Shown: piece after piece, positions 1-64,000 of the stretch
Layout of the letters: every line of letters starts with the position of its first letter
Numbering within the stretch: position 1 is the first letter of the stretch
Source: Membranipora membranacea
Lineage: Eukaryota; Bryozoa; Gymnolaemata; Cheilostomatida; Membraniporidae
Direction: 5' to 3'
Assembly (NCBI GenBank): GCA_914767715.1
Contig: OU612065.1
Coordinates: forward strand, 33,728,001 to 33,792,000
Length of the DNA stretch: 64,000 nt
Translations under genes and position numbers: made by a program
Notes under the pieces: generated by a model
Databases searched by the model: none
Told to the model about the DNA's origin: nothing
Seen by the model: only the letters and a program-made list of their open reading frames with translations

Positions 1-1296
1 GGTTTTTTTTTCATCAGTTAAATACACATTTGATTAATATCAGCCATGAGTCAAATACAGCCTACTTCCCCTGAATAATCCTAGAAACATGATCTGCTCT
101 GCTCTGAATTGGTGGCAGTGAACCTTCTCAGCCAATGAAAGCCCTGATAATATTTGATGCATTGAGTCTATTGTTTGTTCTCTATTGTTTAGCGGCATAC
201 ATATGAATATTCCTATATAGACCATCACAATAAGCTTATATTATAAGGGACACGATCTAGGCCAATTGTCTAGGGCATCACACTAAGCCACACCCTCAAT
301 TCTTATGTGTTGTTGTTCCTGAGGGAGAGGTAGTTCATTGGTCAATCCTAGTCCGATGATTGAGTCAATGCTTAATGTAATTTTTTTTGTAAAGGATGAT
401 GCTAAAAAATTCAACCCAGGTTTTGGAGTCCTATGCATGTGGTGTTACTGTCGTCCTCCTTCAGGGGACAGAGTTGCACTACTATCCTCTGGTCATAGGA
501 CTGCCGCAGTCCTGATTTTGGGCTTGGGGACTGCGGCAGTCCTATGGTCTGACAATATCTCATGACTGTCTTCCTACGTCATAAAACGTTTCAAGACTGC
601 CTCACAACACATCTTATGAGTTTTCATCTGATAAATATGAGACTGATGCTGCATACGTATGCAGAGGTTAGCTCACATCTGGCATCAGAGTCTTGGTGTA
701 ATCGTCATATTTCTTGTCATTAGATATCTCATCATAGAAATGTGTCTTTCCTCATCTTGTATGGCAATTCTGCGATATTTCGTCTCCGCTGTATTGCCAA
801 TTACAAAATTAATGGTGTGGTATTGGATAGATTGAGTCTATGCATTAGGCCTCAAGTCAGTCTTTCAATGTCCTGAGACTACCTCACAATGTCTTGAGAC
901 ATACCAAGGCTGTCAAAGTGTCTGAACTGATTGTATCAAATTGTAATGTCTGCAGACGCATCAGTGACACTAGCCCGTCCATCGAGGCGGCCGATAAACC
1001 CGATCATTCTCTGGTGGATCATCCAAGGCACTCAACATCCTTGTTGAGGGTGGGGTCCCACACTGGTTCGGCATACACCAATAATGGGCGGCATAGACAT
1101 TTATAGGCAGGAAGGGAACTGTTTTTAGGTGCATAATTTTGAACTTGTTTGATAGACTTGAATGAACCCATTACCACTCAATTACCTGGGGGGGGGGGGG
1201 GAGGGAAGGTATGAGGAGTTATACACTATGGTTCCTTGTTTCGAATGAGTCCACTCCTATTTCCATGATCAAAAAAAGATGACAAGACATCTGCCG

Positions 1297-1390
1297 CGGG
1301 CGGGATTTCAACCCGGGCCTCCCGCTTTAAAGTCCATTGAAGTCATTGAACGCAGGCCCTCTATCAATTTATCCACGCCACCTTATGTGA
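1297..1390 (-). repeat. tRNA-derived repeat fragment
   Basis: Read on the minus strand, this stretch has a B-box-like GGTTGAAATCCCG followed by a disordered 3' part. The A-box side is degraded and no clean acceptor stem forms. It is best read as a tRNA-derived SINE remnant rather than a working tRNA gene. Confidence 0.4.
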
Positions 1391-2445
1391 TGTTCATGAA
1401 TCAAAACAGTATATGATTTCGCGTCAAGAAATGCCTATCGATAAATGCGAAATTTGACTTAAATGCTATTCCCATGTATTGATTGGGCCTAAAACTGATG
1501 TCTTGTCGACATATGGGATCAAAATGAAAGTAAGGAGAGACAGATCTTGTGCTCTTTGATTGTATGTCTGTCACGCTAGATGTATATTATTATAGTTCAG
1601 TTACATCATAGAACTACTTCCTTTCCTAATTTACGTCTTTGTGTGGGCGGGAATGGGAAGAATGGGAGCTCACTCAGCTTCCATCCTTCATACTATTCAC
1701 CCCCAACCAGCACACAAAGCCTCAAATTAGGAAATGTCTGTCTTACACAGCTCAAGACGGTCTCACAGACAGTCTTGAGATGTGTAAGGTAGACTTGACT
1801 TGTCGGAATTGGTGTGAATTGTCATTGCAATTTTAAAATAGAACCAGACCGTCTTGAGACTATCTCACAACATCTCCATCAAGCATGTCTCATAAGACTT
1901 CTTATGATCCCTCACACACATTACTATTCACCACAGTGACCGCATTGAAGAAAAATTACATTACTGCATGGACAGTAATCATTTATAAGCAACTCATTGT
2001 AGAGGGTTTGCTTGTTGAACCAGGTAAAGCTCTCTTAATTGTGGGCTTTTAATTTTCCAATATCCAGTATCAACCAAACTAAAATATCGGACATTGGCGA
2101 AATATAGGCATGTTGTCCCAGGGGGCCATGCTCTGATTGGCTTATTCGTGCTTAAGGAGTTTCAAGACCTCAGTGAAAATTTATTCACTGCAAAAAGAGA
2201 AAAGAAAGCTTGAAAGGTAGGAGTTTCAAAGATGGTTATTGGTTGTAAACATTGATGACCTAATCCATCTGAGCCTTATCAAGTGTATACATTAAAAATG
2301 TAGCTGTTCTACCTACCTATATGCATATGCGATAACACAGGCTTATTCTGCCGAATACGCGATTACTGAAATCTCCAGTTCCTGTAATATCAATAGCCAC
2401 TTCTATAACAAATCTATTGTGGAGCAAGTGTTGGTTTATGTTCTC

Positions 2446-2949
2446 AATAGACAGTTTTCTGAGCTCTGGTCTAGGCCTCAATTCGGAGTTGTCCTCTCTC
2501 CAGTTTGGTACTTTTAACCCACACCGCATAGGAAAAACCTGCTGAAAGAGGGTTATTTTGAAAATCGCTTATGATAGGATAAAATTGATTTTTGATTCAG
2601 AGTCTGCACCATTGAAAACCCTATGAGACAGGGTTTCCAAATCATTGGAGGCTTGAATGTTGATAAATCTGAATTTCAGTGACGAAACTCGTGAAAATTT
2701 TCTGCAAAACAGGCAGAAAATGTTATAATTGACTATCCAATTACTTAAATTATTTCCCAAACTATGTCCATATGAGTTTTCAATGTTGCAGATTCTGAAT
2801 CAAATATACTGTTTATCCTATTATAAGCGGTTTTCACGATAACCCTCTTTCCAGCACGTTTTTCCTAAGCGGCGTGGGTGAAAGTACCAAACTGGAGAGA
2901 GGACAACTCCGAATTGAGGCCTAAATCAGAGCTCAGAAAACTGTCTATT
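2446..2949. repeat. foldback (long inverted-repeat) element
   Basis: The left arm from 2446 (AATAGACAGTTTTCTGAGCTC start) is matched in reverse complement by the right arm ending at 2949. Pairing covers at least 2446-2620 with 2775-2949 at high but imperfect identity. Weaker pairing continues toward the centre, so nearly the whole unit is one imperfect palindrome. No coding sequence is seen inside. This is the structure of a non-autonomous foldback element or MITE; the family is not assigned. Confidence 0.7.
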
Positions 2950-3878
2950 CAACGCTGCGCACATACCACATCCGATCACTATGTCGCATGGTAAAGTTGC
3001 CGGACAGTCCCGGCATGCAAGCTCTGAGGCATTTGTTACACCGCTTTGTATGCCTTGTGTGTTATGAGACGACCACAAGCAGCACCTTCCACGTGTTGTT
3101 AGTTTGATTGCTGTATCGTCATACTACATCTTCTCACAACACCTAGAATGTAATGCAACAGTACTAACCGGTCCTGCCCATCCTGTTACCAATGACAGCT
3201 CATTGTGTTTTCTCAGATCTATAGGCCTTAATTGCTGTTACAAAACCAAAGCATGTAATGCACTTCACCCATATAAATATAAAACAACTGGGCTGGACCA
3301 AGGAGGAAAAAAACTTACTGATGACACTAAAACAGAGGCCTAGTCAGCCTTCCATATGCAAGCAAATCATGTTTTTTTTACAAAAAAAACAGTCTACACA
3401 AACAAAGTACAGAGATCTGAACCCCAAGGTTGACATTTCCATATATATTAATAATTTCAAACTGCAGAGAGACCTTAAGTTGATCCTCCATGCCACTCGC
3501 TATATTGCAAGGCTTTTCCTACCACCAACTTACTAATAATAATGATCTTTATCCAAACCAGGGATCTGTGCCAATGAACAGCTCATACATTCAGTTGAGT
3601 TAGCTCAACATTAACATCACCAAGCTCTTTGCTGGAAGCCTCTTTTGTTCACTCAGCACAGAAATGGAAAATACGATGAGAGAGCTGTATGGCCCAATAG
3701 TTCCTTTCGCTTTCATGGTTGCCGGCAAATTTGATTTCCTATCAATCATCAAAAACCAAATAGATAAGCAGTCATTTGTTGACTACAGTGCTATTAATGT
3801 GAGCAATGATAGTTTGTTGCTTATTTATTGTAATCTTTCTCCTCAGTCTAATCCTGTCCATCATGATCTGACTAGATT

Positions 3879-6800
3879 ATGGAAGAGGAGGAAGTACACA
3901 AGGATATAATTGATTCTATCTATGAGTCTGCAGAGAATACTCTCACAACTTCCGGTCTTATCCTGGTCAAAGATTTCATCAAGAAATGGAAATACGCTCT
4001 GGCATCTGACGAACTTCTGCTGCAGAACCATGACCAAGTGCCACTGGAGTCCATAACTAACGTAGAGAACGCTATTCCAGAGGAACTGTTAGAGGAACTG
4101 TTTATTGTTACAAGGTAGGTGGTCAGTTGACTTACAGATGAGCGCCAGTCTTTAGTATCATACATGCTGAGTTTTACATATTACATCGTGAGCGTCTAGT
4201 GGGTAAAACATTGCAAGAGAGGTGTGTAAAAATTTTTGAACATTGTGTCACGCTTAGATTTCAATGTTCGTTGTGACACAAGTTTTACTGCTAGTGATTG
4301 CCATACTTCAAGTGTATCACTCCCTGAAGTTAGTATGATCATGTGATAGCAAGCATCTCAATCTTTTTTCTAGCCCAGCTGAAAGTTTGTATTTACCTGG
4401 AATGAAGCCGCTTCATGATGTCAAGTTAGAAGATGTACCAGAGGAAGCTAAACTCAAGACTATCAAGTTAGTTTCGTGCTAATTCAACTTTTGATGATGT
4501 TTCAGACATGGCTTAATCATAAGTAACTGCCTGACTATAACATGCATTGGTCTTTGGGTCTTTAAGCTCTGTTCATGGGTGGTGGTTCGGTAAGTGAATA
4601 TACTGAACTTTTGAGACTTTCCATCCCATAAAATGTCTGAGTATTTCCATGTTCATATCTACATTTCCTCATGACAAGAAAATAAATATGTCAAAATATG
4701 GAGAGAACCCCAAGTAGACCAGGCCTCTTTGAGGTGTCAGTTATTTTCTTGACATCTCCGATATGCAAGAGTTGATAAGCTTGGTCAACCTCTAAGCATC
4801 AACAAAGCTTTATAAGACAGACCAGGTATAATGGGCGTGACGCGTAATGGCTTTGTATGTTGCATGCGGTTTCATACCATCATACAGCATGCATTAGGTT
4901 ACCTGCAGCTCACATACATCCATAGAGTTATTATATACTCTAGAGTGGACAATATGTACAAAAATAGCATCAGTTTTCAGTATATTGCGAAATCCATGAC
5001 ACAACGCAATCTGGTTGTGCATGGCTAGTGCCTGTATCATATAACTTATCATTGAGAATATAGGTATCGGGCATGGAAATTTAGCTTTTAAGAGCGCTTA
5101 TGGCCATTTTTTTGATAAAAATTTTCATGTGACACTATGTGGATCACTTGCAGGTAATTTCACTTGCAGCCAGTGGAAATGTTTCTATGTTTTCTCATTA
5201 AAATAAGCCAAAATCTCAACCGCAAACACATCATTGTGATGAAATAGAAACTGAAAGGCTAGCTGGATTTTTTTCACCGCCACTAGCCATCCATATTAGC
5301 TGTGTCCTGTCTCTCTTACTTATTTTATTTTTGATTAAATGAAGTACAAGCAGACTGTGTAAAAGTGATCGGAGGTGTAAAAGTTTGCCACTTGCCTCAT
5401 TTGCAGTCACAGTGTACATAATTTCGAGATTCAGATTTGCTCTTCAGATATCATTGCTTTATTTGGTGTATTATATTAAGTTTTTTGCTTGGTATGTCAA
5501 AGTAGATTGGTGCTAAAATCACTGCAAGTTAACTGTGATGATGCTACAAGCCCCCAGTGCTCATCAGCTCACTTTCTGACTGCAAGACTTTTATTTTCAT
5601 AGCATCAATCCATTTCTGATGGAGACTCAAAGGTCTTAGAAATTCTAACTCCGGTCGTTTCAAAGGAGTTACAGGTTTGTTTCTACTTCACTGTTGCTCA
5701 AAAGCCTATATAAAACGTGTATCATCCGCTATGCAAACACACCTATATACTTCAACTTCAAATATTTCAAACATTACTGAGCTATCATAAAGTGTAAAAA
5801 AAATTATTGTATATTATGATGCTGATGTTTTCATTAACAAATAAACAACCATCAGAGAAAATTGCATCAAACCCCCCCCCCCCCCCCCCCCCCTGTACCA
5901 AATGATCTCTTATTTTGAGTATGGTGAGAAATCAGAAATATCTGTAAACTTAAAAATGTCACATCCGTGAGAGAGTGAAATTATATCGGCTTTCTCAGTA
6001 CTAATATAGTCATGTTAATATCAGTCTTGTGGGTAGAATTTTCTGGAAGTTTGTTGCAAATAGAAATATTTGGCCGATGATATATATAACATTGGTTAAA
6101 ACATTTTAATTCACATTGTATACTATCGGTACCTAAAGATGAAATATTAATAAAGTCTATAATTACGCTCTGCGTACTCTTCTCAACTGAAGATTGAAGT
6201 TGCAAAGACGAAATATTATGGTGTTATCCATAGTGTGTTGCAACTGATTACTGACTGCCATTTTCATACAATTTTAAAGACTGAGTGAGGGAAATTAAGA
6301 AAATCTAGAGTCAAGCTGGACAAGTATGATTCTTGAGTTGACCATTTGATGTTTCTTGATATTCAGCGACTCAGCAGAAAAGTTTATGCATTGATTTATT
6401 TAACCTGCTGTGTTGGCTTGAATAGTTTCGGCAATCCAAAAACGAGTGGCCACCTGGAGAGGGAATTAAGAGCTTTCAATGATATAGCCAAACCAAAACC
6501 TGAAAATCTTTGTACGCATTGTATAATTGGAAGTCATAATACTGGACAGATAAAATGAACTCAGTGAGTGAGTATCATTTTAGTTAGCGAGACAGGACCC
6601 AGTTAAACTGGCAGGCAAGTGGCAGAGGCAAAATCTGGCTAGCCAGGTAATTGTGAGTTTATCGCGCTGATATGTTTGCGGTTGAGATTTTGGTGTTTAA
6701 TGGGGATAACACAAATCTTTTTGTCCCCTGACTGCTAAAGAAATCACTTGCAAGTCATCTTATAGTGCGACAAGAAAAGTTTTACAAAAATATTGCTAAA

Positions 6801-9800
6801 AGTGCTCTAAAAGCGAAAAAGGCAAGCAGCAAACCTTTTCACCTCCAATCACTTTTCCATAGGCTACTTGTACTCCATGTTATCACAAATAGCTGGAATT
6901 GAACAGATAAAGTAAACCGACTGAGTGTGCAACATATAAGTTTGAGAGACAGGACACAGTTAAATGCTTGGCAAGTGGCAGGAACCAGCTAGCCCTGTCA
7001 TTGGGATTTAAGCTCACAGGTTTGCGGTTGATATTTGGCTTATTTTAATGGGAGCATAGGAAAAAATTTTTATACTGACTGGTTGTGAAAATACCCTAGG
7101 GGATGTTAATGGTGTTACATGTGAAATTCTCTGAAAAATGGCTACAAGTGCTCCATAAACTAAATTTGTATGTACAATTTTGATATTTTCAATGATAAAG
7201 TCAATGATTCATGCACTATCCACGCACAACCAGATTTCATTGCGTCATGGAATTGAAAGTGAAGATACCTGCAAGTGATCCACATGGTGTCACATGAAAA
7301 GTTTTCCAAAAACATGGCTATAAGCGCTCTAAAAATCTAAATTCCCATGCCCATTATGTGTATTCTCAATGATAAGTTATATGATACAGTCACTAGCCAT
7401 GCACAACCAGATTGCGTTGTGTCATAGATTTCGCAATAATTAAGTAGGACGTTTTTAACACTGCATTGTCCGCTCTAGAGTATATAATAACTCTATGCAT
7501 ACATCTCTCAAATACTAGCCTGGCCAGCCTGAGAGTCGTTTATAACATATTATTATTAATAATAATAATAATGAGTTTTTTTATATACCGCATAATGTAA
7601 GCCACAATGGGTACTTCTAAGCGGTGAACATTGCATCATTACCGCCCAGTCACTGGGTCCAAGCACTCCATAGCCAACCCTGACTAATGAGAACCTACAT
7701 CGCATGAAGCGCTGGTACTCATTGGAACACCCTACCGAACTCGGCCTCTCAAGTAACACCAGTGGACATGCACGGGAATCGAACCACGGTCGTCAGATCG
7801 ATGATCCAACCCGCTAACCCGCTAACCACTAGGCTAACCACTAGGCTAACCTGATATTATAATTATTTTCTTTATTGCTGGTGTCATGACAATTTGATAC
7901 CTGTGTATGTAACTGGGTTGTTCTAGCTTATGACTCGGTGAGCTGATAGTTTTCCTTTGTTCATAATATATTGTTACATTAGTTAAACCAACAACAAAGT
8001 GCAGCATGCAGTTACAGAGCTACCCAATGGTCCTAAAACGCCAAAATTATTCACTGAATGCTCTAAGAATCTTCTCTTATTTTGATTAGGCACACACAGC
8101 AGGCCAGGAAACTAAAAACTGAAAGAAATGTACCAGATTATTCAATACGTAGCGTCATGGAATCTACCTTCAGAACTGATGAAAACCTGGTAAAAATATT
8201 ATTTCTGATGTTCTCAGAGGGAAAATATAAGGAAAAGTTTAGGCCATGTATTTGTACTGTATGGTCAGCAGGAGAGATTGTGTATGTTACTTGTCAAAGT
8301 TGATCATACATTGCTTTGATCTGACAATCACCTGTATAGTTTGCACATTGAAACAAGAGAAGCTGACTCTGTGATAATCAAAAGGCTGATGTGTTTAGTT
8401 AATTATAGCATAATCATGATTTTAAAAGTTTGACCGTTAAACTACACATTTATGTAAGCTGATTAAAAAGTCGAGTATGCTCTGTGGTAGTTTCAATGCA
8501 ACAAGTTTTTTACACACCGTATATTTCTTTTTACAACAGGCCCACAAGCATGCTAGAATCAGAGCCGAAAGAGACTTGTTGAAAACAACCAAAGAAGACG
8601 GGACGCTGATAAAAGGCACCAAAAAGGAAATAGATGTACCTGAGGCTATAGTAGAACTTGTGTATACCAAAGGGCAGGACAAATTCCCCGATAAAGCAAT
8701 ACAGGTTAGGTGATGCACTGAAAGGTTTGGTATTCAGCTAGATATATTAATATTGAGATACCTCCTTGGCGAGTGGTAGAGGGTTTGTTTGCATAGGTAC
8801 ATGCACTATCTCCACAGCACAGTACAAACTAGTCAATTAAGGCCAGCATATCCCTGCATTAAAGGCAGTTAGGAGCCGCTCTTCAACAATTTGATAGCTT
8901 TGCCAAGGTAGCCTGTAGTGGTCATATTTAGAAATAAGAAGGTGTTTTATTCTTACATTACATGTGTGGGGACACAATTCCTATTCTTACCTATGAGCTA
9001 AAGTGAAAAAGTGAATAGCACAGTGTCGTTGCGTCATGAGGAATGCACTGAATTAGAAAGGACACTGAGCCTGTAACAAATTGCAAATGGTTTCCAGTCT
9101 AGAGTATTTACATGTCTATGATGCTTCCTCACTGCCTTTGATGCAGGGATTTGTTTCCTTAATTGACTAAGGTTCAAGACACTGGTAGTAACAAAGGTAC
9201 AAACGCATAGAATAACTAACCCTCCAGGTGTGAAAGGGACAAGTGACTATTCCAGGTGCTTTAATTACAACAATTACCTTACCTCCTTTTGTAGAGAACA
9301 CGACAAACACACATTCACATGGTTACAGAGAATACACTGGCTAGTCTGAGGGATGTTATAGTCTGTGATAAGGAAGGTCAGATACCAGGAGACTTCAGTG
9401 AATCTCCTGACCAGGTACACAGCTCTAAGTCTGCCGCTGATATATTCTCCTCCGGCATGATGTTTATAGAAGATACTTTTTATCTGGACACTCGGAAACT
9501 TTCTTCTAAAGACTACAGCAGGTTGGTTCTGATCGTATAGATGATGAACCCGTACTTACCTCAGTAAAGCATATATGAGCCCGTACTTACCTCAGTAAAG
9601 CATATATAAACTCATACTTACCTCAGTGAAGCATATATAAACCCGTACCTACCTTAGTATAGCATATAAACCCGTACTTACCTCAGTCAAGCAAATATAA
9701 ACCTGTACTTACCTCAGTCAAGCAAATATAAACCTGTACTTACCTCAGTCAAGCAAATATAAACCTGTACTTACCTCAGTCAAGCAAATATAAACCTGTA

Positions 9801-11467
9801 CTTACCTCAGTCAAGCAAATATAAACCCGTACTTACCTCGGTCAAGCAAATATAACCCCGTACTTACCTCAGTCAAGCAAATATAAACCCGTACTTACCT
9901 TAGTATAGAATGTAAACACAGCTGACTAGCTACCAGTATAGGTGATGTACGGGTTATATAGGTATTACCCGCCCTTCATTATGAAGGTACAATTTCAATT
10001 ACAAAGTGTCTGTCAGCCATATACACAAAGAAGGTGTCTGTAAGGGCCATTGATGAGTATGTAGGGTCTTTATATAAACTGTGAAATATTGAGCAGTCTA
10101 CACACAGTTTTCTGCTGCAAGTTTAGCGTGAAATTGCAGAGTTGGGCTTCAGGAACTGTCCTGTTCAGTAAGAACCAAGCTAGATGAAATTTGGCCTAGT
10201 GTCAAAACACCACAATATCTTCCTGTTAGACAAATATCCGAGATCCTGCAGGGAAGGCTTATCCCCATACATATGACATTTAACCTGATCAATGATGGTA
10301 CGTATTCTATTTTTGTAGACATATAGTCCAGTGGTTGAGAAAGAAGGGCAGTACTAAAGATTACCCAATCAAGTCCATGCAATTTGTCAAGATTGCCGAT
10401 ATGAAGATTCGGCTTGGTGTGCCATATGTGTACATACATCAGGGAAACTGTGAGCATATGTTGCAGTTCATTGATATCAGGTAAATATATACTAGAACAC
10501 TTTTCTGCTGGCAGAATCTCTTGAAAATATTCCGTATCAATGCCGGACACTAAGATCAAAATTACCTCTCTGCCTGTCTGTTTTTCCGTACCCCTCAACT
10601 TAAGCAAATAGGCTTTTCATGTGATTGTTCAAAATGGGATAACAAGTCGTCAAATTTGGCAAAAAAGAGAGTTGTCTACCTAATGTCAGAGAGGGGACAA
10701 CTGCAACAAAAGGAGTATAATAATTTGATTTAGTTTTTGATCTTGTAATGAGTCTTGGATTGTCCCTGGATTGACACAGTGATTATTGTATCAAGTTGTA
10801 TTGCTCATATATGATACATTTAATGGGCTTTTATACAAATAGTGATATCGACATGAGAAACCTCAATACTATCTACTCATCTCATAAGCTCACTATTTAT
10901 GTCTGTCGCTTTTGTCAAGTTCATGATAATTTCATGATTGACAAAAGATTATTATGCTGATTTGTGCATGGCTTAGTTAATGGCAGCAAAATAACTGCAA
11001 GTGAGATTTTTTTAGCATTGTATCATCCAACTCTCCTATGAGCTGTGTAATGATATGTCACAAAATCTCACCTGCATTTGTTTTGCCGGTTGATTTGTGT
11101 GGTGATTGGACCACCTTCATAACATTCTACTTCACAAATCCGCTTTGAAGTTCATTTCCATAGACATGACTATGTTTATTTCGCTTTTTTTTGTAGGCTG
11201 GTAAACTCTGAGGACTGCCAGACTTTGGCTGCATATCCTCTACAGATCACACAACATCAGCATCGATTCTACATCTGTAAATCATGTCAGATACGCAGCG
11301 TTAGATGGATGGTTGTAAACAGCGTCGTCTCCCCTGCCGATCCCGACCATTACTGCGACATCTGCTACAAGATGCTTCATTATAACAACAAGGGTGAAAA
11401 GATCTGTGATTTTAAGGCATACAGATATAATGATATGATGCATAGTACTCTGTCGCTAGCCTACTGA
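3879..11467 (+). CDS. SNAPC3: snRNA-activating protein complex subunit 3 (SNAP50)
   Basis: SNAPC3 is the DNA-contacting subunit of SNAPc, which binds the proximal sequence element of snRNA promoters for Pol II and Pol III in the nucleus. Proposed exons: 3879-4114, 4374-4470, 5603-5674, 8100-8189, 8540-8704, 9295-9521, 10319-10480, 11197-11467. They sum to 1320 nt (439 aa); the human protein is about 411. The C-terminal half matches the family well: LRDVIVCDKEGQIPGDF and SPDQ, a FIEDTFY block, the HQGNCEH block, then the zinc-binding end with CKSC, CDICYKMLHY and an F-AY-Y tail before TGA. The N-terminus is poorly conserved, and the start at 3879 is the first ATG in frame with the acidic MEEEE segment. 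The exon 2 donor (GTTTCG at 4471) is weak but keeps frame; a stronger donor at 4467 would not. Exons 5-8 are secure and exons 1-4 less so. No in-frame stop was found. Confidence 0.9.
4850..7510. repeat. inverted repeat copies in SNAPC3 introns
   Basis: Sequence around 4860-5170 recurs in reverse complement around 7260-7500. Shared blocks include the element edge TAGAGTTATTATATACTCTA, a block around AACCAGATTGCGTTGTG, and the stretch around GGATCACTTGCAGG. Further related blocks near 5200-5420 match 6590-7050 in inverted or direct orientation. This looks like several diverged copies of one non-autonomous element inserted in both orientations. A related edge appears again near 55575-55665. No coding content is seen. 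Confidence 0.55.
5874..5893 (+). repeat. poly-C tract
   Basis: An uninterrupted run of about 20 C lies in a SNAPC3 intron. Homopolymers of this length are prone to length error in assembly. Confidence 0.8.
7556..7856 (-). repeat. tRNA-derived SINE
   Basis: The minus strand begins with a repeated A-box-like block (TTAGCCTAGTGGTTAGC, partly duplicated near 7806-7851), followed by GGTTCGATTCCCGTG, a good B box. It then runs through an unrelated body to an AT-rich ATT-repeat tail near 7556-7572. A tRNA-like Pol III promoter head, a body and a simple-repeat tail are the standard SINE layout. It lies in a SNAPC3 intron, antisense to the gene. Confidence 0.65.
9548..9910 (+). repeat. 31-bp satellite, 12 copies
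   Basis: About 12 tandem units of 31 bp lie in the SNAPC3 intron between exons ending at 9521 and starting at 10319. The core GTACTTACCTCAGT is nearly invariant. The linker varies (AAAGCATATATAAAC early, CAAGCAAATATAAAC later), and units 4 and 12 are the most diverged. In reverse complement each unit carries CTGAGGTAAGTAC, a consensus 5' splice site. No coding potential is seen. Confidence 0.9.
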
Positions 11468-14400
11468 GATCAGTAACAGAGGGATGGCTGATTTTTACAT
11501 CGGCAGACTTATAGCTCTCAGGATAAATTACTGAGCTGAGCAAGAGCGGCTCTATGCTTAGCTTATGTTACATTTATTGTTACTGTGACGGAACTGGTCA
11601 ATAGCAGGTGATCAGCGTTATCTCGTTCTCTCAAAGGGATGCAGCATAGCTTAGACCTGATGGTGTTTGGGAAGGCCATCGCGGTTTGTAAGGGCCTACC
11701 AGAATGCAGGACTGCGGCGACAATCGCCTTCTGGAATAGGTCTGGCTGTGTAATAATGTAGGCCTATAATTCAAGTTATAATCTAAACTAGCATTTCTTT
11801 ATTTTGTGAATTTTGTTATTTCTTCTTCTTGTTGCAAGAGGTAGTGAGAGTAATGTTGAATGAAGTATTAAACTTGTTTTATTCCGCTTCATTTTTGTTA
11901 AATAGATAACCTAGGCCTTTCCTCTACTATACTCATTGATGCAGTCTTTTTCATCTGTACATAGTAACTGGTAGATCACTGTCATTGACTGGAAGTGGAA
12001 GCACACAGAAGCAAATTTGCCTTATTTAACATATAAAGTCTCAAACCTTATTGACCACTGAGGCGTCTCGATGAATTGACTTTGTACCTGATCATTTTGA
12101 CATGAATATGTATGAACCATCACCTTCTTTCTCTAATACTCATCTTAATAGGCCCTCATATAGCTCAGGATCAAGGCCAGAAATGGCATAATAGTCAGTG
12201 GTAATGAATGCAACCAGCAAAAATTTCAATTTGGTGAGGAAGGGGGTGTCAATCTCTCCAGACAGGAGATGCTTTTTTATTTAAGCTCATTTTAGAATTC
12301 TTAATATTGGTAGTCTTAAAGGTTTTGATACGGATCGCCCGGATTGCCTCCCTGTTTCCCTTTCACCATTACGCGTGACATCAGTCTGGTTCTCCTACGA
12401 TGGTGGACCATCATCCCGAAGTATTGAAATCCTTGCATGGGGTGCTACGTGTAGGGCTGAGAGAACCATGATACTCCATATGTGCGACAGCAGTAAACAG
12501 TAGCCAAACACATTGAGCCGTGTCCTCAGTGCACCACAAGTCTTCCAAACTGTACTCTTGTCAACAAAAATGTAAAGTGTCCCTACTGTTTTAATACTAC
12601 TATAAAACCTGTATGCCTTTTGTCGATCTATTACATGGTGTAGGTAAGTTATGTAACTCGGCATGCAATGGTCCCTATAATCGGGGATCTCAGGGTCAAA
12701 ATTCATGTTAAAAGTGTAAAAGCTGGTCTTCATACATCATGCGGTAGAAGTGTTATATTTTTGTATTCTGCCCTCAGAAGAGGAATCACAAGGGGGATTT
12801 TGAGGAATTTCACTCGTGTTAAACAGGGGAGACAACTTTTCTCTCAAATCAACCTTTCAGTACATATTTTTAACTTGTGGTTAAATTTGACAATGTTTAG
12901 AGCTAAAACTCAGGATATTATTTCCTGTTACCATTAGCTTTTCATAAAAATTAGAAATCACTTACCCAGATTGTTGATGTGCTGCTAACAGCACAACGTC
13001 ATGACATAATATAAATCTTTTGTGATTGTCATCTTAAAAGTGCTTTTTGCGATTATTCAGGTATCTCTGATTAGTTGGAAATTATAATCAATTCAATCCG
13101 AGTATGTCCCTCCATGAATGGATTGATTTGACGTAACGCTATACAATGTGATCAGTAGCTCAGCAGCTTTCCAACGGTGTTTAGAAAGTTGATATTTGCT
13201 GACCTGTCTGACTCGGATTCCGATATTATTATGTTCTCTGATATTTGTATTACTTAGGTTTGAGCTTGACAATGTAAGTAATTGGTTTGAGCAGAAGGCA
13301 ATTTTTTCAGAGAAGAAACAAGTTTTTTTTGTGGCAGATCGAGTTGAGCTTACACATTTCGGTCCTAAACAAGAACTACTCAATCTTACGGTCACAAGCG
13401 CAGTAGTACATTACTCTCTTCACTACCACCTGATAATTTTCCCGACTGATTTGAAAACCCGGGTACAATGGTTTGATACAGCCATAAACATATATGTTTA
13501 TGGATACAGCTCAACAGTAATTTTATAAAGATATGAAAGCTAACTATTCCCTTATCACCTACGCTGAGCATGATAACTTCTGAAATAAAATGGTATTCAC
13601 ATGCCATGACTGCTATGTTGAAGACCATTTGAAGATAACAAGGTTATATGAGCTGCGTCCATCAATTGTGTGTGTTTGCTTATGCTTATGAAATACTGAT
13701 AAGAAATCGGCGTGAGTTGAAGCAAGTATTTCAATACCCGGATTGTATTTATGAATCACTCAAAATTCAGTTCTATGTTGATTCAGTCTCTTAGATATGG
13801 TCAAGGGATTGATACTTCTGATGCTGTATAGTCTTGAATGAGGTACCTGGGGAAGACACAACAGGTAGATTCTACCAAACGTGAGCTTACTGAGCTGCTA
13901 TTTTCCTATACTCATCCTTACATAGGCATTTTACTAATAATATTGGGCTTTAGGAACAGGCGTATTTTTGACGGTTCACCAGACTTATGAATCTAAGTGT
14001 CATATCTTTTAACATCTTAAGCTGATACATCTTACCTCTAAACCAAAGGCCTTTTTATACAGTCAGGTCTAGATTCAGAGAGTCAAATTATGCAGGGTTG
14101 TTTTCAGGCAGTTCTCGTCTAATCCCAAAATTCTACTCTGTAATAATCTTTTGTGTTTCTCAACATGATAGTTATAAAGCTGAGCAGGTGTGTGTGTTAT
14201 TTATACTTGAAACTAACAAAAATATGAATACCTGACATGTGGGGACAGCCTATCAAAGCATTTAGATTGTCTAGGACTCTAGATGGTGTTGTAGAACCAG
14301 ACTAGTGTGTGTTCTCCTGGTGGATCTATGCCTAGGGGTAGAGAAATTACCCTCTATGATTAGAGAATTTGGCATCCCCTATCCTATTAATTGTCTTTTT

Positions 14401-14697
14401 ACCCCTGATTTTTATGGCATTCCTAACCTTGGTCCTATACCTAATTTCATGTTTGCCCAAAGGCTGGAAAGTCGAAGTTCATTTCCAAGATGACAATCCT
14501 GTTTTTTATGTTTTTTCATCAATGTTCGTGGTTCCAAATACTGCAGCAGGGCAGCCGTATCTACGCTTGACTCTATCACATGATGCTAGGATCAAACATG
14601 GTATGAAATCTGCAAAACAAAAGACAATAGATGAATTGAAAACTTTAGATTGGTAAAGCCTAGTGGAGGAGAGTCTAAAGCTTGTTGTTGCTGTATC
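11468..14697. other. intergenic region between SNAPC3 and the Roc-COR-caspase gene
   Basis: An ATTAAA near 11866 could be the SNAPC3 polyadenylation signal. Short frames on both strands at 12395-12733, 12668-12937 and 13093-13628 show no recognisable domain. An open frame at 14369-14656 begins with a strongly hydrophobic segment but ends before the proposed start of the next gene and has no clear in-phase continuation. It may be leader sequence or a chance frame. Confidence 0.5.
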
Positions 14698-17600
14698 ATG
14701 GAGCCTGCCGAGCCTCAATGTTCTGGTACTGTGGTGAGAGTAAGGTCTGAGACAACTGATGTCACAGAGAGCCAGGATAATGGTAAGTAGAAACTAAAAC
14801 TTTCATGACTTTTCCACCCTACTTTTTTCAGCCGTATCTGTACTACAAAGCATCGAGTTATCCCTATTCAGCTGCAAAAAAAATTGTTGTTTTATAGCTT
14901 AATTAGTTAGCTTAGTTAATATAGCTGTGCTGGCTGCGTGCTAGCTTCTCTCCTGTAAAATTAGTTACTCAATTAGAAGAAGAGAACTCTCATAAAACAT
15001 TGCCAATCTTTATCACAACTATTCTCTACATGAAGACATAGTTGCACAGTGTGGCGATAGTGGAGTAGAATGCGCCATGGGGTGAGAAAACACAACTTTA
15101 GTAGTGAATAGCGAGAGTGCTAATTAGCACCATCAACCAATTCTTTTTGTGGATGGTGAGATGGCGCAATCGGTTAGCGCGCTTGCTATTCACTACCAGG
15201 CGATTGGTGCCGCATGAGTTGTGGGTCGAATCACAGTAAGGGAGCTTTCAAGGTTGGTTGTTCCAGCCCCAGTACCCTCGGGTGTATACCTCTTCTATCA
15301 CAGCTATTCTTTACATGTAGAACTTGTAGAGCCGTTAGTCGCAGTCCCCGCTGACCTGACATCACAGGCACAAAGCATTACAGATGCTGACAAGGATGAT
15401 ATCAAGTCTGAGCTTAGTGATACCAACAACATTCAGCAAGCTGAGTCAACATGTGAGTTTAGATTAGATGTAAATGTTGTTGACTCTGATTCTGGCTTTG
15501 ATTTAGAAGGGAATATGAAGTTTTACTGTATAGCCAGTTTTCAAATTTGTTACTTTATATCACCAAATAGTTGAGGTTATTTTAGTATATCGAGTTTGGT
15601 ATGGAGATGACACTGAGCCAGAGATTGGTGAGTTTCCTGGTCATATAAACTACAGAGATGTCACACTGTCAGAATTACTAACAGATACACAAAATCTGAC
15701 TGTGACACATATGTCTGTCAAAGGAGATATACCACCACTAGATCAGATAGCTCCTAAACTAAAACATCTCATGTTACAGGGAATGAGCACAAATCAGATA
15801 AAGAAGTGAGTGAGATTTTTACAATGATTATATACATATACTTCTATTGTCAATCAACATTCATCTTCTCAAATGTTTTTCATGCAGTGCCAGAACAAAT
15901 AACTTTAAATAAGGAAAAGCGGAGAGACAAAGAAAGAAAATACACTAGTGATGAAATTAACAAGATTTAAAGTGTTTGATAGATGTTAAAAAGAGTAAAA
16001 TGAAAATTTGTACTTGGCTTTACTTTAATTGTTATAGCAATCAATGTTATATGATATAGTATGATGTAATATGTTACACATGTCATATGATGTTATGGCC
16101 ATGTATAATACCTCTGTATACTACCTGAACTGGGCATACCATCACTATACATCATAAGCCATCGTTTTAGTGTCATTTCATCCACCATTATTCTAGTTAC
16201 ATACCCTACTGACCTTATGTTTTCAAGTGGTTTAATAATTCGCGGTTAGCGATGACAGAAACAGAATACTTAATATGTTCGTGTATATTCTACCATGACA
16301 CCACAAAAAGATGTGTGCATCAGTGGTATGACTTTAGCTTGGCATGCAGAGGGTCCCAGGTTCAAATTCCGGTTGGGGAAGGGATTTTTGTTGTTGAGTT
16401 AAAAGCTTGAAATTTTCTCATCTTGGACAAACTTACCAGAAATTAGCGGGCCTAAAATACGTGAATAATTAGACTAGTGAAAAAGGTTGGAGTTGTGCCC
16501 TCCGTGAATTAGGAGCCCGCGAATTATTTTTTGGTAAAGACTATTTTATATTATATTACAGCATGTGTACAATGGTTAACCTCACAGAGCTGAATGTATG
16601 TGGTAATGAGGACCTGCAGATATTACCAGAGTGGATATGTAAGTTGGAGAACTTGACAAAGTTGGATGTGTCATACTGCGGTTTGGAGGAACTACCAGAG
16701 AGGTAAATAGCGCTGATCAATTAGCATGAATATTTGTTTGCGATGATTTATGTGCACTAAAATGCCAAGCATTGGACAGCTAATGACCTTTGAGACAGTT
16801 CTGAAAGTTTTGAACAAGATAAAATGCAATATAAAGGTAACGTAAATAGTTGTGAAGTCATGACAATTTCAGATGATGTGAGGTGAATTTCTGGTAAACT
16901 ATGAAGATTTACTGATCTTATATATTACAGCATGTGTACAATGGTTAACCTCACTGAGCTGAATGTGAGTGGTAACAGGAGCCTGAAGAGATTACCAGAC
17001 TGGATCTGTAAGATGAAGAGCTTGACAAAGTTAGATGTGTCACACTGTAGTCTACAGGAACTGCCAGAGAGGTAAATCAGACGTGTTTATCCATGCCCAT
17101 TTCTCTCTGTTTTTGCTGTTATTTTCGCCTTGTCAGTTACATGTGCCAATTTATTTAATATAATATCAAATTGAGGTTGATTTGTGAAATCCAAATGCAA
17201 GCTCTATAAAATTGATCCTCAGCAGGCTAACCATAAATACTATATCCTCTAGGGTTTTGGTATTCTGCATGATGATAACAATAATAAAGTTTTTGCCAAA
17301 CTTGATAGCTGGTAGTTTTGGAGTTGTCGGCACATAGTTCTTAAGAAAGGCGGAGCATTCTTATTTGTATGCATTTAGCATGAATATTTGTTTGCGATGA
17401 TTTATGTGCACTAAAATGCCAAGCATTGGACAGCTAATGACCTTTGAGACAGTTCTCAAAGTTTTGAACAAGATAAAATGTAATATGAAGGTAACGTAAA
17501 TAGTTGTGAAGTCATGACAATTTCAGATGATGTGAGGTGAATTTCTGGTAACAAAATGAAACTATGAAGATTTACTGATCTTATATATTACAGCATGTGT

Positions 17601-20600
17601 ACAATGGTTAACCTCACAGAGCTGAATGTATGTGGTAATGAGGACCTGATGAGATTACCAGACGGGATCTGTAAGATGAAGAGCTTGACAAAGTTAGATG
17701 TGTCAGAGTGCAAACTAGAGGAACTGCCAGAGAGGTAAAGAGCGCTGATCAATTAGCATGGATATTTGTTTCTGATGATTTATGTGTACTAAAATGCCAA
17801 GCATTGGACAGCTAATGACCTTTGAGACAGTTCTCAAAGTTTTGAACAAGATAAAATGCAATATGAAGGTAACGTAAATAGTTGTGAAGTCATGACAATT
17901 TCAGATGATGTGAGGTGAATTTCTGGTAACAAAATGAAACTATGAAGATTTACTGATCTTATATATTACAGCATGTGTACAATGGTTAACCTCACGGAGC
18001 TGAATGTATGTGGTAATGAGGACCTGCAGATATTACCAGAGTGGATCTGTAAGTTGGAGAACTTGACAAAGTTAGATGTGTCATACTGTAGGCTACAGGA
18101 ACTGCCAGAGAGGTAAATAGCGCTGATCAATTAGCATGAATATTTGTTTGCGATGATTTATGTGCACTAAAATGCCAAGCATTGGACAGCTAATGACCTT
18201 TGAGACAGTTCTCAAAGTTTTGAACAAGATAAAATGTAATATGAAGGTAACGTAAATAGTTGTGAAGTCATGACAATTTCAGATGATGTGAGGTGAATTT
18301 CTGGTAACAAAATGAACCTATGAAGATTTACTGATCTTATATATTACAGCATGTGTACAATGTTTAATCTCACGGAGCTAGATGTGAGAGGTAACAGGAG
18401 CCTGAAGAGATTACCAGACTGGATCTTTAAGTCAAAGAGCTTGACAAAGTTAGATATGTCACACTGTATTCTACAGGAACTGCCAGAGAGGTAAATCAGA
18501 CGTGTTGATCCATGCCCATTGCTCTCTGTTTTTGCTGTTATTTCCGCCTTGTCAGTTAGATGTGTCAATTTATTTAATATAATATCAAATTGAGGTTGAT
18601 TTGTAAAATCCGAATGCAAGCTCTATAAAATTGATCCTCAAGTCATGACAATTTCAGATGATGTGAGGTGAATTTCTGGTAACAAAATGAACCTATGAAG
18701 ATTCACTGATCTTATATATTACAGCATGTGTACAATGGTTAACCTCACTGAGCTGAATGTGAGTGGTAACAGTAGCCTGAAGAGATTACCAGACGGGATC
18801 TGTAAGATGAAGAGCTTGACAAAGTTAGATGTGTCAGAGTGCAAACTAGAGGAACTGCCAGAGAGGTAAATAGCGCTGATCAATTAGCATGGATATTTGT
18901 TTCCGATGATTTATGTGTACTAAAATGCCAAGCATTGGACAGCTAATGACCTTTGAGACAGTTCTCAAAGTTTTGAACAAGATAAAATGCAATATGAAGG
19001 TAACGTAAATAGTTGTGAAGTCATGACGATTTCAGATGATGTGAGGTGAATTTCTGGTAACAAAATGAACCTATGAAGATTTACTGACCTTATATATTAC
19101 AGCATGTGTACAATGGTTAACCTCACGGAGCTGAATGTGAGAAGTAACAGGAGCCTGAAGAGATTACCAGACGGGATCTGTAAGATGAAGAGCTTGACAA
19201 AGTTAGATGTGTCAGACTGTAGTCTACAGGAACTGCCAGAGAGGTAAATCAGACGTGTTGATCCATGCCCATTTCTCTCTGTTTTTGCTGTTATTTTCGC
19301 CTTGTCAGTAAGATGTGTCAATTTATTTAATATAATATCAATTGAGGTTGATTTGTAAAATCCGAATGCAAGCTCTATAAAATTGATCCTCAAGTCATGA
19401 CAATTTCAGATGATGTGAGGTGAATTTCTGGTAACAAAATGAAACTATGAAGAGTTACTGATCTTATATATTACATATGTACATGAATATCTTTTGCGAT
19501 GATTTTTGTGCACTAAAATGCCAAGCATTGGGCAGCTAATGACCTCTGAGACAGTTCTCAAAGTTTTGAACAGGATAAAATGCAATATAAAGGTAACGTA
19601 AATAGTTGTGAAGTCATGACAATTTCAGATGATGTGAGGTGAATTTCTGGTAACAAAATGAACTTATGAAGATTTACTGATCTTATATATTACAGCATGT
19701 GTACAATGGTTAACCTCACGGAGCTGGATGTGAGAAGTAACAGGAGCCTGAAGAGATTACCAGACGGGATCTGTAAGATGAAGAGCTTGACAAAGTTATA
19801 TGTGTCACACTGTAGTCTACAGGAACTGCCAGAGAGGTAAATCAGACGGGTTGATCCATGCCCATTTCTCTCTGTTTTTGCTGTTATTTTCGCCTTGACA
19901 GTTAGATGTGCCAATTTATTTAATATAATATCAAATTGAGGTTGATTTGTAAAATCCGAATGCAAGCTCTATAAAATTGATCCTCAAGTCATGACAATTT
20001 CAGATGATGTGAGGTGAATTTCTGGGAACAAAATGAAACTATGAAGATTTACTGATCTTATATATTACAGCATGTGTACAATGGATAACCTCACGCAGCT
20101 GAATGTGAGTGGTAACAGGAGCCTGAAGAGATTACCAGACGGGATCTGTGAGATGAAGAGCTTGACAAAGTTAGATGTGTCAGAGTGCAAACTAGAGGAA
20201 CTGCCAGAGAGGTAAATAGCGCTGATAAATTAGCATGAATATTTGTTTCCGATGATTTATGTGTACTAAAATGCCAAGCATTGGACAGCTAATGACCTTT
20301 GAGACAGTTCTCAAAGTTTTGAACAAGATAAAATGTAATATGAAGGTAACGTAAATAGTTGTGAAGTCATGACAATTTCAGATGATGTGAGGTGAATTTC
20401 TGGTAACAAAATGATCCTATGAAGATTTACTGATCTTATATATTACAGCATGTGTACAATGATTAACCTCACAGAGCTGAATGTATGTGGTAATGAGGAC
20501 CTGGAGAGATTCTGTAGTCTACAGGAACTGCCAGAGAGGTAAATCAGACGTGTTGATCCATGCCCATTTCTCTCTGTTTTTGCTGTTATTTCCGCCTTGT

Positions 20601-23600
20601 CAGTTAGATGTGCCAATTTATTTAATATAATATCAAATTGAAGTTGATTTGTAAAATCCGAATGCAAGCTCTATAAAATTGATCCTCAAGTCGTGACAAT
20701 TTCAGATGATGTGAGGTGAAATTCTGGTAACAAAATGAAACTATGAAGATTTACTGATCTTATATATTACAGCATGTGTACAATGGTTAACCTCACAGAG
20801 CTGAATGTATGTGGTAATGAGGACCTGGAGAGATTACCAGACTGGATCTGTAAGATGAAGAGCTTGACACAGTTAGATGTGTCATTCTGTAGTCTACAGG
20901 AACTGCCAGAGAGGTAAATCAGACGTGTTGATCCATGCCCATTTCTCTCTGTTTTTGCTGTTATTTCTGCCTTGTCAGTTAGATGTGTCAATTTATTTAA
21001 TATAATATCAAATTGAGGTTGATTTGTAAAATCCGAATGCAAGCTCTATAAAATTGATCCTCAAGGCATGACAATTTCGGATGATGTGAGGTGAATTTCT
21101 GGGAACAAAATGAAACTATGAAGATTTACTGATCTTATATATTACATATGTACATGAATATTTGTTTGCGATGATTTATGTGCACTAAAATGCCAAGCAT
21201 TGGACAGCTAATGACCTTTGAGACAGTTCTCAAAGTTTTGAACAAGATAAAATGTAATATGAAGGTAACGTAAATAGTTGTGAAGTCATGACAATTTCAG
21301 ATGATGTGAGGTGAATTTCTGGTAACAAAATGAAACTATGAAGATTTACTGATCTTATATATTACAGCATGTGTACAATGGTTAACCTCACAGAGCTGAA
21401 TGTGAGTGGTAACAGGAGCCTGGGGAGATTACCAGACTGGATCTGTAAGATGAAGAGCTTGAAAAAGTTAGATGTGTCACGCTGTAGTCTACAGGAACTG
21501 CCAGAGAGGTAAATCAGACGTGTTGATCCATGCCCATTTCTCTCTGTTTTTGCTGTTATTTCCGCCTTGTCAGTCAGATGTGTCAATTTATTTAATATAA
21601 TATCAAATTGAGGTTGATTTGTAAAATCCGAATGCAAGCTCTATAAAATTGATCCTCAAGTCATGACAATTTCAGATGATGTGAGGTGAATTTCTGGTAA
21701 CAAAATGAAACTATGAAGAGTTACTGATCTTATATATTACAGCATGTGTACAATGGTTAACCTCACGGAGCTGAATGTGAGAAGTAACCTGAGCCTGAGG
21801 AGATTACCAGACGGGATCTGTAAGATGAAGAGCTTGACAAAGTTAGATGTGTCAGAGTGCAAACTAGAGGAACTGCCAGAGAGGTAAATAGCGCTGATAA
21901 ATTAGCATGAATATTTGTTTCCGATGATTTATGTGTACTAAAATGCCAAGCATTGGACAGCTAATGACCTTTGAGACAGTTCTCAAAGTTTTGAACAAGA
22001 TAAAATGCAATATGAAGGTAACGTAAATAGTTGTGAAGTCATGACAATTTCAGATGATGTGAGGTGAATTTCTGGTAACAAAATGAACCTATGAAGATTT
22101 ACTGATCTTATATATTACAGCATGTGTACAATGGTTAACCTCACGGAGCTGAATGTGAGTGGTAACTGGAGCCTGAAGAGTTTACCAGACTGGATCTGTA
22201 AGATGAAGAGCTTAACAAAGTTAGATGTGTCATACTGCGGTCTGGAGGAACTACCAGAGAGGTAAATCAGACGTGTTGATCCATGCCCTTTTCTCTCTGG
22301 TTTTGCTGTTATTTTCGCCTTGTCAGTTATTAGATGTGTCAATTTATTTAATATAATATCAAATTGAGGTTGATTTGTAAAATCCAAATGCAAGCTCTAT
22401 AAAATTGATCCTCAGCAGGCTAACCATAAATACTATATCCTCTAGGGTTATGGTATTCTGCATGATAATAATAATAATAAAGTTTTTGCCAAACTTGATA
22501 GCTGGTAGTTTTGGAGTTGTCGGCACCTAGTTCTTAAGAAAGGCGGAGCATTCTTATTTGTATGCATTTAGCATGAATATTTGTTTGCGATGATTTATGT
22601 GCACTAAAATGCCAAGCATTGGACAGCTAATGACCTTTGAGACAGTTCTCAAAGTTTTGAACAAGATAAAATGTAATATGAAGGTAACGTAAATAGTTGT
22701 GAAGTCATGACAATTTCAGATGATGTGAGGTGAATTTCTGGTAACAAAATGAACCTATGAAGATTTACTGATCTTATATATTACAGCATGTGTACAATGT
22801 TTAATCTCACGGAGCTAGATGTGAGAGGTTACAGGAGCCTGAAGAGATTACCAGATTGGATCTGTAAGATGAAGAGCTTGACAAAGTTAGATGTGTCACT
22901 CTGTAGTCTACAGGAACTGCCAGAGAGGTAAAATAGACATGTTGATCCATGCCCATTTCTCTCTGTTTTTGCTGTTATTTCCGCCTTGTCAGTTAGATGT
23001 GTCAATTTATTTAATATAATATCAAATTGAGGTTGATTTGTAAAATCCAAATGCAAGCTCTATAAAATTGATCCTCAAGTCATGACAATTTCAGATGATG
23101 TGAGGTGAATTTCTGGTAACAAAATGAAACTATGAAGATTTACTGATCTTATATATTACAGCATGTGTACAATGGTTAACCTCACGGAGCTGAATGTGAG
23201 TGGTAACAGGAGCCTGAAGAGATTACCAGACTGGATCTGTAAGATGAAGAGCTTGACAAAGTTAGATGTGTCAGACTGTAGGCTACAGGAACTGCCAGAG
23301 AGGTAAATCAGACGTGTTGATCCATGCCCATTTCTCTCTGTTTTTGCTGTTATTTCCGCCTTGTCAGTTAGATGTGTCAATTTATTTAATATAATATCAA
23401 ATTCAGGTTGATTTGTAAAATCCGAATGCAAGCTCTATAAAATTGATCCTCAGCAGGCTAACCATAAATACTATATCCTCTAGGGTTATGTTATTCTGCA
23501 TGATAATAATAATAATAAAGTTTTTGGCCAGACTTGATAGCTGGTAGTTTTTGAGTTGTCGGCACCTAGTTCTTAAGAAAGGCGGAGCATTCTTATTTGT

Positions 23601-26600
23601 ATGCATTTAGGGTAAGTCAATCTGCATGATATGTGAAAATCTTTGATGAAATTTCTTATCCACAGCAGAGATTGATGGTGGCCACAATTTCATTGGTCAA
23701 CCAGTTTTCAAATTGGATTGTGGCTTTTGCCATTTTAGGGCGACTCTCATGATATATACAAAATTACCCTGTTTTTGTATTTTGTAATGTAGCCTAAGAT
23801 CACTCAGTCTCCCAGCAGGTACATCTTCCCTCTAAAAACAACCAAGTATGATAAACTTTGAGATAACCTTGAAGTTTCATCAAATATCAGGAGTCGGCAC
23901 AAAGCTCCCTCTGTTTTCACTAAAACTTATTTAAGGTTTTGAATGAGTAGGTCCAAAATCAGGACTGGAGTAAAGTCATAGATTCAAACAATAGTCAAAA
24001 CTCCATGGAAAACTTCATAGCTACATTTCAAGCTATCAAAAAAAGCACATGAATTCGATTTTAGACAGCCTTGGATGACAACCGAATCGTACTCACTCAC
24101 ATAGGAACATACCCAACTTCATCGTAAGGTGAAAAGATCCCTATAACCTAGTACTCAAGAAAAATTATCAGAAATTACAAATTATGTTTTAATTTAAGAA
24201 CGCTAAAAGAGATTATTTTGCACACAAATTTGAGTCATGTAAGAACAACAAAAATTGAAAAATGAAAATATATCAGAAAAATCATCACTAAGAGCGAGAC
24301 AAAAGACAGTAATTTAATGGGAAAAAAAGGATGGTTCTGAGAATGAGATCACTGATGCGTTAGGTACTGCTGGAAAGTTTAACCAATTTTTTGTGAGTAT
24401 TGGGTCGTCACTAGCTAATGATTTACCAGAAACTTCATGTGATTATGAGGGCTCCGGAAAATTTGATGAAATTTGTTTTTAGAGATTAAATCCGTAATTA
24501 GCAAGCTGAAGACAAAGGAAGCCAAAGGGTGTGATTTAATCAGCGCATGTACAATAAAGAAAACTACCTGAGGTGCTCATACTCGAAACCTTTCTAAGCT
24601 AGTTCAGACTGGATCAACAGACTAACTGGTTCATACTGACATTATCAGAGAAATATCAGCAGATTAACTGACAATGTTCTTATTGAACACTACAAAAAAC
24701 ACCATTTACCGAATCTTATCACAATGCAATCTCCGTTCTCTCATTCTGCGCATGCTCAGCTCTGGGCATGAGCTGATCTCTGCAAAATTGAGTCTCGGAA
24801 TTCCGAAGCCATCTGATTGGCTACCTGCTCTGGTGACATACTCCCCAAAGCGTGCGGATTTGTTATTAATAGTTATCCTCTCTTGTCATTATTAGCTGAT
24901 TTTGATTGACAGTTTATGCAGGGGATATCCCATTTCCCCTTTCCAAAGTTGCATTCAGAACCCAAACTAAACTCATTGCTCTTGCACATGCGCAAATTCG
25001 AGTAACGCATGATGCATACTTAGCATTACGACAGCTGCTTTGTGGTAATGATAGCCTAGTTTATCAGTGATCTACATGCCCACTCAGATCACGAGAGTCA
25101 GTATGCCGTTCTCTGTCATAGTCTAGGATCACTCACCAGCCTAGAGGAGCTGAGTTTAGATAATAATTACACACTGACAGAGTTACCAAATGAGGTTGGG
25201 GGATTGAATAGGCTAGGATATTAGATATGTCACAGTGTGGCTTCACCTGTCTGCCATTCACCATTCTAGTTACATACCCTACTGACCTTATGTTTTCAAG
25301 TGGTTTAATAATTCTCAGTTAATGACAGAAACGGAATACTTAATATGTTCATGTATATTCTACCATGACACCACAATAAGATGTGTGCATCAGTGGTATG
25401 ACTTTAGCTTGGCATGCAGAGGGTCCCAGGTACTACTCCCGTTTGTGGAAGGGATTTTTGTAGTTGAGTTAAAAGCTTGAAATTTTCTCATCTTGGACAA
25501 ACTTACCAGAAATTAGCGGGCCTAAAATCCGTGAATAATTAAGACTAGTGAAAAAGGTTGGAGTTGTGCCCTCCGCAAATTAGGAGCCCGCGAATTATTT
25601 TTTGGTAAAGACTATTTTATATTATATATTACAGCATGTGTACAATGATTAACCTCACAGAGCTGAATGTGAGAGGTAACAGAAGCCTGAAGAGATTACC
25701 AGACGGGATCTGTAAGATGAAGAGCTTGACAAAGTTATATGTGTCACACTGTAGTCTACAGGAACTGCCAGAGAGGTAAATCAGACGTGTTGATCCATGC
25801 CCATTTCTCTCTCTGTTTTTGCTGTTATTTTCGCCTTGTCAGTTAGATGTGTCAATTTATTTAATATAATATCAAATTGATGTTGATTTGTAAAATCCAA
25901 ATGCAAGCTCAGGCTTGATCAACAGTCTAACTGGTTCAGACTGACGTTATCAGGGGATTATCAACTGATTTACTGACTATCCCTATAATAAATACTACAT
26001 AAAAAATACATTACCAAATCTTATCACATCACAATCTGTGTTCTCTGTTATAGTCTAGGAACACTGACCAGCCTGGAAGAGCTGGCGTTAGATGATAATA
26101 AAACACTGACAGAGTTACCAGATGAGATCGGGGGATTGAAGAGTCTACAGTTATTACATGTATCAGGGTGTGGCCTCACCAGTCTGCCAAGCAGGTAAAT
26201 ATATATATACATTCATTGCATTTTGAGTTTGAGAAACTTTAAGAACATATTGATGTGCACTGAATGAATTTATGTATATATATATAAATGTGTGCTGAAT
26301 CTCAAGCTCTAAGCTGAAAATATTGCATTATGAGACTGGTGTGTAGAATGCAATTACCAACAAGGTGGGTTTCAATTGCAATTTTTTGTCAAATTTTTAT
26401 AAACGCTGTAGGACGTAAATATTAACTGCATGATATTGTCATAAACCAAATTTATGGCAGGATATTAAGGATGTGTCTTAAGTGCTGTTGGTCAGAGTTT
26501 TGAGTATACCAATTTGCCAGATCTGAGAGTTTGAGACTGGTGTGAAGAATTGAATTACCAACCAGGCGGGGCTCAATCGCAATTTTTTGACTTATCTTTC

Positions 26601-29600
26601 TAATAACTGTTAGGATCCAATGTAAATATTATCTGCATGATATTATCATAAGCCAAATATATTTAAGATTTGTCTGCAGCGCTGTTGGTTAGAGTTTTTG
26701 GTATGACAACACCTGAGAGTTAGAATCTAAAATACAAATATAGGATTTATTGTAAAGTCATAGATACCGAAGCACAACCCAAGTATTTACATTCAATCTG
26801 AGGTGCTCATATTCACAAAAGATTTCATGCAGGGTTGGGCTTAAGCTAGTTCAGGCTTGTTCAACAGTCTAACTGGTTCAGACTGACGTTATCAGGGGAT
26901 TATCAACTGACTACTGACTATCCCTATCAAAAATACTACATAAAAAATACATTACCGAATCTTATCACATCACAATCTGTGTTCTCTGTTATAGTCTAGG
27001 AACACTGACCAGCCTGGAAGAGCTGACGTTAGATGTTAATAAAACACTGACAGAGTTACCAGATGAGATCGGGGGATTGAAGAGTCTACAGGTATTACAT
27101 GTATCAGGGTGTGGCCTCACCAGTCTGCCAAGCAGGTAAATATATATATACATTCATTGCATTTTGAGTTTGAGTCACTTTAAGAACATATTGATGTGCA
27201 CTGAATGAATTTATGAATATACATATAAATGTGTGCTGAATCTCAAGCTCTAAGCTGAAAATATTGCAATATGAGACTGGTGTGTAGAATACAATCACCA
27301 ACAAGGTGAGTCTCAATTGCAATTTTTTGACAAATTTGTATAAACGCTGTAGGACGTAAATATTAACTGCATGATATTGTCATGAACCAAATTTATGGCA
27401 GGATATTAAGGATTTGTCTTAAGTGCTGTTGGTCAGAGTTTTGGGTATACCAGTTTGCCAGATCTGAGAGTTTGAGACTGGTGTGTAGAATTGAATTACC
27501 AACCAGGCGAGGTTCAATCGCAATTTTTTGACTTATCTTTCTAATAACTCTTAGGATCCAATGTAAATATTATCTGCATGATATTATCATAAGCCAAATA
27601 TATTTAAAGAGGAACTTAACTTGAAATCCATATTTTCCCAAATTTGCCCAAATGTTCACAGTCATATAGAGTGTCATGTTCCAACTTTGGTCATGTGTGA
27701 AATTTCCCGCCTAGTGACATCACTCACCTCATACCTAGCAATTCATCAGAGCTGTGACATCACTCACCTGATCCTCATAGTATTGATTGTATCATGTGAA
27801 TGATTCATAGATATTCATATAATATTTTCTCAGTAAATATAGTATTTTTTATTTTGATTTAAAAACTCTGCCATAAAAGTGAGTATTTTAAATATAATTA
27901 AACTAATAATTACTGAAATATCTCAATAATAATACTATTTTGAATTTTGGTGGGCGGAGCTTGGAGTATGAATACTAAGCAGATTTAGTATGTGAACTGT
28001 TTAGATGAGCAATAGAATGCATACTGACTCTTGCTGGGGATATAATGCCCATTAAATTAGTGTGTGCGGTGAGCCATAAAGAAATTGCCATACTGCTGCG
28101 AAATTATACTGCCTGCTTTGAATGAGACAGTACATATGCACCAGCAATATTTACTATCTTTGTACTGGAGTTGTCTGCTTTTTCCAATGATGTCACTAAT
28201 TATTGCTAATTTTGATTCTCCCAAAAAGAAGCTTTACATTGCACGGATTGAATTTTATTTTTCATAACATTCCTCCCCCATGTCCTAAGTATAGTGTGCA
28301 GTAAAATGAAGGTCCAAGGTTGATGCGTTCAATCTATGTTAAGTTCCTCTTTAAAGAGGAACTTAACATAGATTGAACGCATCAACCTTGGACCTTCATT
28401 TTACTGCACACTATACTTAGGACATGGGGGAGGAATGTTATGAAAAATAAAATATGGCAATTTATTTATGGCTCACCGCACACACTAATTTAATGGGCAT
28501 TATATCCCCAGCATGAGTCAGTATGCATTCTATTGCTCATCTAAACAGTTCACATACTAAATCTGCTTAGTATTCATACTCCAAGCTCCGCCCACCAAAA
28601 TTCAAAATAGTATTATTATTGAGATATTTCAGTAATTATTAGTTTAATTATATTTAAAATACTCACTATTATCGCAGAGTTTTTAAATCAAAATAAAAAA
28701 TACTATATTTACTGAGAAAATATTATATGAATATCTATGAATCATTCACATGATACAATCAATACTATGAGGATCAGGTGAGTGATGTCACAGCTCTGAT
28801 GAATTGCTAGGTATGAGGTGAGTGATGTCACTAGGCGGGAAATTTCACACATGACCAAAGTTGGAAGATGACACTCACTCTATATGACTGTGAACATTTG
28901 GGCAAATTTGGGCAAATATGGATTTCAAGTTAAGTTCCTCTTTAAGATTTGTCTGCAGCGCTGTTGGTCAGAGTTTTTGGTATGACAACACCTGAGAGTT
29001 AGAATCTAAAATACAAATATAGGATTTATTGTAAAGTCATAGATACCGAAGCACAACCCAAGTATTTACATTCAATCTGAGGTGCTCATATTCACAAAAG
29101 ATTTCATGCAGGGTTGGGCTTAAGCTAGTTCAGGCTTGATCAACAGTCTAACTGGTTCAGACTGACGTTATCAGGGGATTATCAACTGATTTACTGACTA
29201 TCCCTATAATAAATACTACATAAAAAATACATTACCAAATCTTATCACATCACAATCTGTGTTCTCTGTTATAGTCTAGGAACACTGACCAGCCTGGAAG
29301 AGCTGGCGTTAGATGATAATAAAACACTGACAGAGTTACCAGATGAGATCGGGGGATTGAAGAGTCTACGGACATTAAATGTATCAAAGTGTGGCCTCAC
29401 CAGTCTGCCAAGCAGGTAAATATATATATTTATATACATTCATTACATATTGAGTTTGAGTCGCGTTTAGAACATATTGATGTGCGCTTAATCTTAAGCT
29501 CTAAGCTGAAAATATTGCATTATGAGACTGGTGTATAGAATGCAATTACCATCAAGGTGAGTCTCAATTGCAATTTTTTGTCAAATTTTTATAAACGCTG

Positions 29601-32600
29601 TAGGACGTAAATATTAACTGCATGATATTGTCATAAACCAACTTTATGGCAGGATATTAAGGATTTGTCTTAAGTGCTGTTGGTCAGAGTTTTGAGTATA
29701 CCAATTTGCCAGATCTGAGAGTTTGGGACTGGTGTGTAGAATTGAATTACCAACCAGGCAAGGTTCAATCGCAATTTTTTGACTTATCTTTCTAATAACT
29801 GTTAGGATCCAATGTAAATATTATCTGCATGATATTATCATAAGCCAAATATATTTAAGATTTGTCTGCAGCGCTGTTGGTCAGAGTTTTTGGTATGACA
29901 ACACCTGAGAGTTAGAATCTAAAATACAAATATAGGATTTATTGTAAAGTCATAGATACCGAAGCACAACCCAAGTATTTACATTCAATCTGAGGTGCTC
30001 ATATTCACAAAAGATTTCATGCAGGGTTGGGCTTAAGCTAGTTCAGGCTTGATCAACAGTCTAACTGGTTCAGACTGACGTTATCAGGGGATTATCAACT
30101 GATTTACTGACTATCCCTATAATAAATACTACATAAAAAATACATTACCAAATCTTATCACATCACAATCTGTGTTCTCTGTTATAGTCTAGGAACACTG
30201 ACCAGCCTGGAAGAGCTGGCGTTAGAAGATAATAAAACACTGACAGAGTTACCAGATGAGATCGGGGGATTGAAGAGTCTACGGACATTAAATGTATCAA
30301 AGTGTGGCCTCACCAGTCTGCCAAGCAGGTAAATATATATATTTATATACATTCATTACATATTGAGTTTGAGTCGCGTTTAGAACATATTGATGTGCGC
30401 TTAATCTTAAGCTCTAAGCTGAAAATATTGCATTATGAGACTGGTGTATAGAATGCAATTACCATCAAGGTGAGTCTCAATTGCAATTTTTTGTCAAATT
30501 TTTATAAACGCTGTAGGACGTAAATATTAACTGCATGATATTGTCATAAACCAACTTTATGGCAGGATATTAAGGATTTGTCTTAAGTGCTGTTGGTCAG
30601 AGTTTTGAGTATACCAATTTGCCAGATCTGAGAGTTTGGGACTGGTGTGTAGAATTGAATTACCAACCAGGCAAGGTTCAATCGCAATTTTTTGACTTAT
30701 CTTTCTAATAACTGTTAGGATCCAATGTAAATATTATCTGCATGATATTATCATAAGCCAAATATATTTAAGATTTGTCTGCAGCGCTGTTGGTCAGAGT
30801 TTTTGGTATGACAACACCTGAGAGTTAGAATCTAAAATACAAATATAGGATTTATTGTAAAGTCATAGATACCGAAGCACAACCCAAGTATTTACATTCA
30901 ATCTGAGGTGCTCATATTCACAAAAGATTTCATGCAGGGTTGGGCTTAAGCTAGTTCAGGCTTGATCAACAGTCTAACTGGTTCAGACTGACGTTATCAG
31001 GGGATTATCAACTGATTTACTGACTATCCCTATAATAAATACTACATAAAAAATACATTACCAAATCTTATCACATCACAATCTGTGTTCTCTGTTATAG
31101 TCTAGGAACACTGACCAGCCTGGAAGAGCTGACGTTAGATGATAATAAAACACTGACAGAGTTACCAGATGAGATCGGGGGATTGAAGAGTCTACGGACA
31201 TTAAATGTATCAAAGTGTGGCCTCACCAGTCTGCCAAGCAGGTAAATATATATATTTATATACATTCATTACATATTGAGTTTGAGTCGCGTTTAGAACA
31301 TATTGATGTGCACTGAATGAATTTATACATATATAATACATAAATTATGAATTCATTGCATGTTGGGTTTAGAAACTCTAAGAACTTATTGATGTGTGCT
31401 GAATCTCAAGCTCTAAGCTGAAAATATTGCATTATGAGACTGGTGTGTAGAATGCAATTACCAACAAGATGGGTTTCAATTGCAATTTTTTGTCAAATTT
31501 TTATAAACGCTGTAGGACGTAAATATTAACTGCATGATATTGTCATAAACCAACTTTAGGGCAGGATATTAAGGATTTGTCTAAAGTGCTGTTGGTGAGA
31601 CTTTTGAGTATACCAATTCGCCAGATCTGCGAGAGATAGAATTTACAATACAAGTATGGAATTTATTGAATCCTACTGATATGCAAATTATGCCTGGAAT
31701 CGTCAATATGATAATAGTATTTAGATTGATTCCTTTTTAGGGGAGTTGTGTGCAATATAAACATATAGGAATGGAAAGTGATATACCTACTCAAGAATAT
31801 TATGAAGATCATATCCCCTTGTAAAAATCACTGACCCAGCTTTGTTGCCAGTATTATAGGAGTTGCTTGCACCGATGTGTTTGTATAGGCTGTTTGTCAG
31901 GTTTTTGGCTAGGCCAACCGCAAGGAATATTGATAATAGAAAAGGCAATTGAAAATATCATAGCCTATTGATCGTTGGTGTGCAGTCTTTGTATTAAACC
32001 TGTGGTCAAACATCTCTGGGAATCACTGCCAAGAAAATTTATGTTGTAAGGTAGGAATTAATGAGCTATTTTTTAGTTAGCTGCAAACAATATTCCGCTA
32101 ATATATAAAACTTGCAGATACTATAAATGACAAAAAGATTTGCCCATATAAATTGCAAAACTAATAATTCATACATTACTATCAATCTATTTATAAGCGG
32201 TCATACTCTCCAAATATTACCAGACACCATAATAGGTTGATAGACTGCAAGATCGATTACAATGTCTCCAGGGGATGGTTTCAATAAGAGACTCAAAACA
32301 TCTCTTATAGCTTCAAAATTCAGCAATAAATAGATAGACAGACATGATGTTTCCCATCATTCTGTAAGTGTTTGCATTGCTGTTTGTCCGGTTTTTTTAT
32401 ATCAGCAAACTTTGAAAATTAGAGAAGAAATTTGAGAAAATCAAATTTTATTTAACATCCAAAATATATAATCCCCTTTGTTACAACTTACCTGTCTCAA
32501 AGTTGTAGGCTTGGCATGTTACAGAGACCAGGTTATCTTTTTGTTAAGCCAATGCAGAATCACAACCCAAGGCCTGCAGGTCAGATTCACTTTCTCCCAT

Positions 32601-35600
32601 CTCTATCCAGGTTAATGGATCACCCAATAGTGATTCCGTACATGTGCTCCATTTTGGCGCCAAACATCTCATAAAAGTTTGTTTACATTGATAAGGAAGA
32701 ATTTGATGTCAAGAGTGGGACTCTCATAAACAATGCCCTATCCTATCAAACAATAATTACTGATGAATAAATTTACTAATTTTTCTCAGTAAATAGTAAT
32801 CACTTTTTGAAAATCATTATAGCTGCGCATTCCTCAGCTATATTTGACTCTGCGGGTGGATTTTTGAAAGCTTATTATCTATATTTCAAAGAAAGTAAAA
32901 TATGAAAAACTGTAGGAATACAATACATTTGACTATTCATTCTTTTCCCGAGTTCAGTTTTTAGTTTTATTACAATGGCTAGGCTCGATGTGATTACCAT
33001 GCTGTCAAAGTTATTAGGATGTAAATTTGAGCATAGCAAATTGGTAAAAGTAACTTGCATTTTTTGTCCCTAATATTACCTCCCACACAAGAAAACTGCT
33101 GCATGTGTAGTATCAAGTCTCTATAATGAATGCTGGACCTGAACCGCAGGCCACCTTCAAATCTGAGGTGCTCATACTCTAAACCTTTCACACGGGGTTA
33201 TAGGCTTAAACTTGTTTTTTTTAAAAATATTTTACAAAATTAGCCGTCAAGAAAAAACTAAAAAAGGGAAAAAAACAATCAAGATGGCGAAAGAAATAAT
33301 CAGAACATCAACTTTTGAAAAATTTATAATTGAGTATTGAACATAAATTAAATGGTATATTGTTAAAAGTAGATGATATCATATTAACTAAGAAGTTATT
33401 TGATGTTAGGTGTAGCTTGAACATGTCTCTCATATTAAAAATGCGCGAAAAATTAGAAGTTTCTAACATAAATGGTGGACATGTCTTGTTTATCAATTGA
33501 TGTCCAGTTATGTCAGTAAATTATATGTTTAGCACCAGTAGATGTAGAAGGTGTAATGACCCTGATAATTCATTAGTTGGTACCAGGTGATTAGGAATGA
33601 TTTGTATATTACATATCAACCTGAAGGCTCTCTTCTGGAGTAAAAATATGTCCTTTAGTATATAGTTTGGTGATAGGTTGTAGTAAATATGGATACCACT
33701 TATGATGTGGCAAAAAATTAAATGATGGTAAAGTATAAAAGATGTTTTGTTGTCAAAAAACGCCTAAAAAGTTGTTATAGTGTAATTGCCTTTGCTTCCA
33801 TTTAACGGACTAAGGAAACATGGTCATGCCATGTTAGCCTGTCATTCATGATGAAACCTAACAGTTTTCGTTCAGGCTTTATCAACAGACTAACTGGTTC
33901 AGACTGACATTATTAGGGGAATATCAACTGATTCTCTGACTATGTCCATAATAAATACTGTAAATAAATACATTAACGAATCTTATCACATCACAATCTG
34001 TGTTCTCTGTTATAGTCTAGGAACACTGACCAGCCTGGAAGAGCTGACGTTAAATTGTAATGAATCACTGACCGAGTTACCAGATGAGATCGGGGGATTG
34101 AAGAGTCTATGGACATTAAATGTATCAAATAGTGGCCTCACCAGTCTGACAAGCAGGTAAATATATATATTTATATACATTCATTACATATTGAGTTTGA
34201 GTCGCATCAAGAACATATTGATGTGCACTGAATGAATTTATACATATATATATAATATATATAAATTCATTGCATGTTGAGTTTAGGAACTCTAAGAACT
34301 TATTGATGTGTGCTGAATCTCAAGCTCTAAGCTGAAAATATTGCATTATGAGACTGGTGTGTAGAATACAATTACCAACAAGGTGGGTTTCAATTGCAAT
34401 TTTTTGTCAAATTTTTATAAACGCTGTAGGACGTAAATATTAACTGTATGATATTGTCATAAACCAAATTTATGGCAGGATATTAAGGATTTGTCTTAAG
34501 TGCTGTTGGTCAGAGTTTTGGGTATACCAATTTCCCAGGTCTGCGAGAGATAGAATTTACAATACAAGTATGGAATTTATGGAATCCCACTGATATGCAA
34601 ATTATGCCTGGAATCGTCAATGTGGTATAAGTATTTAGATTAATTCCTTTTTAGGGCAGTTGTGCGAAATATAAACATATAGGAATGGAAAGTGATATAC
34701 ATACTAAAGAATATTATGAAGATCATCTTTAGGATCATATCCCCTTGTAAAAATCACTGACCCAGCTTTGTTGCCAGTATTATAGGAGTTGCTTGCACCG
34801 ATGTGTTTGTATACGCTGTTTGTCAGGTTTTTGGATAAGCCAACCGCAAGGAATATTGATAATAGAAAAGGCAATTGAAAATATCGTAGCCTATTGACCG
34901 TTGGTGTGCGGTCTTTGTATTAAACCTGTGGCCAAACATCTCTGGGCATCACTGCCAAGAAAATTTATGTTGTAAGGTAGGAATTAATGAGCTATTTTTA
35001 AGTTAGCTGCAAATGATATTCCGCTAATAAATAAAACTTGCAGATAATATAAATGGCAAAAAGATTTTCCCATATAAATTGTAAAACTAATAATTCATAC
35101 ATTACTATCAATCTATTTATAAGCGGTCATATAGTCTCCAAATATTACCATACACCAGACTCCAGGGGATGGTTTCAGTAAGAGACTCAAAACATCTCTT
35201 ATAGCTTCAAAATTCAGCAATAAATAGATAGACAGACATAATGTTTCCCATCATTCTGTAAGTGTTTGCATTGCTGTTTGTCCGGTTTTTTTATATCAGC
35301 AAACTTTGAAAATAGAAATTAGAGAAGAAATTTGAGAAAATCAAATTTTATTTTACATCAAAAATATATAATCCCCTTTGTTAAAGCTTACCTGTCTCAA
35401 AGTTGTAGGCTGGGCATGTTACAGAGACCAGGTTATCTTTTTTTTAAGCCAGTGCAGAATCACAACCCAAGGCCTGCAGGTCAGATCCACTTTCTCCCAT
35501 CTCTATCCAGGTTAATAGATCACCCAATAGTGATTCCGTACATGTGCTCCATTTTGGCGCCAAACATCTCATAAAAGTTTGTTTACATTGATAAGGAAGA

Positions 35601-38600
35601 ATTTGATATCAGGTGTGGGACTCTCATAAACAATGCCCTATCCTATCAAATAATTACTGATAAATAAATTTACTGATTTTTCTCAGTAAATAGTAATTAT
35701 TTTTTGAAAATCATTATAGCTGCACATTCCTCAGTTATATTTGACTCTGCGGATGGATTTTTGAAAGCTTCTTTTCTATATTTAAAAGAAAGTAAAATAT
35801 GAAAAACTGTAGGAATACAATGCATTTGACTACTCATTCTTTTCCCGAGTTCAGTTTTTAGTTATATTACAATGGCTAGGCTTGATGTGATTACCATGAT
35901 GTCAAAGTTATTAGGATGTAAATTTGAGCATAGCAAATTAGTAAAAGTAACTTGCATTTTTTGTCCCTAATATTACCCCCACACAAGAAAACCGCTGCAT
36001 GTGTAGTAACAAGTCTCTTTAATGATGCTGGACCTGAACCGCAGGCCACCTTCAAATCTGAGGTGCTCATACTCTAAACCTTTCACACGGGGTTATAGGC
36101 TTAAACTTGTTTTTTCTAAATGTTTTACAAAACTAGCCCTCAAGAAAAAACTAAAATAGGGAAAAAAATCAATCAAGATGGCAAAAAAAATAATCAGAAC
36201 ATCAACATTTGAATAGTTTATAATTGAGTATTGAACATAAATTAAATGGTATATTGTTAAAAGTAGATGCTATCATATTGACTAAGAAGTTATTTGAAGT
36301 TAAGTGTAGCTTGAACATGTCTCTCATATTAAAAGTGCGCGAAGAATTAGAATTTTCTAACATAAATGGTGGACATGTCTTGTTTATCAATTGATGTCCA
36401 GTTATGCTAATAAAATATATGTTGAGCACTGGTAGATGTAGAAGGTGTAATGACCCTGATAATTCATTAGTTGGTACCAGGTGATTAGGAATGATTTGTC
36501 TACTAAGGAATGATTTGTATATTACATATCAACCTGAATGCTTTTTTCTGGAGTAAAAATAAGTCATCTCGTATATAGTAACTTTGGATACCACTTATGA
36601 TGTGGCAAAAAATTAAATGATGGTAAAGTATTTAAGATGTTTTGTTGTCAAAAAAGGCTTACAAAGTTTTAATTGCCTTTGCTACCTTTTTACTGACACA
36701 GGAAACATGGTCATGCCATGTTAGCCTGTCATCCATGATTAAATCTAACAGTTTTTGTTCAGGCTTTATCAACAGACTAACTGGTTCAGACTGACATTAT
36801 TAGGGGAATATCAACTGATTCTCTGACTATGCCCATAATAAATACTGTAAAAAAATACATTTACCTAATCTTATCATAACACTATTATGTGTTCTCTGTT
36901 ATAGTCTAGGATCACTCACCAGCCTAGAGGTGCTGATGTTAGGTGGTAATGAATCACTGACCGAGTTACCAGATGAGATCGAGGGATTGAAGAGTCTACG
37001 GATACTAGATGTATCAGAGTGTGGCCTCACCAGTCTGCCAAGCAGGTAAATATGATATATATATATATATATAGAGGGGAAACTGTGATTGTGTCAGCTA
37101 ACTTGGCCAAAGATATGTCCACAGAATAAGGATACAGAGGTGAAACTTGAATGGTAGTCATAGTGCCTGCGGTTTTTGATTCACTGTGGGAAAATCATCA
37201 ATCTGAATATTTGCCAGTTTTACTAAATATATTAGTTACAATGGCAATTTGTGATGCAGACATGCCTACCTATGATAGGTCATAATTCATTCTGTATGTG
37301 ACCTAAAGACTGATTTCCAACTTTTTGAAATGTTCAATCTGTGCAAGCTATACGCCATATTGTTGTCATTTTTTGCTAGGATACATAGGCTATGAGTTAT
37401 CTGGGGCTTTAAAATGAGTTATATCATATAGATTTACATGCGGCTTGGGTCAGTACACGGACATTTCTTAATTTCGATGACCGGGCCGGCTATCAATTGT
37501 CACATGTAAATCATGATAAAACTCATTTTAAAAAACATGGAAAAATTTTGGAAATCAGTTTTAGGTTATATACAGAATGAATTATGACCTATCATAGGTA
37601 GGTCTGTCAGCATCACAAATTTCCATCGTAACTTATATAATCAGTAAGATTAGCAGGTATCCAGATTGATGATTTTCCCACAGGGAATCCAAAACCGAAG
37701 GCACTATGATTATCATTAAAGTGTCCCCTCTGTATCCTTACACTGTGGACATATCTTTGGCCAAGTAAGCTGACACAGTCACTTTCGTGGGTTAATGTGG
37801 GTTAAAATTGCAAGTGTTGTCTCTGTCCGAGGACAGAGAAATATCAGTGCCTTAAGGGCGCGGCCGCCGTATTCGGCGCCAAGTTGCTCTCAGTTTGCAG
37901 GCAGGCCGGAGCACACCTGGGGCGTCATGTGTCATGAGCCCAGTAGTCAGTAGACCGCAGCGGGATTCGAAGCCAGGACCTCCAACGCTTGCGCGTCAGA
38001 GGGCAGGCGCTCTAACCAACTGAGCTACCTCCTACTCCTTGTTATCCATCCATGTCCATCCTATTACCTAAGCTTAGCCAGTTGTATTAAGCAATCAGTC
38101 ACCAGCCTGCATATTGTTATTACTGTATTTTTCTGTATAATATATTTTTTGTGTGTCAGGATCTAAAGCAAAGCAGTTAATTGAATACATATGAGAAGTT
38201 TGGAACAGCTGTTGGATATTACATACTGCTATAAACATTATTTACATCAAAACATTAGATCATTTTTTAATAAATAATACTGAGTGCAAAGTTACCTCAC
38301 GTACCATTTCAACTAATAGTCTACCTGATCACTTGCCCATTGCTGGGTGCATTCATATGCCAAAAATGTGTGGCAAACACAGCCCATCAATAATGGTCAC
38401 AAAACTACACAGTGACTTAATATCCAACAAAATAAATGAGCCAGGAAATTGGAATGTAATTTATGAAATTGGCAACCCAGGGGAGTCTTCAATGAGCGAT
38501 GCTTTATAGAAGCAAATTATCACTATCACATCTCTCAAAATCATCACTCACTTGGCTGTTCAATTAGACAAAATCGCTCACTCAGAATTTATATAGTTCC

Positions 38601-41600
38601 ATCAGAGACTGAGCCATTTCTGAGCGAGACCATAGAGTGAGCGATCAGATTGCGATTTTGGCTGTTTTTAATTGAAAGATCCCCCTAAAACCCTTCGCTC
38701 TCCTTGAAAATACGATGCAAAAGCTAATAGCACAGTTGTTATAATCCAAGCAGATGAACCAGGTCAGAAAAAGTTATACAATTTAATCAAGAAGCATGAT
38801 GGGATCCTTGAAAAATACTCATGGTCAATCATGGCTCAATACTAAAAAACTTGATAAAAAGTATTAAAAACCATAAGAGAGTTTCAAAATTGCGGAGTGT
38901 GAATTTTATCAGGAAACATTTGAAACAACATGTTTTGAACCTAACAAATATTGGGGGTTTGTCAACACAGTTTTGAACAGAAAAGTTTGTCATGATGATA
39001 CAAATGGGTGTTTGAAATCTGACGACATAAAAATGACAGAAAAACATGAAACAGCTGATAAATGTAATGAGTATTTCAGCAAAGTTGGCAGCAATCTTGG
39101 AGTCCCACAGGGCTCTGTATTAGGCCCGATCTTATTGATTATATTCATCAATGTTCTTGTTAGTACAGCCTCAATGTTCGCAGACGATACAAACATTTTC
39201 AGACCGGAGCCTTCATTATCTAATTTGAAACGAATTGACTCATTTTAAAATATACAAACACTTTTCAAATTTTCTCAAAGCTCATGACAAAATGGTGCCC
39301 AATCCTGTTAACTTTATTTCAGAAATTGGAAAGAAAGAAAGAAAGAACTTTTAGTATCGAAGTCGTTCACAAAATTTCTCGAAATTTAACATCATAATGC
39401 CATAATGTTCAAGTGCCATATTTGAGAACTTGGACAAAAATTAAATTTCACTTTGCTCCTGATGTATTGCGCCAGATGGTATTTCAATCAACAACCATAA
39501 TCAGTCTTTATTATTCATTTTTTTACCCCCATTTCATGTATGGGATTGAGTTGTAGGGGCATACTGCAGATTGCCATCTCAGCCAAATTTACCTCCTCCA
39601 AAATGCAGCTCTTTTGTTATTTCCTCATTAGGGTCATGTCACTACATATTTTGAAGAATTTTGTCTAATGCCTATTAATATACTTATCAAATACAGATTT
39701 TCAGTTCATTTTCCAAAGCAAATTTTAATAACAAACTAGGCGTTGTAAGATCCCCAAAGACTTGCACACGCTCAAATGAAAATATTATTCCAACCTAAGA
39801 GAACCACCAGCTGCAGAGGGTAATGGTCACTGCTCACCGCTGAACTGCAAACCTCATTGGTGAAAGATGTCCTCTGTTGGGTCTTATATTCCAAAGTCAG
39901 AGAGACTGGCCTGCCTGTGCGCTTGGGCAGGCAGTTCACCAAACTAGTCCCCAACTAAATGACCATACCACCGCCCTATTTTTCTAGTTGTCATTTTATG
40001 TCTGAATTTTACTGGATGCAGTAACCAAATAAAAAAAATATATAACAAACACAATGACACCGTTTTCAGTTATTTAGACAATAGTCTAATTAAAGTTATT
40101 TTATGATGACCTAGATTTAAGACTTGCAAACTGAAAAGATAAGTGTTCTCGCTTTTTGGGTGAGAAGTTGCAGGGGATTGGAATGAAGTATCTCTACTTT
40201 TATATTATGAGTAAACTCTGTAAGTGAAATGAGGAACTATTGTATTTGGGATTGACTTTGGATTTTTATGACACTGATAAACAAATTTGATACTTTATCA
40301 TATATATTCTGTTTTGAATATTTGTACCGTATCTTGAAATAAGGCATTAAGCAATGCTCGTGTGTGTGTGTGTGTAGTTTCATGCACGCTTGTATCCTTG
40401 GTTTTGATGAGTTGGATGTTTTTTTGGTCAAACCCATAAGCCGTCATTGGAATTGACGTCCTAAAGACCTACAGTAGGAAGCAGATTCATTATAAATTTT
40501 GGCTATATAATATAAAAATGGCAATATAGAACATTAGTCTCAGAACACGTGATTCTTTTGATAGAGAATTTCTCATAGGACTGGTCACGAATTCACCAAA
40601 TTACAGACACTAATTTTGCTTTTAAAACATTCATCGAAAGCTACTCTACCATCATTGAAAATTCAAGCAAGAAGACTAGTGCTAAAACCCAAATGCTACA
40701 TTTTAAAAAGCCATCGATGACCACAGAATCATTGGAACTTAGAGGAAAGTGTAAAAAATTGCACATTAAATCTAAACAAGAACAGGAGTTTCCAATACAG
40801 AAGCCAGCTAACCAATAAATTGCCTTCCAATTAGTCCTTTTAATGATATTTAGGAATTGTTAACAATTTCAGGTATTTCAATGCGTCAGACCTTTTAAAC
40901 TCTGCGAAGAACTGTCACAGTGTTACTATTAATGTTATATTGTCACTATTATTCCTCGAATGAACAGAACACCCCCCCCCCTCCCCTAAACATTTTAGTA
41001 TTTCACAAGATCATTATGGGGAAAGTGTGACAAATTTACATAAATCTGGTTAAGAAAAGTATTTCTATTTACATTTCAGAAAAGCTGAAAAGACTCCTTT
41101 ATTGATTTATCACAAGAAAATTATTATTATTTTCCTAATAAGGAAGTTCTGATGAGACAACAGAAATTTGTTCTACCATAGACATCAGGTAGCAAGACAG
41201 AAATTGCACCATATTTAAAACCTAGGCACGGAATCACTGTCCAAATCGATAAAGATTCTTTTATTCCTACCAAATTCCATAGAAAATGCACTGTATGCTA
41301 TTAAAATTGCAATGGATTCCTACACTTCTCATAGGTAAAAATATTTGAGCTATTCTATTTTTCTTTTTACAGCATGTCAAACTTAGAAAATTTAAGGCTA
41401 CTGAATATCAATAAGAATATAGCTCTACTCTCAATTCCCGCTGGAGTATGTCGACTCGATACACTCAAGTCAATGGAGTGTAAAGACTGTACATCTCTGA
41501 CAAGTCCTCCTTATGCTGTCTGTAGACAGGGGCTGCTAGCAATGAGAAAATACTTTGCCGATCTGGAAGAAAATGTTGAGCAAAACAAAAAGTTTGTTCC

Positions 41601-44600
41601 AATAACTGTTATTGGTCAAACTATGGCTGGTAAAACCAGCCTTGTTCGGTCAATGCAAGAAAATAAACGGGCTTTGACCACTCGATGTAACAATAGCAAG
41701 CTAGATGAGGCCACCAAAGTGATCAAGGTGTGTGAGGTAGACGTTGATGAAAAATTCAAACTTGTATTTCATGACTTTGGTGGGCAAGCAGTATATCAGT
41801 TTGCCTATCAATTGTCACATAGATCACAGTATGTTCCCATGCTTGTCATAGACATTGCTGAATTTGACCGACTTGTAGCTGAACACGGAGAAGAGAATGC
41901 CTGTGAGACAGTCTGTTTAACATGGCTCTCCCACCTTTATTTGTCCTGTCCAAAAGCAGGCCAGCCTTTCGTGGTGCTCACCCACTGTGATCTTATCGAT
42001 AATGAAACCTGCAAAGCGAGAGTGAGTCAGTTGATAGAAGTGACTGAACGTCTGCGCCTTAGGTTAATAGAGGAGGAGAAGGCAATGAGACCAATAAACA
42101 GTCCAATCTTCATAATGGAGAGTTTCTGTGATACATCTCAACCTCTTCTCTCAAAACACACACCCCTTCTCATATATAAAGGTTCTGGAACACAGGTAAT
42201 CCTCGATCTAAAAACTTTCCTTGTGTCTGTTGGATTGCCTCTACTCACAGAGATTCCAGGTAGCTGGTATGTTCTGATGAATTTGTGTGCAAACAGCACA
42301 CAGCCATATCTTACGCTGGGTGAGCTAGACAAGCTCTTCTCTAATGACAAAGATCGCTTCATTCTTCAGTACCTTCATGAAATCGGGCGAGTGATGTGGT
42401 ACAGAAATCGAGTCAAACTAAAAAACATCGTGTTTCATCGCATTGAGCTGCTCACACACCTAGTTGAGTTGCTCTATGATCACTGCAGAGAGGAAGCGTG
42501 GAATAAGCATAGTTTTCTGGCATTCCAGCATGATAACATGGGAATCAATCAACGGCAATACAATCATATGGTCCAATCATACCTAAATACTGGAGTGATA
42601 AGGGACATTTTACTGCTCAACCTCATCAAAAAAGAGTCCGAATTCAAATCCCAACCTGAGCTTGCAATCGAGGTATTGAAGGTCTTTCATTTGGTTTGTG
42701 GTCCTGTCAAGAAGGGCAGTGAAAGTCATTATATCGTCCCATACTTCAGTCAGAGAGAAATCACAATCGAGGAATCTGGAAAGTACATTCTTTTGAAAGT
42801 TGACATCTGTTTCAACGGACTGGCTATTCCTAGCTACGTATATCATCTTCTCGCTGCAAATTATGTGGATCTCCATATAACGCCATCCAATTGTATTGAG
42901 GCTGGCTCCAATGGTGTTTGTGTGAGGGAAAACAATGGCACAATCAAGTACCTGCTTCATAACCATACTGAGAGAACCTTTTCCCTCCTGATACTGACCC
43001 CAACAAAACATGTCGATAAATCCTGGAACAGCCTGCTGTACACCTTGCAAAATTTGAGATCTCAACTGGAACAAGAATGGAAGGGAGCTCACTATGAGAT
43101 AGTATTCTACTGTTCGCACTGCCTGCTCACTAAGAAGGAGAACCCAACCACTCAAGTCAATCCTGCATGGCTCAACACTCGCCATCAACCTTATACTGGC
43201 GATGAAACTTGTGACTGTATTCAGCAAACTTCAGCCAAAAGCCGGACTACTATTCCGTATCCACTGTTCTATCCATGTGAGTACAGTTTCACCAACTTAT
43301 GTATGATTGATATGGCAATGAAAATTCTGGTCTGCTCTTTCTGCCTTCCTCTATAGATACCTTAATTCAAATTGTTTTTCTGATGCTTGCTATATTATGA
43401 CATACTACATGCTACTATATGCTTGATAGGTAGCACCATCACAGAGAGAGGGGTTCGGACTTTAGATGAGTACATGTCAGAATTCGAAGTGGCTTCTCAT
43501 GAATCACAAATAGAGGATATTGTGAAGGAAGTAAATTCTGAGAAAGTTCTTATTTACGCTTCAGATTTATATCCAGTCACGGCTGACCCAATGAGTAGTA
43601 CACTGAAACATAAGGTAGGAAGATGTTGTTGATTTTCACCTTTTATATGTAATATTTTCAAGATGAACCCCACTGTTTTCACTCATAACCTGCATACAAT
43701 AAGATGGTAGTAAATTTACTGGATTTAGTGTGCCTACACACACATTAGTCAGAGTCTTATTTTCTTGCAGAAGGTGTACAAAATGTCTGAGACTCGCGGA
43801 AGAGCGCTTATTATATCGAACACCTGCAATAACACAAGGAAAGGTTCAGAGCATGACTATCGGAATATTAAAGGAATGCTTGAGAAGTTTGGATTTATAA
43901 CTGTAGGAGGTCACAAAAATTACACTGCAGAGGTAATGGCAATGTTTTTGTTCCGCCATTGTTTAAGCGCTCAAACGGTGACGGGATGCTGGTAGAGGCA
44001 TTTCATTATCAAGAGAAAGTGGTTGATAATGAAATGCCTCTACCCGCATCCCGCCACCGTTTGAGCGCTTAAAGGGCAACCAGGGTTTCAAATAACTTCT
44101 CATTTGTTCTCATTGATTAATAACAGATTGCACCTTCTGCATAGAGAAAAAGACAAAATCTAATTGGGATGATTATTCAGCCAAAATTCTTGTGAAACAT
44201 TTCATCCATCTGGTACTGACACTAGAATACCACAGAGCAGTTTCCTGTTCCTGTTATTATTTAGCCTGTGCTCTATCATCATTACAGCAATGTCGTGGAA
44301 CCTCCCCTAAACTGAAGTGTTACCCAGCTTAGAGTCAGTAACCACTTTGAGTTTTGCATCGCGTAATGCACAAAGCTGATGCTGCTTAGCACATTATTTA
44401 CTACCTGTTAATGCATTGCTGCAAATCCTTGGTTGCCCCTTAAAGGGCAACCAAGGTTTCAAACAACTTCTCATTGATGGCCATTGATTAATAGCAGATT
44501 GCACCTTCTGCATGGGGAAAAAGATAAAATATAATCCGGATGATTATTCAGCCAGAATTCTTGTGAAACATTTCTTCCATCAGGTACTCAAACTCAGCTA

Positions 44601-47600
44601 AAAGAGAATACCACATAGCAGTTTCCTGTTCCTGTTATTATTTAGCCTGTGCTCTATAATTATTACAGCAAAATCTTGGAACCTCCCCTAAACTGAAGTG
44701 TTACCCGGCTTAGAGTCAGCAGCTACTTTGAGTTTTGCATCGCGTAATGCACAAAGCTGATGCTGCCCAGTGCATTATTTGCTACCCATTGATGCATTGC
44801 TGCGAAACCTTGGTTGCCCTTTAAACTAGCTCCGCCACGATGAAATAAACGCATTGTCACTATAGGAAAATTATCAATATTTGATCTAAAATTATAATAG
44901 TTAGAGGTGACTGTAACTCAGTTTGTAAGGTAGTATAGATATTTCATATGAGAGAGCCAGTGATCAATTCCCAGCAATTGCAGAAGTATAAGAAGAAGCG
45001 ACCAACCAAAGCAGCAGCATCTTGTTATCAACTTGATGCTATTTCTTCTTCAATTTTTTTTTTAGCTGAAAATTAGTATCAACTGTTCAGGATAAGCTGC
45101 TAAATCTACTGTAATTCTCAAACTCAAAATCAAAGAAAAACCTGGACTTTTGACAGTAAAGCAATAATTGCATCATTGTGTCTACAACTTCCGATGACGT
45201 TACGTCGCCCCACAATTAAGTGCCTCATTTCAGCTGTATATGGTGTCCTGTCTAGGTATGTTATTAAGTCTATGGTGAGATCCTATTTTTTGGCTTCAGG
45301 CTATATACGTATACTCGAATCACTTATTTGTTGTTTGCATAGATGATCGTTACGGCTATCCATTCAGAGACACAGCTAGTAGACTGGGAGACAGGAGAAT
45401 CAGTACACAAACATCTCAACTCATTTGTGTTGGTCATCACAAGTCATGGTCATGAAGGGTCTGTGTCTGGTTCCAATGGTAAACATCTCGTAATCACAGA
45501 GCTTATGGATCTGCTCTCATCTGAGAATTTCCCCGCTATGAGAGGGAAGCCAAAGCTGGTCATCATACAGGCTTGTGCTGGTAGTAAGTTTATAAACTTG
45601 ATCGTTTATGGACCGTCAATTATTTTTCTAAGGGAGTAACTTACTAATAGTTCAACGATTCTTTTTTAATTTCCATGTCCTTGTCATTTACGTCTGCATT
45701 CTCAGGCAGCGATTTAATTACCGATGGTATGACATACACCCAAATTTTCTACTAAGTATTTGCTCTTATACTCATAAGACAAATTAGTTCTCAGTGAAAG
45801 TCAAGATTGTCTCTCTACTTGTAGGTAGGAAAGAAACACTTCCAGGAGACTTGCCCCCTTCTCAAGCACCACCCAATCAGAATCAGCTAGAAGTAGATCA
45901 GCCTCAACATAGCAATGGTGCCACAAATGAATCCCCTTCTACAGATCCTCATGATAACCCTATATCAGACTTCATCATTATGCAGTCCAGCTTTGATTGT
46001 AAGTTGTGAGAGACAATATTCCATACTTTCTAATTGTGATCGTAGATGTGTTGGTATTGAAATGAACATAATTGTACTTTATATCACTGACAACCAGTTT
46101 GAAGGTTGTGATGGTTTGTTGATGATTGAGTTATTTTAAATTATGAACAGTAGGACACCCAACTCAATCTGACGGGCACAGCTGAGCTGAGGCATATCCA
46201 TCTTCTTGGTTTGAGTGATGTCATCGATCAGTTATTTTAACAGGATATCCCAGCCTTTGGCATGCACAACTCATTTGAACACTTACAGAGTATGATAACT
46301 AGCCACTTGGTCATACTGGGCAATAGTAGGAAATGCAAAAACAATTTTTTGTGTTCTTTTGCAGCATTCAAATTACATCGAAGTCCTAAAGTTGGCTCGC
46401 TGTTCATCCGCTGCCTGGTATCTACATTCTATAGATATGCTCACAGAGATCATCTCGAAGAACTGGCAGCAATTGTAAGTGATAGATCTTACTGCAGTTT
46501 TAGTCAATGTATGATGCTTGTAAACAGATTTTACACAATCAATCGAGTTTTTTGCAGTACAGTTATTAATTGTCTCAACAAATTGTTGGTTAATGCTTGA
46601 GAGTTTAGTAAGACTTGATGTAAGCATGTGTATTTTTACAGCATAATCTCAAGCTGAATCAATCAAGCACAAATACAACACACGTTTTTTTAGGGTGGGG
46701 GGTAAATGGACTGAATAATACATAGCATGTTAGTCACAGCTAAGTAAATGATTCCACCCGCACCTTTGTGACGGCCATTGGCTTATTTTACAGGTCAGTG
46801 AGACTGTAGTAAAGGCTGGAGCACAGAGAACAGAATATCTGCAAAGAATCGGAAAGCAGCATTATCCCTCTATACCTCAGACTAGATCTACATTTCTAGG
46901 TAATAAGTTCTATCTGCAGCCTGGGATCAATATGAGAACAGAGGACCACCCAGAATCACTCAGAAATCCTGTGTTACGCAAACCTACAGCTACAAGGATT
47001 CACACAGAACCTGGTATGTATGATGTTATGTATGATATAGAAGAAATGAAAATCATAGAAACTTTTTACTCGTTTCAATGCCGTTGCGCCACTTACGATG
47101 CTAATGCTGCTGCTGCCGCCGCCGCCGCCGACGCCGCTGCTGCTGCTGCTGCTGCTGCTGCTGTTTACAGTTTCCTGTCTAGGTTGAGGAAGTTTTTATT
47201 TTTACCTGATTATGACACTGCCTCAGTTTTTTCTCCTACACACCCGCTGATATGTCTGTAACTTGTGAATTAACCAAAATATAAGGTACATATGTATTTT
47301 TTGAGTAATGAAAAAGCATTGTGCAATAATACATATCATGCAATATTTATTAGTGCTAGAGATGCGTTAGACAAAGAGTGGCCCAATGGTTAAGGGTGCG
47401 AACTTGCAAACCTTGAAGACCAAGTTCAATTCCCAGCCCGGCAAATGATAATGTTGAAAATAAGATGCAAATAACATGTTATGCTTTCTACCTGATGCGG
47501 CCACAAATTATTTTCTTGCCCACCCACTGATATGTTGTCATGAAGGAACAACTTGAAAATTCACAAAAAAAAAACATGAGTGAAATATGATTGGCCTATG

Positions 47601-47765
47601 GTATGGAAAAGACATTGTGATGTCTTACCATAATATACAATGTTAATTGGATTTTTCTCTTCTGCAGACCTAATACATACATATAGAACCGGAGAGGCAG
47701 AGCAGATGAAGACTTATTATCAGTGGTCAGTAAAGAGAAACTCAGTAAAGAGGAACTCACCGTGA
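14698..47765 (+). CDS. LRR-Roc-COR-caspase fusion protein
   Basis: I join these exons: 14698-14782, 15321-15452, 15586-15805, 17 type-A LRR exons, 7 type-B LRR exons, 41373-43276, 43430-43614, 43771-43932, 45343-45583, 45825-45998, 46365-46474, 46794-47013 and 47668-47765. Every junction keeps phase. The total is 6864 nt, 2287 aa if all intact cassettes are used. Order: acidic N-terminus (starts MEPAEPQC), LRR cap, about 48 LRRs, Roc GTPase, COR, then a caspase domain with SHG histidine, QACAG cysteine and p10 segment. Known Roco proteins use LRRs as a ligand or regulatory platform and Roc-COR as a GTP-dependent dimer switch; caspases cleave after Asp. A sensor-activated protease is my inference. 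No transmembrane segment or signal peptide is evident from the chosen ATG, so it is probably cytosolic. AATAAA near 48008 and 48046 fits a 3' end here. Exon usage across the array is unknown. Confidence 0.85.
15155..15240 (+). repeat. tRNA-derived repeat
   Basis: It has an A-box-like TGGCGCAATCGGTTAGCGCG and a B-box-like GGGTCGAATC about 50 bases on, but no proper anticodon or acceptor stem. It lies in the first intron of the LRR-Roc-COR-caspase gene, upstream of exon 2. This is a SINE head or tRNA pseudogene. Confidence 0.5.
15586..15805 (+). other. exon 3, N-terminal part and cap of the LRR domain
   Basis: The 220-nt exon enters in phase 1 and leaves in phase 2, matching the exon before it and the cassettes after it. 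It encodes about 73 residues starting near YRVWYGDD and ending with a degenerate LRR-like stretch (PKLKHLMLQGMSTNQIK). The last codon is completed by the first base of the type-A cassette. It is the bridge that shows the array belongs to an N-terminal coding part and is not a free repeat. Confidence 0.75.
16191..16561 (+). repeat. duplicated cassette 5' flank with tRNA-like core (copy 1)
   Basis: This intron segment ends at the acceptor of the first type-A cassette and recurs with high identity at 25264-25634, ending at the acceptor of the seventeenth. It contains a tRNA-like block near 16310-16385 with B box GGTTCAAATTCC. In the 25-kb copy that B box is disrupted. Confidence 0.8.
20449..20538 (+). 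other. shortened type-A LRR exon (in-frame deletion)
   Basis: The tenth cassette keeps its acceptor, first half and last 33 nt, but lacks 51 nt (17 codons) in the middle compared with its neighbours. It jumps from the first LRR straight to CSLQELPE. Length is 90 nt and phase 2-2 is preserved, so it could still be spliced in frame, giving about one LRR instead of two. Confidence 0.85.
24341..24560 (+). pseudogene. LINE reverse transcriptase fragment
   Basis: Translation with frame changes gives a linker-like block (GKFNQFFVSIGSSLANDLPE), then a block around EIKSVISKLKTKEAKGCD. These resemble the segment between endonuclease and reverse transcriptase and the start of RT in non-LTR retrotransposons. 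It is short, frameshifted and ends abruptly, so it is a dead fragment within the intron between type-A cassettes 16 and 17. Confidence 0.6.
24742..25105. mobile_element. 364-bp insertion with 9-bp target duplication
   Basis: The 3' part of a type-B intron is interrupted here. CCGTTCTCT occurs at 24733-24741 and again at 25106-25114, flanking 364 bp absent from the equivalent intron of the other type-B exons. The ends are CATTCTG at the left and, in reverse complement, CATACTG at the right, so terminal repeats are weak. A 9-bp duplication is known for Mutator-like elements, but the family is not established. Confidence 0.6.
25122..25258 (+). pseudogene. broken type-B LRR exon
   Basis: It begins with the usual acceptor (GTCATAG) and the open type-B sequence (LGSLTSLEELSL), then loses one base near 25212, which brings TAG into frame. 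Its 3' end and splice donor are missing, replaced from about 25264 by a copy of the 16.2-kb intron segment. It cannot act as an internal exon. The splice phase of its neighbours lets it be skipped without harm. Confidence 0.8.
25264..25634 (+). repeat. duplicated cassette 5' flank (copy 2)
   Basis: This is a near-identical copy of 16191-16561, joined abruptly to the broken type-B exon on its left and ending at the acceptor of type-A cassette 17. It marks a rearrangement that placed one type-A cassette among the type-B units. Confidence 0.8.
27608..28350. mobile_element. TTAA-flanked MITE, copy 1
   Basis: This 743-bp unit has terminal inverted repeats AGAGGAACTTAAC / GTTAAGTTCCTCT, bounded by TTAA at 27604-27607 and 28351-28354. 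The same intron in other type-B units has a single uninterrupted TTAA at this point (for example 26663-26666), giving the empty site. TTAA duplication is the signature of piggyBac-type transposition. No transposase is encoded, so it is non-autonomous. Confidence 0.85.
28355..28941. mobile_element. TTAA-flanked MITE, copy 2 (inverted)
   Basis: This 587-bp copy of the preceding element lies in opposite orientation, bounded by TTAA at 28351-28354 and 28942-28945. The two share the central TTAA and form a large palindrome. It lacks about 150 bp present in copy 1 (near 28085-28255), so one copy has an internal deletion or the other an insertion. Confidence 0.85.
29275..36904 (+). repeat. tandem exon-plus-intron duplications
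   Basis: Units starting at 29275 and 30188 are each 913 bp and differ at very few positions. Units starting at 31101 (2915 bp) and 34016 (2889 bp) are longer copies that share about 1.5-2 kb of extra intron, including a block near 31860-32700 that matches 34770-35590, and one near 33230-33600 that matches 36150-36500. These are successive segmental duplications of different ages. The open frames inside the introns are not conserved genes. Confidence 0.85.
37073..37790. repeat. foldback element after the last LRR exon
   Basis: The left part (from about 37073) and right part (to about 37790) are imperfect reverse complements over several hundred bases. Matched blocks include GGCCAAAGATATGTCCAC with its complement near 37747-37765 and TGGGAAAATCATCAATCTG with its complement near 37662-37681. 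The apparent centre is around 37430. No coding content is seen. Confidence 0.7.
37840..38040 (-). repeat. tRNA-headed SINE
   Basis: On the minus strand the head reads GGTAGCTCAGTTGGTTAGAG then GGCTTCGAATCCCGCTG, good A and B boxes. The anticodon arm is not tRNA-like and the acceptor ends do not pair. A GC-rich body follows to about 37840. This is a tRNA-derived SINE in reverse orientation within the large intron before the Roc-COR exon. Confidence 0.7.
38285..39247 (+). pseudogene. LINE retrotransposon relic (endonuclease and RT fragments)
   Basis: Broken frames give, in order, an endonuclease-type end (SLPDHLPIAG near 38320-38350), a linker (KCNEYFSKVGSNL near 39058), then reverse-transcriptase motifs (GVPQGSVLGPIL near 39100, FADDTN near 39180). 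This is the gene order of APE-type LINEs. The RT catalytic FADD is present, but most of the palm and fingers is missing between the linker and GVPQGS, and stops interrupt the frame. A MITE sits at 38479-38686. It is non-functional, in the intron before the Roc-COR exon. Confidence 0.8.
38479..38686. mobile_element. MITE with G/C-run termini, inside LINE relic
   Basis: It is bounded by GGGGAGTCTTCAAT and ATTGAAAGATCCCCCT, which are near inverse repeats. Inside are repeated GAGTGAGCGAT-type motifs in both orientations. A related copy in the opposite orientation lies at about 57613-57859, and a degraded one near 51280-51370. Confidence 0.65.
39250..41372. other. rest of the intron before the Roc-COR exon
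   Basis: No gene is supported here. It contains a TG-repeat near 40360-40376, a C-run near 40970-40981 and AT-rich sequence, ending in a pyrimidine-rich tract and acceptor TTTTTACAG at 41364-41372. Short frames at 39772-39954 and 40237-40437 (minus) carry no recognisable domain. Confidence 0.5.
41373..43276 (+). other. Roc GTPase and COR domain exon
   Basis: One 1904-nt exon enters in phase 2 from the last LRR cassette and leaves at a GTGAGT donor in phase 1. Residues counted from its first Met: 1-50 finish the LRRs; an LRR-to-Roc connector VCRQGLLAMRKYF is at about 49-61; Roc follows, with P-loop GQTMAGKTSL at 81-90, G3 DFGGQ at 134-138 and G4 THCD at 203-206. COR fills most of the rest, from about FHRIELLTHLVELLYDH onward, ending in the Cys-rich segment YCSHCLL common at Roco C-termini. 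Key nucleotide-binding residues are present, so GTP binding is likely. In characterised Roco proteins COR mediates dimerisation. No kinase domain follows; a caspase does. Confidence 0.93.
43430..43614 (+). other. linker exon between COR and caspase
   Basis: Phase 1 in and phase 0 out, 62 codons. It starts after a GATAG acceptor with STITERGVRTLDEY and ends with LKHK. It is acidic and not a domain I recognise; it lies where caspases have a prodomain-to-p20 linker. No death-fold domain (CARD, DED or DD) is visible in it. Confidence 0.75.
43967..44068. mobile_element. short foldback at TTAA
   Basis: A 102-bp near-perfect hairpin with ends GCGCTCAAACGG / CCG(T)TTGAGCGC and a loop around 44014-44024. 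TTAA lies immediately on each side (43963-43966 and 44069-44072). Confidence 0.8.
44073..44439. mobile_element. TTAA-flanked MITE, first copy
   Basis: It begins AGGGCAACCAGGGTTTC and ends CTTGGTTGCCCC, flanked by TTAA at 44069-44072 and 44440-44443. It is a direct copy of the following element at high identity. No coding content is seen. Confidence 0.8.
44444..44820. mobile_element. TTAA-flanked MITE, second copy
   Basis: 377 bp with perfect terminal inverted repeats AGGGCAACCAAGGTTTC / GAAACCTTGGTTGCCCT, flanked by TTAA at 44440-44443 and 44821-44824. It is in the same orientation as the preceding copy and shares a TTAA with it. Confidence 0.85.
45825..47013 (+). other. caspase interdomain linker and p10 subunit, three exons
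   Basis: Exons 45825-45998, 46365-46474 and 46794-47013. The first is a Pro/Asn/Asp-rich linker containing LEVD followed by Q, a good caspase-type cleavage site, and ends with the DFIIMQSSFD strand. The second has HRSPKVGSLFIRCL, matching the p10 SWR-x-P-x-x-GS-F segment that supplies the S1-pocket Arg. The third carries the QRTEYLQRIGKQ helix and the STFLGNKFYLQPG end strand. All p10 elements are in order and in phase, so this is a complete caspase fold and not a metacaspase-like p20 alone. Confidence 0.9.
47014..47667 (+). other. intron with in-frame poly-Ala readthrough and tRNA-like repeat
   Basis: If the donor at 47014 is not used, the caspase frame continues to a stop near 47259. That adds a tail with two alanine runs (8 and 10) split by one Asp, encoded by GCN repeats at about 47104-47162. 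A tRNA-like block with B box GTTCAATTCC lies near 47384-47452. The GT donor (GTATGT) and TCTGCAG acceptor are both good, so splicing is the default reading. Confidence 0.6.
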
Positions 47766-50271
47766 CCTTTTTTTCTCTCACCTTCCGGCAGTTCTTCACC
47801 AGACTGATGACGCTGAAGATCATTTGTTACTCAATCTTACTAAGTCACAAACTGGTGGTTAGACAAAGAATATAAGTTATCATCTATATCTAAGTGCTGC
47901 TATTGGAGTTACCCTGTGTACATTCAAATATTCTTCTCAGTTATTAAAAAAACTTTATATGTGTAGTAGCCTTGATTGCCTTTCACATTTGATTCATTTT
48001 AATCACAATAAATATGTTTCTTATCCACAATGAATATTTCTTTCAATAAAAATGTCGCATGTTTTATTTATTATCCTCAATTTATACAATCTTCATTCAC
48101 AAAGTGTATATTTATTATCTATAATGTATATATTTTATTAAAGCAATGTATATATTTTTTTAAAGCAATGTATATATTTTTCTAATAAATCTGGGAAAAT
48201 TTAATTGTGGTCTCCTTAGAAGTTTTGTCACACTGCATTAGAATTGAATATTCATCCAAGTATCTAAAAGCTACATTGAATCGAATTGAAGTTTTTATGG
48301 CAGCAAAATGACATTGGCAATCAGATATCTTGGAGAGGTTTTACCCCAAAAGATTGCTGACTCCATTGCATAAAATTACGTTTAACTCTTGCAGCAACAA
48401 GCGCAGATAGTGTAGAAGAATCGATGACAAAACCTTTAGTCACCCTACATTTCATTTGTGACCTACCAAAAGTATAATGTCCAATGATGCTCATAATACC
48501 TTGATTAAATTTGGTGCGCATAATTTTCAGAAGTGAGCCCTTAGATAAGAATTTCTTCCTAAATTAAGATGAGAAAATAAGTTCACACAAAGTCAAACTT
48601 GATTGCAGATCAGAGAAATGCCAGTAAGCAGTGACAGCTTTGTACACAAAAAGCGTGTTATAGCTAGTATGTCTACTCAGGCCTGCTCCAAAGTGGAGTT
48701 TATTTTAAAAATTCTCTTGCTTTCATCACTTATGCCATCCTAGGTTGGTGATAGGTATATGGCTAGTAAGTGCATGGAAGACACTTTTGTTAGTAAACAG
48801 GCGGTGATGAAAAAGGAGTTGGCAGCAAAACATATGTTTGCTATCCAAAGCCATTGAAACTGTGATATTACCACAAATCGACCTATCATGTTGAGTCATG
48901 CTACAGATGGATCAATATACCTCACAAAAGCCTGTGTTCACTAGTTTCGTATCGACAAGAAGTACTCTTTGGTATTGAGGACAACAGCAAAGCTTTTCAG
49001 GACAAGCTGAAATTAAAAGAAGTTTCTGCAATATTCCTTCATCACCAACGAGAACACAATTTTTCCAGGCATATATGGCGTAATTGAACTATATAGCTCA
49101 CTTTGATCAGGTAGTTTGAAATTTATTTATTTATTGAGGTTTTCTAAAAGTTTATAATTAAAGCAAATTAAAAATAACTTGTTGACTTGAAATAAACGTC
49201 CCAAGCTCCCTGTTTTGATGACAACGGGTAAATATATTATTGTAGGTACAAATGAAAACGTTCAGTTCTATATGGGCAGTAGCCATATTCATAAAAGAAT
49301 CATAGTAGAGGGTTTCTTGGCGCAGACAATTTTGCTTGCTAAGACATATTTTAGGTACTTAGTCTAATCCAACACTCCGGTGTTCTAAGACATGTGGCAG
49401 ATGCTGTATGTGATATGTCTTACAGCACGCATGTGGCCCCTACAGTACCACAACTATGCTTTATATTTCTTGAGTGCTGTAAGATATGTCACAGTCAGCA
49501 CTTGCCACATTTCTTACAATAATTGTTGTCAACGACGGTTTTTAGTACCCATTCAGAACATCATAATTTTTGTAATGTGAGTTGTCTGCTCATGGCAAAT
49601 GGAAGGACAATTTATAATATCCACAGACATCTGTAAATGAAAGATTTTACTCAGTCTATTTTCTTATGCAAAGTCAATATAATAATAATGTAAGATGTTA
49701 AGTACGGCAGACGAGCTGCGCCATGTGGTAAAAATAATTCGGAATGGCGCAGCTCGGCTACATGCAATTTACATGTGGCGCAGCTCGGCTAGAGGCAATT
49801 TATGTGTGGCGCAGCTCGGCTAGTTTCAAACTTTGAAGCCATGAGAACACAACTCATTAATTTGATAGTCTGTCACTACTCAGTCGGAAAAAGTTAGAGT
49901 CAACTTGGGTTTTGGAGGTATGATTGTTAACAACTAAGTCTGCACCATCTTGATAGCTGAGTCTGATAATAGGCCTGACTTTGAGGTTAGAGCATCACTC
50001 ACTGGCCTGAGCACTGAAAGGCGACCTTTTTAATGTTATCACTACCAGACATTCGAAACATAGAGCCACCTTAGAAAAGATATATGCAGAGGAGAGGAGT
50101 CTGTCAGGTGAACTGTTCTGATTGTCACCAACCAATCTATCTTACCAAGGACCAGCAGGGACTAGCTAGGAGCACTGCTTGATCTTTCACTACCTACAGA
50201 CAGTTCCTGGACCAATCTGTAGAATCTATGTATGTATTTAATTTTTGTCATTGAATCACTCATTGTTACAG
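47766..50271. other. region between the stop codon and possible 3' exons
   Basis: AATAAA occurs near 48008 and 48046, followed by AT-rich sequence with repeated ATGTATATATTTTT near 48120-48180. No gene is supported. A 31-bp repeat lies at about 49747-49822. Short frames at 48321-48521 (minus) and 49392-49580 have no domain. Confidence 0.5.
49706..49824. repeat. 31-bp GC-rich repeat with inverted copy
   Basis: GCGCAGCTCGGCTA occurs at 49747, 49778 and 49809, a 31-bp period, each followed by a variable block containing CAATTTA. An inverted partial copy (GAGCTGCGCCATGTGG) lies at about 49713. It is a small local repeat capable of a hairpin. Confidence 0.75.
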
Positions 50272-50729
50272 TGAATGGGAGTCAAAGAATTGGTGGAATG
50301 TTGATGATGATGCAGCACCCTCACTGGCAGACTACTATCTTATCTATTACCCAATGGTCCTACTCCAAAACCTGTCTGGGTATGTAGCAATGTTTGACTT
50401 TCATATTACATTCAATTTTTTCATTCAATGACCTCTTAGTTCTATCTCTAACCCAGGAATATGAACTTTTTTTCACAGTTGAGCATCTCATTTAGTTTCT
50501 GCATTAATTGATCCTATTATAATTTTCCCTTTTCAGAACGGTTGAAGACAAGGTGATGACAACAACATTAAAACTAGCCTATGGCCCAGTGGTCTATCAT
50601 AATATTGTTGGAAATAAAATCATCTGGATGATCAATATGCCGATACGCAACTTGCCGATCAACAATGAGATACGAGTCTGCAACGTAGTGCCACAAAGAA
50701 GCCCAGATGACCTCTTTACAGAAGTCTAA
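50272..50729 (+). CDS. two exons, possible alternative C-terminus of the caspase fusion
   Basis: Exons 50272-50379 and 50537-50729 are joined by a GTATGT donor and TTTTCAG acceptor, ending TAA. They encode about 100 residues (NEWESKNWW, SLADYYLIYYPMVLL, then GTVEDKV to FTEV). The phase fits a GTCAGT donor at 47726 inside the last caspase-side exon, which would replace the short tail and give a 2374-aa protein. I do not recognise the domain. It could instead be the end of a separate small gene whose first exon I cannot see. AATAAA near 51236 would serve as its polyadenylation signal. Confidence 0.5.
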
Positions 50730-53700
50730 CTCCTCGGTCTTAGTATCTATTGATTTTTTTTATTGCTTGTGGGTCAGGTTTTCAGTTTAGGAACTCAAGC
50801 AGTCAAGCACATTTGAATTGTAAATGCCCAAAGTGCCACTGATAAGCTGATTCAAATCAATCGTGAGTTCTAATAGACAACAAATACATTGGTGAACTGA
50901 CTTGACAACTGTAATCTGTAAGTGGGTACCAAATTATTATCAAAGTTTTCTCTCTGGTCGGATTTTTATTTTTTCTTCTTACATACCATGTTTGTTTGTT
51001 GTTGAGGAGCTGACATAACTGGTCCCTTTATTTCTTTTTTCGTTATTTGTTTTGTGTAACATAATTTAAGCACAATAATAATTATACTATGCCTAAGAAA
51101 GTTCACTTGACGCATTTTTGTGACAGCTGTATTACCATCTATATTCATGCAGGGATGATATGACTTGGCTGTTTAGTCTACAGAATAACGCATAGATAGA
51201 TGAGAATTTTGTCAACAGTGACTGAAAGTTCTTTGAATAAAAAACAGCTTAGGTGCCCTACTTAGGTCTCGTTCCCAAATCACTCTCTCATAGATAGAAC
51301 TATACCTATGCATTCTGAGTAAACGATTTGTGCACAAATTGTCTAATTGAGCTAAATGACCAGACTACCTTGGGAGGAAGATTGATTTTAGTTGAGAGGA
51401 CAACTCATATGTCTGATACAATCATACCAGGGAGTTAGGGACAAATGTTATATTTTGTCCCCAACTCCTTGATCATACATACTCCCTGATATCTTTTGTT
51501 CACCCAAGGACATACTATCACTCTCCAATGTTGGAGTAAGGATATGCGTTTGGTTTGACCCAAAAAAGTTGGATCAATGTGACTACGAGCCAGAATACCT
51601 GTGGCCGTTATACATATTATATTCAATGTACCTAAAAATAAAAATGATCAGCACAAAACACTGTGAATCATTTGATCTGGTTATTATTGATAGATTTAAG
51701 CAGAGTATAGCAGGGTGCGAGGACTGCCTTACGCAATGAACCTTCTTCTCAGTTCTCTGGGGCCTGCACCCAGTGACCAAGCACCCTGATGAAGTTTGTT
51801 CATCTAATTGATACCGCAAAAACTCCCTAGGTATCACTATCAACAGCATTGGATACTAACTGAAGTTGCATGCTTGACATTGATTTATCATCTACAACTT
51901 ACAGTTAGATGTTGCAAGACTAGGAGATGAGCTGTGCTACGGCATTATTATTGTGTATAAATTCTCATGGATCTCTAGTTGTTCATTGGAAAATACTTTT
52001 ACTTGGCGAAGTCTCAGCACCTTAAATCCGGCTAAGTGAACCAGCCACTGTCTTACCAAGGAGTTCCCTCTAACTCCTTTGTCTTACCAATGCAATCCTG
52101 ATACATGTTGAGGTATATATGGGATCAAAGATTAAGTCGGTCTAGTGATGATTGCATATGATTCCTATGGCTTATCTCTGGTTAATCTCTAAAATGCTCC
52201 TTCATAATCATACAGGCTGTAAAATAAAACATGTAAACATACAAAAATGTTATTTGGACAGATTACTGACACATCAATCACAGTCAAACTTTAAACAAAG
52301 CAACTTGATGAGCTCTAAAGCCCTCTCTATGCTTGCAGTATATGCCCTACATCTAGCAGACATGACTATACACCTTACACTGTATACACGAGTTACTCCA
52401 AAGCCTGGGTTGGTCTCTGGCAACGTCTGCCCCCCTCCCCCCTGGTTGGGTTTCAAACAACAAAAAACCCAAAAGGGCAGTCAAATACTCACTGCCATTG
52501 ACCCAGATGTTGGAGTAGGCCGGTGACCATTACTCACTCAGTAGCAGCCTGTAGTACTAGTACTAGGAAGCCTGTGAGTGTGAGTAGTCACTCTTGATTG
52601 ATACATATTTCATCAACATCATTACCAACTATCAAAACATTGGGCAGCTCATTGCTTTGTTTGTGCACCCACACAATAGAGCCCAAACCAACCAAAATAA
52701 GAAAATGCAATGATGTGAGTTGTAGAAGCAAGGAGCAACCAGGGAAGCTGATACTCCTTGGACTTGGTGGTAGAAGAGAGAAGTAGGTAGTACAAGTAGT
52801 AAGTAGCCCTATTTAAATGATCAACACATCCAATCCAATCATTCCTTCACATGATGATATTGATATAACTTTCATACCTTATTGTGGAGAATACTGTCGC
52901 ATCCAAACATCAGATCAAAGGATTGTCATAGCAATCGAGGACGATTGCAACCAGGGGGGTGCATATGTCGCATTTACAGCAGCAAACAGGATAATTTCTA
53001 TATCAACATCAGACGCAATAAGAACATCCAATATTATAGCTAGCATCATCATCAGTACACTCAACCTCGACTCGAGGACACGCAGTTACCAGCTAGTGCA
53101 TATCACCTCGAATCAGGGACAGGCAAATATATGCAAATCTAAATTCTATTCTTAATACCGGTGCCACCCTAACGCCAGAACCGTGACAACCATGACAATG
53201 CAGTAAAGGTGGCGCCAACAGAGACAATTCAGAATTAGCATTGTCGTATACACAGCAGTAAACAGGAGAATTGTCTATACCAACATCCGACACAATAACA
53301 ACATCCAATATCTTTGCCAGCATCATCATCAGTACACTCAAACCTTGACTGGAGGACACGCAGTTACCAGCCGGTGCATATCACCTCGAATCCGTGATAT
53401 GCAAATATATTCCAATCTAAATTCTATTCTTAACACCGGCGCCAACAGAGACAAGTCAGAATTAGCAACTCTTGCGGCCGATCAACCCACGCTTGCGGCC
53501 GATCAACCCTCTTTTTGCGGCAATTGAGAAATGTGTTTTATTCCTGTTTTTTTGCTGGTGCACGTCAGCAGTTTTTCTAAGGTGTCTGGAACCATGCTAT
53601 ATAAGAGCATGGTACACCAATGTAAGGGCCTCTTTGTTTGCAACTTCATTTGGAGACAGGTCAGTTTTGTTAAACATGAAAGTTCTATGAGTTATTATTA

Positions 53701-55052
53701 TAATATTTTCATTTATTGTACGTTAGTGATATTTATAGGGAAATAGAACTTGCCTTATTATTTAATAATGGCACAGTATAACATTTGGTTGGATTACCTA
53801 TACGTTCATCTAATTGCGTTAAATGAATTAAAGCCAGCATGCATGGCATCATTAACTAGAGAGCATGGCTTGTAGAAATAAGACGTGCATTGTTAAGTTG
53901 AATTGCGTTTAATGTTAAACTTGATAAGAATTAAAGGGCATGCTCTTGAGTCAAGTGTGTAACCTCGAACAAATGAGATCACCGTTAGGTAAATAAGTCA
54001 GTGTCATATAGTGAGAATCATCATACCGAGCTCGTGAGCACAGATCTCAGTAGCGGAGAGTTAATGTGGTGACTCCATAACCCGGAATCCCACAATACTA
54101 TACTATACTTACAGCCATATCATCGGTAGGGAAAGTCAAGCAACTTCTCAAACACTGACTGTGACTCCCGGAAGAGCTTGTTAGCCACATAGCAGGGTAG
54201 GTCGAGGCGCACATTGCTAGTAGAGGCGTGGCTTGCTGCTCTTGTTTTATTGGCTACTTATTGTATACAAACATTGTGAAAGCACATGGTCTTATCAGAA
54301 TTGTGTATATTATGATGTCTTATACTTACAAACACTCTTTATATGCTTATGATATAATTATGTCTATGTAATAGCACATATAAATTCTGATATTGCCATT
54401 GACATGTGCTCAGTTCTGTAGAAACATCCTATATTTTGCAACAGGTGTACTACTAAAACATTTCCAACATTCCAGCTTGTGTTAGACTTTATTTCAGAAG
54501 AGCAGGAAAGTTGCTTATGATGTATGTCTATGTAATGGCACACATGAATTCTGACAACTTGTCTGCTGTTCTTTGTAGGTATTGTGGCAAAGCTTAGAAT
54601 AATCTTCAACATGAACACAACAATGATATGTTTGTTAACCACCGGCATCATTGACTTTGAGGAGGTCAGACTATGATTTTACAATATAATAAATATAAAT
54701 ATTTATGTATACATTCAAATATCTTTAGGTTGATAAAGACATTTATTTGTAATTGATAAGCTGATACATACAATAAAGAGTAAAAGACATGATGTTTCAC
54801 CCTCGTAACAATTATGAAGCTAAATATTAAAAGAATTCAGTAAATTACATGAGTTAAAATCATAACTTTGATAACTCTAAACATGCCAGCACGGAAACCA
54901 CATATTTACAACCAACATTTATTTACTGTCTGAGTAGTCAAATGTGTTAAAAAATTTAAGGCACAAGAATTAAGTGGTCAATTAATAATTAAATTGGTGC
55001 AAAGAGAGAAAAGTATTGATACTAAATCAAGAATGCCCCTCCCCGGCATCTT
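50730..55052. other. gene-poor repeat region
   Basis: No coding gene is supported. It contains a degraded copy of the GAGTGAGCGAT-type MITE near 51280-51370 and a tandem duplication at 52974-53469. A second small direct repeat of GCGGCCGATCAACC lies at 53475-53507. Open frames of 60-124 codons here lack domains and splice-consistent partners. TTTATT near 54738 and 54919 may be minus-strand polyadenylation signals for the gene ending at 55053. Confidence 0.5.
52974..53469 (+). repeat. tandem duplication, about 276-bp unit
   Basis: Two diverged copies (about 52974-53250 and 53250-53469) share blocks such as CATCATCATCAGTACACTCA, CACGCAGTTACCAGC, CATATCACCTCGAATC and AAATTCTATTCTTAA. Frames in the two copies are not conserved, so this is non-coding. 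Confidence 0.75.
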
Positions 55053-56289
55053 CTACACCTGAAGTTGGTCACTTGTTTCCCTGGTGAAGAGCCGTGTCTG
55101 GACATAGTCTCTTAGCTGCTGCTGTATACTGGCAGCATCAACTAGTGTCGAATGTGTCATTAAATCCCTCAGCTTTTCCTTGACTTGTTGGTCTATAGGC
55201 TGGTAGGCTTGGTTTTCCTGTTAGAAAAGAGATATGATTTAAGAACATGTAATGACGTGATGACCCTGCATAACCCCACAAGGAATTACCTTAAGATAAT
55301 ACCAGGGCCGTAGTTTTGAAAATATGGTAGAGGAGACGATAATCCTTCAGAGCGTGATGTATCACTAGCCTCGAAAGATGTTGAGGAATAGAAATAGTAG
55401 ATGAAAGTCCAAAATGAGCTGACTCCGACATAGAATTTTCAATTGTTGCATTTTTAGCATTTAACATTCTCAGGGAGGCATAGCCTCCCTGCCTCCCCTA
55501 GAACTATGGGCCTGTTATATTATTATTGTTATATTATATTATGCCTGTTATATTACATGGCAATCATAATTTACCATAGAGTTATTATATACTCTATATA
55601 TAATATGTATATTATGTACTCTATATATACTCTATATATAATAACTCTATGTAGTTTACCCACAAAGCTTGTGTAGCTAAAGATTAATTATTCATCAGGA
55701 CGACCATACCTTTCCAGTATAATGGTATGGTTTGTGGACCTCCTCAGATGGAATTAACACGGTGAACTCCTCACTCCAACATATATCTTCTGACCTTGTA
55801 GCTTTCAGATCTGTAGCTAGTTTCACTCGCTGATGTTTATTAGACTTATCCTGGGTGAGCTGCAATTGTCAAATGCAGATAAAAAAGCCATGTTCGCGAA
55901 AATTTACAGTAAGACGAGATATTGGTAATAAAAAGTTGACCGAAACAAAGATAACGTAACTGGGTTTCTCACAACATACACACATGTGTACATACATTTT
56001 AATGCAATTTCCCGTACAATTTTCACTCCATTGGAGGTGTACAATATTGAGGTTGTCACTTCTGTGGAACATTACAACAGCAATACAGTGAGTAAGTCTA
56101 GTTTGTTTGCAAAGATCAAGTGAGGTTTTCAACATTACAACAGCATAGAAACAGTAAAAAGCTAAACGAATCATTAGGGATACTCACAACAAAGCCTTGA
56201 AAAATGACGCAGCGGAATATTTTGATTGCAGCAGGACATCCAAGCTTTTTAGTATTCTTGACCACTGGATGATCTTGATCCATGTCAAT
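55053..56289 (-). CDS. 3' part of a GCPA-motif gene, possibly CARF-like
   Basis: Three minus-strand exons join in phase 0: 56289-56188 (34 codons), 55859-55710 (50 codons) and 55217-55053 (54 codons plus TAG). All have clean AG acceptors, and GTGAGT and GTATGG donors. The first encodes HPVVKNTKKLGCPAAIKI; the Gly-Cys-Pro-Ala segment after a basic stretch resembles the core of calcium-responsive transcription factor (CARF/ALS2CR8) proteins and some transposase-derived DNA-binding proteins. The middle exon ends in VHKPYHYTGK. The last is helical, with QVKEKLRDLM and QQLRDYVQTRLF. An earlier 5' exon must exist, because the first exon has an acceptor; I could not find it before 58.5 kb. The assignment rests on one motif and the general layout. 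Confidence 0.6.
55575..55665. repeat. AT-rich palindrome
   Basis: CATAGAGTTATTATATACTC at the left is mirrored by TATAATAACTCTATG at the right, with TA-rich repeats between. The same edge is seen in the SNAPC3-intron repeats near 4920 and 7480, so this is probably a short deletion copy of that element. It lies in the intron of the minus-strand gene. Confidence 0.6.
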
Positions 56290-58528
56290 CTGAAATAACA
56301 TAATATTGAAATGCCAAGTTGACTTCAATTTATCTTATGCAGTCATTTTGTAGAAAGATTGGTTTTTATTTCTAGTTTTACCAGTTTTCAACCGTAAATT
56401 ATTGCATTGTACTACTATTGACTAATCCTATGATACAGGTGTCGGCTGGTATTTGATGATAGTTATGTCGTCTGTATATGTATATATGTATATATGTATA
56501 ACCGTGGCTTTAACCCATTTGTTTCACTAGATAAATGACTGTCATTCTCACTGCATAAATAGATGATAATTGAGTAGATCAATTCAATAAGTTATAGCCT
56601 AGCTAGTGATAAATGAGAAGAAGTTTGTTGCAATGGATTTGAATTGATAGAGTGGCACTAGTCACTAGTGGTATTGAGTAGTTATGAGTAACAACACAAC
56701 AGCCCGGTTGGATGACCAGTTTTGTTACTCCTTTCCTTGCTTGCTGTTTGAATTGATGATGTTTTGTGCCCCCAAAGGGGGGGGGGGGCTAGCCAAACTT
56801 TGCACGACAAGACCCGTCCCAATAATGTTTTGGACTTGAAGTCAATAGAGTGGTAGATGAGTAGTAATGAGTAACAACACAACAACCCGGTTTGATGACC
56901 AGTTTTGTTACTCCTTGCCTTGCTTGCTGTTTGATGATGTTTTGTAGCTGGCCCCAAAGGGGGGCTAGTCAAACATTGCATGACAAGACCCGTCCCAATA
57001 ATGTTTTGGACTTGGAGTGAACCTGTGTTGTACTCAAACTGATAAAAATTTAAGCAAGTTAAGTCCGTCAAGATTGTTAGATTGTTAGCTCCCAGTCTCA
57101 ATCATTGACTTTGACTATAGACCATCAATGTTGCTTTGGAATAAGTCGGCCAAGAGCAAACTGTGGGAAATATGGGATCACCCTACTTTGTTTCTGCTAC
57201 ATGTTAGTTAGTAATTTTACCCAAACTAGTAGCTTGCTGTTACTTCTTAAACTTTGATCATTTTGCACATATATACTGGTGCCTAGACAAATGGATCTCA
57301 TTGCCTAGACTGGCAATAAGCAGAAAAACTGAGGGGGTTTTAGTTTCAGTTAGTAGCCAGAGTGATGTGTCGTCTAATCATAAGCCAATACAGCCACAAC
57401 CAGTTTTCCGAAAGGGATTGCTAAGCCATCTATTTTCCACTTACACCCAGGTCATCTCGATGAGTTGGAAACTAGCCAATAACCGGCCGTAGGTGGAAGA
57501 TGCCTGCCAAAATCCTCAACACAATCACACAGTAAAATTCTGTGAGCTCTGACCCAGTAAGACTGGTGTTTAACAATGCTTACTCGGCGCACTCAAAGCG
57601 CAGGTGTGCCCCAGGGGGTATTTCAATTAGAAACAGCCAAAATCACGATCTGGTCGCTCACTCCCTGAGTGAGTGATACCTGCTAGGTTCTCACATTCAG
57701 ATCGCTCACTCACTTGATGGAACTATATACATTCTGAGTGAGCGATCTCGGAGCGATTTTGTCTAATTGAAAGACCAAGTGAGTGATAACTTTGGAGCGA
57801 TGTGATAGTGATAACTTGCTTTAGTAAAGGATTGCTCTTTCTAATTTAAAGACCCCCCTGTTTGCCTATAAACTCTGAGCAAACCGATTAACAACGGCTC
57901 AAGAAAGACACATAGGCAAACATGATCCTCATGTTCATCCTAGCTTACAAGAAGATCTTTTGTTCATCGAGTTTCATATTTTGGAAAACACATGATATTA
58001 TAATTTATCAGATCTTTCGGGTTTGGCAAAAATATAAACGGTATTACAGTCCGGGAATTCATGAGTATTTCCACCTCAAGTTTTGATCATCAGACAAGTT
58101 ACATGTTAATTATTATGTATGATAATTTTTCTCTGTGTTCATATAATCTCACTCACGTTATGTTAGGCGCAGCAGTTTCGCGATCACTTGAACTATCGGG
58201 TCGGCACTGATGTCATTTATAGACTAATACTCATACCTATTAACATAACAGCACTCCACTCCCCACATAAAAGTATATTTATTTGCTGTGCTTGTAATTT
58301 TTATGAGATTCAGCAAGTTGTCGAGTAATTCCAGCACTTCAGGAGATGGATCAGCTCACAGTATAAAAGAAGTATCTGGTAAAGAACATCTAATCATAGA
58401 GAAAGTCCGCACCCAATATATTAGTTAGTCTCTTGTGTTCCCAGAATGTTGAATCATGCTCAATCCTCATACTTTCAGCTGAGCCTCGTACGCCAAACTG
58501 AATCTTCTGAGATAATACTGCAAACAAG
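56290..58528. other. region between the minus-strand gene and the EFTUD2 copy
   Basis: No exon of either gene is recognised here. A direct duplication lies at about 56689-57020, whose two copies share blocks such as GGATGACCAGTTTTGTTACT (first copy) and GACAAGACCCGTCCCAATAA, with a G-run near 56779-56791. A MITE lies at about 57613-57859. The 57301-57492 open frame has no domain. Confidence 0.5.
57613..57859. mobile_element. MITE with G/C-run termini (second copy)
   Basis: Ends are GGGGGTATTTCAATTAG and CTAATTTAAAGACCCCCC, imperfect inverse repeats. Internal GAGTGAGCGAT motifs match the element at 38479-38686 in opposite orientation. No coding content is seen. Confidence 0.65.
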
Positions 58529-61500
58529 ATGGATGCTGATCTGTACGATGAGTTTGGTAATTACATCGGACCGGACTTAGATGACAGTGATGATGAGTTA
58601 GCGGATCAGGATAGTGATGGGTCAGCTGACCACGACGCTGTAGATGATGATCCCAATGATGCTGACGTATGTATTTTATAGTCCTCCTCCATTCAAGTTT
58701 CTTCTTCGCAAAGTTTCTTTTTTTGCTTGACGTCGTTTCAACATCATCAAGCTGTTTTTGGAGTAAAGCACTAAGTCTTGGAGTTTACTATTTGTTTAGG
58801 AACTCAATTTGTACTTGGAAATGCATCCTTATTACACTCAATGTGCATGTAGAAGACCAATTACCCGACCTTGATAATCATTTTACTTTTTTGAACCAGA
58901 ATGATGATATGGATGGAGATGATGGTGACGCTGATATGCAGGTTGTACTACACGAGGATAAGAAGTATTACCCTACAGCTAGTGAGACGTTTGGTCCTGA
59001 TGTGGAGGTAAGTTAATAAGAGGATTTCCAATCCGCCTTCCTCTTGTGTTTATGACTATATATCAATAAGATTAGGTCAAGATTTTATTCTCATCTTAGG
59101 ATGTTTTTTTCACTGTAGTTATGCTGCCCTAAACATTTTTGGTTGGCAGTGTACCAATAAGTAGGAGCTCAGATGAGCCCATCAGATTGAGAAGGCATGC
59201 AAGCTAAATTAAGCCTGGATGCTAAGTATTCAAGTATAGTTTTGAAATTGATCAACTTTGGGAGCTAAGTTCTTGACGTTAGCATCTCAGTGACTTCACG
59301 TGTGATTTTTTAGACAATTGTACAAGAAGAAGACACCCAGCCGCTGACTGAGCCGATTATAGCACCTGTAAAGCAGAGAAAGTTTGCATATACAGAGCCA
59401 GAACTGCCTGTCACTACATATGACTATGAGTGAGTGAGGCTCATTACTCAGTCTTTTCCTGAGAAAGACCAATCCTGCTGATAAATTCCGATTAACATAC
59501 GGTGCCACCTCCGTTTTGGCCTTTTTTCCCAGTCTATATCGTGAATATCTTGCAACAACTCGTTTTTTGTTAGCTGATTTCGCCTTAGATGATAAATGAG
59601 TCATGAATTTTTGAGGCTGCAATTGGATGAATGTGGCATAATTTTTGTTTTCCATTCCCGATATCTCATATTGCGCTGCTCTTATCATATTTCAGGTTTT
59701 TAGCTGATCTGATGGACAATGCTGACCTGATCAGAAATGTGTCACTGTGTGGCCATCTCCACCACGGAATGGTAAGGAAAGCATTATCTCCCTGTTCCGT
59801 GATGTAAAGCAGCACAATAGTGGTTCGAATGTGCCCGGCAATATACCAGGCTGGCAAGTCAGACTCACAGTGTATGTATCAATCATTGTTATCTGTATTA
59901 CAGACCACGTTTGTGGATGCTCTGAAGGAGCAGACCCATCCTCAGTTCCGTAGTACAGACATGCTTACAGCTGACCTACGCTTCACTGACACGCTCCTCA
60001 CAGAGCAGGAGCGCGGAGACAGCATCAAATGACAGCCTATCGCTCTGGTACTACCTGATGTGAAGGGCAAGTCCTTCCTGTGTAACATATTTGATACACC
60101 CGGACACGTGAACTTCTCTGATGAGGTGACGGCAGCATTAAGAGTCAGTGATGGAGTTGTGATCTTTGTGGATGCTGCTGAAGGAGTAAGTTGTTATGTT
60201 TGAATTGTCTACTATTGCTCCACACTTTTTATCTCAACATATTTGTAAGCATGTCACAGCCAATACAAGTTTGAGTTTTCAGCATTCTTTAACTTGTCTT
60301 GCCTGCAATGGGGGATAACACAACATACATTCTTTAACTTGATGTTCTTTTTTGAGTGAAAATCACCCACAAGCGCGCCTCGATAAAGTTCTCCACGGGA
60401 TGACTAAGCTGTTTTCTCAGCCAACTGGAAGATTCAGTTGAGAGCTGCTAATATGTAGCTATCTCTCTATAAACAATCAACCAATACTGCCCCCCGCTCC
60501 CTCCACCACTATGGTTTGATTACAGGTTATGATGAACACAGAGAGATTGATACAGCACGCCTTACATGAGAGACTGGCCATCACTATCTGTATTAATAAG
60601 ATAGACCGTCTGATACTGGAGCTCAAACTTCCCCCTACTGATGCATACTACAAACTCAGACACATCATCGATGAGGTACGTATCGAGATTAGACATTAAG
60701 CTCACTTTGCTTAGATAAATTAGTATATATCCGTTGGTAATGGATGTCCATGATACTTAGAGATGGATCATAACCTGTATATAAAGCATTACACATTTAG
60801 GGCAGTTACGGCTATGCCTCTTTTTGCTGCAATCAACGACAAAAAGGAAAATATTATCCAGCTAGAGTTATGTTAATATTGATGGCAGCACCTTATTTTC
60901 CTTATTCTTATTCTCTTTATGGAGAGAAAATGAAGAAGATTTAGATGATCAGACTCAATGTTCAGTTGATCTAGTGGCACTATGTACACTTTGATAACAG
61001 AGTGCAGAAAAAAACTTCACCCAATTCAGATCCTTACACTTAGAAATATCCCTGTATCTAGATCAAACTACAGCAACAGTTTTTTCAGTTCACTCAAGGA
61101 AATTATTATTGTTTCAGATAAACGAGATAATAGCTAAGTACGGAGATGATGAGTCTCAGGGTATGGTCTCTCCTCTGCTCGGTAATGTCTGCTTCGCCAG
61201 CTCTTACTATAGGTTCTGCTTTACTCTGAGATCATTCGCTAACGTCTACTCTTAAACATACCAGGGTATCAACGATGTGGAGTTTACTAGGAGACTGTGG
61301 GGAGATATGTACTTTAATAGCAAAACGTAGGTTTAATAATTCTTTTTTAATGTATTTTCTCCTGGAATTTTGACATTCATATTAAAAAGTAGGGTTGAAA
61401 TATAAAAGTTCCAAATATTTTGACTGTTTACATTATGATGTAGGAGTCTGCTCATACCTGCCACTCAGTGAAGAGTTAACCCTCAAAATTTGGCTGTTTG

Positions 61501-63490
61501 TTTAAGGTTTACTTTAGGATATTGAAAAGATGTTTTGGCTTTTCCATACTGTAATTCATGTGTAAACTTTAAAATTTCAGCCGCAAATTCTCAAAGAAAG
61601 CACCACAGCCCGGAGCAGCGAGAAGCTTTGTGGAGTTTATACTTGAGCCTCTGTACAAGATCATATACAGGTATACAGGTACTCCTTGATCAAGTAGCGC
61701 TCTCCGCTTGATGTTAAAAACTTAACATCAGACTAAATTTATTTTCGTTGATGATAAGTTTCACTACTTAGTTTCATTTTTGACTATAGTAGCAACACAG
61801 TGAGAACTTCTGTGGAATGACTTTTTTGCCAATTTGAGTAGCTTTTCAAGAGTGTATCAACTTAGTCAGCCATTTATTTTATCCAACTTCAAGCAGCAAT
61901 CATAAAGGCACATGTATTGACTTGACTGCGTTTGCATCAACTATGTTATAAAAAAACAATAGTCTTTTGTGAGGCAATGGATACATGGACTCCTTTCTCC
62001 CTGTATTCTGGTGCAGAACCAACTCACCAGCTCGTCAGTTTTCTCTCATTTAGTAATTGGTCCATGCACTTGCCTAATGCCATTTAGTAAGAGACATCCT
62101 TCTGTGTAGCCACTGCTTTAGCCTATATTTCCTGTGTAGCCGCTGCTTTAGACTACATTCCCTGTGTATACAGATAGTAGGAGATGTAGACGAATGCTTA
62201 CCCATGGTGTGTGAGGAGTTAGGTATACATCTAACTAAAGATGAGAAGAGAATGAATATCAGACCACTACTAAGATTAGTTCTCTCCAGATTCCTCGGTG
62301 AAATGAGCGGTATGTATGATACTAGGATATAGCTAGTAACACCTCCTTGTGCCATGATTCTTATTTTGCCTGTGATACGAAAAGTTGGAGTTGTTTACTT
62401 CCATATATTGTGTGATCATGTGGGATAAATGTGCTGAAGTAGCAAACTTCAGGTAATAAATACCTCCTGGGCAGTCTGCGCCTTAAAATATGTGGAAACC
62501 TGACAGTTGACAGCGAATGAGCATGATTCTATACTTTGTACAGAATATTGTCAATCACTGGTCGAGATAAAAAAAAACACCTGTTGTCCTTGAATCAATG
62601 TTGGATCTTTTTTATAAAACTATGCTCTTATCATAGGAATGTTGAGATGGTAGTTACTATGCTCTAACACTGTATGTACTATTACAGGTTTTGTTGAGAT
62701 GGTAGTTACTATGCTCTAACACTGTATGTACTGTTACAGGTTTTGTTCAGATGGTAGTTACTATGCTCTAACACTGTATGTACTGTTACAGGTTTTGTTG
62801 AGGTGGTAGTTAATATGCTCTAACACTGAGTTGGCTGTTACAGGTTTTGTTGAGATGGTAGTTACTATGATAAAGTCGCCCTAGAGATAACGGTAAGACT
62901 AAAGTAGAACACTTGTACACTGGACCTCAGGATACTGAAGTAGTGGAGGGTATGATAGAGTGTGACTCTGAGGTAAGTTATCTGGTGGAGGGGCAACCGT
63001 ATCTTAAAGCAAAGTCCTCACTATGGCCAGTTCAATTCTTTGGCCCAATTAATCAGAGTCTGGAGGGCCTCAGACTAACTACACTTGTGAATCAGTTCAT
63101 TGTCATCTTCTGATCCTTGTTTTTACAGTACAGTATCAATTTGTGAGCTTTCTATATTGATATATTGAATTATATCAAGGAGCAACAGCCCTGTTACTCC
63201 TTGGTTTATATATAACTATATCGACTCATTCTGTCCCATTCTCTCCCTGTTCTGTCTTATATGTCATTCATATCTCACATTTACTGTTGATTTTAGTCAT
63301 CTCTCATGGTCCACACCACCAAGCTTTACCCGACAGACGATGCTACATCATTCCATGTGTTCGGATGTATCATGTCAGGGAATCTGTATGCTGGGCAGGA
63401 AGTGAGAATTCTGAGAGAGAATTACTCGATGGCTGACGAGGAGGATTCAAGAATCGGACAAGTCGGAAGACTTTGGGTCTCTGAGGCCAG
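58529..63490 (+). pseudogene. EFTUD2: EFTUD2 (U5 snRNP 116-kDa / Snu114) duplicated copy, damaged
   Basis: EFTUD2 is the EF-2-like GTPase of the U5 snRNP that drives spliceosome remodelling. Recognisable exons: 58529-58666 (starts MDADLYDEFGNYIGP), 58900-59007, 59314-59429, 59696-59771, 59904-60185, 60526-60675, 61118-61326, 61581-61670, 62174-62309, 62844-62972 and 63297-63490. They cover roughly the first half of the protein; the rest would lie downstream. Damage: the P-loop GHLHHGKT reads GHLHHGMT (codon 59769-59771); TGA in frame at 60030-60032; TAA at 61253-61255; the 61670 and 62174 ends do not match in phase; a frameshift at about 62882. Several conserved residues are also changed, for example FGC for FGR. 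Introns and most splice sites remain, so it is a segmental, not processed, duplicate. EFTUD2 is essential, so a working copy is expected elsewhere. Assembly error cannot explain all five lesions easily. Confidence 0.85.
62634..62895 (+). repeat. 52-bp tandem repeat of an intron-exon junction
   Basis: Five units of 52 bp each carry GTTACAG or ATTACAG followed by GTTTTGTTGAGATGGTAG, the start of exon 10 of the EFTUD2 copy. Only the last unit (acceptor at 62843) continues into the rest of the exon; earlier units run into CTCTAACACTGTATGTACTG and then repeat. The copies are nearly identical, with single-base changes such as GTTCAG for GTTGAG. Confidence 0.9.
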
Positions 63491-64000
63491 GTATTAATTT
63501 GCAAACCCTAAAGGGGTTAAGACATTAATAGGAAGAAAAAATTTGCCATTGAAAGTAGACTTGAAATAGATGCTAGCTAGCATTGACACACCCTCTTTAC
63601 TTTATATAAACTACCCTCTTGATAGCTAACATTAAATCCCCTAACCAGCTATATCAAACTCTTGCTAATATTTACTCCCATAGAGTATGTCCAAATTTCT
63701 TTATCTGCAGCTGCCCCTATTATTTAAAGAAAATTTTGGTTTGGTAGTAGAGTTCTCACCAGTGTGTGGCCATCACTTCTCACTATTGCGTTGTGTGCCA
63801 TTAAATTATTATTATTATCATATTATTATATTATTATATTATATGTAAATATTGTTTGTTTTTTTTACTTTATTATTCCAATATTGTACTCCTATTTTCA
63901 TCAGTAATTCACTATTCTGAATTTTGTACTGATGCCAAATAATGCAATATGCAAAACAAGCTCCAATCATATTGGACAGTCTGCGGAACCAGAATAGAAT
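63491..64000. other. intron sequence downstream of the last visible EFTUD2 exon
   Basis: No further exon is recognised. It contains an ATT-rich microsatellite near 63807-63845 and poly-T near 63858-63866. The next EFTUD2 segment (after VSEAR, where the family continues with a Tyr-His start) is not found before the window ends. Confidence 0.5.

Follow-up and report, generated by a model that had tools for sequence, protein, structure and literature searches.

Structure of the locus

A gene model of 34 exons and 33 GT-AG introns was found to occupy positions 14698-47765 of the plus strand within the window, the 64-kb stretch of Membranipora membranacea DNA that was analysed, and comprises 6789 coding bases and 2262 open codons (Table 1). 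When the exon chain was rebuilt from the DNA, with exon edges placed at AG and GT, exon phases matched at every junction between the start codon (ATG, 14698) and the stop codon (TGA, last base 47765). The boundaries given by the initial annotation (37045, 41373, 43276 and 45343) proved to be exactly those of the model, and the motifs that it had reported in a single frame (GQTMAGKTSL, DFGGQ, THCD, CSHC, SHGHEG and QACAG) were all recovered in one frame with agreeing phases. A chance reading frame was ruled out by the exon borders, the phases and the Pfam matches, and a pseudogene by the unbroken codons and the intact G motifs and catalytic residues. A tblastn search of the window (E <= 1) revealed no second copy of Roc-COR or caspase, and beyond the model's own exons only LRR exons were matched.

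Genes for SNAPC3 upstream and EFTUD2 (the U5 116-kDa protein) downstream, both on the plus strand, indicate an ordinary stretch of animal-like chromosome. The repeats within caspase intron 1 are probably the result of a mobile-element insertion.

Table 1. Coordinates of the gene model and of neighbouring features in the window
Feature	Position	Strand	Remarks
SNAPC3, upstream	9295-9537, 11123-11464	+	PF12251, 6e-12 and 1.7e-20
First coding exon, ATG	14698-14782	+	In-frame TGA upstream at 14632
N-terminal coding exon 2	15321-15452	+	No Pfam domain
N-terminal coding exon 3	15571-15805	+	Runs into first LRR
Type-A LRR exons (16), 141 bp each, phase 2-2	16562-25775	+	Tandem units of ~375 bp; starts 16562, 16931, 17594, 17972, 18350, 18725, 19103, 19696 (first eight) and 20071, 20773, 21368, 21743, 22121, 22787, 23162, 25635 (last eight)
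Decayed type-B LRR exon, outside model	25120-25265	+	Frame broken; by eye
Type-B LRR exons (7), 141 bp each, phase 2-2	26054-37045	+	Starts 26054, 26995, 29275, 30188, 31101, 34016, 36905
Reverse-transcriptase fragment	38877-39245	+	RVT_1, 0.00015, under cut-off; inside the 4327-bp intron that precedes the Roc exon
Last LRRs, Roc GTPase (GQTMAGKTSL, DFGGQ, THCD) and COR, single exon	41373-43276	+	Ends in YPC, phase-1 donor
Linker exon, COR to caspase	43430-43614	+	Second half conserved in P0022
Caspase exon 1, TRKGSEHD	43771-43932	+	Possible internal start, ATG 43783
Repeats in caspase intron 1	43940-44825		Two tandem copies of 381 bp and, by eye, an inverted repeat at ~43940-44075
Caspase exon 2, catalytic His (SHGHEG) and Cys (QACAG)	45343-45583	+	
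Caspase exon 3, inter-subunit linker with LEVD, start of small subunit	45825-45998	+	
Caspase exon 4, small subunit	46365-46474	+	HRSPKVGSLFIRCLV
Caspase exon 5, end strand of small subunit	46794-47013	+	TRSTFLGNKFYLQPG
Run of TGC-type triplets, last intron	47105-47163		
Last coding exon and stop codon	47668-47765	+	
EFTUD2 N-terminus, downstream	58666-59013	+	PF16004, 1.9e-10
Segments resembling later EFTUD2 exons	60998-61252, 62078-62329, 62874-63110		By eye; no Pfam match

Leucine-rich repeats, Roc-COR and caspase

The repeat array consists of 23 LRR exons, each exactly 141 bp long, preceded by AG and followed by GT, running from phase 2 to phase 2 and encoding two repeats apiece. Those of type A read SMCTMVNLTEL... 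and those of type B SLGTLTSLEEL.... The Pfam scan covered the N-terminal 198 aa and the C-terminal 1031 aa, on either side of the LRR-exon stretch, and LRR_4 and LRR_1 were above the cut-off in the N-terminal piece. DNA identity among type-A exons had a mean of 90% within the exons and equally in the 30 bp upstream, and was 68% in the 30 bp downstream in ungapped comparison; the tandem units in this region point to recent duplication. All 16 type-A peptides are different, and the most variable of their 47 sites are 39 (seven residues: D, E, F, H, L, R, Y), 41, 20, 17 and 14. By eye the variable sites track the LxxLxV strands, and they are likely to be surface positions. Pooled dN/dS was 0.68 for type A and 1.85 for type B, a value that derives from few changes and carries no significance test. 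An array of exons varied at the surface suggests a fast-changing binding specificity.

The Roc domain was detected by Pfam in the C-terminal piece (E 3.3e-6, 27.8 bits against a cut-off of 27) and scored 28.7 bits with the Roc-COR exon alone; GQTMAGKTSL, DFGGQ and THCD are taken to be its G1, G3 and G4 motifs. COR-A scored 19.2-20.7 bits in the window, under its cut-off of 35.3. With the Roc-COR-caspase part as query, 21 proteins were matched at E <= 0.001, and 19 of these proved to be close Roc-COR relatives with 41-59% identity. These are 616-719 aa long, lie on contigs of 2.6-8.5 kb and look like the window's single Roc-COR exon read as an ORF; their sources are ena, lgn and jgi, assumed to be metagenome-type data. 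COR-A matched 16 of the 19 rows of an alignment, A3, of the window with 18 relatives (E <= 0.01), and the alignment of the predicted Roc-COR model to LRRK2 and C. tepidum Roco extended through COR. The 19 relatives, the alignment rows and the predicted fold support the Roc-COR assignment despite the sub-cut-off score of COR-A. Across the family the end of COR has CSHC and two more Cys, with C581, H583 and C584 invariant and C616 and C636 nearly so, a pattern of Cys and His that could bind metal.

Three features of the Roco family are present in the sequence, namely a Roc domain with intact G motifs, COR directly after it and an LRR array before it. No kinase or WD40 match was found in the two pieces scanned with Pfam. 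Neither NACHT nor NB-ARC was listed at E <= 1 for either piece, under filters that drop most matches above 0.1.

The caspase gave a Peptidase_C14 match (E 2.8e-29, 102.9 bits against a cut-off of 21.4) that extends over profile positions 1-224 of 233 and includes both large and small subunits. Its nearest relative in the PDB by sequence is caspase-9 (E 1.5e-13), with which SHG and QAC align, as do the R of TRKGS and the R of HRSPKVGS, presumably S1-pocket residues. A candidate site for cleavage after Asp is LEVD, in the linker between the two subunits.

The probable join between COR and caspase

It was claimed in the initial annotation that LRRs, Roc-COR and caspase are fused in one gene, and we regard this as likely. 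The architecture, the phases, the short introns, the donor at the end of COR and the linker of P0022 speak for the claim, which is weakened by the searches, among whose matches none clearly spans COR and caspase, and by the start of P0023. The alternative of two adjacent genes, an LRR-Roc-COR gene spliced to a different 3' part and an independent caspase gene starting at ATG 43783 or in a first exon of its own, would require the phase agreement to be due to chance or to be the relic of an older fusion, and is considered unlikely. Agreement of phase at all three joins between domains has a chance expectation of ~1 in 27 and was counted against the fusion case. Two genes would account for the methionine with which the caspase domain begins, which follows an in-frame stop (43726) 57 bases upstream, and for P0023, which starts exactly at the equivalent methionine, although this start may be no more than the choice of a gene caller. 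They would also fit with the outcome of the searches admitting proteins of 217-691, 567-1804 and 935-2975 aa, among whose matches there was no clear COR-to-caspase spanning protein. The last of these gave six matches at E <= 10, each with PF08477 (Roc) and PF16095 (COR-A) in its domain list and none with PF00656; only P0021 (22% identity) had an E value <= 0.001. P0021 itself, with LRR, Roc, COR-A and PF13676 in its domain list, is another Roco protein with an effector domain, which we assume to be TIR.

Against two genes stands the closeness of the COR, linker and caspase exons, which are separated by introns of only 153 bp and 156 bp, both free of AATAAA and ATTAAA; such signals are found after the stop codon, from 47943 on, and one further AATAAA occurs in caspase intron 1, at 44844. 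Of the 19 relatives, 17 reach the COR end, and in 16 of these it resembles a splice donor rather than a stop, the next residue being E in eight, K in seven and M in one; the remaining one stops at the Cys. The pairs Cys-E, Cys-K and Cys-M correspond to TGT before GAR, AAR or ATG, that is to a phase-1 donor placed as in the window, and these relatives too therefore appear to splice onward from COR.

Part of the linker exon, upstream of ATG 43783, is also conserved in P0022. Three proteins were found with linker plus caspase as the query (E <= 0.001). P0022, of 405 aa and from a 1731-bp contig, carries, within a single ORF, the caspase preceded by the latter half of the window's linker, and its linker match outscored 5000 of 5000 shuffles. 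The first part of the window's linker is absent from P0022, and a Cys of P0022 sits in the junction column of the MAFFT alignment, but among gaps. When its first 30 residues were compared with the COR ends of the window and 15 of the 19 relatives, the best score was equalled by 75 of 1000 shuffles and the mean score by 24 of 1000, which is only suggestive of COR homology. The predicted structure of P0022 (three sequences) had a mean pLDDT of 50.5 and gave a coarse caspase match only (best E 1.2e-10).

A fusion need not be the sole product of the locus. One locus might yield the full-length LRR-Roco-caspase together with a short caspase and/or Roco form through alternative promoters, splicing or intron retention, the fusion then being one of several outputs. 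With the COR-linker intron retained, the frame would close after a short tail (ORF 41335-43356), and brown-algal ROCO genes with LRR exon arrays have been reported as alternatively spliced (PMC11378527); even so this is thought somewhat less likely again than two genes. It is very improbable that unlinked Roco and caspase loci were joined, or the LRR array inflated, by the assembly. The array is highly repetitive and could be mis-sized, but the window contains no N, the stretch from the Roc-COR exon to 44068 is free of reported tandem repeats, and SNAPC3 and EFTUD2 flank the gene as on an ordinary chromosome.

No relative was found on viral contigs. A scan of genome contigs gave one match, on the bacterial contig L001 (25% over residues 53-159), and no PADLOC model matched P0022 or the Roc-COR exon at E <= 0.01.

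Proposed mechanism and comparison with known systems

We think it probable that one animal gene encodes a receptor-protease of ~2262 residues, made up of an LRR ligand sensor, a Roc-COR switch and a proximity-activated caspase, all carried by one mRNA and acting in the cytosol. The extended LRR solenoid, the product of duplicated 141-bp exons, would bind a ligand, Roc-COR would change oligomeric state with its nucleotide, and two C-terminal caspase domains, once paired, would be activated by proximity. Asp-directed cleavage by the paired caspases could then follow, possibly beginning at LEVD in the linker between their own subunits, and the active protease would lead to a death or inflammatory response. 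Among relatives it is established that initiator caspases are activated by proximity and that Roc-COR is involved in dimerisation. The active, GTP-bound form of C. tepidum Roco is reported to be a monomer (PMC11052575), which counts against a simple pairing of caspases by the switch; MASL1 forms GTP-modulated complexes (PMC3995007). On its sequence the protein may work as a sensor-activated caspase, yet it is no NLR, and the term 'one-molecule inflammasome' would describe a function that we infer. More tentatively, with a confidence a little short of even, the gene may stand for a receptor family in which hypervariable LRR exon arrays, Roc-COR and an executioner caspase share one chain. Such a family would be self-contained, immune and adaptor-free, resembling an apoptosome or inflammasome with a Roco GTPase in place of the STAND ATPase.

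The statement that no known Roco protein ends in a caspase held to the extent that no Roc-COR-caspase or LRR-Roc-COR-caspase protein was found among the matches listed from open-licence literature or in the text read there; close precedents do exist, and the statement must be softened accordingly. The available portions of PMC8195603 and PMC6208332 contain nothing on the Roc-COR-caspase combination. The gene model in the window is intact and probably represents a single gene, a Roco variant with a caspase as its output enzyme.

LRRK1 and LRRK2 share with it the LRR-Roc-COR core, by predicted fold, and an effector enzyme C-terminal to COR, which is a kinase in their case and a protease in the window. 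The window's peptidase, a caspase, also differs from IPR009003, which is presumably trypsin-like. It is IPR009003 that group 3 of the brown-algal ROCO proteins carries at the C-terminus (PMC11378527). The brown-algal genes also resemble the window in having LRRs on repeated phase-2 exons with varied sites, but the exons there are 72 bp long with one LRR, whereas those in the window are 141 bp with two, and selected sites were placed on the concave face (PMC11378527). As reviewed, Roco proteins fall into an LRR-Roc-COR, a kinase and a DAPK group, the first of which (C. tepidum Roco, MFHAS1/MASL1) has only LRRs before RocCOR (PMC6337361), and to this plan the window adds a caspase after it. In Trichoplax, an early-branching animal, Roc-COR is joined to CARD, death and TIR domains, i.e. 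to adaptor or signalling partners, with no caspase listed in the text available (PMC4104024), whereas the window has one.

Receptors joined directly to a caspase that carries QACxG, as in the window, are known from the LRRs-caspase and TNFR-caspase hybrids of amphioxus (PMC2575513), but the words 'roc' and 'cor domain' occur 0 times in the text available, and the window has a Roc-COR switch. The sponge Dysidea avara has a large repertoire of LRR receptors, as in the window, but these NLRs are defined by NACHT, which is absent from the pieces of the window protein that were scanned; CASc and COR are listed among the domains across its NLR architectures, not stated as one protein in the portion available (PMC12909245). 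COR-bearing bacterial AP-GTPases, for which that source cites the Roco reviews, are found in conflict systems where caspase-like peptidase domains are in use as well (PMC7159879).

The gene is of relevance to the Roco field and the cell-death field alike. Roco proteins, including DAPK1 and the Parkinson's protein LRRK2, have long been tied to cell death and immunity with an output that is not clear, and if a caspase is the output enzyme of a Roco protein, this link becomes testable in a single molecule. If this reading is true, animals have made caspase-activating receptors from a GTPase switch besides those built on NACHT and NB-ARC ATPases.
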